Assembly (NCBI GenBank): GCA_025934395.1
Contig: JAICYC010000017.1
Span: forward strand, 1-48,937
Source of the DNA: Solirubrobacteraceae bacterium
GTDB lineage: Bacteria; Actinomycetota; Thermoleophilia; Solirubrobacterales; Solirubrobacteraceae
DNA length: 48,937 nt
Direction: 5' to 3'
Positions 1-48,937 of the stretch are shown here, piece by piece; positions within the stretch are counted from its first letter, which is position 1, and each line of letters starts with the position of its first letter. The notes beneath the pieces were generated by a model. The model was not told the DNA's origin, made no database searches, and saw only the letters and a program-made list of their open reading frames with translations. The translations under genes were made by a program, and so were the position numbers.

Positions 1-2
1 CG

Positions 3-377
3 ACCGTCCCCAAGGTCACGGTGATCACGCGCAAGGCCTATGGCGCGGGCTACTACGTGATGAACGGGCGCGCCTATGAGCCGGACCTGATCGTCGCCTG
101 GCCGAGCGCGGAGATCAGCGTCATGGGGGCCGAGGGGGCCGTCGAGATCGTGATGCGCAAGCAGGTCGAAGAAGCCGAGGACCCCGACGCGAAGAAGGCC
201 GAGCTGATCGATGCCTACCGCAAGATCATCGACGTCTACATCGCCGCCGGCAACGACATGATCGACGATGTGATCGACCCGCGCGAGACGCGCGCGACGA
301 TCTGCCGCGCCCTGGAGATGGCCGCGGGCAAGAAGATCGAGCGGCCTCACAAGCGCCAGGGCGTGGTGCCGGTATGA
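3..377 (+). CDS. Acyl-CoA carboxylase carboxyltransferase (beta) subunit, C-terminal part
   Basis: Partial gene that enters from the left edge in frame 3. The readable 124 residues begin TVPKVTVITRKAYGAGYYVM and continue through a segment with AWPSAEISVMGAEGAVEIV. This is the conserved C-terminal carboxyltransferase half of propionyl-, acetyl- or methylcrotonyl-CoA carboxylase beta subunits, which move carboxyl from carboxybiotin to an acyl-CoA. The final segment (DVIDPRETRATICRALEM) is the usual family C-terminus, so only the front is missing. Substrate cannot be read from this fragment. It is followed closely by four genes on the same strand, suggesting one catabolic operon. Confidence 0.9.
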   Translation, partial: TVPKVTVITRKAYGAGYYVMNGRAYEPDLIVAWPSAEISVMGAEGAVEIVMRKQVEEAEDPDAKKAELIDAYRKIIDVYIAAGNDMIDDVIDPRETRATICRALEMAAGKKIERPHKRQGVVPV

Positions 378-390
378 GCGGGGCGGGCGC

Positions 391-864
391 GTGGTGAGCG
401 ATCTGGGCAGGCGCCTGGTCGGCCTGACCGACCGTTTCTATGACCGCGTGCGCGACCCCGCCGCCCAGCAGGCGGCGCACGGCGAGGCCGCCTCCGACTT
501 CTCCGCCCTGCGCGGCGCCAAGTACTGCGTGCTCGTGAGCTACAAGCGCTCGGGCGAGGCGGTGCCGACGCCGGTGTGGTTCGGGCTGGACGCGCAGGAA
601 AGGCTGTACGTGCGAACGGCCGCGGGCGCGGCGAAGGTGCGCCGCATCCGCGCCAACCCGCAGGTGCGCGTCGCGCCCGCCAACGCGCGCGGCAGGCCGA
701 CGGGTCCTCCGGCCGAGGGCACCGCGCACGTGCTCCAGAGCGAGGAAGAGCAGCGCGCAGAGGCCGCGCTACGGGCCAACTACGGGGTCGGGCGCACCCT
801 CTATGAGGGCATGTCGGGTCCGCTCGGTGTCGACGTCGTCTACTTGGAGGTGACGCCCGCATGA
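391..864 (+). CDS. PPOX-class (pyridoxamine 5'-phosphate oxidase-like / F420-dependent) split-barrel protein
   Basis: A 157-residue protein with the split-barrel flavin/F420-binding pattern: a strand with KYCVLVSYKRSGEAVPTPVW, then LYVRTAAGAAKVRRIRANPQ and VRVAP. Members bind FMN or deazaflavin F420 and reduce or oxidise small molecules; the substrate is not predictable. The GTG at 391 lies 13 nt after the upstream stop, and the stop overlaps the next start (ATGA at 861). This tight packing places it in the carboxylase-BKACE operon. About 30 residues precede the barrel. Confidence 0.75.
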   Translation: MVSDLGRRLVGLTDRFYDRVRDPAAQQAAHGEAASDFSALRGAKYCVLVSYKRSGEAVPTPVWFGLDAQERLYVRTAAGAAKVRRIRANPQVRVAPANARGRPTGPPAEGTAHVLQSEEEQRAEAALRANYGVGRTLYEGMSGPLGVDVVYLEVTPA

Positions 865-1738
865 GCGTCGAGGACCCGGTCGTGATCACCTGCTCGATCT
901 CGGGCGCGATCGCGAATCGCGAGCAGTGCCCGGCGATCCCCTACACACCGGAGGAGTACGGCGCCGAGGCGCGGCGGATCGTCGACGAGGGCGGCGTGAT
1001 GATCCACATCCATGCCCGCAAACCCGACGGCACGCCGAGCTACGAGGTGGAGGACTTCCAGGCGATCACCGACGCGATCCGCTCGGAGGTGGGCGACGCG
1101 GTGATCGTGAACTTCTCGACCGGCACGATCGGGGTGCCGGTTGCCAAGCGGATCGAGTACCTCCGCGCCTGTCGCCCGGAGGTCGCCGCGCTGAACATGG
1201 GCTCGATGAACTACGCCAAGTACTCGCGCTCGCGCAAGCAGTTCGTGTTCAACATGGTCTTCGCCAACCCGTTCGAGGAGATCATCGAGCTGCTGGAGGC
1301 GATGAACGAGCTCGGGATCAAACCCGAGCACGAGTGCTTCGACGTCGGCCACGTGGGCAGCCTCGCGCCGCTGATCGACATGGGCGTGCTGCACACGCCG
1401 CTGCACGTCGACTGCGTGATGGGCGTGATCGGGGGCATCCCGCCGACTGCGCGCAACCTGGCAGCGATGGTCGACAACCTCCCGGCCGGCTCCCATTGGG
1501 GCGTGATCGGGATCTCGCGCGACCAGTGGATGCTCGTCTCCGCGGCGCTCACGCTCGGCGGCTCGATCCGCGTGGGGCTGGAGGACAACCTCTACCTCCC
1601 CGACGGGCTGATGGCCTCCTCCAACGGCGAGCTGATCGCGAAGGCGCGCCAGATGGCCGAGGACATGGGCAGGCGTCCGGCGACCGTCGCGGAGGCCCGC
1701 ACGATGCTCGCGATCCCGCAGCGCGAGGCGAGCGTGGC

Positions 1739-1742
<4 letters not shown>
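861..1742 (+). CDS. Beta-keto acid cleavage enzyme (BKACE, DUF849 / 3-keto-5-aminohexanoate cleavage family)
   Basis: A 293-residue TIM-barrel enzyme. Residues 48-57 read IHIHARKPDG, giving the two zinc-binding histidines (H49, H51) of the Kce family; E241 in GLEDNLYLP is the likely third metal ligand. The family condenses a beta-keto acid with acetyl-CoA and cleaves it to acetoacetate and a new acyl-CoA. Specificity differs between subfamilies and cannot be fixed here. The gene overlaps both neighbours by 4 nt (ATGA junctions at 861 and 1739), so translation is probably coupled. With the carboxylase and the CoA racemase/transferase it suggests breakdown of an unusual branched or amino-substituted acid. 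Confidence 0.88.
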
Positions 1743-3007
<1,265 letters not shown>

Positions 3008-3027
3008 ATGAAGGGAGCGCGGGGCGC

Positions 3028-3783
3028 ATGAGCAGCACCCGCGTGCTCGCCGACCGCGGCGATCCTCGTCAGGCAAGGACAGGCGGGGAGCGCCCGCTGC
3101 TGAAGATGAGCGAGCTGTCCGAACGCTCGGGGGTGAGCCCCGGCACGATCCGCTACTACCTGCGCGAGGGCCTGCTCGGCGGTGGCGAGGACGTGGTCCG
3201 AACGAGCCGCAACATGGCGTACTACCCCGCCGAGTACGTCGCCCGGATCGCGCTGATCAAGCGCCTGCAGGAGGAGCGCTTCATGCCCCTGCGCGTGATC
3301 CGCGGGGCGCTCGAAGACGACCCGGACCGCGTTCAGGCGCTGATCGAGCTGGAGGACCGGATCCTCGAGCGCGCCCGCGCGAGCGTCGAGGCGGGCGGGC
3401 GCGTGTCACGGCGCGAGGTGGCAGACCGCTACGGCGTCCCGCGCAACGTGCTCGACCGGCTCGCCGAGATCGGCGTGCTCACCCCGAACCAGCGCGGCTA
3501 CGAGCGGGACGACGTGAAGATCATCGAGGCGATCGCGAGCTTCCGCGCGGGCGGGTACGAGGAGACGCTCGGCTTCACCGTGTACGACACGCTGCGCTAC
3601 CGCACCACGCTGCAGCCGCTCGTGGAAGAGGAGGTGGGGGCGCTGCTCGGCCGCCTCGCCGGCGAGGTCGATGTGGAGCGCGCGATGGAGATGGTCGCCG
3701 CAGGCGTGGAGCCGCTGCGCGAGCTGATCGGCGCGATGCACTCGAAGCTGCTGCTGGCCGAGCTGCGCCGCCACCGGGGCTGA
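3028..3783 (+). CDS. MerR-type transcriptional regulator with two HTH-like segments
   Basis: A 251-residue regulator. Residues about 27-95 hold a classical MerR winged helix (MSELSERSGVSPGTIRYYLR). A second segment around residues 125-175 (VSRREVADRYGVPRNVLDRL followed by AEIGVLTP) repeats the same helix-turn-helix and wing layout. The C-terminus is helical and lacks an obvious metal-binding cysteine set. ATG 3028 follows the racemase stop by 20 nt and is preceded by AAGGGAGCG, a fair ribosome-binding site. As last gene of the operon it probably regulates the upstream acyl-CoA genes; the ligand is unknown. Confidence 0.82.
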   Translation: MSSTRVLADRGDPRQARTGGERPLLKMSELSERSGVSPGTIRYYLREGLLGGGEDVVRTSRNMAYYPAEYVARIALIKRLQEERFMPLRVIRGALEDDPDRVQALIELEDRILERARASVEAGGRVSRREVADRYGVPRNVLDRLAEIGVLTPNQRGYERDDVKIIEAIASFRAGGYEETLGFTVYDTLRYRTTLQPLVEEEVGALLGRLAGEVDVERAMEMVAAGVEPLRELIGAMHSKLLLAELRRHRG

Positions 3784-3810
3784 CAGCGGGCAGGCAAGGC
3801 GACCGGCTCC

Positions 3811-3828
3811 CGGCGCCCTGCGGCGCCG
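3811..3828 (+). terminator. Hairpin after the MerR gene
   Basis: Seven-base-pair perfect stem CGGCGCC-CTGC-GGCGCCG, starting 27 nt after the MerR stop. There is no clear T tract, so termination efficiency is uncertain. Confidence 0.4.
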
Positions 3829-3956
3829 TGCTCTGTGGCGTCGTGCGCGGGGCGTTCACATTCATCCCTCACACATATGCCTAGAACGCCGTCGGGACGT
3901 TCGTGGCAGCCGATACACTCTCCGCCCAGTAGGTCCGAGGGGAGGCGTGTCGGCTG

Positions 3957-6900
3957 ATGTGTGGCGGGCGACAGAGCTTTACCAGGCAGTGCGCGGAACG
4001 AGCCCCGGCGGGCCATCTCCGTCGCGTCGCGCTTCTGGCGGGCCTCTCGCTCGCGGCGTGTCTCGCCTCGGCCCCCTCGGCGCTCGCCGGTGCGAACGAA
4101 CTGCACTCGTTCGACCGCACGATCACGAGCGCGGGGAGCAAATGCGCGTTCACCGAACCCGGCGCGGTAGCGATGAGCCGGACGGGCGAAACGTACGTGA
4201 TCGATCGTGCCACCGACCGGCTCGAGCGGTTCTCTGCCGAAGCGAGGTCCACGCGCGAAGCGGAATGCCTCACGAGCAAAAAACTCGGCGTGGCGGAAAC
4301 CTCCGAAGCGACGAACGAAGGCCTCGCGGTCGACAACTCGGGTACGGGCTTCTCCAACGGCGACGTGTGGGTCTGGGCTCCCGAAGAAAAAGCGCTCGAG
4401 CGGTTCGTGCCCGAAGCGGGAAAACTCACGCTCAGCGTCCACGGGAAGTTCAAAAAATTCAAAAACCTCGAAGGTGAAACCGTCGAATTCGAATCGGAAG
4501 TCTACGGTCTCGCCACCGATGCCTCGGGCGATCTGTGGATGTACACCAGCGAAGGCAGCATCTACGTGTTCAGCGGCCAGGAAGTGCCCCAGCTGATCGC
4601 CTTCTACGAAACCAACGTCGGCACGTGCGCGCCCGAGCCCGGGTTCGCTGTGGCGCCGCACGGCGAATTCCTGTACGTGGGCCGCGAACGCGAAAACGGC
4701 ATCGAAGAATGCGACTCCGAAGCACCGTCGCTCGTGCGCGTGAACGGGGAAGGCGCGCCCGTCGGGCCGAAGGGCGAAGAACTCACCTTCGCGTTCGAAA
4801 GCCAGCTCGACTGGGACGGGGTCGCGGGCGCCAGGGTCGATCCGAGCAGCGGCGACATCTACTTCGACAACGGCACCAGCGTCACCGAGTTCACCGGCGA
4901 AGGAGGCTTCGTACAGCGCTTCGCCCAATCCGGCGCGGGCGCGCTCAAACTCGGACAGGGGCTCGGCGTCGATTCCGTCAACGGCGAGATCGCCGCCGCC
5001 GACGACGACGCGGAATTCAACGGGATCGTCAACCTCTACAAGGAGCAGACCCAGACCGACTCTCCCGCCAGCCCCACCCCGGGCCACGAACTGGCAGACG
5101 GGCGCCGGTGGGAACAGGTCTCCCCCGAGAACAAGCTCGGCGCGCAGATCTACCCGATCAGCCGCGACGACGGCATCGTGCAGGCGTCCGCCGACGGCAA
5201 CGCGATCACCTACACGTCCGCCGCTCCGCTGGTGGAAGACACGCCCGAGACGCAGAGCCCCGGACCCAACCAGGTGATGTCGCGGCTGTCGGCCACCGGC
5301 TGGCAGACGGAAAGCGTGGCGGTGCCGCGCAACGTCGCCGAAGGGGAACCCGAACATCCAACGGGCGTCCCCGTCGAATCCGGCAACGAATACCGCGTGT
5401 TCACGGAAGACCTGTCGACCGCGTACCTGCAGACCAACGGGTTCGCGGCTCACCAGTTCGAACCCAAACTCACCTCCGAAGCGACCGAAACGACGCTGTA
5501 CAGGACCAGCCTCGCACCGCCGCGCGCGGGTTGTGAGGCGCCGCCTTCCACCTGCTACAAGGCCCTCGTCTACCCGCATTCCGAAGGCGGCGAAGCGATC
5601 GACGCCGGGCCGTTCGGGGGCAAGCTCTGGTTCTACGCGACCACTCCCGACGGCCGCTACGCCGTCTTCCGCTCGGAAGTGAAGCTCACCGCGGCCGCCA
5701 GCAGTGAAGACGGGCTGTACGAGTGGTCCGAAGAAGGCGGCCTGAAGTACGTGAGCGCGCTTCCCGAAGGCGAACCATCACCGTTCGGCGAAGGCGAAGG
5801 CGAACCGTCGCTGGGCGCCCCCGGCGAGCGCCAGGGCAGCACGATGCGCGATGCGATCTCCACGAACGGCCAGCTGCTCGCGTGGTCCCTCGCCGGCTCC
5901 GAGGAATCCTCGGGTGCCCTGTACGTGACCGATACCGCGCTCGGCCAGACCGTGCGGGTCGATGCGCAGCACGGTGTGGCGCCGCTGGAAGAAGCACTGC
6001 CCGAGGCGAGGTTCCAGGCTGCAAGTGCCGACGGCCGGCACATCTTCTTCACCGACGCGATCCCGCTGACCGCGGACGCCACCACGCTCGGCATCGCCAC
6101 CACCGAACTCGTCGACGCCGAAAGCCTCGGTGACCTGTACGAGTGCGACGTGATCCAGAGCGCAGGGCACCTGTCGTGTGAACTGCACGATCTCACAGCC
6201 CAGACGCAGGGGGAATGGGCCGGAGTCCAGGGCGTCATCGGCGCAAACGAAGCGGGGACGATGGTCTACTTCGTGGCCAACGGCTCGCTCGCGAAACAGG
6301 GCGGTCACGGCGACTGCGCCGCAGTGGACGTGACCACCAAAGAATCCGGCGAGCTCGAAGAAGCCGACGGGAAACGCGCGACCACCTACTGCAACCTGTA
6401 CGTGGCCCGTTTCAACGGGTCGTCCTGGGCGCCCGAGGCGATCGCGACGCTCTCCGGGCAGGACCGCTGGGACTGGTGGGCGGAAGTCACCTACGCGCTC
6501 GGCAAAATGACCGCGCACGTGTCGGCGGACGGGCGCTACCTGGCGTTCATGTCCGACCGGTCGCTCACCGGCTACGACAACGTGGACGTAAACGAAGAAG
6601 GCGGGCGCCACGCCGACGAGGAGGTCTTCCGCTTCGACGCGCAGGCCAACCGCCTCACGTGCGTCTCGTGCAACGCGACGGGTGCGAGGCCGAAAGGCGC
6701 CCTCGACCCGCTGCTCGGCGCCTTCAAGAACGGCTACGCGCCGTTCATCGACTACCCGCTGACCTGGAGCGGTCGCTGGCTCGCCGCGAGCATCCCGGGA
6801 TGGACGGTGAGCGACCGCAACACCTCCGTGCACCAACCGCGCGTGCTGTCCGGCGGCGTCGGCGACGACGGCCGGATGTTCTTCAACGCCGCCGACAACC

Positions 6901-7481
6901 TCGTCCCGGCAGACGAAAACGGCTACACGGACGTGTACGAGTACGAGCCGTACGGGGTCGGGTCGTGCGCGAGCGCCAACGGCTGCGTGTCGCTGCTCTC
7001 GTCGGGGTCGGCGCCCCAGGAAGCCGCCTTCCTCGACGCGAGCGAAAACGGCGACAACGTGTTCCTGCTCACCAACGCCCCGCTGGCCGCCGGCGACGGC
7101 GACGACGTCTCCGACGTCTACGACGTGCACGCGTGCAGCGAAAGCTCGCCGTGCGCCGCGGGTGCGCCTGCGCCACACGTGCCGTGCCAGGACGAAGGAT
7201 GCAGGCCGCCCGCCGCGACGATGCCGGCGCCGCCGAGCGCCCCGCCGTCCACCGCCCCGGGCCCTGGCAACTCGCCGCGCACGATCGTGATCCCGCCCCC
7301 GAAACCTCCGGCGGAAGGCAACAACAGGAGGCTGCTCGAAAAAGCGCTCAAGGCCTGCCGCAGGGCGCACAGGCGCAAGCGGCCGCGGAAGGCGTGTGAA
7401 CGCAAGGCGCACAAGCGCTACCCCGCGGTCGCCGCGCGCAGCCTGCTCGAGCCCGGGCACGGAAGGCGGCACATCCGATGA
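3957..7481 (+). CDS. Giant exported NHL/PD40-type beta-propeller protein (A1)
   Basis: A 1174-residue exported protein. Residues 1-44 form a signal peptide (hydrophobic LLAGLSLAACLASAPSALA, predicted cleavage after SALA). Residues about 45-370 have NHL-like strands (PGAVAMSRTGETYVIDRATD). From about 380 (WEQVSPENKLGAQIYPIS) to about 1060 there are TolB/PD40-like segments such as SADGRYLAFMSDRSLTGYDN. A proline-rich linker (about 1090-1122) leads to a basic tail with two cysteines (ALKACRRAH, KACERKAHKRY). The start is the ATG 12 nt after GAGGGGAGG. It is paralogous along its length to the protein at 19899-23321 and overlaps the B1 gene by ATGA. Glutamate is mostly GAA, unlike flanking metabolic genes. 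Function unknown; a surface or matrix role is inferred. Confidence 0.85.
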   Translation: MCGGRQSFTRQCAERAPAGHLRRVALLAGLSLAACLASAPSALAGANELHSFDRTITSAGSKCAFTEPGAVAMSRTGETYVIDRATDRLERFSAEARSTREAECLTSKKLGVAETSEATNEGLAVDNSGTGFSNGDVWVWAPEEKALERFVPEAGKLTLSVHGKFKKFKNLEGETVEFESEVYGLATDASGDLWMYTSEGSIYVFSGQEVPQLIAFYETNVGTCAPEPGFAVAPHGEFLYVGRERENGIEECDSEAPSLVRVNGEGAPVGPKGEELTFAFESQLDWDGVAGARVDPSSGDIYFDNGTSVTEFTGEGGFVQRFAQSGAGALKLGQGLGVDSVNGEIAAADDDAEFNGIVNLYKEQTQTDSPASPTPGHELADGRRWEQVSPENKLGAQIYPISRDDGIVQASADGNAITYTSAAPLVEDTPETQSPGPNQVMSRLSATGWQTESVAVPRNVAEGEPEHPTGVPVESGNEYRVFTEDLSTAYLQTNGFAAHQFEPKLTSEATETTLYRTSLAPPRAGCEAPPSTCYKALVYPHSEGGEAIDAGPFGGKLWFYATTPDGRYAVFRSEVKLTAAASSEDGLYEWSEEGGLKYVSALPEGEPSPFGEGEGEPSLGAPGERQGSTMRDAISTNGQLLAWSLAGSEESSGALYVTDTALGQTVRVDAQHGVAPLEEALPEARFQAASADGRHIFFTDAIPLTADATTLGIATTELVDAESLGDLYECDVIQSAGHLSCELHDLTAQTQGEWAGVQGVIGANEAGTMVYFVANGSLAKQGGHGDCAAVDVTTKESGELEEADGKRATTYCNLYVARFNGSSWAPEAIATLSGQDRWDWWAEVTYALGKMTAHVSADGRYLAFMSDRSLTGYDNVDVNEEGGRHADEEVFRFDAQANRLTCVSCNATGARPKGALDPLLGAFKNGYAPFIDYPLTWSGRWLAASIPGWTVSDRNTSVHQPRVLSGGVGDDGRMFFNAADNLVPADENGYTDVYEYEPYGVGSCASANGCVSLLSSGSAPQEAAFLDASENGDNVFLLTNAPLAAGDGDDVSDVYDVHACSESSPCAAGAPAPHVPCQDEGCRPPAATMPAPPSAPPSTAPGPGNSPRTIVIPPPKPPAEGNNRRLLEKALKACRRAHRRKRPRKACERKAHKRYPAVAARSLLEPGHGRRHIR

Positions 7482-10400
7482 GCCCCCGGTGGCCAACGGT
7501 GTGCGGACGGGGCGCGGTGCTCGCGGTGCTCGCCTCGTGCGTGCTCCTCGCGCTCAGCCCGTCGGCGTTCGCGACCGAACCGGCTGCGTGGTGGCACCTG
7601 TCGGCGGGGACCGTCCCCGCGAACCTCGCGCCCGGCCACGAAGGCACGATCACGCTGCGCGCGCTCAACCTCGGGGACGGCCCGATCACGGCCAACGGCT
7701 CCGAGCCGGTGACGATCAGGGACGTGCTGCCGCCGGGCGTGAGCGTGACGGGGCTCTCACCGGGCATCTGCGGCGGCTCGGCGAAATCGAGCATCTGCGC
7801 CCGGAAATTCCCCAACTCCGCGCCGGTGATCAATCCCGAAGACGAATGCAGCACCGCCGAAGCCGGCGGCCACGAGGAAGTGACGTGCAGGTTCGCCGAA
7901 GAGCTCGATCCGTTCGAACTGTGGGAGATCGCGATCAACGTGGGCGTGTCGGGAGCGATCCCGTCCGGCACGAAGCTCGCCAACACGATGGTCGTCGAAG
8001 GCGGCGCCGGACCGGGGGGTGCCCCGATGCCCGAAGCCGACATCGAACGCCCGCTCAACGTCACCACCGAACCGGTCAGGTTCGGGCTCGACGACTTCGA
8101 GGTAGCCGCTGAAAACGAACACGGTGAACCTGAAACCACAGCCGGCGCGCATCCGTTCCAGCTCACCACCACGATCGCGCTGCACCGCATCTACGAAAAA
8201 TTCCTCGAAGGGCGGTTCCCCGAGCCGGGCGTGCCGCACCTGATCCGCAACGTGCGGGTGCACCTGCCGCCCGGTCTCGTCGGCAACCCTCAGGCGGTGG
8301 ACCAGTGCGGCGAACTCCAGTTCGAGACGATCGAACCCAACGGCATCGCCAACCAATGTCCCGACAGGACCGTGGTCGGCGCGGCGATCGTGGACGTCAA
8401 CGAACCGCTCAGCGTCCACCGCGTGATCGAGGCCGTCCCGATCTTCAACCTCAAACCCGCGCCCGGCGAGCCGGCACGCTTCGGCTTCACGGTCGTCAAA
8501 GTCCCGATCACGCTCGACACCGCCGTCGACGGCGGCGACTACCGGGTGCTCGTCAAGGTCAGCAACGCCTCGCAGGCGGCGGCGCTGCTCAGCAGCACCG
8601 TCACGATCTGGGGCGTCCCGGGGTCGCCGGTCCACAACGCCTCGCGCGGGTGGGACTGCCTGGCGCGCGGCGCCGGCTTCCAGGGCGCGGTCCCGTGCAC
8701 CGCCACCGGGCAGGGAGAAACCGCGTTCCTGTCGTTGCCGGGCGCCTGCACCGAAGCGGAGCCCACGCTCGTGGAAGCCGACTCGTGGGCGCCCTTCGAA
8801 CCCTACGTCTCGGGCCAGTCCCTGCTCCCGCAGCTCGGCGGCTGCGCATCGCTCGACTTCCGGCCGGCGCTGAAGATCCAGCCGACCGAAGCCGAACAGG
8901 AGCCCGTTCCGGAAGCCCCGGCGAGCACGCCCACGGGCCTCGACGTGAAGCTCTCGGTGCCCCAGACCGGGCTCGTCACCGTGGGCGATCGCGCGGAGGC
9001 CGATCTGCGCGACACGGTCGTGAAGCTGCCCGCAGGGATGCAGCTGAGCCCCTCCGCCGCCGACGGCCTGCAGTCCTGCTCGGAGAGCGCGGCCGGCTAC
9101 GAAGGCACGAACCCCGTCACCGGCACCGCGGAATTCCGCACCGAACAGGCCAAGCCGGAAACCGAAGACGAACACGCCGCCCGGGAAGCCGCGGGCGAAC
9201 TGTGCCCGAAGGCCTCCAAAGTGGGGACCGTGAGCGTGACCACGCCGCTGCTCAAGCACAAGCTCGAAGGCGACGTGTTCCTCGCTGCGCAAGAGGCCAA
9301 CCCGTTCAACTCGTTCTTCGCCCTGTACGTGGTCGTGGCTGACCCCGGGACCCCTGAGAACCCCGGTACCGGGGTGGACGTGAAGCTCGCCGGCAAGGTC
9401 GAAGTCGATCCCGAAACCGGGCAGGTCACCTCGACCTTCGAAAACGCTCCGCAGCTGCCGTTCGAACAGTTCGAGCTGAAGCTCACCGCGGGCCCGCGGG
9501 CCTCGCTGGCCACGCCGCGCGAATGCGGCATCGCCACGAGCAGCGCGACCCTCACCCCGTGGTCGGGGACCGCCCCGGTCGCGAGTTTCGGGTCGCCGAG
9601 CGACCTCCAGTTCACGGTGGGCACCGGTCCGGAAGGCTCACCGTGCCCCGCGCCCGGCCAGCTGCCGTTCGCCCCGCGGATCGTGGCGGGCGCGGCCAGC
9701 ACCCAGGCGGGCGCGTACACCCCGTTCGACCTGACGCTCGAACGCGACGGCTCGGGCCAGCAGGTCAACGGCTTGACGGTGGCGCTCCCGCCGGGGCTCG
9801 CCGCGACGATCGCGAACGTGTCCCGCTGCCCCGAACCGCAGGCCGGCGAGGGAACGTGCGGGCCCGAAAGCCAGATCGGGACCGCCGACGCCACCGTGGG
9901 TCTGGGCAGCGATCCCTACACCGTCACCGGCGGGCGGGTGTACCTCACCGGCCCCTATCAGCCTCCGGGCGGCCCGCTCGCGCCGTTCGGCCTGTCCGTC
10001 GTGCTGCCGACGCGCGCCGGCGGCACACCCGAACTCCCGGTGTTCGACTTCGGCAACGTGGTCACGCGCGCGGCGATCTACGTCGATCCCACGACCGCCG
10101 CGGTCTCGATCAAGAGCGCGCTCCCGCTGATGGTCCATACGATCGCCGACCCCCACACCGGCATCCCGGCCTCGCCCGGAGTGCCCGTGCAGCTGCGCCG
10201 GGTGGACGTGCACGTCGAAAGGCCCGGCAACGCGCCGTTCCAGTTCAACCCCACCAACTGCGAGCCGATGCAGGTCGGTGCGACCGTCACCGGCGACCAG
10301 GGGGCGAGCGCGTCGCTGACGCAGCCCTTCCAGGTGCACGGCTGCCAAGCGCTGGGCTTCTCGCCGGTGTTCGAAGCGGAAACCGAATCGCACTGGACGA

Positions 10401-11134
10401 AAGTGGAAGGCACGGGGCTGAAGGTGACGGTCCACGCCACGGCGGGGCAAGCGAACATCCACACCACGAAGATCGTCTTCCCCGCGCAGCTCCCCTCCCG
10501 CCTGACAACGATCCAGAAAGCCTGTCCCGAAGCCGTGTTCGCAGCCAATCCCGCCACCTGCCCGGAAGGCTCGGTGATCGGTCATGCAAGAGCGCTCACG
10601 CCGGTCCTCAACAACCCGCTGGACGGTCCCGCCTACCTCGTCTCGCACGGTGGCGCGGCGTTCCCGGATGCCGAGTTCGTGCTCCAGGGCGAAGGGATCA
10701 CGCTCGTGCTGGACGGCAAGACCAACATCCACAACGGGATCACCAGCTCGACCTTCGAAACGGTCCCCGACGCCCCGGTGAGCACCTTCGAAGTCGTGCT
10801 CCCGCGCGGCCCGCACTCGGCGTTCACCGGCTACGGCGATCTGTGCAAGGCGACGAAGACCGTAACGGTCGTGCAGACCGTGAAGAAGAAGGTCGGCAAG
10901 CACTTCAAGAAGGTCAAACGGCGCGTCACGAAGACCGTCTCGGAAGCGCTCGTGCTCCCCACCACGGTGGGTGCCCAGAACGGCACCACGCTGAAGGAGA
11001 CGCTGCCGCTGGTGGTGTCGGGCTGCAAGAAGGCGCCGGGAGGCAAGAAGCGCAAGGCCAAGGCAAGTCCCAAGCACTCCAAGAAGGCGAGCAGGGGTCA
11101 CGCCCACGGGTCCCGGCGGCGGGCTCGGCACTAG
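7478..11134 (+). CDS. Giant exported repeat protein (B1), DUF11-like N-terminus and four repeats
   Basis: A 1218-residue exported protein whose ATG overlaps the A1 stop. The signal peptide ends near residue 32 (SPSAFA). A DUF11-like beta domain follows (WWHLSAGTVPANLAPGHEG). Then four related repeats start near residues 257, 512, 765 and 997. Each opens with a beta strand and LPxG or a variant (NVRVHLPPGLVGNP, VVKLPAGMQLSP, VALPPGLAATIA, IVFPAQLPSRLT), followed by paired cysteines and an S-x-[VI]-G motif. The end is lysine/arginine-rich after a cysteine (CKKAPGGKKRKAK). It is paralogous to 23318-26998. The four-repeat count is my own reading; no enzymatic motif is visible. Confidence 0.83.
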   Translation: MSPRWPTVCGRGAVLAVLASCVLLALSPSAFATEPAAWWHLSAGTVPANLAPGHEGTITLRALNLGDGPITANGSEPVTIRDVLPPGVSVTGLSPGICGGSAKSSICARKFPNSAPVINPEDECSTAEAGGHEEVTCRFAEELDPFELWEIAINVGVSGAIPSGTKLANTMVVEGGAGPGGAPMPEADIERPLNVTTEPVRFGLDDFEVAAENEHGEPETTAGAHPFQLTTTIALHRIYEKFLEGRFPEPGVPHLIRNVRVHLPPGLVGNPQAVDQCGELQFETIEPNGIANQCPDRTVVGAAIVDVNEPLSVHRVIEAVPIFNLKPAPGEPARFGFTVVKVPITLDTAVDGGDYRVLVKVSNASQAAALLSSTVTIWGVPGSPVHNASRGWDCLARGAGFQGAVPCTATGQGETAFLSLPGACTEAEPTLVEADSWAPFEPYVSGQSLLPQLGGCASLDFRPALKIQPTEAEQEPVPEAPASTPTGLDVKLSVPQTGLVTVGDRAEADLRDTVVKLPAGMQLSPSAADGLQSCSESAAGYEGTNPVTGTAEFRTEQAKPETEDEHAAREAAGELCPKASKVGTVSVTTPLLKHKLEGDVFLAAQEANPFNSFFALYVVVADPGTPENPGTGVDVKLAGKVEVDPETGQVTSTFENAPQLPFEQFELKLTAGPRASLATPRECGIATSSATLTPWSGTAPVASFGSPSDLQFTVGTGPEGSPCPAPGQLPFAPRIVAGAASTQAGAYTPFDLTLERDGSGQQVNGLTVALPPGLAATIANVSRCPEPQAGEGTCGPESQIGTADATVGLGSDPYTVTGGRVYLTGPYQPPGGPLAPFGLSVVLPTRAGGTPELPVFDFGNVVTRAAIYVDPTTAAVSIKSALPLMVHTIADPHTGIPASPGVPVQLRRVDVHVERPGNAPFQFNPTNCEPMQVGATVTGDQGASASLTQPFQVHGCQALGFSPVFEAETESHWTKVEGTGLKVTVHATAGQANIHTTKIVFPAQLPSRLTTIQKACPEAVFAANPATCPEGSVIGHARALTPVLNNPLDGPAYLVSHGGAAFPDAEFVLQGEGITLVLDGKTNIHNGITSSTFETVPDAPVSTFEVVLPRGPHSAFTGYGDLCKATKTVTVVQTVKKKVGKHFKKVKRRVTKTVSEALVLPTTVGAQNGTTLKETLPLVVSGCKKAPGGKKRKAKASPKHSKKASRGHAHGSRRRARH

Positions 11135-11148
11135 CCCCGCGCCGCGCC

Positions 11149-12021
11149 TCACCAGCGCGCGCGGTGGTGCTCCATCACGCCGCTGCCGCTCGCCAGCTCG
11201 ATCCCGCCGGGCAGCGCGCCGGAGAAGGCGCCGAACGGTGCGCGGTACTCGCTCTCCAACAGCACCAGCCGGTCCCGACGCGCGCGCTCGGCCTCCGCGG
11301 CGAAGCTCAGCTGCTCTCCGCCGGCGAACGTCACGCACGTGAGGTCCTCCGCGAAGCTCACCGGCGCGGGCTCGCCGGGCACCCCCTCGATCCAGATCGC
11401 CCGCTCGCTGCCCGTCGGCGGGTCGTTCACGCCGCTGACGAGGTTCCACGCGACCGCGCGCCCGTCGCGCGCAACGCCCACGCCCGCGCTCCAGCGCCAT
11501 TCGGTCACCCGCGCGTGGTGGCCGCAGGTGTCGTCGATCACCGCCAGCGCCTCGACCTCGCGCGCGGGACCGCCGTCGAGCGCGAGCGTCCCCCGCGCGC
11601 GAATGCCCCCCTGCTTGCGCGTCCACACCTGCTGTGAGCCGTGCGCGCACAGCGCCTCGATGCCCGCCTGTTCGAAGAGCGCGAGGTCGAGCTGCACGCC
11701 GCGGCCACGGTCGGCGATCCTCAGCGCGCCTGCGCCGTCGCGCTCGCCGCCGTGCACCAGCCGCACCTCGCCGCGGCGCGGCAGCAATCGCGTGCGCTCG
11801 CGCAGCCGGCCGCTGCCGCGCTCGAGCAGCGCCCAGAAGGTCTGGCGGGCAGGGCCGATGTCCACATGGGCCGCGCACAGATGCAGCTCCTCCCCGAACA
11901 CCGCCACGTAACGCCAGCGCTTGCGCGGACGGCTGCCGCGCACGAGCGCGGCCACCTCGGGTGGCGGGTGGCCCGCGGTCGTGCGCCCCGCGCTCCCCGC
12001 CGTTATGCTTGCCGAAGCCAT
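11149..12021 (-). CDS. DUF2804 family protein
   Basis: A 290-residue protein resembling DUF2804, with segments such as HARVTEWRWSAGVG, AVAWNLVSGVN and a C-terminal ESEYRAPFGAFSGALPGG. Family members are beta-rich and of unknown biochemical role. ATG 12021 was chosen over the in-frame GTG 57 nt upstream because a TAGATT -10-like box and an inverted-repeat operator lie just before it. It diverges from the nitrilase-tetR operon and probably shares its repressor. Its 3' end converges on B1 with a 14-nt gap. Confidence 0.7.
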   Translation of the reverse strand: MASASITAGSAGRTTAGHPPPEVAALVRGSRPRKRWRYVAVFGEELHLCAAHVDIGPARQTFWALLERGSGRLRERTRLLPRRGEVRLVHGGERDGAGALRIADRGRGVQLDLALFEQAGIEALCAHGSQQVWTRKQGGIRARGTLALDGGPAREVEALAVIDDTCGHHARVTEWRWSAGVGVARDGRAVAWNLVSGVNDPPTGSERAIWIEGVPGEPAPVSFAEDLTCVTFAGGEQLSFAAEAERARRDRLVLLESEYRAPFGAFSGALPGGIELASGSGVMEHHRARW

Positions 12022-12037
12022 TGACTGACCAGTCAAT
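12020..12037. promoter_or_regulatory. Inverted-repeat operator, probable TetR-family site
   Basis: Perfect 8-bp arms around a 2-nt spacer: ATTGACTG-AC-CAGTCAAT. It lies between the divergent DUF2804 and nitrilase-tetR genes, abuts the DUF2804 start, and overlaps a -10-like TAGATT reading left (12035-12040). Size and symmetry suit a TetR dimer; the tetR gene is 0.9 kb away in the same operon. Confidence 0.7.
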
Positions 12038-12100
12038 CTATTCTCGGGCGTCGACGCCGCGACACGGAGCGCGCGCACCGGCGCACCAACGGGAGAGCTC

Positions 12101-12934
12101 GTGAGGGTTGCAGCTGTTCAACTCAACTCCGGTGCCGATCCGGCGGCGAACCTGTCGGTGGCCGATCGCCTCACGCGCGAGGCGGCGGCGGACGGCGCGA
12201 GCCTGATCGTACTGCCCGAGAAGTGGACCGCGATCGGTTCGCGCGAGCAGCTGCTCGCGGCGGCCGAGCCGCTGCTCGACGGGCCCTCGATCAGCTGGGC
12301 GCGCGCGACCGCGCGCGAGCTCGGGGTGGACCTCGTGGCGGGCTCGATCCTCGAGCGCGTGCCGGGCCGCGAGAAGCTCGCCAACACATCCGTGCACGTG
12401 GACCCGCACGGCGAGGTGCGCGCGGTGTACCGCAAGGTGCACATGTTCGACGTGGAGGTCGGCGGCCACGTCTATCGCGAGTCAGACCTCGAGGACCCGG
12501 GCGAGGAGGCGGTGCTGTCGAGCACGCACGAGGGCGTCCCGCTGGGCATGTCGGTCTGCTACGACGTGCGCTTCCCGGAGCTCTACCGGGTGCTCGCCGT
12601 GGAGGGGGCGCAGCTCGTGACGATCCCCTCCGCATTCACGCTCACGACCACGCGCGACCACTGGGAGACGCTCGTGCGCGCCCGAGCGATCGAGAACCAG
12701 CTCTACGTGATCGCGGCCAACCAGGACGGAGCGCACCCCGGCGGCCAACGATCGGGCGGACGCTCGATGATCGTCGATCCGTGGGGCGTGGTGCTCGCGC
12801 AGGCGCCGGACGGCGTGGGGCACATCGTGGCCGACGTGGACCTCGACCGGCTGCGCGGGATCCGCGAGCGCCTGCCCGCGCTGGCGAACCGGCGCCCGGA
12901 CGCCTACCGCACGCGCTCGAAGGAGCACGCATGA
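12101..12934 (+). CDS. Carbon-nitrogen hydrolase (nitrilase superfamily amidase)
   Basis: A 277-residue enzyme with the complete Glu-Lys-Cys catalytic triad: E40 (IVLPEKW), K112 (YRKVHMFD) and C153 (SVCYDVRFPEL). The CYDVRFPEL context is typical of omega-amidase/Nit2-like branches, which hydrolyse omega-amides of dicarboxylates, but other amides are possible. GTG 12101 follows a GGGAG ribosome-binding site and is the natural start (RVAAVQLNS). The stop overlaps the tetR start (ATGA), so the two are co-transcribed and probably autoregulated from the operator at 12020-12037. Confidence 0.88.
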   Translation: MRVAAVQLNSGADPAANLSVADRLTREAAADGASLIVLPEKWTAIGSREQLLAAAEPLLDGPSISWARATARELGVDLVAGSILERVPGREKLANTSVHVDPHGEVRAVYRKVHMFDVEVGGHVYRESDLEDPGEEAVLSSTHEGVPLGMSVCYDVRFPELYRVLAVEGAQLVTIPSAFTLTTTRDHWETLVRARAIENQLYVIAANQDGAHPGGQRSGGRSMIVDPWGVVLAQAPDGVGHIVADVDLDRLRGIRERLPALANRRPDAYRTRSKEHA

Positions 12935-13560
12935 GCTCGCAGGCGCGCACCGCCAACGGCGCCAAGGGCGCCTCCGACAAGCGGCGCCTGATCCTCGACG
13001 CGGCGGTGCGGGTGTTCGCGCGCCAGGGCTTCCACGCGTGCCGCGTGTCCGACATCGCCGACGAGGCGGGGGTGGCCTACGGCCTCGTCTACCACTACTT
13101 CGACTCCAAGGACGAGGTGCTCGACACGCTCTTCCTGGAGCGCTGGAACGTGATGCTCGACCTGATCCGCACGGTCGACGCGGAGGACAAACCGGTGCGC
13201 GAGAAGCTGCTCGCGATCGCGTCGTTCATCGTGGAGAGCTACCACCACGATCCGGATCTGATGAAGGTGATCATCGTGGAGGTCACCCGCGCGGCGAACT
13301 CGTTCGGCGACACGCACATCGGCACGATCCGCGAGGCCTACGAGCTGATCGGCGGGATGATCGTGAAGGCCCAGGAGGAGGGCACGTTCCGCCGCGAGAT
13401 CGAACCACGCTTCGCCGCGATGGCGTTCTACGGCGTGATCGAGCAGTTGCTCACAGGGTGGATATTCGACCTGCTCCCGCAGGGAGAGGAGCACTACGAG
13501 CGCGCCAAGCTGCTCGTGGTCGACATCGTCTGCGGCGGCCTGGAGGCCGGTCCCGCCTGA
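12931..13560 (+). CDS. TetR/AcrR family transcriptional regulator
   Basis: A 209-residue repressor. Residues about 18-65 form the TetR helix-turn-helix, including GFHACRVSDIADEAGVAYG and VYHYFDSKDEVLD. The helical C-terminal domain resembles those of fatty-acid-responsive TetR proteins, but no ligand can be assigned. Translation is probably coupled to the nitrilase gene. Glutamate is GAG in 17 of 18 cases by my count, the normal pattern for this genome's housekeeping genes. Confidence 0.92.
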   Translation: MSSQARTANGAKGASDKRRLILDAAVRVFARQGFHACRVSDIADEAGVAYGLVYHYFDSKDEVLDTLFLERWNVMLDLIRTVDAEDKPVREKLLAIASFIVESYHHDPDLMKVIIVEVTRAANSFGDTHIGTIREAYELIGGMIVKAQEEGTFRREIEPRFAAMAFYGVIEQLLTGWIFDLLPQGEEHYERAKLLVVDIVCGGLEAGPA

Positions 13561-13570
13561 CCCGGCCCAC

Positions 13571-13590
13571 GCACGGTGGCGTGCATTTGT
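13571..13590 (+). terminator. Weak hairpin after tetR
   Basis: GCACG-GTGG-CGTGC followed by ATTTGT, 11 nt after the tetR stop. Outer arms CCCGGCCCAC/GTGGCCCGGG extend it with one mismatch. Confidence 0.35.
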
Positions 13591-13625
13591 GGCCCGGGCC
13601 GTGTGAAAGGCTCCTCGCCGGGCAA

Positions 13626-13631
13626 TAGACT
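13626..13631 (+). promoter_or_regulatory. -10 box TAGACT of a probable leaderless gene
   Basis: TAGACT lies 9 nt before the ATG at 13641 and no Shine-Dalgarno sequence intervenes, so the transcript would start at or next to the ATG. Confidence 0.45.
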
Positions 13632-13640
13632 CCTGCGCGC

Positions 13641-13775
13641 ATGGAGAACGACATGGTCAAGCGGCTGATGTGGTCCGGTCTGCTCGCCGCCACGGGGGCG
13701 CTCGCGAGCATCGCTGCCAACCGCATGGCCGTGATGATCTGGCGCCGCCTGTTCGACGAGGAGCCACCGGAGTGA
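13641..13775 (+). CDS. Small single-span membrane protein (DUF4235-like)
   Basis: A 44-residue protein: MENDMVKRLMWSGLL, one hydrophobic helix rich in alanine and glycine (about residues 10-25), then a basic/acidic tail with IWRRLFDEEPPE. The W-R-R-L-F and acidic-PP ending resembles DUF4235 proteins that commonly accompany holin-like and DUF3618 genes in actinobacteria. The gene context supports it as real: its TGA overlaps the GTG of the next gene. No biochemical function is known. Confidence 0.65.
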   Translation: MENDMVKRLMWSGLLAATGALASIAANRMAVMIWRRLFDEEPPE

Positions 13776-14254
13776 GCGCACCTCCGCCGCTCGGCGCCGA
13801 CGGGCGCGAACCGCAGAACATCGCCGCGGCGATCGCGGACGTCTCCGAGCGCGCCACGCAGCTCGTGCACGAAGAGATCGAGCTGGCAAAGGCGGAGGTC
13901 ACGGAGAAGGCGCAGCGCCTCGCGCGCGGCGCGATCGTGGGCGTGGTGGCAGGCGTGTTCTTCCTCACCGCGCTGTGGTTCGCGCTGGTGGGCTGCGCGT
14001 GGCTGCTGTTCTTCTACCTGCCCGGCAACAACCTCACCTACTTCTGGGGCTTCTTCGCGATGGCGGTGATCCTCCTGGTGCTCGGCGCGATCGCGGGCCT
14101 GATCGCCTGGCGCGCGGTCAAACGCGGCTCGCCCCCGACGCCCACGATGGCGATCGACGAGGCGCGCAAGATCCGCGATGCGGTCAACACTCCAGCCGCG
14201 GCGCCCCCCGCCGCCCCCGCGCCCGATCCTGTCGCGACCGGGGCGCAGCGCTGA
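13772..14254 (+). CDS. Phage-holin-family (holin 3_6 / DUF1469-like) membrane protein
   Basis: A 160-residue protein with an amphipathic N-terminal helix (LVHEEIELAKAEVTEKAQRL) followed by two strongly hydrophobic spans (about residues 50-80 and 85-115) and a proline/alanine-rich tail. The helix-then-two-spans layout is that of the actinobacterial holin-X/YqjE-like family, which is chromosomal and probably not a lytic holin. GTG 13772 overlaps the previous stop, and its own stop overlaps the next ATG. Envelope stress or cell-size roles have been suggested for relatives; I cannot tell here. Confidence 0.8.
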   Translation: MSAPPPLGADGREPQNIAAAIADVSERATQLVHEEIELAKAEVTEKAQRLARGAIVGVVAGVFFLTALWFALVGCAWLLFFYLPGNNLTYFWGFFAMAVILLVLGAIAGLIAWRAVKRGSPPTPTMAIDEARKIRDAVNTPAAAPPAAPAPDPVATGAQR

Positions 14255-14475
14255 TGGCGCAGCGCTCGCCCACGGAGATCCGCAGCTCGATCGAGGCGAA
14301 CCGCCACGAGCTCGCCGTCTCGGTGGCGCGCCTGCGCGGCGAGGTCGAGCGCATCTCCGACTGGCGCGGGCAGCTGGAGCGCCACCGCAGCGAGCTGACG
14401 ATGGGCGCCGCGGCGGTGGGCGTGCTGCTCGCGACGAGCATGCTGCGCCGCAGGCGCCGTCGGCGCCGCGGCTGA
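14254..14475 (+). CDS. DUF3618 family protein
   Basis: A 73-residue protein with the DUF3618 signature near its N-terminus (RSPTEIRSSIEANRHELAVS), then an amphipathic helix, a short hydrophobic span (AAAVGVLLATSML) and a tail of consecutive arginines. It closes a three-gene membrane operon that is widespread in actinobacteria. Function unknown. It overlaps the holin-like gene by one base and converges on degV. Confidence 0.8.
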   Translation: MAQRSPTEIRSSIEANRHELAVSVARLRGEVERISDWRGQLERHRSELTMGAAAVGVLLATSMLRRRRRRRRG

Positions 14476-14489
14476 GCGCCGGGGCGAGC

Positions 14490-15353
14490 TCAGGCGAGCA
14501 GCGCGCGCGGCACGCCGCCCACGCCGATCAGGCCCGGCCCCGTGTAGGTGCCGATCACGGGCCCCACCTCCGAGACGAACGCGGGCTCGGAGTCGAAGAT
14601 CTCGCGGCATCGCTCGGTGAGCCGCTGCGCCTGCTCGGTCGCCTGGATGTGCTGGACGACCCAGCCGTCGGAGCCGGCGTCGTGGAGCTCCTGCGCGTAG
14701 CGCACCATCCGCTCGAACGCGCGCCCGGCGGTGCGCACGCGCTCGACGGGCACGATCTCGTACTCCAGCGAGAGGATCGGCTTGATCCGAAGCGTGCCGC
14801 CGAGCCACGCCTGGGCCTTGCCGATGCGCCCCCCGCGGCGCAGGTACTCCAGCGTGTCCAGGCAGAACCAGATCCGCAGCGCCGCGCGCGCGTCGCGCAC
14901 GCGCTGCACGACCGCGTCGCGATCCCCGCCCGCCCGCGCCGCGGCGGCGGCGGCGAGCACGAGCATCCCCATTCCTCCGCAGGCGGTCTCGCTGTCGATC
15001 ACCGCAACGCGCTCGCCCTGGCCCCGCTCGGCGAGGAGCGCCTGCGCCTGGCGGGCGGCCTCGCTGGTCCCAGAGATCCCGCCGGCGAGGTGGATCGAGA
15101 CGATGTCGCTGCCGTCCGCGAGCAACGGCTCCCACACCGCCAGGAAGTCCCCGATCGACGGCTGCGAGGTGGTGGGCAGGTCCGAGTCCTCGCGCAGACG
15201 CGTGTAGAACGAGTCGAACCCTCCGAGGTCGAGCTCGCGCTCGGACTCGCCCTGCCAGCCGACGTACAGGCTCACCTGGAGGATCCCCTGCTGCTCGACC
15301 AGCGCGGGCGGCAGGTAGTGGGTGCTGTCGGTGACGATCGCAACGGGCGCCAT
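14490..15353 (-). CDS. DegV family fatty-acid-binding protein
   Basis: A 287-residue protein opening with IVTDSTHYLPP, the DegV N-terminal signature, and carrying SIHLAGGISGTSEAA, equivalent to the family's S-x-L-S-G-T lipid-headgroup loop. DegV/FakB proteins bind a fatty acid and present it to a kinase; no fakA is visible in this window. ATG 15353 is preferred over an in-frame GTG 12 nt upstream: a TAGCGT box sits 10 nt before it, suggesting leaderless transcription. It follows grxD on the same strand with a 90-nt gap. Confidence 0.88.
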   Translation of the reverse strand: MAPVAIVTDSTHYLPPALVEQQGILQVSLYVGWQGESERELDLGGFDSFYTRLREDSDLPTTSQPSIGDFLAVWEPLLADGSDIVSIHLAGGISGTSEAARQAQALLAERGQGERVAVIDSETACGGMGMLVLAAAAAARAGGDRDAVVQRVRDARAALRIWFCLDTLEYLRRGGRIGKAQAWLGGTLRIKPILSLEYEIVPVERVRTAGRAFERMVRYAQELHDAGSDGWVVQHIQATEQAQRLTERCREIFDSEPAFVSEVGPVIGTYTGPGLIGVGGVPRALLA

Positions 15354-15443
15354 GCGCCGCGGCACGCTACCGCACGCGGGGCCGCACCCCGATCTCGCGT
15401 GCGTCCACCGCCCTCCGGAGCGGCGCAGCCGCGCGACCGCGGG

Positions 15444-15833
15444 CTAGCGCAGCACCTCGGCGAGCTCGCCCGACTCGTACATCTCCGTGACGATGTCGCA
15501 GCCGCCGATCAGCTCGCCGTCCACGAACAGCTGCGGGATCGTGGGCCACTGGGAGATCGCCGAGAGCTCCTGGCGGATGCGCGGGTCCGGAAGGATGTCC
15601 ACGGCCGCGAACGGGACCTCGAGCGACTGCAGAGCCGCGACGGTGCGCGCGGAGAACCCGCACGCGGGCGCCTCGGGGCTGCCCTTCATGAACAGGATCA
15701 CGCGGTGCTCTCGGATCGCCTCCTCGATCGCTCCGCGGATCGTGTCCGGCTCGTCCGCCGCGTGGGGCTCGGGCGCGGGGGCGGCAGGCTGCTCCTGCAG
15801 CATCGGTATCTGTGGCAACTCGCTCGCTGACAT
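15444..15833 (-). CDS. grxD: Monothiol glutaredoxin (CGFS type, Grx4 family)
   Basis: A 129-residue protein. After a proline/alanine-rich N-terminal extension of about 28 residues, it has MKGSPEAPACGFS with active-site C58 in the CGFS motif, then WPTIPQLF and GGCDIV, the glutathione-binding segments. CGFS glutaredoxins coordinate a bridging [2Fe-2S] cluster with glutathione or another thiol and pass it on, often with BolA. The bolA gene is 14 nt upstream on the same strand and a Shine-Dalgarno AGGAG precedes the ATG. Confidence 0.93.
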   Translation of the reverse strand: MSASELPQIPMLQEQPAAPAPEPHAADEPDTIRGAIEEAIREHRVILFMKGSPEAPACGFSARTVAALQSLEVPFAAVDILPDPRIRQELSAISQWPTIPQLFVDGELIGGCDIVTEMYESGELAEVLR

Positions 15834-15847
15834 GCGTGCTCCTGGGG

Positions 15848-16093
15848 TCAGGGGGTTGGGCTGGGCGCGGGTGCCTGCGTCTTCAGCGCGAGCGCGTGGA
15901 TCGCACCGCCGACCTCGCTGCCGAGCACGTCGTAGACGAGCCGGTGCTGTTGGACGCGTGACAGGCCCGCGAAGGCCTCCGCGGTGACGGTCGCCCGGAA
16001 GTGGTCGCCGCCGCCGGTGTAGTCCTCGACCTCAGCGCTCGCGCCGGGGATCGCCGCCTCGATGCGCTGCTTGATCTCGTGGGCCGAGGGCAC
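15848..16093 (-). CDS. bolA: BolA family protein
   Basis: An 81-residue BolA/IbaG-type protein with GGGDHFRATVTAEAFAGLSR, QQHRLVYDVLG and the conserved C-terminal histidine of AIHALALKTQAP. BolA proteins pair with monothiol glutaredoxins to form [2Fe-2S] heterodimers, and grxD follows directly, making a two-gene Fe-S trafficking unit. GTG 16093 is the likely start: TACGCT lies 7 nt before it with no Shine-Dalgarno, so it may be leaderless. An A-type carrier gene diverges 150 nt away. Confidence 0.9.
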   Translation of the reverse strand: MPSAHEIKQRIEAAIPGASAEVEDYTGGGDHFRATVTAEAFAGLSRVQQHRLVYDVLGSEVGGAIHALALKTQAPAPSPTP

Positions 16094-16200
16094 GGGGTCT
16101 AGCGTAGAAGATCGCGCGTCCCGCGCGGGCGTCCCGCGCAGCCCGTGCGCCGGGCGGGCGCAAGGGGGCCTGCCCGTCGCAGCCCCCGGTCGACCATCGC

Positions 16201-16206
16201 TATACT
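16201..16206 (+). promoter_or_regulatory. -10 box TATACT upstream of the A-type carrier gene
   Basis: TATACT lies 36 nt before the ATG at 16243, with AGGAG (16230-16234) in between. No convincing -35 is visible. Confidence 0.45.
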
Positions 16207-16242
16207 TTGGAAAGTGTTGAAGCCTTCACAGGAGTGCGAGCG

Positions 16243-16596
16243 ATGATCACGATCACCGACAAGGGTGCCGAGAAGGTGCAGGAGTTCCTGAGCTCCCAGC
16301 CGGGAGAGGTCGGGATGGCTGGTCTGCGCGTCGGTGTTCGCGGCGGCGGCTGCTCCGGCTTCCAGTACCAGCTCGCGTTCGACGAGCAGCGTGACGGCGA
16401 CGTGATCTTCGAGAGCCACGGGCTGAAGCTGCTCGTGGACAGCGAGAGCCTGCAGTTCGTGCGCGGCTCGGAGATCGACTACGAGGAAAGCCTGCAGGGC
16501 GCGGGCTTCAAGGTCAACAACCCCAACGTCGTCGCGGCGTGTGGCTGCGGTTCGTCGTTCCGGGTGGCCGAGGAGGAGCAGGTCTCCGCGGTCTGA
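16243..16596 (+). CDS. erpA: A-type iron-sulfur cluster carrier (ErpA/IscA-like)
   Basis: A 117-residue protein with the three conserved cluster-binding cysteines of the HesB/IscA family: C37 in RGGGCSGF and C100/C102 in AACGCGSSF. A-type carriers receive a cluster from the assembly machinery and insert it into apo-enzymes. ATG 16243 has AGGAG 8 nt upstream. It diverges from bolA-grxD, so three Fe-S trafficking genes lie together. Glutamate codons are 12 GAG to 1 GAA by my count. Confidence 0.93.
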   Translation: MITITDKGAEKVQEFLSSQPGEVGMAGLRVGVRGGGCSGFQYQLAFDEQRDGDVIFESHGLKLLVDSESLQFVRGSEIDYEESLQGAGFKVNNPNVVAACGCGSSFRVAEEEQVSAV

Positions 16597-16628
16597 GCAG
16601 CCCCGCGGGGCGCTCGCCGACGCCGGCA

Positions 16629-17294
16629 GTGTCCGTCCTTCCCCAGTCGCTGCGCACGCTCACGCCGAACGCGCTGCGGGACGACGTCCGCCTGCGCGCG
16701 ATCGCGCTCGGCCTCGGGTTGATCCCCCCGCGATGCATGCACTCCGCGGCCGACGCGGCGGTCCTCGAGCGCGCCGTCCAGGGCGCCGGGCGAGTGGTCG
16801 AGATCGGCGTCTACGAGGGCGCCTCCGCGGCCGAGCTGTGCGCATGCCTGCCCGCGGGCGCGGAGCTGCACCTGATCGACCCGTTCGGGAGCCGGCCCGA
16901 CGCGCTGCCGAGCGGCTGGGCCGGCAGCGAGTGGGCCACCCGACGTGCCGTGGCGCGGGCGCTGCGCTCCCGGGGCGCGCAGGCGCCCGCCGTCCGCTGG
17001 CACATCGGGCTCTCCCAGGAGGTGGTACGCGAGTTCGCGGCCCCCGTCGACGTTGTGTTCATCGACGGCGACCACAGCGAGCAGGGGTGCGAGCGCGACT
17101 GGCTGGAATGGTCCGCGCTGGTGCCGGTCGGCGGCATGGTCGTGCTCCACGACGCGCGTCTGGACCAGGCCGGCGGGCGGGGTCTGCCGGGCCCCACGGC
17201 GGTGGTCGCCAGGCACCTGCGGCGGGCTGGGGGAGCCCCGTTCGAGATCGTCGAGGAGGCGGACCGGACGGTAGCTGCGCGGCGCGTCGTCTGA
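16629..17294 (+). CDS. Class I SAM-dependent methyltransferase (Methyltransf_24-like)
   Basis: A 221-residue protein with SAM motif I (VVEIGVYEGASAAEL, about residues 57-70), an acidic residue ending the next strand (LHLIDPFG) and FIDGDHSEQG at about 144-153, a signature of the Methyltransf_24 family. Such enzymes often act on sugars or small metabolites; the acceptor is unknown. GTG 16629 was chosen because it gives the expected length; the open frame upstream overlaps the Fe-S carrier gene. Confidence 0.78.
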   Translation: MSVLPQSLRTLTPNALRDDVRLRAIALGLGLIPPRCMHSAADAAVLERAVQGAGRVVEIGVYEGASAAELCACLPAGAELHLIDPFGSRPDALPSGWAGSEWATRRAVARALRSRGAQAPAVRWHIGLSQEVVREFAAPVDVVFIDGDHSEQGCERDWLEWSALVPVGGMVVLHDARLDQAGGRGLPGPTAVVARHLRRAGGAPFEIVEEADRTVAARRVV

Positions 17295-17323
17295 CGCTCC
17301 CCCGGAGACATTGGTTGTACAGA

Positions 17324-17360
17324 CAGCCAAGAAAATGGCTGCAAAGCCAGGATTCCTGGC
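17324..17360 (+). terminator. Paired hairpins after the methyltransferase gene
   Basis: CAGCCA-AGAAAA-TGGCTG (17324-17341) followed by GCCAGG-ATT-CCTGGC (17346-17360). They lie between the methyltransferase stop and the promoter at 17385. No T tract. Confidence 0.4.
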
Positions 17361-17384
17361 CTCGCTGAGGCTTGACATGAGGGG

Positions 17385-17414
17385 TTGACGGGTCCTCGGA
17401 CCCTGTGGTACTGT
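17385..17414 (+). promoter_or_regulatory. Strong sigma70-type promoter with extended -10
   Basis: TTGACG (17385-17390), an 18-nt spacer, then TACTGT (17409-17414) preceded by TGG as an extended -10. It points at the exported protein gene at 17690, with transcription starting near 17421. Confidence 0.6.
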
Positions 17415-17420
17415 CGCCCG

Positions 17421-17689
17421 CGACATGAGGTCAAGCGTTGAGATGGGGAGGGATCGCCCTGCCTTCGGGCCGACTCGTACGCAACGTGCGAACGGGGCCG
17501 GAGATTACCCCTGGGCAACGCTGTTTCAGCTTGGCCTTGACGGGAAGATCGTTCGCGCCAAGGTCAGGAGTACAGCACCGTCGGGCTGAAAGCCCGGCAT
17601 TGACGGCTATCACTGGCTTGCGGGCCAATCCCTGTCCTGAGTACGGGGCTCCGCCGTCGAACTATCCAATGAGGGACAAAGGAGTACAG
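17421..17689 (+). other. Long structured 5' leader of the exported protein gene
   Basis: About 270 nt without a credible ORF. It contains CTTGGC/GCCAAG and, around 17578-17606, a stem CCGTC...GACGG enclosing CGGGCT-GAA-AGCCCG. The 10-mer AGGAGTACAG occurs twice, at 17566-17575 and at 17680-17689 where it is the gene's ribosome-binding site; GAGTAC occurs a third time at 17639. I recognise no known riboswitch class. Confidence 0.45.
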
Positions 17690-18391
17690 ATGAAACGGAT
17701 CAGAATGGTGGCGCTGGCGCTGGTCGCGGTCTCCGCGATGGCGTTTGTTGCCTCCGCATCGGCCTCGCCGGTCTTCTTCGGCAAGGCTGCGGTCGGTGGG
17801 ACCGTCGGCACCGTGAAATTCACGGGTACGCTCGGCGCGGCTTTCCTTGAAGCCAAAGCCGGCACGAAGATCACGTGCACCGCGGGTACGGCGATCGGTG
17901 AAGTCACCGGGCCGACGACCAGCAAGAACAACGTCACGAAATTCACCGGCTGTGAAACGTCGGGTGTTGAGTGCCACAACGGTGCCGCGAACGAAATCGA
18001 CACGAAAACGCTCGAAGGCACGCTCGGTCAGGTGAGCTCGACGCTTCCGGGTATCCGCCTTTACGACCAGACCGAAAAAAAAGGTGGCATCCTTGCTGAA
18101 TTCACCTGCGCCGGCGGCGCGGTGAAAGTGCAGGTCAGGGGTTCCGTCATCGGTTCGCTGAGCGGTGCGTCCGGTAAATCGGTCGAAGAAGGCAAACTCG
18201 CGACGTCCAACAAACTGACGTTCGCCGAGAAAGAAGGCATCCAGAAATACGTCAAATTCGTCCCCGGTGAAGGCGAAGCTGGCGAAGAACAGCTCGAAGG
18301 CAACACGGGCGCGGGCTTCGAAAAGTCCGGCCAGTCCGTGATCGCCACGCTGAAAACCACCCCGGCCGGTCAGCTCGGCGTCACCAAATAA
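17690..18391 (+). CDS. Small exported four-cysteine protein, copy 1 (GSVI module)
   Basis: A 233-residue exported protein. The signal peptide (MKRIRMVALALVAVSAMAFV) cleaves after about ASASA, leaving mature SPVFFGKAAVG. The mature part has four cysteines (C63, C88, C95, C140) in ITCTAG, FTGCETSG, VECHN and EFTCAGG, then VRGSVIGSLSG, and is predicted mainly beta. It is a near-copy of the next gene. AAAGGAG precedes the ATG. Glutamate codons are 16 GAA to 2 GAG. No enzymatic motif is seen; the same module forms the C-terminus of the 524-residue proteins at 39740 and 41528. Confidence 0.82.
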   Translation: MKRIRMVALALVAVSAMAFVASASASPVFFGKAAVGGTVGTVKFTGTLGAAFLEAKAGTKITCTAGTAIGEVTGPTTSKNNVTKFTGCETSGVECHNGAANEIDTKTLEGTLGQVSSTLPGIRLYDQTEKKGGILAEFTCAGGAVKVQVRGSVIGSLSGASGKSVEEGKLATSNKLTFAEKEGIQKYVKFVPGEGEAGEEQLEGNTGAGFEKSGQSVIATLKTTPAGQLGVTK

Positions 18392-18435
18392 GATCCTGAG
18401 CTAGCCGTACCAGGTAGGTAGAAGCAAGCAGCAAG

Positions 18436-18466
18436 CGCGCGGGGCCCTCCGGCCCCGCGCGTCGTT
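18436..18466 (+). terminator. Intrinsic terminator after exported copy 1
   Basis: Eleven-base-pair perfect stem CGCGCGGGGCC-CTCC-GGCCCCGCGCG followed by TCGTTT, 44 nt after the stop. Confidence 0.75.
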
Positions 18467-18469
18467 TAA

Positions 18470-18795
18470 GGCGAGGGGCCCGGCGCGACCCGAGGGCGAA
18501 GCCCCGGCGCGAGCGAAGGCGAAGGCCCGGCCCGACCGGGCGGACCCGGGACACGGATGCGAGGTGCGGCGGAGGCGCGCTTGAAGGCCGCCCTGCCGGG
18601 ACGGCGCGAGGTGTGGCAGCTCGCCGAGCTGCCGATCCCGCACAGATACGGAAGCCGCGTGGGAGACCGAGGCCCGTGCGCCCGGTGATTGAAACGGCGA
18701 GCGAGCGGGTATATCCCGCGTTCGGAGAGGCGGGGCCGGGGAGCCCTGCCCGCAAAATCACATTCTCTGGGGACTTCTCGGGGAAAGGGGTCAGG
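18470..18795 (+). promoter_or_regulatory. Intergenic region with a possible promoter for exported copy 2
   Basis: No credible ORF in these 326 nt. TTGAAA (18689-18694) and TATATC (18710-18715), spaced 15 nt, form a weak promoter. The -10 lies inside the inverted repeat GCGGGTATATCCCGC (18705-18719). The rest is GC-rich with nothing I recognise. Confidence 0.35.
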
Positions 18796-19506
18796 ATGAG
18801 GATCAGAAGGTTCGGCATTGCCGGCGCCGTGCTGGCAGTGACCATCGCGGTCGCCGCGCTCGCATCGAGCGCGTCGGCGTCGCCCGTGTTCTTCGGGAAG
18901 GCGGCTGTCGGGTCGACCGTCGCGCCGGTCAAATTCACGGGCACGCTGGGCGCGGCGTTCCTCGAAGCGAAAGCCGGCACGAAGATCACGTGCACGGCGG
19001 GCACCAGCACGGGAGAAGTGACGGGGCCCACCACCGGCAAAAACGGCGTGACCAAATTCACCGGTTGCGAAACGTCGGGCGTGGAGTGCCACAACGCCGC
19101 CGCGAACGAAATCGACACTAAAGTGCTCGCGGGGACGCTCGGCAACGTCAGCGCAACGCTTCCGGGTATCCGCCTCTTCGACGAAAAAGAAGGCAGAGGC
19201 GGCATCCTGGCTGAATTCACCTGCGCCGGCGGAGCGGTGAAAGTCCAGGTCCGCGGCTCGGTCATCGGTTCGCTGAGCGGTGCGTCCGGTAAAACGGTCG
19301 AAGAAGGCAAACTCGCCACGTCGAGCAAACTGACGTTCGCCGAGAAAGAAGGCATCCAGAAATACGTCAAATTCGTCCCCGGTGAAGGCGAAGCCGGCGA
19401 AGAACAGCTCGAAGGCAACACGGGCGCGGGCTTTGAAAAGTCCGGCCAGTCCGTGATCGCCACGCTGAAAACGACCCCGGCCGGTCAGCTCGGCGTCACG
19501 AAATAG
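18796..19506 (+). CDS. Small exported four-cysteine protein, copy 2 (GSVI module)
   Basis: A 236-residue paralogue of the preceding gene. The signal peptide (MRIRRFGIAGAVLAVTIAVA) is different, but the mature protein is nearly the same from SPVFFGKAAVG to the end, with the same four cysteines and VRGSVIGSLSG. The last 270 nt of the two genes are almost identical even at synonymous positions, which suggests a recent duplication or gene conversion. The start has GGGGTCAGG upstream. Function unknown. Confidence 0.82.
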   Translation: MRIRRFGIAGAVLAVTIAVAALASSASASPVFFGKAAVGSTVAPVKFTGTLGAAFLEAKAGTKITCTAGTSTGEVTGPTTGKNGVTKFTGCETSGVECHNAAANEIDTKVLAGTLGNVSATLPGIRLFDEKEGRGGILAEFTCAGGAVKVQVRGSVIGSLSGASGKTVEEGKLATSSKLTFAEKEGIQKYVKFVPGEGEAGEEQLEGNTGAGFEKSGQSVIATLKTTPAGQLGVTK

Positions 19507-19590
19507 GAGCTGAGCCGACCAGCGACAAGACACAAGGCGACTCGCCACGCCGGCCTCAACCGGCGCAGGCGGTGAGCCCGCAGTGAATCG

Positions 19591-19626
19591 GGAGCGCGAG
19601 ACCTTGGTCTCGCGCTCCTGTTCTTT
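19591..19626 (+). terminator. Intrinsic terminator after exported copy 2
   Basis: Twelve-base-pair perfect stem GGAGCGCGAGAC-CTTG-GTCTCGCGCTCC followed by TGTTCTTT. Confidence 0.85.
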
Positions 19627-19841
19627 GCCGGCTGCCGGCGGACGGTGGCGCCGCGCGGCTCCCTTCAGCTGTCCCCGCCGACCCAGGCGCCAGGGCGCCA
19701 ACACGCTCTGGAGGCCGTGTGGGCGAGTCGCGATTCCACGGCGGTGGGTGCTCACGCGATCCGCGCCACGGCGCAACGTTTGGCGGTCGCGCGCGTTATG
19801 TAGGCGGAGGTTGCTGCTGGACGGGCGCGGATGGTTGCTGC
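19627..19841. other. Intergenic stretch before the A2 promoter
   Basis: No feature recognised. An open frame running into A2 from 19719 has unusual composition and no ribosome-binding site, so I read it as non-coding. Confidence 0.5.
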
Positions 19842-19869
19842 TTGACAGCGAATCGCCCATCGATAAACT
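19842..19869 (+). promoter_or_regulatory. Sigma70-type promoter of the A2-B2 bicistron
   Basis: Consensus TTGACA (19842-19847), 16-nt spacer, TAAACT (19864-19869). Predicted start near 19877, giving a short leader that holds GGAGAGGGACAGG before the ATG at 19899. Confidence 0.6.
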
Positions 19870-19898
19870 CGCTTGTAGAGGATTCGGAGAGGGACAGG

Positions 19899-22800
19899 AT
19901 GGCGGAGAGCAGGATCGATGAGGGCGAGGAGCGTGGCGACGGCGGGGGGGAGCAAGCGGGCTCTCGCGCCGGGAACGGCGCCGCCCGCCGGGGCTCACGC
20001 CGCCTGCTCCTGACGGTCGCCGCAGCAGTTCTCGGCGCCCTCGCGCTCGCCGGGCCCTCCTCCGCGTCCGCGGAAGGAGGCCGCGAACTCAAGCTGAGCT
20101 TCAAGGCGGCCGGTGAATGCACTTTCACCGCGCACGAAGGGAACACGTCCGGACCGGGCGGGGTCGCAGTCGACGAAGCGACCGGCGAAATCTTCGTGTT
20201 CGATCGCGGCAACAACGGCGTCGATCGGTTCAGCGCGACGGGCACCTGCCTGTCGCACTTCGCGGTCGGGAAAAAAGCCACCGGCAACGCGACGCAGGAA
20301 GGCATCGCGTTCGACAACGCGCCCTCGAGTCCGTCGTTCGGAGACCTCTACGTCTACGAAAACGGCGACCGCTCGATCCACAAGTACCGAGTCGAAGGCA
20401 GCGGTGCTGCTGTGCTGGTCGGACAGATCGCGGGCACGCCCTCGGGAGAAGAAACGGTGAAGTTCACGCTGCACGGCCTCTCGGTGGACAACGCCGGCGA
20501 CCTCTGGGCGTACAACCTGAACAGCATCGACGAGTTCAACAACGAAGTGCACAACGCGTTCGTGTCCGAGACGGAAATCGGGTCCCTGCTGTGCCTGCCG
20601 CGGGCAGGTTTCGCTGTTGGGCCTGTCGGTCTGGCCGGGAAGCCGGAACGGTTCTACGTCGGGCGTCAACGCGAATCGAACCGGGAAAAATGCGAACCGA
20701 CGGTGGTCACGGACCTGCTCGACGGGGACCTGGAACCGGTCGAAGCGTCCGGGAGCGCGCAGCTGGGTGAAAACCCGACCGGGATCGCAGTGGACCTCGG
20801 GTCCGGCACCTCGTTCATCGACAACGGCATGGGCGTCGCGGAATTCACGCCGGACGGAACGCTGCTGAAACAGTTCGGCGTCGGCAGCCTCCACGAAGGC
20901 GCCGGCGTGGCCGCCTCGGCTGCGACGGGCGCCGTGTACGTGGCGGACGCCCACGAAGGGCAGGTGCAGGTCTACGTTCCCGGAGGTGAAGCAATCGGAC
21001 CGGTGGCCAACCCGGCCGTGCTGCCCGACGGCCGTGCCTGGGAGCAGGTGACGCCCGCCAACAAGCTCGGCTCGGCCCTCTATCCGATCTCGATGTTCTT
21101 CGGGGTGATCGAGGCCTCCGAAGACGGCAACGCGCTGACGTTCACGTCCGCGGCGCCGATCGTCACCGACGCGGCGGCCAACCGTGCGCCCGAACCCGTC
21201 CAGAACCTCGCGCAGCGCTCCGCAACCGCCTGGAACACGCAGGATCTCGCGACCCCGCGCAACAACATCCCGATCTCCTCGAAGTCCGGCTACGGCGGCT
21301 CGGAGTACCGCTTCTTCACACCGGACCTCAGCGCCGGGCTGCTCGAACCCGATCTCGGGTTCCAGGTCGCAGAAGAACTGCGGCTCGCCCCGGGAGCGAC
21401 GGAAACGACCCTCTACTCGCGCAACACCTCAGGGCCCGACGGCAGCTGCGAACCGGTCCCCTCGGCCTGCTATGAAGCGCTCGTGACCGCCGCGAACGCC
21501 ACGTCCGGCGCGGCGTTCGGTGGCAGGCTGGCCTTCATCAGCGCGACTTCCAACGGCCAGCACGCGGTGTTCCTCTCGAGCGTGGGGATCACGCCGGGCG
21601 CCCTCCGCGAAGGCCTGTACGAGTGGAGCAAGGGTGGAGCGCTGCGGCTTGTCAACCTGCTCCCCCTCTCCGAAGGCGGCACTCAGGCACCCGAATCCTC
21701 GCTCGGCATCGGCGAACCGGGGACGAACGAGGGCAACCCCCGCAACGCCATCTCCGCGAGCGGCTCGCGCGTGTTCTGGAGCGCGTCGCAGGAAGCGGGG
21801 AACCAAGCGCTCTACGTGCGCGACTTCGAATTCAACTCGACGCTGCGCGTTGACGCGGCGCAGGGAGTGGCCCAGCCCAAAGAAGCCACCTCCCAGTTCC
21901 AGCTCGCGACCGCGAGCGGCTCGCGGGTGTTCTTCACCGACACCGGCCGTCTGCTCCCCGAATCGGGCGGGGAAAACCTCGAACAAGAACCCGCCGGCGA
22001 GGGCGATCTCTACGCCTGCGACCTCGTCGAACGCGAACACCAGCTCGCGTGCAACCTGACCGATCTCACGCGAGTCAGCAAGACGCGCTCCGCCGAAGTC
22101 CAGGGCGCGGTGGTCGGGGCCAGCGAAGACGGGAACACGGTCTACTTCGTCGCCAACGCCGCGCTCGCGCCCGGCGCGACCCAGGGACACTGCGAAGGAG
22201 AACGTCCGTCGGTCGCCTCCACGTGCAACCTGTACATGGCGCACTTCAACGGGAGCTCGTGGCAGACCACGTTCATCGCCTCGCTCTCGGGCGAAGACGG
22301 CCCCGACTTCGCGCTGAACCAGTCGTTCTCGATGTCGACGATCAGCTCGCGCGTGTCGCCCAACGGCAAGTACCTCGCGTTCATGTCCGCTCGCAGCCTT
22401 ACCGGCTACGACAACGTCGACGCGAGCCCCGTGGCGAACGGCGCGCGCGACGAGGAGGTCTACCTCTACAACGCCGAAGCCGGCACGATCGCGTGCGCGT
22501 CGTGCAACCCGAAGGGCGAACGGCCGCAAGGCTTCCACGACTCCTCCCAGGTGGGGGGGACCGGGACCCTGGTCGACAAACAGGGCATCTGGGTCGAAGA
22601 ACCGAACGAGGGCGAACATCACGCCGACCACTGGCTCGCGGGGACGATCCCCGGATGGACGGCGCTCAAAGGCCAGATCGCGCTGTACCAGTCGCGCTAC
22701 CTCTCCAACACCGGGCGTCTGTTCTTCAACAGCACGGATACGCTCGTGGAAGGCGACAAGAATCAGCTCGCGGACGTCTACGAGTACGAGCCCGACGGAG

Positions 22801-23321
22801 AAGGCTCGTGCACCAGCGAAACCGGCTGCGTGTCGCTGATCTCCTCGGGCTCGGCCGAATCGACCCGGGAATCGGTGTTCCTCGACGCCAGCGAAAGCGG
22901 CAACGACGTGTTCTTCCTCACGGCGACGCGGCTCGTCGAACAGGACACCGATCCGGCCTTCGACATCTACGACGCCCGTGTGTGCACAACCTCCTCGCCC
23001 TGCATCCCGGCGCCGCCAAAGCCGACACCGGAATGCTCCGGCGAAGAATGCAAAGAAAAAGTGTCTGCTCCCGCGCTGCCGCCCGTGCCGGCGAGCACCG
23101 TGCCGGGTGGCGGGAACGTCGCGAGCGTGCGCGTGCTGTCGTTCGTCGAAGTAAAACCGCAATCCAACTCGAAGCCGCTGACGCGCGCCCAGAAGCTCGC
23201 CAAAGCGCTGAAGGCGTGCAAGAAGATAAAGAAGCACTCCAAGCGCAAGGCCTGCGAACACCAGGCGCGCAAGAAATACGGCCCGCCGGCGAAACATCAC
23301 AAGAAGCGCTCCAAGAAATGA
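19899..23321 (+). CDS. Giant exported NHL/PD40-type beta-propeller protein (A2)
   Basis: A 1140-residue paralogue of A1. An unusually long hydrophilic N-region (acidic, then RRGSRRLLL) precedes the hydrophobic core, with cleavage after about residue 58 (PSSASA); the double arginine makes Tat export possible. NHL-like strands (GPGGVAVDEATGEIFVFDRG) come first. From about residue 379 (WEQVTPANKLGSALYPIS) PD40-like segments follow, including SPNGKYLAFMSARSLTGYDN. A proline-rich linker precedes the basic two-cysteine tail (KALKACKKIKK, KACEHQARKKYG). ATG 19899 was chosen for its ribosome-binding site and promoter. It overlaps B2 by ATGA. Function unknown. Confidence 0.85.
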   Translation: MAESRIDEGEERGDGGGEQAGSRAGNGAARRGSRRLLLTVAAAVLGALALAGPSSASAEGGRELKLSFKAAGECTFTAHEGNTSGPGGVAVDEATGEIFVFDRGNNGVDRFSATGTCLSHFAVGKKATGNATQEGIAFDNAPSSPSFGDLYVYENGDRSIHKYRVEGSGAAVLVGQIAGTPSGEETVKFTLHGLSVDNAGDLWAYNLNSIDEFNNEVHNAFVSETEIGSLLCLPRAGFAVGPVGLAGKPERFYVGRQRESNREKCEPTVVTDLLDGDLEPVEASGSAQLGENPTGIAVDLGSGTSFIDNGMGVAEFTPDGTLLKQFGVGSLHEGAGVAASAATGAVYVADAHEGQVQVYVPGGEAIGPVANPAVLPDGRAWEQVTPANKLGSALYPISMFFGVIEASEDGNALTFTSAAPIVTDAAANRAPEPVQNLAQRSATAWNTQDLATPRNNIPISSKSGYGGSEYRFFTPDLSAGLLEPDLGFQVAEELRLAPGATETTLYSRNTSGPDGSCEPVPSACYEALVTAANATSGAAFGGRLAFISATSNGQHAVFLSSVGITPGALREGLYEWSKGGALRLVNLLPLSEGGTQAPESSLGIGEPGTNEGNPRNAISASGSRVFWSASQEAGNQALYVRDFEFNSTLRVDAAQGVAQPKEATSQFQLATASGSRVFFTDTGRLLPESGGENLEQEPAGEGDLYACDLVEREHQLACNLTDLTRVSKTRSAEVQGAVVGASEDGNTVYFVANAALAPGATQGHCEGERPSVASTCNLYMAHFNGSSWQTTFIASLSGEDGPDFALNQSFSMSTISSRVSPNGKYLAFMSARSLTGYDNVDASPVANGARDEEVYLYNAEAGTIACASCNPKGERPQGFHDSSQVGGTGTLVDKQGIWVEEPNEGEHHADHWLAGTIPGWTALKGQIALYQSRYLSNTGRLFFNSTDTLVEGDKNQLADVYEYEPDGEGSCTSETGCVSLISSGSAESTRESVFLDASESGNDVFFLTATRLVEQDTDPAFDIYDARVCTTSSPCIPAPPKPTPECSGEECKEKVSAPALPPVPASTVPGGGNVASVRVLSFVEVKPQSNSKPLTRAQKLAKALKACKKIKKHSKRKACEHQARKKYGPPAKHHKKRSKK

Positions 23322-26300
23322 TCCCCGCCCGACGTATGACGATGGCTGCTCGCCGCAGGATGCTCGGCCTCCTCGCTGTGTGCGGGGCGGTGCTGGCGAT
23401 CGCCCTCGTGGCGGTCCAGCCCGCGGGGGCCGCCGAAAACTGCAAAGGCGTGTGCGCCGGCTGGTGGCACCTGTCGATCAACGCCGCCCCGACGTACATC
23501 GCCCCCGGCCACGAAGCCGTGCTCGCGATCAGCGCCACGAACCTCGGCAGCGGGTACATCAAGGCGACGCCGGGCGAACCGGTGACGCTCAAGAACGTCC
23601 TGCCCGCGGGTCTCGTGCTCACCGGGACGGCGCCGCGCATCTGCCTCACGGAAACGGCCAACGGGCCGATCTGCGGCAAGCGCTCGCCCGAACACACGGA
23701 AGCCAAGACGAAAGAAAAGCCCGTGTGCGACCCGGCGACGTTCTCGTGCACGATCACGCAGGGTCTCGCCCCTTACGAATCGATCGAGATCGACGCCACG
23801 GTGAAGGCCGAACTGCCGACCGGGACAGACACGTCGCTGAGCGACGAAGCGATCGTCGAAGGGGGCGGCGCCGCGCGGACGGCGATCAAGCGGCCCGTGC
23901 GCATCTCCGAATCCGAAGTCCCGTTCGGGGTCGAAAACTACGAATTCGAGCCGGAAGACGAACTCGGGCAGCCCGACCGCCAGGCGGGCGCCCATCCCTT
24001 CCAGCTGACGACGACGCTCGCGTTCAACGAGATCCTGCACGACTACAAAGGCGAAAGGGGCGTCCAGACGACGACTCCGCAAGAGACGAAGAACGTCCAC
24101 GTGAACCTGCCGCCGGGCTTCGTCGGGAACCCGATCGGCGTGCCCCAGTGCACCGAACTGCAGTTCACGACCCATCCGCGGCCGCCGGGCGGGCGCGAAG
24201 ACGCGGGTGTGAACGAGTGCCCCCAGGACAGCGTCGTGGGTGTATCCGTGGTGCGGATCGACGAACCGATCACCCTCGCCGAGCGCACGGTCGTCAGCCC
24301 CGTGTTCAACCTCGTCCCGGCCGAAGGGGAGCCCGCGCGTTTCGGCTTCCAGGCCTTCACGGTCCCGGTCACGCTCGACACTGTCGACAACGGGGGCGAC
24401 TTCCACGTCGCCGTCAACGTGAACCAGGCGTCGCAGGCTGCCGCGCTGCTGCAGAGCGAAGTCACCGTCTGGGGGGTTCCGGGCGACCACCGCCACGATC
24501 AGGCGCGTGGCTGGGCCTGCCTGGTCGAAGAAGCCGAGGCGCAGTCGTTCGGCAAACCATGCGCCGAAGAAGAACTCTCGACGAAGGCGTTCCTGTCGCT
24601 GCCGACCTCGTGCAGCGCCGCCCTGGAAACGTCCTCGCTCGTACAGTCCTGGGAACCGGGCGCGCCGCTGCTCCCAGCCGTGTCGCCCAAGTTCATGGGT
24701 GACGAAGAAGGCACCCTGACGCCCACCAACTGCGGCGCGCTCCCGTTCACGCCCGCGATTGCGATCCAACCCGAGGAACACTCGGCGAACACGCCCACCG
24801 GCCTGCACGTCACGCTCAAGGTCCCGCAGACGAGCTTCGAAGAACAGAACGGTCTCGCCGAGGCCGACCTGCGTGACTCGGTCGTCACGCTCCCCGAAGG
24901 GGTCCTGCTGAACCCGTCGGCTGCCAACGGGCTCGCGGCATGCTCGGAGTCGGCTGTCGGCTTCGAACGAGTCAACCCGATCTCGGGCACCGCCGAATTC
25001 CGTCCCGAAGTCCCTAACGTCGAAGGCGCCGAAGAACTTGCCGCGAGGGAAGCCCGCGGCGAAGTCTGCCCAAAGGGCTCCAAGGTCGGGACCGTGCGCG
25101 TCAAGACCCCCGTACTCAGCCACGAACTGGCGGGCAATGTGTACCTGGCCGAACAGGAACACAACCCGTTCGGCTCGCTGTTCGCGCTTTACATCGTCGT
25201 CAAGGATCCCGTGTCTGGAGTCGTCGCGAAGCTCGCCGGCGAAGTGGTGCTCAACGAAACCACAGGCCAGATCAAGACCACGTTCAAGAACTCGCCCCAG
25301 CTGCCGTTCGAAGAATTCGAACTCAACCTGATGAACGGCCCGCGCGCGTCGGTGACGACCCCGAGGGCGTGCGGCACGTACGCGATCGACGCGCTGTTCC
25401 AGTCGTGGGCGGTCGGCAAGGAAGCGGAAGAAAAAGGCGAAGGCCTCGTCGGCAGCTCCGGGCTCGCGAGCGAACGCGAATTCGCGATCGACGCCGGCGC
25501 CGAAGGCGCGCCGTGCCCGGGCGGACAGCCTCCGTTCAACCCCGGCTTCGTGGCGGGCACGACCGAAAGCCAGGCGGGCGCGTTCACGCCGTTCACGCTG
25601 ACGCTCACCCGCGGCAGCGGCGAACAGGCCCCGACGGGCCTGACCGTGAAACTGCCGCCGGGGATCGCGGGCTACCTCTCGAACGTCAAGCAGTGCCCCG
25701 AGCCGCAGGCGAGCGAAGGCACGTGCGGCCCCGAGAGCCTGATCGGCTCTGCCACCGCCGTGGCCGGACTCGGCGAAACTCCGTTCACGGAGACCGGTGG
25801 CCGCGTGTACGTCACCGGCCCCTACGGCGGCGCGCCGTTCGGCCTGTCGGTCGTGATTCCCGCCGTGGCCGGCCCCTTCAACTTCGGCGACGTGGTCACC
25901 CGCTCGGCGATCCACGTCGACCCCAACACCGCCGCGCTGACGATCAACAGCACACTGCCGACGATGCTCAACGCGCTGCACAACCCCAACACCGGTGGCG
26001 AAACGCACACGGGCGCCCCGGTGCAGCTGCGCCGCGTCGACGTTCGGGTCGAAAGGCCGGGCAATGCGCCGTTCCAGTTCAACCCCACCAACTGCTCCCC
26101 GATGGCGATCACCGGGACCGTAACCGGCGAACAGGGCGCCGTCGCGCAGGTGTCGTCGCCGTTCCAGGTCAAGGGGTGCAACAACCTCGCGTTCTCCCCC
26201 CAGCTCGAAGCGACAACCAACTCGAACTACTCGAAAGTCAACGGCACGAGCCTCGTCGTGAAGGTCACGGCTACGCCGGGCCAGGCGAACATCAAAACGA

Positions 26301-26998
26301 CGAAGATCAAGTTCCCCGCGCAGTTGCCGTCGCGCCTCACCACGATCCAGAAAGCGTGCCCTGAACAGAAGTTCAACGAAAACCCGGCATCGTGTCCGGA
26401 AGGCTCCGTGATCGGCTCTGCGATCGCGCACACGCCGGTGCTCAACCAGCCGCTCACCGGCCCCGCGTACCTTGTGTCGCACGGCAACGCTGCCTTCCCC
26501 GACGCCGAGTTCGTGCTGCAGGGCGAAAACGGTGTGGTCCTCGTACTCGACGGCCAGACGGACATCAAAGGCCCCCACGGTGAACCGTGTGCGGCCAGCC
26601 ATTCGGGGTGCGTCACGAGCTCGTCCTTCGAATCGGTTCCCGACGCCCCCGTCAGCACGTTCGAAGTGAACCTGCCGGCGGGCCCGCACTCGGCGTTCAC
26701 CGGGTTTGAAGACCTGTGCAAACCTGTCACAACCGTCACGCGCCAGGCGATTGTCAACAAGACGGTCGGCAAGCGCAAGCACAGGCACACGGTCAAAGTG
26801 CGCAAGACGGTGACAGAAAAAGTCGCGTCCTCGTTGCAGTTGCCCACGATCCTCGGCGGGCAGAACGGCGACGTGATCGAAGAGACGCTGCCGCTTCACG
26901 TGACTGGCTGCAAAGGCGTGGCCGGCTTCAAGAAGGCCAAGCACAAGCACAAGCACAAGCACAAGCACAAGAAGAAGAAGCACAAGAAGAAGAAGTAG
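23318..26998 (+). CDS. Giant exported repeat protein (B2), DUF11-like N-terminus and four repeats
   Basis: A 1226-residue paralogue of B1. ATG 23318 overlaps the A2 stop exactly as in A1-B1; ATGs at 23336 and 23342 are alternatives. The signal peptide ends near residue 39 (VQPAGAA). A DUF11-like domain (WWHLSINAAPTYIAPGHEA) precedes four repeats near residues 259, 520, 775 and 997, opening with VNLPPGFVGNP, VTLPEGVLLNP, VKLPPGIAGYL and IKFPAQLPSRLT, each with paired cysteines and an S-x-[VI]-G motif. The tail is only lysine and histidine, encoded by a hexanucleotide repeat. No catalytic motif; surface or matrix role inferred. Confidence 0.83.
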   Translation: MIPARRMTMAARRRMLGLLAVCGAVLAIALVAVQPAGAAENCKGVCAGWWHLSINAAPTYIAPGHEAVLAISATNLGSGYIKATPGEPVTLKNVLPAGLVLTGTAPRICLTETANGPICGKRSPEHTEAKTKEKPVCDPATFSCTITQGLAPYESIEIDATVKAELPTGTDTSLSDEAIVEGGGAARTAIKRPVRISESEVPFGVENYEFEPEDELGQPDRQAGAHPFQLTTTLAFNEILHDYKGERGVQTTTPQETKNVHVNLPPGFVGNPIGVPQCTELQFTTHPRPPGGREDAGVNECPQDSVVGVSVVRIDEPITLAERTVVSPVFNLVPAEGEPARFGFQAFTVPVTLDTVDNGGDFHVAVNVNQASQAAALLQSEVTVWGVPGDHRHDQARGWACLVEEAEAQSFGKPCAEEELSTKAFLSLPTSCSAALETSSLVQSWEPGAPLLPAVSPKFMGDEEGTLTPTNCGALPFTPAIAIQPEEHSANTPTGLHVTLKVPQTSFEEQNGLAEADLRDSVVTLPEGVLLNPSAANGLAACSESAVGFERVNPISGTAEFRPEVPNVEGAEELAAREARGEVCPKGSKVGTVRVKTPVLSHELAGNVYLAEQEHNPFGSLFALYIVVKDPVSGVVAKLAGEVVLNETTGQIKTTFKNSPQLPFEEFELNLMNGPRASVTTPRACGTYAIDALFQSWAVGKEAEEKGEGLVGSSGLASEREFAIDAGAEGAPCPGGQPPFNPGFVAGTTESQAGAFTPFTLTLTRGSGEQAPTGLTVKLPPGIAGYLSNVKQCPEPQASEGTCGPESLIGSATAVAGLGETPFTETGGRVYVTGPYGGAPFGLSVVIPAVAGPFNFGDVVTRSAIHVDPNTAALTINSTLPTMLNALHNPNTGGETHTGAPVQLRRVDVRVERPGNAPFQFNPTNCSPMAITGTVTGEQGAVAQVSSPFQVKGCNNLAFSPQLEATTNSNYSKVNGTSLVVKVTATPGQANIKTTKIKFPAQLPSRLTTIQKACPEQKFNENPASCPEGSVIGSAIAHTPVLNQPLTGPAYLVSHGNAAFPDAEFVLQGENGVVLVLDGQTDIKGPHGEPCAASHSGCVTSSSFESVPDAPVSTFEVNLPAGPHSAFTGFEDLCKPVTTVTRQAIVNKTVGKRKHRHTVKVRKTVTEKVASSLQLPTILGGQNGDVIEETLPLHVTGCKGVAGFKKAKHKHKHKHKHKKKKHKKKK
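26939..26995 (+). repeat. Hexanucleotide/trinucleotide coding repeat in the B2 tail
   Basis: Five perfect tandem AAGCAC units (26939-26968), then AAG-rich units, all in frame, encoding alternating Lys-His and then poly-Lys. Copy-number slippage would change tail length without a frameshift. Confidence 0.85.
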
Positions 26999-27125
26999 CC
27001 TTGGCCGGCTCGCCCGGGGCCCGCGCCCTGCGAGCGGCAGTCATCTCCAGGTCGAGTGCGCCCGGCAGCGTCGGGGCAGACCGGCGCGGGCGCGCGTACC
27101 GCCGAGCGCAGGTCGGAGACGCGGG

Positions 27126-27155
27126 TTGCATCATCGGAGGAGCGGCGGATAGGAT
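27126..27155 (+). promoter_or_regulatory. Possible promoter of exported copy 3
   Basis: TTGCAT (27126-27131), 18-nt spacer, TAGGAT (27150-27155). The remaining 26999-27329 gap holds a weak hairpin GCTCGC/GCGAGC (27008-27035) after B2 and a leader of about 170 nt ending in AAAGGAG before the GTG at 27330. I see no shared structure with the leader at 17421. Confidence 0.4.
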
Positions 27156-27329
27156 CGAGCGGCCTAAGTCGGGAGCGAACAGCTCAGATGCGGAGTGGGC
27201 CGCGCCCCCCTACGGGAGGCTGAGCGGCATCTCGAGGCTGCGGTCGACGCCGTTTAGCAGGGGCGCTCGGCCTCACCCAAGGATCCCGGCGCGGGCCGCG
27301 GTACTTGCAAAGCAACGAAAGGAGCGCAA

Positions 27330-28043
27330 GTGTCTCGAAGGACCGCAGCTGCTTGTGTGTTCGTCGTACTGCTCCTCGCCGCCCCCGCGACCGCGGGTGC
27401 GGCCCAGGCGGCCGGGCCGGTCTTCTTCTCGAAGGCCCCCGTGGGGTCCACGGCCCCGGCCGTGTCCTTCACGGAGACATGGGGAGCCTGGTTCATCGAA
27501 GCCCAGTCAGGGAACAAGCTGTCGTGCAACGGCGCAACGGGGTCGGGCGAAGTGACGGGCGCAACCACGGTGGCGAACGATCACATCGCGCTCTCGGGCT
27601 GTGAAACGTCGGGTGTGGAGTGTCACAACGCCGCAGCGAACGAAGTCGTGCTCAACACGCTCGCGGGCTCACTGGGGAGCGTCAGCGCGACCGCGCCCGG
27701 CCTGCGGCTCTTCAGCCAAGCGGAAGGCAAAGGCGGAGTGCTGACCGAATACACGTGCGCCGGCGGTGCGGTGAAAGTCGCCTGGAGGGGGTCGGTGATC
27801 GGGAGCCTCTCCGGCGCGTCGGGCAAAACGGTCGAAGAAGGCAAACTCGCCGGCTCGATCAGAGAGACGTTCAGCCAGAGCGCAGGCGTTCAGAAATACG
27901 TCAGGTTCCTGGCTGGAGAAGGCGAAGCGGGCGAAGAACAGCTCGAACAGAACACCGGGGCCGGGTTCGAAAAACTCGGGATCTCGGCGATCGCTACGAT
28001 CAAAACGCAGCCGTTCTCGGGAGAGCTCGGCTTCACCAAATAG
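27330..28043 (+). CDS. Small exported four-cysteine protein, copy 3 (GSVI module)
   Basis: A 237-residue paralogue of the genes at 17690 and 18796. The signal peptide (AACVFVVLLLAAPATAGAAQ) is followed by GPVFFSKAPVG. The cysteines C66, C91, C98 and C143 keep exactly the 25-7-45 spacing of copy 1, and WRGSVIGSLSGASGKTVEEG is conserved, but the rest is more diverged. The GTG start has AAAGGAG upstream. Placed just after A2-B2, it may belong to the same envelope system. Glutamate codons are 14 GAA to 4 GAG. Confidence 0.8.
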   Translation: MSRRTAAACVFVVLLLAAPATAGAAQAAGPVFFSKAPVGSTAPAVSFTETWGAWFIEAQSGNKLSCNGATGSGEVTGATTVANDHIALSGCETSGVECHNAAANEVVLNTLAGSLGSVSATAPGLRLFSQAEGKGGVLTEYTCAGGAVKVAWRGSVIGSLSGASGKTVEEGKLAGSIRETFSQSAGVQKYVRFLAGEGEAGEEQLEQNTGAGFEKLGISAIATIKTQPFSGELGFTK

Positions 28044-28052
28044 CGGTCCGAT

Positions 28053-28084
28053 CGGCGCCGGGGCGACTCCACGTCCCGGCGCCG
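28053..28084. terminator. Hairpin between convergent genes
   Basis: CGGCGCCGGG (28053-28062) and CCCGGCGCCG (28075-28084), 10-bp perfect stem with a 12-nt loop. It lies between the convergent genes ending at 28043 and 28111; no T tract. Confidence 0.5.
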
Positions 28085-28110
28085 AGCGATCGCAGGATGC
28101 GGGGTGAGCT

Positions 28111-28737
28111 TCAGCCCGGCTCGTTCTCGAGCGAGCGCCACAGGTACCTGCACGCGAGCGTGCGGTGGGGGCGCCACGGCTCGGCGATCCGCTCCATCGT
28201 GGGCGCATCGGGCAGCTCTCGGAGCCCGTAGGCGCGTTCGATCGCGCGCCTGATCCCGAGGTCGCCCACCGGAAGCACGTCGGGCCGCTGCAGGTGGAAC
28301 ATGAGGAACATGTGGGCGGACCAGTCGCCGAGTCCCTTCACCGCAACGAGCTCCTCGATCACGCGCTCGTCGGACAGGGCGTCCAGCCGCTCGAGCTCGA
28401 GCTCCCCGCTGAGCACGTGCTGTGCGAGCGAGCGCAGGTAGCTCACCTTCGCGCGCGAGAGCCCTGCGGCCGTGCGCAGCTCCTCGGGGTCGTCGTCGAG
28501 GATCTGCCGGGGGGTGGGCGTGCGCCCGCCGAAGCGAGCGGTGAGACGCCCGTAGATCGCGCGCGCGGCGAGCACCGAGAGCTGCTGGCCGGTGATCGTG
28601 CGCACGAGCGCTCCGTAGTGGTCGTCTCGCTCGGGGCGTCCGTCACGCGCGTTGCCGAGCGGGCCCGTGCGGGCGATCAGCTGTGCGAGCACCGGGTCGC
28701 AGCGGCGCAGATGGGCGAGCCCCTTCGGCGCCGGCAT
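28111..28737 (-). CDS. DNA-3-methyladenine glycosylase, AlkA-like (HhH-GPD)
   Basis: A 208-residue base-excision-repair enzyme. The helix-hairpin-helix is at about residues 131-150 (LVAVKGLGDWSAHMF) and the catalytic aspartate is D159 (VLPVGDLGIRRA). The N-terminal half contains RTITGQQLSVLAARAIYGRL, a segment typical of the superfamily. It lacks the cysteine cluster of EndoIII-type enzymes and the extra N-terminal domain of E. coli AlkA, matching short bacterial MagII/AlkA relatives. It removes alkylated purines. ATG 28737 lies 7 nt past the hemQ stop, so the two may be co-transcribed. Confidence 0.88.
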   Translation of the reverse strand: MPAPKGLAHLRRCDPVLAQLIARTGPLGNARDGRPERDDHYGALVRTITGQQLSVLAARAIYGRLTARFGGRTPTPRQILDDDPEELRTAAGLSRAKVSYLRSLAQHVLSGELELERLDALSDERVIEELVAVKGLGDWSAHMFLMFHLQRPDVLPVGDLGIRRAIERAYGLRELPDAPTMERIAEPWRPHRTLACRYLWRSLENEPG

Positions 28738-28744
28738 CGGGAGT

Positions 28745-29449
28745 CTAGGCCGCCGGCAGAGCGGTCTCGAGCGACACGGGCTCGCCGTCGAGCGCGTTGA
28801 GCGCCCGCGCCACCGACATCCGCAGGCACGTGAAGCTAGGCGTGTCGCGCACCGTGTAGCGGGAGGCCTCGGTCGTGCGCAGCCGCTGCACGAGGTCGAG
28901 GAAGGTGCCGACGTCGTCGGTGTCGAAGGCCACCACGAACTCCTGGTCGTCGAGGCCGAAGCAGTAGGCGGTGTGGTTGTCCACCCCGGGGTATTCGCGC
29001 CCGATCTCGATGTGCCCCTGCATGATCTGCCAGCGCTCCTGCGCCGGCAGCGCGTACCACTCGCGCGACTTCACGAACGGGTACACGAACACGTAGGAGC
29101 CTTTGAAGCCGCGCGGGCTCACGCGCTCGTCTTCGGAGTACTCCGAGCTCTTGCGCATGCCGAGGTAGGAGTAGGGGATCTCCGCCCACTGCATCAGCCC
29201 GCTCTGGGCGAGCACCACGTGCAGCTCGTGGATCCTCTGCAGGTTCTCGGCCTCCACGGAGATCATCAGCTCCGCATCGCCCCGCGTGCCCACGAGCGAG
29301 AACGCCTGCAGCAGATGCCCGTCGGCGAAGTCCTCGCAGGCGGCCAGGAACTCGCGCTTGTGGGCCTCCCGCTCCCCGGCCGGCAGCCGCCTCCACGCCG
29401 GATCGAGCTTCAGGAACGTGTACTTGACGAAGTGCCGGGGCGCGCCCAC
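28745..29449 (-). CDS. hemQ: Coproheme decarboxylase HemQ (chlorite dismutase family)
   Basis: A 234-residue protein starting GAPRHFVKYTFLKLDP. Y123 and K127 (VYPFVKSREWY) match the reactive Tyr/Lys pair, and H146 (MQGHIEIGREY) matches the proximal haem ligand of HemQ. The enzyme converts coproheme III to haem b in the last step of the coproporphyrin-dependent pathway used by Gram-positives. No other haem genes are in the window. GTG 29449 was chosen because GATAAT lies 7 nt before it, suggesting a leaderless message; a much longer open frame upstream is an artefact of GC content. Confidence 0.9.
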   Translation of the reverse strand: MGAPRHFVKYTFLKLDPAWRRLPAGEREAHKREFLAACEDFADGHLLQAFSLVGTRGDAELMISVEAENLQRIHELHVVLAQSGLMQWAEIPYSYLGMRKSSEYSEDERVSPRGFKGSYVFVYPFVKSREWYALPAQERWQIMQGHIEIGREYPGVDNHTAYCFGLDDQEFVVAFDTDDVGTFLDLVQRLRTTEASRYTVRDTPSFTCLRMSVARALNALDGEPVSLETALPAA

Positions 29450-29456
29450 GTCCGCG

Positions 29457-29462
29457 ATTATC
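29457..29462 (-). promoter_or_regulatory. -10 box GATAAT of hemQ
   Basis: On the minus strand GATAAT ends 7 nt before the GTG of hemQ, with no Shine-Dalgarno between. It shares a 69-bp intergenic region with the divergent promoter at 29504. Confidence 0.5.
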
Positions 29463-29503
29463 GCAGCCGCCCGTGTGGCGGCGGGTGGTGCGCGGCGGGG
29501 CGA

Positions 29504-29509
29504 TAAAGT
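29504..29509 (+). promoter_or_regulatory. -10 box TAAAGT of the GT4 fusion gene
   Basis: TAAAGT ends 9 nt before the GTG at 29519, the same spacing as at 13626 and 46773, suggesting a leaderless transcript. Confidence 0.5.
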
Positions 29510-29518
29510 ATTGGCTCC

Positions 29519-31876
29519 GTGCGGATCGCGTTGCTCTCGCCGTATTCGTGGACGTATCCGGGAGGGGTCACACGCCACATCGAGGCGCTCTCCTCCGAGC
29601 TGGCGCGCGCGGGCCACCAGACGCGCATCCTCGCGCCGTTCGACCCCGACGACCGCCTCTCGCGGCGCCTGCACCGCGGCGCCCGGCCGCAGGTACGCGA
29701 CGTCCCCGACGGCTTCGTCTCGCTCGGCCGCAGCGCGGGTCTGCCCGCCAACGGGGCGGTCTCCAACATGGCCCTGACGCCGCACGCCGTGGCCACGATG
29801 CGCCGCGAGCTCCGCGAGGGCGGCTACGACGTGGTCCACCTGCACGAGCCGGTCGTGCCCACCGTCTGCTGGGACGCCCTGATGAGCCTCGGCGAGCTGC
29901 CGCTCGTCGGCACGTTCCACACCTACTCCGAGAACCAGCTCACGAACGGGATCGCAGCGGTGGCGCTCGGCGGGCGGCGGCGGATGAACCGGCTGCACGT
30001 GCGGATCGCGGTCTCGGAGGCGGCCGCGTGGACCGCGCGCCGCTTCTACGGCGGCCGCTACGCGATCATCCCCAACGGCGTGCAGCTGCAGGCGTCTCGC
30101 CCCGATCGGGTGGAGCGCGAGCTCCCCGACGGCGATCGCACGCTGCGGATCCTGTTCGTCGGCCAGGCGGTGGAACGCAAGGGCCTGCCGGTGCTGCTGC
30201 GGGCGTTCGAGGCGCTGCGCGAGCAGGTGCCCGCCACGCTCACGCTCGTCGGCGCGAGCGCCGGGGAGGTGGAGCACATGATGCTCGACGGCCGCGGGGT
30301 GAGCGCCCTCGGCAAGGTCTCCGAGGAGCGCAAGATGGACGAGCTCGCCCGCGCCGACGTCGTCTGCGCGCCCTCGCTGCACGGCGAGAGCTTCGGGATG
30401 GTGCTCACGGAGGCGTTCGCCGCCGGTGCTCCCGTGATCGCGAGCGACATCCCCGGGTACCGCGACGTGCTGCGCCACGGCATCGACGGCGAGCTGGTGG
30501 CCCCCGGCGAGGCGATCCCGCTGGCGGAGGCGCTGCGCTCGCTCGCGCTCGACCCGGCGAAGCGCGCACGGATGGCGCACGCCGCGCGCGAGCGCGCCGA
30601 GCGGTTCGCCTGGCCCCACGTGGCCGCGGAGGTGGCGGAGTGCTACGAGCGGGCCGTACGGATCGGCGTGCCCGCCGGCCGCCTCGCGCGGGCTGCGATC
30701 AGAGCGGGGCTCGCGCCCGCCGACCGCGAACCGCGGATCCCCGCCGAACGCCTGCCCAGCATGCGCGGTGCCGGCCCGAAGCCCGTCGCAGCGCCCGCCA
30801 GCCGCTGGCCGCGCGCGCTGCGCAGCGGGAAGCTGCTCGTGTCGTGCATCGGCGGCCTCGCGCTCGCGCTGCTCGCGGTCGAGCACATCGGCCTCGACCG
30901 CGTCGCAGCGAGCCTGCTCGCCTCCAAGCCCGGGCTCGTCGCCGCCGGCTTCGGGCTGATGTGCGCCTCGATGTTCGCGCGAGCGATCGCGTGGCACGCG
31001 ATCCTTCGCGCCGCGCCGCTGTGGCGGCCCGCGAAACGGCGCGATGCGATGCAGGGCACCTTCATCGGCGTGCTCATGTCCTCCACGCTGCCCGCCCGCC
31101 TCGGCGAGCCCTCGCGTGCGCTGATCGTCGCGCGTCGCCTCGGTCGCGCGCGCGAGACGCTGCCGGTGGTCGCCGGGACGATGGTCTCCCAGACGCTGCT
31201 GAACCTGTGCGCGCTCACGCTGCTGGGTGTCGGTGTGTTCTCGAGCGTCAACCCGCTCGACGGCCACCACGGCGCCCTGATCGCGGCAGCGTTCGCGCCG
31301 CTGCTGGGGATCGCCCTGGTCGTGCTCGCACCCGCGCTGATCCCGTCTGCATCGATCTCCCGCGCCGCGCGCGTGGAGGGCCTGCGCACCGGCACGCGCC
31401 GCGCGCTGGAACGACTTCGGGAAGGGCTCGCGCTGTTCACGCATCCGCGACAGGCCGCCCTCGCGGGCCTGGTCCAGCTGTCTGCATGGGCGCTGCAGCT
31501 GGTCAGCGCCTGGCTGCTGCTGATGGCCTTCGGGCTCGACGCGCGCGCAGGGCTCGGCGGCGCGGCAGCGGTGCTGTTCGCTGTGAACGCCACCGCGGTG
31601 ATCCCCGCGACACCGGCCAACGTGGGCCTGTTCCAGGCAGCGTGCGTGGCTGTGCTCGCGGGCTCCTACCACGTGCCGCTGCCGGAAGCGCTCGCGTTCG
31701 CGATCGTGCTGCAGGTCGTCGAGCTCGCCACCGCCGCCGTGATGGGCCTCCCCGCGCTCGTGAACGAGGGCCTGTCGTGGCGCGATGTGCGGCTGCGCAC
31801 GATGCACGCAGCGCCGGTCAAGCTCGCGCCGCTGCCGCGGTCTCCTCGCGCGGGCGCAGCGCGCAGCGAAGCGTGA
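29519..31876 (+). CDS. GT4 glycosyltransferase fused to an LPG-synthase-type membrane domain
   Basis: A 785-residue two-domain protein. Residues 1 to about 375 are a GT-B glycosyltransferase of family 4 (ALLSPYSWTYPGGVTRHIEA, FVGQAVERKGLPVLL, HGESFGMVLTEAFAAGAPVI), closest in feel to PimA/PimB-type mannosyltransferases. Residues about 440-770 contain about eight hydrophobic spans with TLPARLGEPSRALIVARRLG and ATPANVGLFQAA, the UPF0104/lysylphosphatidylglycerol-synthase transmembrane domain. The fusion suggests a glycolipid made and then moved or modified at the membrane. The GTG start fits the -10 box 9 nt upstream. The stop overlaps the next GTG. Confidence 0.87.
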   Translation: MRIALLSPYSWTYPGGVTRHIEALSSELARAGHQTRILAPFDPDDRLSRRLHRGARPQVRDVPDGFVSLGRSAGLPANGAVSNMALTPHAVATMRRELREGGYDVVHLHEPVVPTVCWDALMSLGELPLVGTFHTYSENQLTNGIAAVALGGRRRMNRLHVRIAVSEAAAWTARRFYGGRYAIIPNGVQLQASRPDRVERELPDGDRTLRILFVGQAVERKGLPVLLRAFEALREQVPATLTLVGASAGEVEHMMLDGRGVSALGKVSEERKMDELARADVVCAPSLHGESFGMVLTEAFAAGAPVIASDIPGYRDVLRHGIDGELVAPGEAIPLAEALRSLALDPAKRARMAHAARERAERFAWPHVAAEVAECYERAVRIGVPAGRLARAAIRAGLAPADREPRIPAERLPSMRGAGPKPVAAPASRWPRALRSGKLLVSCIGGLALALLAVEHIGLDRVAASLLASKPGLVAAGFGLMCASMFARAIAWHAILRAAPLWRPAKRRDAMQGTFIGVLMSSTLPARLGEPSRALIVARRLGRARETLPVVAGTMVSQTLLNLCALTLLGVGVFSSVNPLDGHHGALIAAAFAPLLGIALVVLAPALIPSASISRAARVEGLRTGTRRALERLREGLALFTHPRQAALAGLVQLSAWALQLVSAWLLLMAFGLDARAGLGGAAAVLFAVNATAVIPATPANVGLFQAACVAVLAGSYHVPLPEALAFAIVLQVVELATAAVMGLPALVNEGLSWRDVRLRTMHAAPVKLAPLPRSPRAGAARSEA

Positions 31877-32205
31877 GCTGCGCTCCGGCGGGGGACGATG
31901 CCGCGACGGGCACGCACGACGGCGGCGCCGCGGCGTGGGTGTACGTGCTGCGCTGCGCCGACGGATCGCTGTACACCGGCTGGAGCAACGACATCCCTCG
32001 GCGCATGGCGCGCCACCGCGAGGGGCGCGCGAGCCGCTACACCGCCAGCCGACGCCCACTCGAGCTCGTGCTCGCGCTGCCGATGGCCGACCGCAGCGCC
32101 GCGATGCGCGAGGAGCGGCGCATCAAGGCGCTGCCGCGGCCGCACAAGCTCGCGCTGATCGCGGCTGCCGAGCAGCCCGTTCGCACGCTCGAGGCTGGCG
32201 CCTGA
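31873..32205 (+). CDS. GIY-YIG nuclease-domain protein
   Basis: A 110-residue single-domain protein. WVYVLRCADGSLYTGWSNDI gives the YVL and YTG forms of the GIY-YIG motif, followed by R43-region RRMARHREG and a conserved glutamate in MREERRIKAL. This is the UPF0213/YhbQ-like group, with proposed DNA-nicking or repair roles. GTG 31873 overlaps the stop of the fusion gene, so it is co-transcribed. The N-terminal 20 residues are poorly conserved, so the true start could be slightly later. Confidence 0.85.
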   Translation: MSCAPAGDDAATGTHDGGAAAWVYVLRCADGSLYTGWSNDIPRRMARHREGRASRYTASRRPLELVLALPMADRSAAMREERRIKALPRPHKLALIAAAEQPVRTLEAGA

Positions 32206-32262
32206 GCGGCTCGGCGCCACGCTGGGTCCGCTCGCGCGCGCGTTTGCGCCATGATGGGGGTT

Positions 32263-32901
32263 ATGGCGAGCAGGCCTCAGGCACGCAGCGTGAAGATCTC
32301 CGACGACGAGCGCGGCGGCTGGTCCTCGGACCGACCGCGACGCGACGGCGGGCCTGCGCGGCCCGCCGACATCACCGTGCACTGCCGGGTGCTGCGCCCC
32401 GCCGACCGGCTTCGCTACTCGCCCGGCAGCCTGCTGATCGTCGCGGGCGCCTCGCACGCCGAGCGCGATGCCTTCCTTACGCGCCTGATCGAGGATCGCG
32501 CCTCGCTGCTGTCGCTCGAGAAGGTGCGCAGCCTCCTTGCGGGCCGCGTGGCCGCGGAGGAGCTCGAGGAGCGCGCCTCCGAGCTGCTCGCGGCGGCGGT
32601 CGCAAAGCGCCTGGATGCGCGTGAGACGGTCGTGCTCGCCGCCCCCGGGCTGGCGCGCGAGCAGCGCGAGCCGTTCGTGCGGATCGCGGCAGCCCTGAAG
32701 CGGCCACGCCACCTGATCCTGCTCGAGACGAGCCGCGACCAGGTCGGCGAGGACGACCTCGCGCCGCTCAACGAGCTCCGCCGCGCGCTCGACGCGGGGG
32801 AGCTCGGTGCCGAGGGCTTTCAGACCGCGCTGCGGCTCGGCGGCGGCTCGGCGATCGAGGTCAAGCGGATCCTCTTCAGGCCCCCGCCGCGCGAGGAATA
32901 G
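32263..32901 (+). CDS. Degenerate P-loop (PNKP/zeta-kinase-like) protein
   Basis: A 212-residue protein of uncertain family. After a charged N-terminus, SLLIVAGASHAERDAFLTRL has the strand-loop-helix look of a Walker A region, but the G-K-[ST] residues are replaced, so ATP binding is doubtful. Later RHLILLETSRDQVGEDDLAP resembles the strand and lid region of kinases that process a base or sugar. ATGs at 32251 and 32254 are in-frame alternatives; 32263 has a G-run just upstream. I give no function. Confidence 0.55.
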   Translation: MASRPQARSVKISDDERGGWSSDRPRRDGGPARPADITVHCRVLRPADRLRYSPGSLLIVAGASHAERDAFLTRLIEDRASLLSLEKVRSLLAGRVAAEELEERASELLAAAVAKRLDARETVVLAAPGLAREQREPFVRIAAALKRPRHLILLETSRDQVGEDDLAPLNELRRALDAGELGAEGFQTALRLGGGSAIEVKRILFRPPPREE

Positions 32902-33186
32902 CGCTGCCGCGCCACATTGCAGGCTTCAGTCGCGCGCCGTCGCGGCCGATGGGTCTGCGTGCACACGATTTCGGCTGCAACCGTCGAGGCGGAGCGGTCG
33001 GCTGCCGCGAGCGCCGATGAGCCACGCCCGCTAGACCTGCCCCAGCGGCCCCGCATGCTCGACCCCCGTCTCGTCCGCGCGGAGCTGCTGCGCGTTCGTA
33101 GCCGGTCGGGCGCTCCCGCCGCGATCGGCGTGCTGCGCGCGCATCTGCGCGCGCCCGGCCGGGAGCGCGGCTAGGGGATCGGCAGG
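32902..33186. other. Intergenic stretch, no assigned feature
   Basis: A possible 39-codon ORF from ATG 33055 to 33174 (MLDPRLVRAELLRVRSRSG...) has no clear ribosome-binding site and no recognised family. Nothing else stands out. Confidence 0.4.
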
Positions 33187-35946
33187 ATGACCACCGCCAC
33201 GTCTGCGCCCGTGCAGGCCGCCCCGCAGGACGGCACCGCAGCGCCGCCACCACCGCGACGCGACGGCTTCGCGGCGTACGCGTGGTGCGTGTACCTCGGT
33301 GCGATGGCGCTGCTCACGGGCGTCTACGTGATCGCCCACTTCACCGGGCCGCGGTGGCTCAACAGCGGCCCCGTCTACAACCTGATCGGCGGCGCCGCCG
33401 TGGTGGCGATCGTCCAGGGCGCGCGGCACAACGACCCGCGCTATCGCCTGCCGTGGTACCTGCTCGCGGTCGGCCAGGCGCTGTTCCTCGTCAGCAACAT
33501 CCTCGCCTACAACTACACGAACCTGTTCGGGAGCCCGCTGCCGCAGCCGTCGCTCGCCGACCCATACCACCTCGCCTTCTATCCGTTCTTCATCGCCGGC
33601 CTGCTGCTCCTGATCCACGAGCGCAGCCAGACGCGCGACCGCTCCGGGCTGATCGACGCGCTGATCGTCACCGTCGCCCTGGCAACGCTGCTGTGGGTCT
33701 ATCTGATCGCGCCCTACTTCGACGCCGAATCGCTGTCCACCCTGCGCCGGATCACGTCGATCGCCTACCCGACGATGGACATCGTGCTGCTCGCCGCGGT
33801 CGCGCGCGCGGTCGCGGGCAGCCGCCGCACCGAGCCTGCGTTCGCGCTGCTGCTCGCCGCAGCGATCGCGCTGCTGATCAGCGACGGCGTGTACGGGGTG
33901 CGCATGCTCGAAGGCGGCTACAGCATCGCCGGCGTGATGGCCTCCGGCTGGGCCGTGTTCTTCGCGCTGCTCGGCACCGCTGCCCTGCACCCCTCGATGC
34001 GGCTGCTGTCCGAGCCCGTGCCGGAAACCGAGGTGCGCCTGACGCGCGCTCGCCTGGCGCTGCTCGGCTGCGCGAGCCTCACCGCGCCGTTCGTCATCAT
34101 CGTCCGTGAGGCGCTCTCGGAGTCCGTTGAAATCTATGAGCTGGTGGGCGCCTCCGTGGTGATGTTCGCGCTCGTGCTGTGGCGGATGTCGACCCTGATG
34201 CGCCTGCACGAGCGGTTCGCCGAGCGGGAAGCCCAGCTGCGCTCGCAGACGCGGCTGAGCGCCCTGATCCGCAACGCCAGCGACGTCGTCTGCATCGTCG
34301 CGCGCGACGGTCGCATCACGTTCATGAGCCCGTCGGTGAAACGGACGTTCGGGCGCGCGCCGGAGGAGCTGCTCGGGACCTCGATCGCGTCGCTCGCGCA
34401 TCCCGAGGAAGCCCAGCGCCTCGACGCCTTCCTGACCGCTGTAGCCGCCCCCGAGAGCACGCGACCCGCGCTCGGCGAGTTCCGGATCCGCAACGCTGCG
34501 GACGAGTGGCGCGACGTGGAGGCGCTCGGGACCAACCTGCTCGACGACGAGCAGATCGAGGGGATCGTGCTGAACATCCGCGACATCAGCGAGCGCAAGG
34601 CCTTCCAGGCCGAGCTGGAGCACCAGGCGTTCCACGACACGCTCACCGGCCTGCCAAACCGTGCGCTGTTCGGCAACCGCGTCGAGCACGCGCTCGCCAG
34701 CCAGCGCCGCAGCACCAGCAAGGTCACGGTGCTGTTCCTGGACGTGGACGACTTCAAGGTGGTCAACGACAGCCTCGGTCACGCCGCCGGCGACGAAGTG
34801 CTGCGCGAGGTCGCACGCCGGATCGACGAATCGATGCGGCCCGTCGACACCGCAGCCCGGCTCGGCGGTGACGAGTTCGCAGTGCTCCTGCACGAAGCCG
34901 AGAGCGAGCTGCAGTCCGTCGAGATCGCCCAGCGGCTGATGTCGACCCTGTCCGCGCCGATCGCGCTCGGCGGGCGCGCGGTATCGGTCGCGGTGAGCGT
35001 GGGGATCGCGCTCGGCGACCAGGGCGCCGCCTCCCCCCGCGACGCCGAGGAGCTGCTGCGCAACGCCGATGCGGCGATGTACATGGCCAAGGAGAGCGGC
35101 AAGGGCCAGTACCGGATCTTCGAGCCCGAGATGCACGCGAAGGCGCTCGCGCGGCTGGAGCTCAAGGGCGACCTGCAGCGCGCGCTGGAAGCGGGCGAGT
35201 TCACGCTCCGGTTCCAGCCGATCATGGACCTCACCAAGGGCGACATGGCCGGGATGGAGGCGCTGGTGCGCTGGGAGCACCCCACGCGCGGAACCGTTCC
35301 GCCGCTGGAGTTCGTCCCGCTGCTCGAGGACACCGGGCTGATCGTGCAGGTCGGCCACCACGTGCTCCGCGAGGCATGCGCGTTCGCCGCGCGCATGCAG
35401 GCGGAATGCCCACGCGAGCCGCCCCTGTCGATGGCCGTCAACGTGTCCGTCGCGCAGCTGCAGCGCGCGGAGTTCGTCGAGGAGGTGCGCGACGCGGTCG
35501 CCGACAGCGGCATCGTCCCCAGCAGCCTCACCCTCGAGCTGACCGAGAGCGTGATGATGCAGGACATGGAGCTCAGCATCATGCGCCTGAACGCGCTTCG
35601 CGAGGTCGGCGTGAAACTCGCGATCGACGACTTCGGGACCGGTTACTCGTCGCTGAACTACGTGCGCCAGTTCCCCGTGGACGTGCTCAAGATCGATCGC
35701 TCGTTCCTCGCCGACCGCAACCCCGAGGTCACCGAGCTGACCGCCGCGATCGTCCAGGTCGCACGCATCTTCAACCTGAAGGCGGTCGCCGAGGGGATCG
35801 AGAGCGACGGGCAGCTCGAGCAGCTGCAGGGGATCCAGTGCGACTTCGGCCAGGGCTTCCACTTCGCCGAGCCGCTCGAACGCGACGAGATGCTCGCGCT
35901 CGCGCGCGAGCAGCAGGACCGTGCCGCGCGCGTCCGGTCGGGCTGA
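33187..35946 (+). CDS. Membrane diguanylate cyclase/phosphodiesterase (PAS-GGDEF-EAL)
   Basis: A 919-residue c-di-GMP enzyme. Residues about 20-315 hold several hydrophobic spans forming a membrane sensor. A PAS domain starts near 358 (LIRNASDVVCIVARDGRITF). The GGDEF motif is intact at 560-564, preceded by an RxxD inhibitory site RPVD (551-554). The EAL domain has E691-A-L and DDFGTGYSSL (814-823) with LKIDRSF, so both activities look possible. The net direction cannot be told from sequence. The ATG has GGATCGGCAGG upstream. It converges with metH, with only 3 nt between stop codons. Confidence 0.93.
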   Translation: MTTATSAPVQAAPQDGTAAPPPPRRDGFAAYAWCVYLGAMALLTGVYVIAHFTGPRWLNSGPVYNLIGGAAVVAIVQGARHNDPRYRLPWYLLAVGQALFLVSNILAYNYTNLFGSPLPQPSLADPYHLAFYPFFIAGLLLLIHERSQTRDRSGLIDALIVTVALATLLWVYLIAPYFDAESLSTLRRITSIAYPTMDIVLLAAVARAVAGSRRTEPAFALLLAAAIALLISDGVYGVRMLEGGYSIAGVMASGWAVFFALLGTAALHPSMRLLSEPVPETEVRLTRARLALLGCASLTAPFVIIVREALSESVEIYELVGASVVMFALVLWRMSTLMRLHERFAEREAQLRSQTRLSALIRNASDVVCIVARDGRITFMSPSVKRTFGRAPEELLGTSIASLAHPEEAQRLDAFLTAVAAPESTRPALGEFRIRNAADEWRDVEALGTNLLDDEQIEGIVLNIRDISERKAFQAELEHQAFHDTLTGLPNRALFGNRVEHALASQRRSTSKVTVLFLDVDDFKVVNDSLGHAAGDEVLREVARRIDESMRPVDTAARLGGDEFAVLLHEAESELQSVEIAQRLMSTLSAPIALGGRAVSVAVSVGIALGDQGAASPRDAEELLRNADAAMYMAKESGKGQYRIFEPEMHAKALARLELKGDLQRALEAGEFTLRFQPIMDLTKGDMAGMEALVRWEHPTRGTVPPLEFVPLLEDTGLIVQVGHHVLREACAFAARMQAECPREPPLSMAVNVSVAQLQRAEFVEEVRDAVADSGIVPSSLTLELTESVMMQDMELSIMRLNALREVGVKLAIDDFGTGYSSLNYVRQFPVDVLKIDRSFLADRNPEVTELTAAIVQVARIFNLKAVAEGIESDGQLEQLQGIQCDFGQGFHFAEPLERDEMLALAREQQDRAARVRSG

Positions 35947-35949
35947 GCG

Positions 35950-38900
35950 TCAGCCCGCCATCGCAGGCTCGCCGGCGCCCGGTAGGTCGTCCTCGGATTC
36001 CACCGCGCCGTCGGGCGGATCGGTGTCGTCGAGTGCGCCGAACAGCGAGGGGTCGCGGTTGGAGCCGCGGATCACGTCGTCGGGGCTGCCCTCGGCGGGC
36101 AGCCGCCCCTGGCGCGTTCCGAAGTAGATCGCCTGTGGGTGGTGTGCGACGAGCGCGAGCGTCGACTGCTCGGGCTCGGGCGCGTAGCCGTCCGTGATCG
36201 ACATCCCGATCTGCCCGAGGTCGAGCAGCTCGTCGACCTTCAGGTGCTCGCTCTGCTCGGGCACCGCGGGGTAGCCCCACGAGTAGCGCCGTCCCTGGGT
36301 CGCGGGGATCCCGAGCATCGTGCGGACCTCGTAGTGAAGCCACTCCGCGAGCCCCTCGGCGGTCTGCACGCCGAGGCCGTGGACGAAGTACTGCTCAGCG
36401 AACTCGCCTTCGGACTCCAGGCGCGCCATCAGCTCGGTCACCTCCGAGCCGACCGTCACCGCCTGCAGCGCGATCACGTCGAGCTCCGCGGGCGGCCTGC
36501 CGTCGACCGCGGGGCGGAAGAAGTCGGCCAGGCAGATCCGCTCACCCTTGGGCTGGCGCGGGCACACGAACCGTGTCAGCTCGGTCTCGCGGTCCCCGGC
36601 GCCGGGACCGGCGAGCACGACGATCTCGTTGCCGAGCGCGTAGCAGGGGAAGAAGCCGAGCAGCGCGCGCGGGTGCAGGTAGGCATCCCTGCCCTCGCCG
36701 CCGTGCAGCGCCTGCTGCCACATCCGCTCCAGGCGCGGCCGGAAGTCGTCGCGCAGCAGCGCCTGCCACTCCTCGCCTTTCTTGCCCCGGCCGCCCCAGT
36801 GGAGCTTGAACAGCACGTGCGTGTCGAGGTGCCTGTACAGCTCGTCCAGGTCCACCGGCATCTCGCGCACGCCCCAGAACGGGGGCTCCGGCACGGGTGC
36901 GTCGGGCCGCGCCGCAGAGCGCACCGAGTCGTCGCTGAAGTCGAGCTCCTCGTCGGGCTCCTCGCCCTTCTCCCGGAACGCCTGCGCGCCCGCGCGCAGC
37001 TTGTCCACGAGCGCGCCACGCGCGTCGGAGTCGATCAGCTGATCCATCACGGCGAGGCCCTCGAACGCGTCCTTGCAGTAGAAGACGCCGGGGTCGTAGA
37101 CCTCCTCGGACTCCCTGCCGCCGGGATACAGCGCGCGGTAGCCAAACGCGCGGTTGATCGCTGCGCCGCCGATCAGCACGGGGTATGTCATCCCCTTGGC
37201 GTGCAGCTCCTGGATGCACGCGGGCATCTGCTTGGACGTCGACACCAGCAGCGCGGAGAGGCCGATCGCGGTCGCCTCGTGCTCGACCGCTGCGTCGAGG
37301 ATCGTCTGGATCGGGACCTGCTTGCCGAGATCCACGACCGTGTACCCGTTGTTGGTGAGGATCGTGTTGACGAGCGACTTGCCGATGTCGTGCACGTCGC
37401 CGAACACGGTCGCGAGCACGACCGTCCCCTTCGTGTAGCCCTCGATCTTGTCGAGGTATTTCTCGAGCTGGGCGACCGCACGCTTCATCACCTCTGCGGA
37501 CTGCAGGACGAACGGCAGGATCAGCTCGCCCGCGCCGAATTTGTCGCCGACCTCTTTCATCGCGGGGAGCAGCACCTCGTTGAGGGTGGGCACCGCGCCG
37601 ATCTTCTCCACGCTGCGGTCGATCCAGTCCTCGACGCCCTCGCGGCGACGGCGGAGGATGTGGAAGTGCAGAGCCTCCTCGGGCTCCATGCCGTCGGTCG
37701 GGTCGCCCGCGGCCTCGTCGGACTCCTCCTCGCCCTTGGACTCGAAATGCGCGATGAACCGCTCCAGCGCGTCCTCGCGGCGGTTGAACACGAGGTCGTC
37801 CGCCAGCTCGCGCTCCTGCTCGGAGATCTCCCCGTAGGGGGTGATGTGGTTGGGGTTGACCATCGCCAGGTCGAGCCCCGCCTGCACGCAGTGGTGCAGG
37901 AACACCGAGTTCAGGACCGCGCGTGCTCCCGGCGAGACCCCGAACGACACGTTCGAGACGCCCAGCGACGTCTTCACCGACGGGATCTCCGCCTTGATCC
38001 GACGGATGCCCTCGATCGTCTCGACCGCCGAGGGCCTCCACTCCTCGTCGCCGGTGGTGAGCGTGAACGTGAGGCAGTCGAAGATCAGCACCTCCGGGTC
38101 CAGGCGATGCTCCTCGCAGCAGAGGTCGCGGATCCGCTTGGCGATCTCCACCTTGCGCTCGGCGGTCTTCGCCATGCCCACCTCGTCGATCGTCAGCGCG
38201 ATCAGCGCGGCGCCGTGGGCGAGCGCGACCGGGACCACGCGGTCGAGCTTGTCGCGTCCCGCCTCGAGGTTGACCGAGTTGACGATCGCCCGTCCCGGGA
38301 TCTGCTCCAGCGCGCGTTCGATCACCTCGGGCTCCGTGGAGTCGATCTGGATCGGCGCCGGCTGGGTGAGCGAGATCTTCTTCGCGAGGATCCGCATCTG
38401 CTCGTCCTCGTCCTGGCGCTCGGTCAGCGCCACGCACAGGTCGAGCACGTGCGCGCCGCCCGTCACCTGGTCCTCTGCAACCTGCACGAGGCCGTCGTAG
38501 TCGTCGGCGAGCAGCAGCTCCTTCGCCTTGCGCGAGCCCTGCGAGTTGACGCGCTCGCCGACCATCGTCGGCCGTGGCTCCTGGACGAGCGGCGTCGCCG
38601 CCATCATCGACGACAGGTGCGCTGCGCGGGCCTGCGGCCTCGGCCCGACCTCACGGCCGCCCACCCGGTCCACGATCGCAGCGATGTGCTCGGGGGTGGT
38701 TCCGCAGCAGCCGCCCACGATGCCCACCCCGTAGCGCTCGACGAACTCTGCGAGCGCGTCGGCGAGCGGCTCGGGCTGCTCGGGGAAGATCGTCTCGCCG
38801 TCGGGACCCTGCAGCGGCAGGCCCGCGTTGGGGATGCACGCCACGGGCACCGGGCAGAACTCGCCGAGGAAGCGGATCGCGTCGCGCATGTCCTCGGGCC

Positions 38901-39576
38901 CGGTGGAGCAGTTGAGCCCGATCACGTCCACGCCGAGCGCGTGCAGCGTGGCCAGCACCGCGGAGATGTCGGTCCCGAGCAGCATCTTGCCGCCGTTGGG
39001 CAGCAGCGACACGGAGGTGTGGATCGGGAGGGAGCGCCCTGTGGCCTTGAACGCGGCGCGCACCCCGAACACCGCAGCCTTCACCTCGAGGATGTCCTGC
39101 GCGGTCTCGATGATGATCAGGTCCGCGCCGCCGGCGATCAGGCCCGTCGCCTGCTCCTCGAAGACCGTGGCCAGCTCCCCGAAGGAGATCTGCCCGAGGG
39201 TGGGATCCTCGGAGGCGGGGAGGAAGCCTGTGGGGCCGATCGAGCCTGCAACGAAGCGTGTCTCGCCCGCCGCCCGGCGCGCGATCTCGGCCGCTTTCGT
39301 GTTGATCTCGAGCGTGTGCTCGCCGAGGCCCCACTCGTCGAGCTTCAGCCGGGAGCCCTGGAAGGTGTCGGTCTCGACCACCTCCGCACCCGCCTCGAGC
39401 ATCGAGGAGTGCACGCCCTCGATCACGTCGGGACGGTGGAGGACGAGCGCCTCGTGGCACTTGCCCTCGAGGCCGCCGTAGTCCTCGCTGGTGAGCTCGA
39501 ACTGCTCGAGCGTCGCGCCCATGCCGCCGTCGTAGACGACCACGTGGCGCGCTATCGCGTCAAGGTAATCCCGCAT
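35950..39576 (-). CDS. metH: Cobalamin-dependent methionine synthase
   Basis: A 1208-residue full-length MetH. The homocysteine-binding domain carries zinc cysteines C223 (GLNCSTGPED) and C290/C291 (GGCCGTTPEH). The methyltetrahydrofolate domain begins around MVGERVNSQGSRKAK. The B12 domain has DVHDIGK at 727-733, with H729 as lower axial ligand, and the activation domain ends with RRYSWGYPAVPEQ. It methylates homocysteine from 5-methyl-THF. An acidic insertion of about 20 residues (SKGEEESDEAAGDPTDGMEP) precedes the B12 cap, and the C-terminal tail is acidic. No cobalamin or SAM riboswitch is seen upstream; a TAGCTA box 10 nt before the ATG suggests a leaderless message. Confidence 0.96.
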   Translation of the reverse strand: MRDYLDAIARHVVVYDGGMGATLEQFELTSEDYGGLEGKCHEALVLHRPDVIEGVHSSMLEAGAEVVETDTFQGSRLKLDEWGLGEHTLEINTKAAEIARRAAGETRFVAGSIGPTGFLPASEDPTLGQISFGELATVFEEQATGLIAGGADLIIIETAQDILEVKAAVFGVRAAFKATGRSLPIHTSVSLLPNGGKMLLGTDISAVLATLHALGVDVIGLNCSTGPEDMRDAIRFLGEFCPVPVACIPNAGLPLQGPDGETIFPEQPEPLADALAEFVERYGVGIVGGCCGTTPEHIAAIVDRVGGREVGPRPQARAAHLSSMMAATPLVQEPRPTMVGERVNSQGSRKAKELLLADDYDGLVQVAEDQVTGGAHVLDLCVALTERQDEDEQMRILAKKISLTQPAPIQIDSTEPEVIERALEQIPGRAIVNSVNLEAGRDKLDRVVPVALAHGAALIALTIDEVGMAKTAERKVEIAKRIRDLCCEEHRLDPEVLIFDCLTFTLTTGDEEWRPSAVETIEGIRRIKAEIPSVKTSLGVSNVSFGVSPGARAVLNSVFLHHCVQAGLDLAMVNPNHITPYGEISEQERELADDLVFNRREDALERFIAHFESKGEEESDEAAGDPTDGMEPEEALHFHILRRRREGVEDWIDRSVEKIGAVPTLNEVLLPAMKEVGDKFGAGELILPFVLQSAEVMKRAVAQLEKYLDKIEGYTKGTVVLATVFGDVHDIGKSLVNTILTNNGYTVVDLGKQVPIQTILDAAVEHEATAIGLSALLVSTSKQMPACIQELHAKGMTYPVLIGGAAINRAFGYRALYPGGRESEEVYDPGVFYCKDAFEGLAVMDQLIDSDARGALVDKLRAGAQAFREKGEEPDEELDFSDDSVRSAARPDAPVPEPPFWGVREMPVDLDELYRHLDTHVLFKLHWGGRGKKGEEWQALLRDDFRPRLERMWQQALHGGEGRDAYLHPRALLGFFPCYALGNEIVVLAGPGAGDRETELTRFVCPRQPKGERICLADFFRPAVDGRPPAELDVIALQAVTVGSEVTELMARLESEGEFAEQYFVHGLGVQTAEGLAEWLHYEVRTMLGIPATQGRRYSWGYPAVPEQSEHLKVDELLDLGQIGMSITDGYAPEPEQSTLALVAHHPQAIYFGTRQGRLPAEGSPDDVIRGSNRDPSLFGALDDTDPPDGAVESEDDLPGAGEPAMAG

Positions 39577-39690
39577 GCAGCCATGCTAGCTAGTGGTTGT
39601 TCGCCGCCACCGTGCGCGATGCGCTGCCCGGACCCCATCGCGCAGCGCAGAAAGCGCCCGGGGAGGGCCGCCGGTGCGCGGCGGCGTGCG

Positions 39691-39718
39691 CTGCGCGGGG
39701 CCGGCCGGCCCCGCGCAG
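39691..39718 (-). terminator. 28-bp perfect palindrome, terminator of the 39740 gene
   Basis: CTGCGCGGGGCCGG followed directly by its reverse complement, 21 nt downstream of the minus-strand stop at 39740. As RNA it forms a stem of at least 12 bp. There is no T tract. Confidence 0.65.
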
Positions 39719-39739
39719 GTGCGCCTCTCGAGCTTCCGG

Positions 39740-41314
39740 CTAGCCGGAGAGCCCTTTGAACTCGAGTTTTTCCTGGTTGGTGACTTTGATGGCCCCGTTC
39801 AGCCCAGCCTGTTCGCCGGAACCCGAGCCGAACCTCGCGCTGAGCACGTCCTTCGGCTGTTCTTCGAGCGATTCAGGCGACTGGAGCCCCGCTTTGGCTT
39901 TGAAGGCCAGCGAGTAGGCCGGCACCATTTTGTCGATCGGGGTGATCGGTGCGATCACCGACCCGGTCACGCTGAGCGCTTCTTTGGAGGCGCCGCACGT
40001 GGCCGAGATGAACGCCGGGGATTGCGCCAGGTCCCAGCCGAGCGCGGCCCTGGGACCTTCGGGCGTCACCACGTCTTTGATGAACCCGAGTTCGGTCGCC
40101 ATCGTGCCGGTGCGCAGTTCGCCCGAGGACGCGCCCGAGCTCGTGCACGGTTCTTTGCCGACCGCGTTCACGCAGCCGGTGAGCGTGATGCTCAGCGAAG
40201 CGGTTTTCGTGCTGGTGTATTCGCCGGTGGTCGACGATCCGGTGCACGTCACCTTCTTCTTGCCCACCGTTTCCAGCGTGGTGGTTTTGCCCGCGCCGCT
40301 GAAGTGCTTCGCAACAGCGCCGGGCTCCCATTCGAATTTGCCCACGTGCTGGGGTACTTCGAACGTGCAGCCGGAGTCGCCGTAGAGGCCGTGGGAGACC
40401 GTTTCTCTGCCCACTTTTTCTGACGTCGCTTTCACGCAGCGCCCGATCTCGGGCAGTTTCAGCTGGGTGCGCACGATGTTCGCGCCCGTCTGCTCGAGCG
40501 AGCCCGAGAGCACAGCGGTGTTCTTTCCGCTGGGCGCGGGCAGGCCCACGATCAGGTCGACGCTCGGATCAACGACGAGCGAGAGCAGGCCCGCACAGCC
40601 GTTGGCGCCGGGCACCGCGAACGCGTTGTCCACCAGCGAGGTGCCGCTGAACACGTTGATCTTGCCGTCACCGGCGAACGTGAGCGTGCCCGGACTGCCT
40701 TCGATCGGTTTGTTCGGACCGGGCGGGCTCGTAGTGCCGGTGGTCAGGTGCGGCGTGAACGGTTCGCTGTCAGATCCCACGTAGCACGCGTTCAGGAGCA
40801 GCGGGTTGTCGAGTTTGACCTTCAGCGGAAGCGTCACCGCCGTGCCCTGGCGCGTTGCGGTGTTGGCGATGTTCACGAGCACCGTGCCCGCGAGTTCGGC
40901 GGTCGCCGTCACTTCGGTCAGCGGCCCGAGGATTTCGATCCCGATGATTCCGCCCGGCACTTCGAGCGGGGTCTTGGACAGCGTGTTGCCGTCTTTGGCC
41001 GGGACGAGCGCTTCGGTTTTGTTGGAGAGGCCGCCCTGAAGGATCACGGTCTTGTTGACCGGGACGGTCTTGTTGCCGATCGTGAATTCCCCGCTCGTCG
41101 TCGTGGAGTAGATGCACGAGCTGACTTCGGGGTTTTCGTAGGGGCAGTCCTTGAAGACTTCGAATTCCTTCGTTATGCCCGCCATGGCCGGCGCGGCGAG
41201 CGCGCTCAGGCTGGCAAGCGCCGCCACAGCGAGGGCGAGCGCCCATCGCCGCAGTGCGACGCGTGTGCTGCCGCCGGTCATGCGGGCGCCGTTGCGTCCG
41301 TTGCTCCGATGCAC
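39740..41314 (-). CDS. Exported 524-residue protein with C-terminal four-cysteine GSVI module (copy 1)
   Basis: GTG 41314 is preceded by AAAGGAGG at an 8-nt spacing, giving 524 residues; an in-frame extension upstream has no such site. The signal peptide ends near residue 46 (SALAAPAMA). The N-terminal half starts ITKEFEVFKDCPY and contains SGEFTIGNKTVPVNKTVILQ and GTTSPPGPN. The C-terminal region (about 350-524) repeats the module of the small exported proteins: C357, C381, C390 and C440 in VTCTG, LTGC, EPC and SATCGA, then VTGSVIAPI. Glutamate codons are mostly GAA. Its tandem paralogue is at 41528. Function unknown. Confidence 0.82.
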   Translation of the reverse strand: MHRSNGRNGARMTGGSTRVALRRWALALAVAALASLSALAAPAMAGITKEFEVFKDCPYENPEVSSCIYSTTTSGEFTIGNKTVPVNKTVILQGGLSNKTEALVPAKDGNTLSKTPLEVPGGIIGIEILGPLTEVTATAELAGTVLVNIANTATRQGTAVTLPLKVKLDNPLLLNACYVGSDSEPFTPHLTTGTTSPPGPNKPIEGSPGTLTFAGDGKINVFSGTSLVDNAFAVPGANGCAGLLSLVVDPSVDLIVGLPAPSGKNTAVLSGSLEQTGANIVRTQLKLPEIGRCVKATSEKVGRETVSHGLYGDSGCTFEVPQHVGKFEWEPGAVAKHFSGAGKTTTLETVGKKKVTCTGSSTTGEYTSTKTASLSITLTGCVNAVGKEPCTSSGASSGELRTGTMATELGFIKDVVTPEGPRAALGWDLAQSPAFISATCGASKEALSVTGSVIAPITPIDKMVPAYSLAFKAKAGLQSPESLEEQPKDVLSARFGSGSGEQAGLNGAIKVTNQEKLEFKGLSG

Positions 41315-41410
41315 TGGTACATCCTCCTTTGGGCGCCCGACCCCCCGGTGCGCGGGCGCCTCCCTCGATTGACGTCGCCGGCTTACATGCCGCCCGGCGG
41401 CCGTACACCC

Positions 41411-41438
41411 ACGATACAACCTCACGCCTCGATGTCCA
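41411..41438 (-). promoter_or_regulatory. Promoter of the 41314 gene
   Basis: Minus strand TGGACA (41438-41433), 16-nt spacer, TATCGT (41416-41411), about 100 nt before the start codon. The leader carries TGTAAGCCG (41387-41379), also present before the 43102 gene. Confidence 0.5.
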
Positions 41439-41475
41439 GCGGGTTCGCGAGACCCTTACGGGCCTCTTAAGCGGA

Positions 41476-41502
41476 CAGCGCCGCCCCTAAGGGGCGGCGC
41501 TG
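41476..41502 (-). terminator. Terminator hairpin of the 41528 gene
   Basis: Twelve-base-pair perfect stem CAGCGCCGCCCC-TAA-GGGGCGGCGCTG, 25 nt past the minus-strand stop. Confidence 0.65.
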
Positions 41503-41527
41503 CCGTGTCCTGAGTACCAACGAGGGG

Positions 41528-43102
41528 CTATTCGACGGATGCTTTGTACTCCGCCTTTTCGGGGAGCGTGAGTTTGATCGACGCCTGCAGCCCGGCCTGT
41601 TCTTCGGTGCCTCCACCGAACCGCGCGTGCAGGATGTTCTTGGGTTCTCCTTCGAACGATTCGGGAAGCTGCGCGCCGAGTTTCTGTTTCGGCGCGATCG
41701 TCAGCGTCGTACCCATTTTGTTGACGTTCGTGATCGGCGCGATCACAGAGCCGGTCACGTTGACCGCTTCTGCCACCGCACCGCACGTGGCGCTGATGAA
41801 GGACGGGCCTTCACGCTGCAGCAGGTAGCCGAGCTTGGCCACGACGCCCGTTTCTTCCTTGACGTCCTCGATGAAGCCGGTCGTCGCGGAGACGCCCGGG
41901 ATCGAGATCACGCCCGCACCCTGGCCTTCGCTGTGGCAGCTTTCTTTGAACGCCGTGTAGGAGCAGCCGCTCAGCGTGATGTTCATCGACGCGGTTTTCG
42001 GCCCGGTGAATTCGCCCGCTGCGCTCGTTTCGGTGCAGACGATCTTCTTTTTGCCGAACGTTTCCAGCGACGCGGTTTTGCCCGAGCCGGTGAAGTGGTT
42101 CGACGTGAGCCCCGGGACCCATTCGTTTTTCCCGACGAGCTGGGGCGTTTCGAAGGTGCACCCAGAGCCTTCGTAGAGGCCGTGGTACACGAGCGTTCTG
42201 CCCACTTTTTCGGCTGTCTCTTTGACGCAGCGGCCCAGTTCCGGCAGCGGGAGCTCGTGGCGGACGACCGCCGCACCGGACTGCAGGGTCGAGCCCGACA
42301 GGATCGCGGTGTTCTTGCCGGAGGCCGCCGGCAGGCCCGCCTTCAGGTTCACCGCGGGGTCGACCACCGCTGAGAGCGGTTCCGCGCAGCCCCTTGCTTC
42401 CGGCGCCGCGAACGAGTTGTCCACGAGCGAGGTGTTCTGGAAGACGTTGATTTTCCCGCCGCCCGCGAAGGCGACCGAGCCCGCGCTGCCTTCGATCGGG
42501 GTGTTCGGCCCGGGCGGGCTGGTCGTGCCGGTCGTGAGCTGCAGCGAGATCGGTTCGGTGTCCGAGCCGATGTAGCACGTTTCCCCAAGCGACGGGTTTT
42601 CGAGCTTCGCCTTGACGGGCAGCGACACCGCGGTCCCTTCGCGCGTCCCGAACGCCCCGAGGAACACGTTCACCGGACCAGCGAGTTCGGCCACCGTGTT
42701 GACTTCGTTGAGGTTGCCGATCCCCGGTAGCCCGGTCAGGCCGCCCGGGAGTTCGAGCGGCGTTTTGGAGAGCGTGTCGCCGCCTTCGGCGGGAACGAGT
42801 TCGGACTGTTCCTTCTTCAGCCCGCCCTGGAGCACCACGGTCTTGTTGACCGGCACGGTGCTGCTGCCCAGATGGAATTCGCCGGAGGTCGTCAGCGAGT
42901 ACAGGCACACCACCACTTCGGGGTTGCCGATCGGACAGTGCGAGAACGCTTCTTCGAATTCTTTGTGGATGTTCGCCTGGGCCGGCGCGGCGCCGCCGCC
43001 GAGGGCGGCGAGCAGCAACGCGACCACCGCGAGCGCGGGAAGGAGGAGCCTTCTGCGCCCCCCGACGACAAGCCTCCGTTCAACAGCCCTTCTGCGGTCC
43101 AT
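41528..43102 (-). CDS. Exported 524-residue protein with C-terminal four-cysteine GSVI module (copy 2)
   Basis: Tandem paralogue of the 39740 gene. ATG 43102 has AGGAGG 8 nt upstream and gives exactly 524 residues, the length of its neighbour; an in-frame GTG 30 nt upstream is less likely. Arginine-rich N-region (RRRAVERRLVVGGRRRLLLP), hydrophobic core, cleavage near GAAPAQA. Shared landmarks are NIHKEFEEAFSHCP, SGEFHLGSSTVPVNKTVVLQ and GTTSPPGPN, and the C-terminal module (KIVCTET, LSGC, SATCGA, VTGSVIAPI). No sorting motif or enzymatic residues are evident. Confidence 0.82.
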   Translation of the reverse strand: MDRRRAVERRLVVGGRRRLLLPALAVVALLLAALGGGAAPAQANIHKEFEEAFSHCPIGNPEVVVCLYSLTTSGEFHLGSSTVPVNKTVVLQGGLKKEQSELVPAEGGDTLSKTPLELPGGLTGLPGIGNLNEVNTVAELAGPVNVFLGAFGTREGTAVSLPVKAKLENPSLGETCYIGSDTEPISLQLTTGTTSPPGPNTPIEGSAGSVAFAGGGKINVFQNTSLVDNSFAAPEARGCAEPLSAVVDPAVNLKAGLPAASGKNTAILSGSTLQSGAAVVRHELPLPELGRCVKETAEKVGRTLVYHGLYEGSGCTFETPQLVGKNEWVPGLTSNHFTGSGKTASLETFGKKKIVCTETSAAGEFTGPKTASMNITLSGCSYTAFKESCHSEGQGAGVISIPGVSATTGFIEDVKEETGVVAKLGYLLQREGPSFISATCGAVAEAVNVTGSVIAPITNVNKMGTTLTIAPKQKLGAQLPESFEGEPKNILHARFGGGTEEQAGLQASIKLTLPEKAEYKASVE

Positions 43103-43193
43103 CCTCCATGCCTCCTGTGCGTTGCCCTCCACTGCCCGGCCACGGCTTACAACGACGGCCGATCTGTACGTCTCCGGTACACCTAGGCCCCAA

Positions 43194-43223
43194 GTCGTAC
43201 GAAGATCCTACAGCGGGTGTCAA
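43194..43223 (-). promoter_or_regulatory. Promoter of the 43102 gene
   Basis: Minus strand TTGACA (43223-43218), 18-nt spacer, TACGAC (43199-43194). The leader includes TGTAAGCCG (43151-43143), shared with the paralogue's leader. Confidence 0.55.
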
Positions 43224-43505
43224 CCTGCGCTTTCGCCCCTCCAGGCCCGGCAGCCGATTTACACCACCGGCGGTCGATACCCGTTCTGAGGCGTCGTAAA
43301 CGTCATGCGCAGGATCGTGCAACCCGACGGCTGGGGGCTCCTCCGCGACCGGCAGATTCCTCAGGACCGCATGCATCCGATACGCGCGCACGGGCGTAGA
43401 ACGGGGTGACACCCTCGAAGGAACGACGGCGTGTCAACCCAGTGAAGCCAGGCCCGCGGGCGGTCCTTGGCCGCGCGCGGGCCAACTGCGGGGCTACCTC
43501 CCCCG
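43224..43505. other. Intergenic stretch between the 43102 promoter and the glnN terminator
   Basis: No credible gene: short ORFs on both strands have arginine/proline-rich shadow composition and no ribosome-binding sites. A second minus-strand TTGACAC lies near 43430-43436 but no matching -10 is clear. Confidence 0.45.
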
Positions 43506-43510
43506 TAAGG

Positions 43511-43554
43511 CCGAGGGGGTCGGGTGGATATGGAGACCCACCCGACCCCCTCGG
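43511..43554 (-). terminator. Long terminator hairpin after glnN
   Basis: Seventeen-base-pair perfect stem (43511-43527 with 43538-43554; left arm CCGAGGGGGTCGGGTGG) and a 10-nt loop, 118 nt past the glnN stop. No T tract. Confidence 0.65.
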
Positions 43555-43671
43555 AGCAGCTCGGTGCGCCTCGCGGCGGGGCGTCGCTCCCCGACGACCC
43601 TGCTGCCGGCGTTGCAGCCCGCCGGCGGGGCCCCCCGGCCTCTGCCGGCGCGGCTCCCGCCGCGCCGGGCG

Positions 43672-45825
43672 CTACTTGATGAACAGCATCTCCGAGTACT
43701 TGGGGAGCGGCCACAGGTCGTCGGCCACGATCCGCTCGAGGCGGTCTGCGACATCGCGCACGTCGTTCATCGCGGTCGTGACGGTGTCGCGCATGTAGGC
43801 CGCCTCCTTGTGCGCGTCCTCGGGGTGGTTGACATCGAGGTTCGCGTCCTCCAGCTCGAGGATCGCGAAGTGCAGCTCTTTCACCAGCGGCTCGACCTCC
43901 CCGACCAGGTCCTCCAGGCCGCTCGCGCGGAGCTCGGCGAGGTAGCGGACCGACGCGGGCAGGAGCATCGTGCGCGCGATCGAGGCGGCCGTCTCCGCCT
44001 CGATGTTGACGTTGATGACGTACTGCTCGGTGAACACCTCTTCGCGCGATTCGAGCTCGCGCTTGGAGAGCACTTTGTACTTTTTGAACGCCGCCACGGT
44101 CTGTTTGTTCGTGAGCCACGGCAGCGCCTCGGGGGTCGTCTTGAGGTTCGCGAGGCCGCGTTTGGCGGCCTCCTTGTGCCACGCCTCCGAGTAGCCGTCG
44201 CCGTCGAAGACGATCTGCTTGTTGGAGGTCCACACCTCCTTGACGACGCTGGTGACAGCCTTCTCGAGCGTGGCGCCCTGTTTCTTGAGCGCCGCGGTGA
44301 GCTTGTCGGAGAGCTCGTCGATCGCCTCCGCCACGATCGTGTTCAGCACCGTGTTCGGGAACGCGGGCGAGCTGCTGGAGCCGAGCGCCCGGAACTCGAA
44401 CTTGTTGCCGGTGAACGCGAACGGGCTCGTGCGGTTGCGGTCGCCGCCGTGAAGCGGCATCGGCGGGAGGACGGGGGTCCCGAGCCCGAGGAACGAGCCG
44501 GGTTTCGAAGCCACCGTTTTCCCGCCCGCGATCGCCGTGAAGACCTTCTCGAGCTCCGCGCCGAGGAAGATCGAGATGATCGCCGGCGGCGCCTCGTTGG
44601 CACCGAGGCGGAAGTCCTGCCCGGCGCTCGCGATCGACGCGCGCAGCAGCGCCTGGTGCTTGTTCACAGCTGCGATCACCGCGGCGCAGAAGAACAGGAA
44701 CTGCAGGTTCTCGGCTGGGGTGTCGCCCGGGTCGAGCAGGTTCAGGCCGCTGTCGGTGCCCATCGACCAGTTGTTGTGCTTGCCCGAGCCGTTGACTCCC
44801 GCGAAGGGCTTCTCGTGCAGCAGGCAGATCAGCCCGTAGCGGCGGGCGGTGTTCTCCATCACCTGCATCGTCAGCTGCTGGTGATCGGAGCCCACGTTGG
44901 AGTTCTCGAAGATCGGCGCCACCTCGTACTGGTTCGGCGCGACCTCGTTGTGGCGCGTCTTGATCGGCACGCCGAGCTTCGCCAGCTCGAGCTCGACCTC
45001 GAGCATGTAGGCGAGGATCCGCTCGGGGATCGATCCGAAGTAGTGGTCGTCCAGCTCGTGGCCCTTCGGCGGCTTCGCGCCGAACAGCGTGCGCCCCGTC
45101 GTGACCAGGTCGGGGCGTTCGAAGAAGTACTGCTCGTCGATGAGGAAGTACTCCTGCTCGCAGCCGATCGTGGTGAACACGCGCGAGGCGCCCTCGATTC
45201 CGATCAGGTCGAGCGCGCGGATCGCCGCGCGCGAGAGCGCATCCATCGAGCGCAGCAACGGGATCTTGTGGTCGAGCGCCTCGCCCGTCCACGAGGTGAA
45301 CGCGGTGGGGATGCACAGCAGCGCCCCGTTGGGGTTCTCGAGGATGAACGCGGGGCTCGTCGGATCCCAGGCTGTGTAGCCGCGCGCCTCGAAGGTCGCG
45401 CGGATCCCCCCCGTCGGGAACGAGGAGGCGTCGGGCTCGCCCTGGATCAGCTCCTTGCCGGAGAACTCCGCGATCGCCGTGCCGTCGCCCACGGGCCCGT
45501 AGAACGAGTCGTGCTTCTCGGCGGTCGAGCCGGTGAGCGGCTGGAACCAGTGCGTGTAGTGCGTCGCGCCCTTCTCCATCGCCCATTCCTTCATCGCCTG
45601 GGCGACCGAGTCGGCGAGCGTGGTGTCGAGGGCCTCGCCGCGCGCGAGCGTGCGCTGCAGGGCCTTGTAGACGTGCTTCGGCAGCCGGCTGCGCTGGACC
45701 GCCGCCGAGAACACGTTCGCGCCGAAGACCTGGTTGTCGGGGCTGGTCAGGTCGAGCGCGCCGAGCGCGGCCCCGTTTGCGCTCCACTGTGCAGCGGTTA
45801 CGTTCTGCTGGCGAGTCCTGGGCAT
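43672..45825 (-). CDS. glnN: Type III glutamine synthetase
   Basis: A 717-residue protein, the length of GSIII (about 700-730) rather than the 450-470 of GSI. Typical segments are [73 protein letters not shown] and [20 protein letters not shown]. It makes glutamine from glutamate, ammonia and ATP as a large oligomer. ATG 45825 was chosen over an upstream in-frame start; an AGGAGG lies 14 nt before it, slightly far. No nitrogen-regulatory motif was identified. Confidence 0.95.
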
Positions 45826-45979
45826 GAGGTGGGTCGAATCCTCCTGGAAAAAAGGGACGCAGGCATGCGCCCGAACGGGGCGTCGATCAGCAATCGTAGT
45901 GCCGCGGCGCGCCCGGGGCATCTACCGTCTGGCGAAAGGCGTTGCACGCCGTTTGGACAACCGGCCAATCGCCGCCAGC

Positions 45980-46002
45980 GGGCGGGGCGCCGGCGGGCGG
46001 GG
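45980..46002 (+). other. G-quadruplex-forming motif between glnN and the lipoprotein gene
   Basis: GGG-C-GGGG, a 7-nt loop, then GGG-C-GGGG on the plus strand fits the G3+N1-7 pattern. It lies in the 227-nt gap upstream of glnN and downstream of the lipoprotein stop; function unproven. Confidence 0.4.
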
Positions 46003-46052
46003 CGGCGGTGCGGCGAGGAGGGCGGGGCGGCGGCCGCCGGGGCGCCGGCCGC

Positions 46053-46763
46053 TCAGGGGCTCGCCGGTGCGGACCCCGTTTCGACCTTGCCGGTGTTCGG
46101 GTTGACCACCCTGTGCGAGGGGGCCGCCGCGATGTTCACCGCGAAGGAGCCGCGCAGCGAGCCCTTGGAGGCGCGCGCGCCCGACCGTCCCGCGAGCCCC
46201 GCACCCACGCTGTAGCTGACCACGTGCCGGCCCGCTGTGACCGCCACCACCTGCCACCTGAACGTGCGCGTGGCGCCGGCGGCGAGCGGGCCGAGCGCCC
46301 AGGTGTTCACGTACGCGGTCTGGCCGCTGCCGGGCTTGCTCACGTCCTCGCTCTGGACGGGCGGGGTCGGCGCGCTGCCGGGCCCCCGTTCGATCGCCCA
46401 CACCGGGCGCGAGCTGGCGGCCAGCTGGGGATAGTTCGAGTGGTAGTTGAACGAGTCGACCGTCACTGCGACGTTGGGGATCGCCTTCGAGCCGCTGTTG
46501 CGCACCACGAGCGAGAGCGTCGCGGGCCGTGCGACCGCCTGCTTGGTCGGGAAGCTCGCGTGCAGCAGTTCCATCGGAAACGTTTCGTGGGGTTCGCCGG
46601 CGGTCTGTTCGGAGCCCCCGCACCCCGCGAGCAGCGCGCACGTGCCCAGCAGCGTCGCCGCTCCGGCGCTGGCCACCGCTCGCCGACCGCCGCGACGACG
46701 CGCGCGACCGACGTCGCAAGCGCGGCACGCGGCCGCGAGGATCGCTCTCCACCCACCCCGCAC
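46053..46763 (-). CDS. Secreted lipoprotein of unknown function
   Basis: A 236-residue protein with a lipobox at C48 (CALLAGCGGSEQ) after an arginine-rich N-region. The mature part is beta-rich: LSLVVRNSGSKAIPNVAVTV (CARDB/DUF11-like) and TRTFRWQVVAVTAGRHVVSY. GTG 46763 was chosen because TATCGT lies 9 nt upstream, the leaderless spacing seen at other genes here; an in-frame ATG at 46841 would add 26 residues. It diverges from the lipid-transporter operon and may be an accessory to it, but that is speculation. Confidence 0.68.
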   Translation of the reverse strand: MRGGWRAILAAACRACDVGRARRRGGRRAVASAGAATLLGTCALLAGCGGSEQTAGEPHETFPMELLHASFPTKQAVARPATLSLVVRNSGSKAIPNVAVTVDSFNYHSNYPQLAASSRPVWAIERGPGSAPTPPVQSEDVSKPGSGQTAYVNTWALGPLAAGATRTFRWQVVAVTAGRHVVSYSVGAGLAGRSGARASKGSLRGSFAVNIAAAPSHRVVNPNTGKVETGSAPASP

Positions 46764-46772
46764 GATCGCGCC

Positions 46773-46778
46773 ACGATA
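46773..46778 (-). promoter_or_regulatory. -10 box TATCGT of the lipoprotein gene
   Basis: TATCGT on the minus strand ends 9 nt before the GTG at 46763, without a Shine-Dalgarno sequence. Confidence 0.45.
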
Positions 46779-46895
46779 CCAGCGGGGCTCGGCGCCGTCG
46801 CCGAGGATCGGACGGGTGGTGCTGGCGCCCCGCAGGCGCATGGCGTAGAGTTCGCAAGCGCATCGACCTTGCCACCCGAGGAGGGGTAAGCCGAG

Positions 46896-47702
46896 ATGGT
46901 TCGCAGCCTTGCCGAGCGGGCGTATTTCCCCACGAGGAACCTGCTCGAGGAAATCGGGGACATGATGATCCTCACGGGCAAGACCATCTGGTCGGCGTTG
47001 CGTCCTCCGTACCCGTATGGGGGGGAGTTCGTCTCCCAGTTCCTGTTCGCGCTGCGGCTGTGCTGGTTCCCGCTGCTCGTGTCCACGGTGTGCATCTGCT
47101 ACGCCGCCCCGGGGTTGCAGGCGGCGAACTTCCTGACGATCTTCGGGGCGCTCGACCGGCTGGGGGGCTTCTTCGTGCTCGGCGCGGTGCGCGAGATCGG
47201 ACCGTCGGTGACGGCGATCGTGCTCGCGGGGGTGGCGGGCACCGCGATCACCGCCGACCTCGGCGCCCGCAAGGTGCGCGAGGAGCTCGACGCGCTGCAG
47301 GTGCTCGGCGTCGACCCGGTCAAGAACCTCGTGGTGCCCCGGTTCCTCGCGCTGATGGTCGTCACCGGGCTGTTCGACATCTACGCGCTGCTGTTCGGCA
47401 TCTTCGGCGGGATCATCGCCGAGCTCGTCAACGGCCAGGCGCTCGGCCCGTTCTGGGCGACGCTGTTCGCGAACGCGTCCACCACCGATCTGTGGGGGTC
47501 GGTGCTGAAGACCACGATCTACGGCGCGATCATCGCGATCGTCTGCTGCTACAAGGGCATGGCCGCATCCGGCGGCGCCGAGGGCGTCGGTCGCGCCGTC
47601 AACGAGGCCGTCGTGCTCGCGTTCACCGCGATCTTCTCCTTCGACTACGTCTTCACGCAGACGCTGCTCGCCACCCACCCCCAGATCCTCGTGATCAAGT
47701 AG
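46896..47702 (+). CDS. MlaE/YrbE-family permease, first copy (YrbEA-type)
   Basis: A 268-residue integral membrane protein with about five to six hydrophobic spans. The conserved MlaE core is GAVREIGPSVTAIVLAGVAGTAITADLGARKVREELDAL, with QVLGVDPVKNLVVPRFLAL following. In actinobacteria YrbE pairs form the membrane part of Mce transporters that move lipids or steroids across the envelope. ATG 46896 has GAGGAGGGG upstream. It is followed after 3 nt by its partner and then by the ATPase, the standard gene order. Confidence 0.93.
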   Translation: MVRSLAERAYFPTRNLLEEIGDMMILTGKTIWSALRPPYPYGGEFVSQFLFALRLCWFPLLVSTVCICYAAPGLQAANFLTIFGALDRLGGFFVLGAVREIGPSVTAIVLAGVAGTAITADLGARKVREELDALQVLGVDPVKNLVVPRFLALMVVTGLFDIYALLFGIFGGIIAELVNGQALGPFWATLFANASTTDLWGSVLKTTIYGAIIAIVCCYKGMAASGGAEGVGRAVNEAVVLAFTAIFSFDYVFTQTLLATHPQILVIK

Positions 47703-47705
47703 ACC

Positions 47706-48503
47706 GTGAACGACCTGCTCGCAATGCCCCGCGAATGGCTCGCCGCGACCGGCGAGATCGGCCGCTTCACGGGCGAGATCGTGCGCGACGTGTGGGGCCT
47801 GCGCGTGTTCCGGTTCTTCGGCGAGGCGCTGCGCCAGTGCGGGATCCTGATCGTCGGCTCGACCACGATCATCTGGACGCTGATGTTCATCCTCGGCCTG
47901 CAGTGCGGGATCGAGGGTGCCTACTTCACCGCCGCGCAGGGTGCGCCCGCGTACTCGGGCGTGTTCACGGCGTGGTGCGACCTGCGGGAGATCACGCCTT
48001 ACGCGTTCGGGTACATGATGGCGGCCAAGGTCGGCACGGGGATCGTGGCCGAGCTCGGCGCGATGCGCATCAGCGACGAGATCGACGCGCTCGAGGTGAT
48101 GGGCATCAACTCGATGACGTTCCTGTGCGCGACGCGCCTGCTGGCCTCCTGGCTGGTCCTCCCGTTCATGTACATGGCGGGGATCGGCGCGGCGTTCCTC
48201 GCCTCCTACATCGCGGTGGTGCTGCAGATCGGCTACGTGTCGAGCGGCGGCTACTTCCTGATCTTCTGGCAGTTCCAGAATCCGCCCGATTTCTTATACA
48301 GCCTGATCAAGGCGATGTTCATGGCTACCGCGATCGTGCTCGTGGCCTGCTACTACGGGTACAACGCCTCCGGAGGGCCGGTGGGCGTGGGCAAGGCGAC
48401 CGCGAAGTCGATGGTGCTCAACTTGATCCTCGTACACCTCATCGGAATGCTCGGCACCCAGTTCTTCTGGGGCGCCAACCCCAGAGCGCCAATCGGCGGC
48501 TAG
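47706..48503 (+). CDS. MlaE/YrbE-family permease, second copy (YrbEB-type)
   Basis: A 265-residue permease paralogous to the preceding one, with AAKVGTGIVAELGAMRISDE and IDALEVMGINSMTFLCATRL as the MlaE core and about five hydrophobic spans. YrbEA and YrbEB probably form a heterodimer. GTG 47706 follows the previous stop by 3 nt and the ATPase start lies 3 nt after its stop, so all three are one transcript. The mce genes expected next are beyond the window. Confidence 0.92.
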   Translation: MNDLLAMPREWLAATGEIGRFTGEIVRDVWGLRVFRFFGEALRQCGILIVGSTTIIWTLMFILGLQCGIEGAYFTAAQGAPAYSGVFTAWCDLREITPYAFGYMMAAKVGTGIVAELGAMRISDEIDALEVMGINSMTFLCATRLLASWLVLPFMYMAGIGAAFLASYIAVVLQIGYVSSGGYFLIFWQFQNPPDFLYSLIKAMFMATAIVLVACYYGYNASGGPVGVGKATAKSMVLNLILVHLIGMLGTQFFWGANPRAPIGG

Positions 48504-48506
48504 GCC

Positions 48507-48937
48507 GTGAGCAGCACGCAGCAGCGGCCAGAGGCCGACGAGGACGAGTTCCAGTACCACCGCGGCACCACCCACCACCATGGTGGGGAGGACGCGATCG
48601 AGTTCGTGGACGTGCACAAGTCGTTCGGGCGCAACCACGTCCTGCGCGGGCTCAACATGTCGCTGCCCGAGAACAGGATCTCGATGATCCTCGGCCCGTC
48701 CGGCACGGGCAAGTCGGTGTGCATCAAGCACATCGTCGGGCTGCTCTATCCGGACGAGGGCGACGTGATCGTGCACGGGCACTCGGTGCCGAGCCTGCCC
48801 GACGCGGAGCTGTTCGAGATGCGCAAGAAGTTCGGCGTGCTGTTCCAGGACGGCGCGCTGTTCGGCTCGCTGAAGCTCTACGACAACATCGCCTTCCCGC
48901 TGCGCCAGCACACCGAGAAGAGCGAGGAGGAGATCGA
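48507..48937 (+). CDS. mlaF: ABC transporter ATP-binding protein, Mkl/MlaF type (cut by window end)
   Basis: Only the first 143 codons are present; the gene runs off the right edge. After an acidic and histidine-rich N-terminus (EDEFQYHRGTTHHHGGED) come IEFVDVHKSFGRNHVLRGLN, Walker A GPSGTGKS and the Q-loop segment FGVLFQDGALFGSLKLYDN, which is characteristic of the Mla/Mce ATPases. It powers the YrbE permeases encoded immediately upstream. GTG 48507 is the first start after the previous stop; the Walker B and signature motifs lie outside the window. Confidence 0.92.
   Translation, partial: MSSTQQRPEADEDEFQYHRGTTHHHGGEDAIEFVDVHKSFGRNHVLRGLNMSLPENRISMILGPSGTGKSVCIKHIVGLLYPDEGDVIVHGHSVPSLPDAELFEMRKKFGVLFQDGALFGSLKLYDNIAFPLRQHTEKSEEEI

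Follow-up and report, generated by a model that had tools for sequence, protein, structure and literature searches.

A candidate two-protein surface system encoded by overlapping genes in Solirubrobacterales

Introduction

Tandem immunoglobulin (Ig)-like chains are a feature of the Gram-positive adhesins PrgB and antigen I/II. Archaeal surface proteins reportedly combine YVTN-type beta-propellers with PKD (Ig-like) domains, in single chains, and the integrin alpha subunit consists of a propeller head carried on Ig-like legs. At the level of gene organization, termination-reinitiation coupling takes place at short overlaps, which are enriched among genes that encode heteromeric-complex subunits (PMC10666635; PMC6728339). 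For such gene pairs, co-directional and overlapping by 4 nt or 1 nt, co-translational assembly has been proposed (PMC10666635).

Here we analyse a stretch of 48,937 nucleotides (the window), which is contig C83 of a draft genome (3.0 Mb, 91% complete) of a Solirubrobacteraceae bacterium. Two pairs of large genes lie in it, A1-B1 and A2-B2, which a preliminary description had read as two copies of a translationally coupled pair of exported proteins working in a fixed ratio. A search of the open-licence PMC literature found no description of the pair, and A-B may form an undescribed two-part surface machine in little-known soil bacteria.

Results

The window pairs and a third pair in the same genome

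The features of the window are collected in Table 1. The A1/B1 and A2/B2 junctions both carry an ATGA overlap, and BLASTP aligns the two pairs gene for gene at near full length, with 38% identity over 1137 columns for A1 and A2 and 52% identity over 1231 columns for B1 and B2; the positions, paralogy and overlaps given in the preliminary description were thus all confirmed. A and B proteins gave only chance-level BLAST matches to each other. The count of two copies has to be raised to three, as a further pair, A3-B3, lies on contig C26 with a GTGA overlap (locus L013), so that the 4-nt overlap is present in 3/3 pairs of this genome. A3 comprises 791 aa and lacks the N-terminal NHL part, and the next gene after A3-B3 encodes an FN3-repeat protein that shares its tail with the A proteins. 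Two more B-like genes of the genome, one complete and one cut by a contig end, are without the N-terminal part. Judged by their sequences, the three pairs are diverged paralogues and the window copies are old, the divergence between the latter ruling out a recent duplication of the pair. Tree placement is split, the nearest relative of A1 being in another genome and that of B1 being B2.

Table 1. Features of the window (positions counted from its first nucleotide).
Feature	Position	Strand	Description
A1	3957..7481	+	1174 aa; two beta-propeller regions (NHL-type, then PD40-type), basic C-terminal tail; probably exported
A1 C-terminal tail motif	7323..7427	+	modelled as helical hairpin
B1	7478..11134	+	1218 aa; N-terminal domain, four homologous Ig-like units, basic tail; probably exported
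D1	17690..18391	+	small exported-like protein, upstream of A2-B2
D2	18799..19506	+	small exported-like protein, upstream of A2-B2
A2	19899..23321	+	A1 paralogue; open frame from 19719, likely ATG 19899
A2 C-terminal tail motif	23178..23288	+	
B2	23318..26998	+	1226 aa; B1 paralogue
D3	27330..28043	+	small exported-like protein, downstream of A2-B2

A and B genes are adjacent and commonly overlap across genomes

A set of 36 named loci was assembled with B as the seed, 25 of them titled as Solirubrobacteraceae or Solirubrobacterales and the rest labelled Actinobacteria, Actinomycetes or Actinomycetota, together with one Thermoleophilaceae and one Conexibacter. These loci hold 22 A-then-B pairs and a single B-then-A locus (L028). 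The junctions of the 22 pairs comprise 14 in-frame 4-nt overlaps, two 1-nt overlaps (TGATG) and five starts within 8 nt, with the unresolved junction of L023 counted among the 22; an overlap of 4 nt or 1 nt is therefore kept in 16/22. A 4-nt overlap was seen in 25 of 172 other co-directional neighbour pairs, drawn from the named loci and a few further fetched loci, versus 14/22 for A-B (Fisher P 2e-6), so the A-B overlap is more than chance and the preserved coupling arrangement noted earlier extends past the window.

We also seeded a survey with A. Among 232 genomes of the order, 52 contained A at E ≤ 1e-30, and we examined 30 loci, one per genome and including that of the window. B lay directly downstream of A in 28 (once in the same open frame) and upstream in one, and the last was cut by a contig end, giving an adjacent B in 29/30, as expected if A-B adjacency holds across genomes; the A profile used here had been built from A genes already found beside B. 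Since the survey and the named loci share genomes, with several identical junctions, the two counts are not independent. Seen from the side of B the linkage is looser: of 54 B genes found, 45 allowed a judgement, and 21 of these have no A. A near fixed A:B ratio is thus possible only in the A-bearing subclass, to which the proposal of a fixed ratio has to be narrowed, and B has roles independent of A.

A and B trees agree beyond shared species

Mirror-tree comparison of 34 A-B pairs yielded r = 0.706, whereas 2000 shuffles gave at most 0.334. When partners were swapped only among pairs known to come from one genome or locus (23 pairs in nine groups), 3/5000 shuffles reached the observed correlation. 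The 34 pairs are what remained of 39 found by a distance rule after five were dropped as duplicate or too short, and they include L087 and leave out L088 and L095. Nearest neighbours of A and B agree exactly in only 14/34 pairs. Linked genes co-evolve somewhat even without contact, and all P values in this work ignore shared ancestry; with that reservation, the sequence comparison indicates that the A and B trees agree in a partner-specific manner, beyond what shared species would lead one to expect.

The N-terminal domain of B follows the same partnership. It occurs in 16 named genes, and A is adjacent in all 15 that can be judged (in L028, downstream), the sixteenth, in L026, having only 263 bases upstream. 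Among 30 judged B genes that lack the domain, A is found beside 9 (P 4e-6, uncorrected for shared ancestry).

Three open frames hold both A and B. L088 is a B-then-A frame of 2074 aa in which the studied frame gives the strongest codon signal at 7/9 linker points, and L095 is an A-then-B frame of 1807 aa (8/10 points); both come from one draft genome, G183. L087, an A-then-B frame of 2206 aa, is doubtful as a single frame: over its linker the studied frame leads in codon signal at 6/12 points, and at the other half a different frame scores better. As the studied frame is not always best within the linker, frameshifts are possible at these single-frame pairs, which we take as weaker support for the A-B partnership. 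The N-terminal domain was found in L088 and in neither L087 nor L095, a distribution in line with a docking role, in three cases that do not amount to proof.

Export-like starts, acidic bodies and basic tails

Using a home-made test based on hydropathy, n-region charge and AxA, signal-peptide-like starts were detected in 22/22 B proteins (B1-B3 and those of 19 of the 22 named pairs, with L023, L046 and one L043 pair left out) versus 3/440 internal segments. The same test found such features in A1-A3, D1-D3 and the FN3 protein beside B3, which bears out the signal peptides ascribed to A1, A2, B1 and B2. No LPxTG was present in the last 80 residues of any of 29 proteins, a few of the B genes tested being cut by contig ends, and no SLH domain was matched by Pfam at E ≤ 1 in A1, A2, B1 or B2. 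A net charge of at least +8 over the last 50 residues characterizes 82 of 94 A/B genes, a set that includes genes truncated at contig ends, versus 10 of 307 other genes of the loci. The bodies are acidic, at about -6 to -9 per 100 residues for A1-A3 and -1.4 to -4.2 for the B proteins.

A1, A2 and A3 end in a basic motif with two cysteines, L..AL..C..(variable)..R..C...A...Y, which has six invariant positions across 21 sequences that were picked for showing it. Judged by eye, it is present in 15/25 A open frames, the remainder closing with simple basic stretches or with a different, beta-type terminus, and several B proteins of relatives also bear it. Nothing in Pfam reached the cut-off for the motif, and a comparison with the PDB gave one chance-level match. 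A function as a general sorting signal was rejected, since within this genome the motif is confined to A1-A3 and the FN3 protein beside B3, plus one match at E 0.59.

Protein A models as two propeller regions

By Pfam, NHL (PF01436) is found in A2 (28.5 versus a cut-off of 20 bits) and PD40 (PF07676) in A1 and A3 (25.1 and 27.5 versus 20.9); A1 has no NHL match at E ≤ 1, and A2 falls just under the PD40 cut-off with 20.8. FN3-type domains occur in some relatives (Pfam), and A2 does not qualify as ScyF (NF035926), scoring 38.9 versus an NCBIfam cut-off of 350 bits. The AlphaFold2 model of A1 (26 sequences, mean pLDDT 76.4) comprises a beta N-terminal part (residues ~24-320), a second beta-rich region extending to ~1015, and a helical hairpin at residues 1079-1110 (block pLDDT 82-90) that corresponds to the tail motif. 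The PDB matches listed by Foldseek for the A model are largely propellers, and NHL propellers are among them despite the Pfam result for A1, with TM-scores up to 0.71 over the target for the NHL type. A thus models as two beta-propeller regions, the second on the basis of PD40 and of low-TM multi-propeller matches. Over the whole query, TM-scores are low for both the A and B models (0.06-0.19), so the likeness to fold matches is at domain level only, and assignment of B or of whole A to a fold family was dropped for this reason.

Protein B models as a chain of Ig-like units

Neither Pfam nor NCBIfam has a model that matches whole B1 or B2 at E ≤ 1, which supports the preliminary description, in which the pair had no assigned function. 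Its reading of B as DUF11-like reduces to a sub-threshold similarity of the N-terminal domain: the best DUF11 (PF01345) score was 19.4 (B3) versus a cut-off of 24.6 bits, and sub-threshold matches were obtained with 5/10 isolated N-terminal domains. The AlphaFold2 model of B (54 sequences) has a mean pLDDT of 89.7 and is almost entirely beta. With unit boundaries set at motifs chosen by us, profile comparison related all four units to one another (6/6 unit pairs, probability 92-99.6), and the N-terminal domain resembled none of them. The model thus confidently depicts B as an N-terminal domain joined in a chain to four Ig-like units that are homologous to one another. The top PDB match of the model is to the Ig-like domains of PrgB (E 4e-12), followed by complement, mastigoneme, integrin and antigen I/II chains with low TM-scores, and an archaeal S-layer protein and mastigonemes are among the 50 matches listed. 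Because all these matches are low-TM, the reading of B as a rod rests on domain-level similarity. Many B cysteines are conserved and may form disulphides. Tandem arrays of B genes occur, also without A, and relatives carry giant ORFs built of repeated B units.

Range and neighbours

Our first B profile matched 95/201 genomes of the order at E ≤ 1e-3. At E ≤ 1e-10, and with the window's own genome included, matches were obtained in 49/299 genomes of a class sample and 4/396 of a phylum sample, all of them within the same order, which, judged from the named relatives, is Solirubrobacterales. A was found in 90/201 genomes of the order at E ≤ 1e-3, a threshold at which weak matches may be generic propellers. 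The neighbourhood of A2-B2 is common to several relatives (L016, L018, L021 and L034; BLAST clusters), which points to vertical inheritance of this copy.

Other associations fared less well. The case for the D proteins as a third core part is weakened to a genus-level association: they adjoin the pair in 7/22 A-bearing named loci, their profile has at least 11 matches in this genome (11 scored of 23 candidates) with only three flanking the pair, and it matches 14/232 genomes, 12 of them in the genus. TetR regulators were not significantly enriched among immediate neighbours (8/66 versus 14/253, P 0.096). A mobile origin was rejected, no plasmid or phage record matching B2, as was a defence role, PADLOC giving no match for A1, A2, B1 or B2. 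One viral-labelled contig carries a B-like gene.

Discussion

The gene order and overlap, the export-like signals and basic tails, the repeats and modelled folds, the partner-specific evolution and the single frames in draft genomes were all obtained by computation. With slightly more confidence than doubt, we interpret A-B as a dedicated, co-translated and exported two-partner surface complex with a propeller head, an Ig-like rod and polycationic tails. One transcript would yield A and then B through ribosome termination-reinitiation at the ATGA or GTGA, in a near fixed ratio, and both proteins would leave the cell by the Sec route; these steps, and physical contact between A and B, we infer. 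B would fold as a cysteine-rich rod in which four Ig-like units stand in tandem, its N-terminal domain probably docking A, and A would serve as a two-propeller head that binds a ligand, be it a glycan, a matrix polymer or another cell, in an adhesive or matrix role. The basic C-terminal tails on otherwise acidic proteins would tether the complex to the anionic wall or link subunits together, with no need of sortase. Export-like signals, the dedicated partnership and the single-frame versions together make an exported complex of near fixed ratio the best reading, and the weaker support from single frames and survey leaves its standing unchanged, because the tree and overlap tests are independent of them. 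The preliminary description had named mostly unlinked homologues, or lack of export, as evidence against itself; for A neither was found, and B often occurs without A. Its interpretation is, overall, partly supported.

A and B might instead be separate secreted proteins, co-expressed from one operon for a common substrate or timing and never binding each other. Such an arrangement would account for B genes that occur without A, also in tandem arrays, and it sits easily with the fact that overlapping genes are not rare in general (25/172 other pairs) and that A-B contact is itself something we infer. It fits poorly with the partner-specific agreement of the trees after species control, with single open frames holding A and B, and with an N-terminal domain found only beside A among the judged genes. 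We consider it unlikely, albeit a possibility to be taken seriously.

A bolder extension of the complex, and one we hold only as speculation, is an order-specific surface polymer. A-B would build fibres or a coat by pairing acidic bodies with polycationic tails, the tails would be stapled by disulphides, the B N-terminal domain would be the socket for the head, and paralogous heads would form a binding repertoire. If true, this would constitute a principle of sortase-free surface display; we know of no description of such display by a polymer of this kind.

Somewhat less probable still is an S-layer or extracellular sheath in which the lattice or fibre is made of B and A serves to cap or cross-link it. 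Large, exported-like proteins that combine an Ig chain with an acidic body and a basic tail, tandem B gene arrays, giant B-unit repeat ORFs in relatives, and the mastigonemes and archaeal S-layer protein among the 50 listed B fold matches could all belong to such a structure, yet Pfam matched neither SLH nor any other S-layer domain in the four window proteins, three diverged copies in one genome suit variable adhesins better than one lattice, and B-like genes were found in 95/201 genomes of the order. Finally, it is very improbable that A is the receptor, and B the carrier, of a complex that delivers a toxin or enzyme in the Tc/teneurin manner: toxins of this kind are defined by an RHS/YD repeat shell or toxin domain, and although the second-ranked fold match of A is to a teneurin-like protein, its TM-score is 0.14-0.17, no RHS/YD, enzyme or toxin family exceeded the cut-off in the four window proteins (Pfam, NCBIfam), and PADLOC gave no match.

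Taken as a two-partner surface complex, A-B provides a concrete, testable entry to how Solirubrobacterales cells meet their surroundings. The pair offers an unclassified Ig-like repeat family (B, which falls in no curated family searched) and an unclassified C-terminal tail motif, as well as a possible natural case of two proteins encoded both as overlapping genes and in a single frame.

Among described systems, A-B resembles the overlapping gene pairs of heteromeric complexes in its co-directional 4-nt or 1-nt overlap, with the qualification that A and B proteins are very large and exported-like (PMC10666635). B shares tandem Ig-like chains with PrgB and antigen I/II, both among its best fold matches (8beg, 3qe5); the B profile searched against PDB sequences finds neither of them and no integrin. 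Points of difference from these adhesins are that LPxTG was found in 0/29 proteins tested and that the putative head belongs to a propeller protein of its own. The archaeal YVTN/PKD proteins likewise display both module types, propeller and Ig-like, at the cell surface, whereas A-B is mostly encoded by two overlapping genes and its Ig-like units are different and unclassified. The integrin alpha subunit has the order of fold types seen in an A-to-B single frame, and integrin chains are among the B fold matches; with low TM-scores, no sequence match and a bacterial origin of A-B, this is an analogy only. In sum, A-B reads as a two-protein surface system whose general type is already known, and in the genomes sampled it lies within a single order.

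B-type genes outside the A-B arrangement

B, the Ig-like chain built from an N-terminal domain and four homologous units, is also encoded apart from A, the probably exported two-propeller protein. Two to three consecutive B genes, with no A gene and without the N-terminal domain, were found at L038, L040, L045 and L047-L051, and one gene family (cluster 2) adjoins several B-only loci (L026, L038, L040, L041 and L042). A further B-like protein (31% identity) is encoded on L099, a contig that carries a viral label in IMG/VR and that may derive from the border of a prophage or from host DNA binned in error.

In the 1721-aa frame of L087 (Table), an NHL-type part is joined to a B-type chain and the second propeller region is missing. 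B-type units were matched repeatedly in open frames of 4643-7223 aa in G004 (contig C7), G008 (C7) and G012 (C1), genomes of one genus in a different family of the same order.

Table. Locations of features described in the text
Feature	Location	Strand	Remark
Exported-like protein with FN3 repeats	L013:3868-5412	-	immediately downstream of B3
1721-aa open frame	L087:4502-9667	+	NHL-type part and B-type chain
Exported-like paralogues, 561 and 534 aa	window 39740-43132	-	adjacent
D1 and D2	window 17690-19506	+	
D3	window 27330-28043	+	

Neighboring genes

At the third pair of the same draft genome, A3-B3, the FN3-repeat protein shares the C-terminal tail motif of A, a basic end with two cysteines. 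A TetR-like cluster gene directly adjoins A or B in L019, L022, L023, L031, L035, L036, L043 and L044; compared with other genes, TetR-like genes (a cluster of which one member was examined with Pfam) showed no significant excess as immediate A/B neighbors (P 0.096).

The A2-B2 pair is bracketed by D1-D3, three small exported-like paralogues. Pfam returned no match for D2, D3 or those relatives tested. The 561-aa protein, first of the paralogous pair, matches a D-like module, and both it and its 534-aa neighbor group with D in BLAST clusters. Profile searches gave at least 11 matches to the D family in this draft genome and matched 14 genomes, 12 of them from the same genus.
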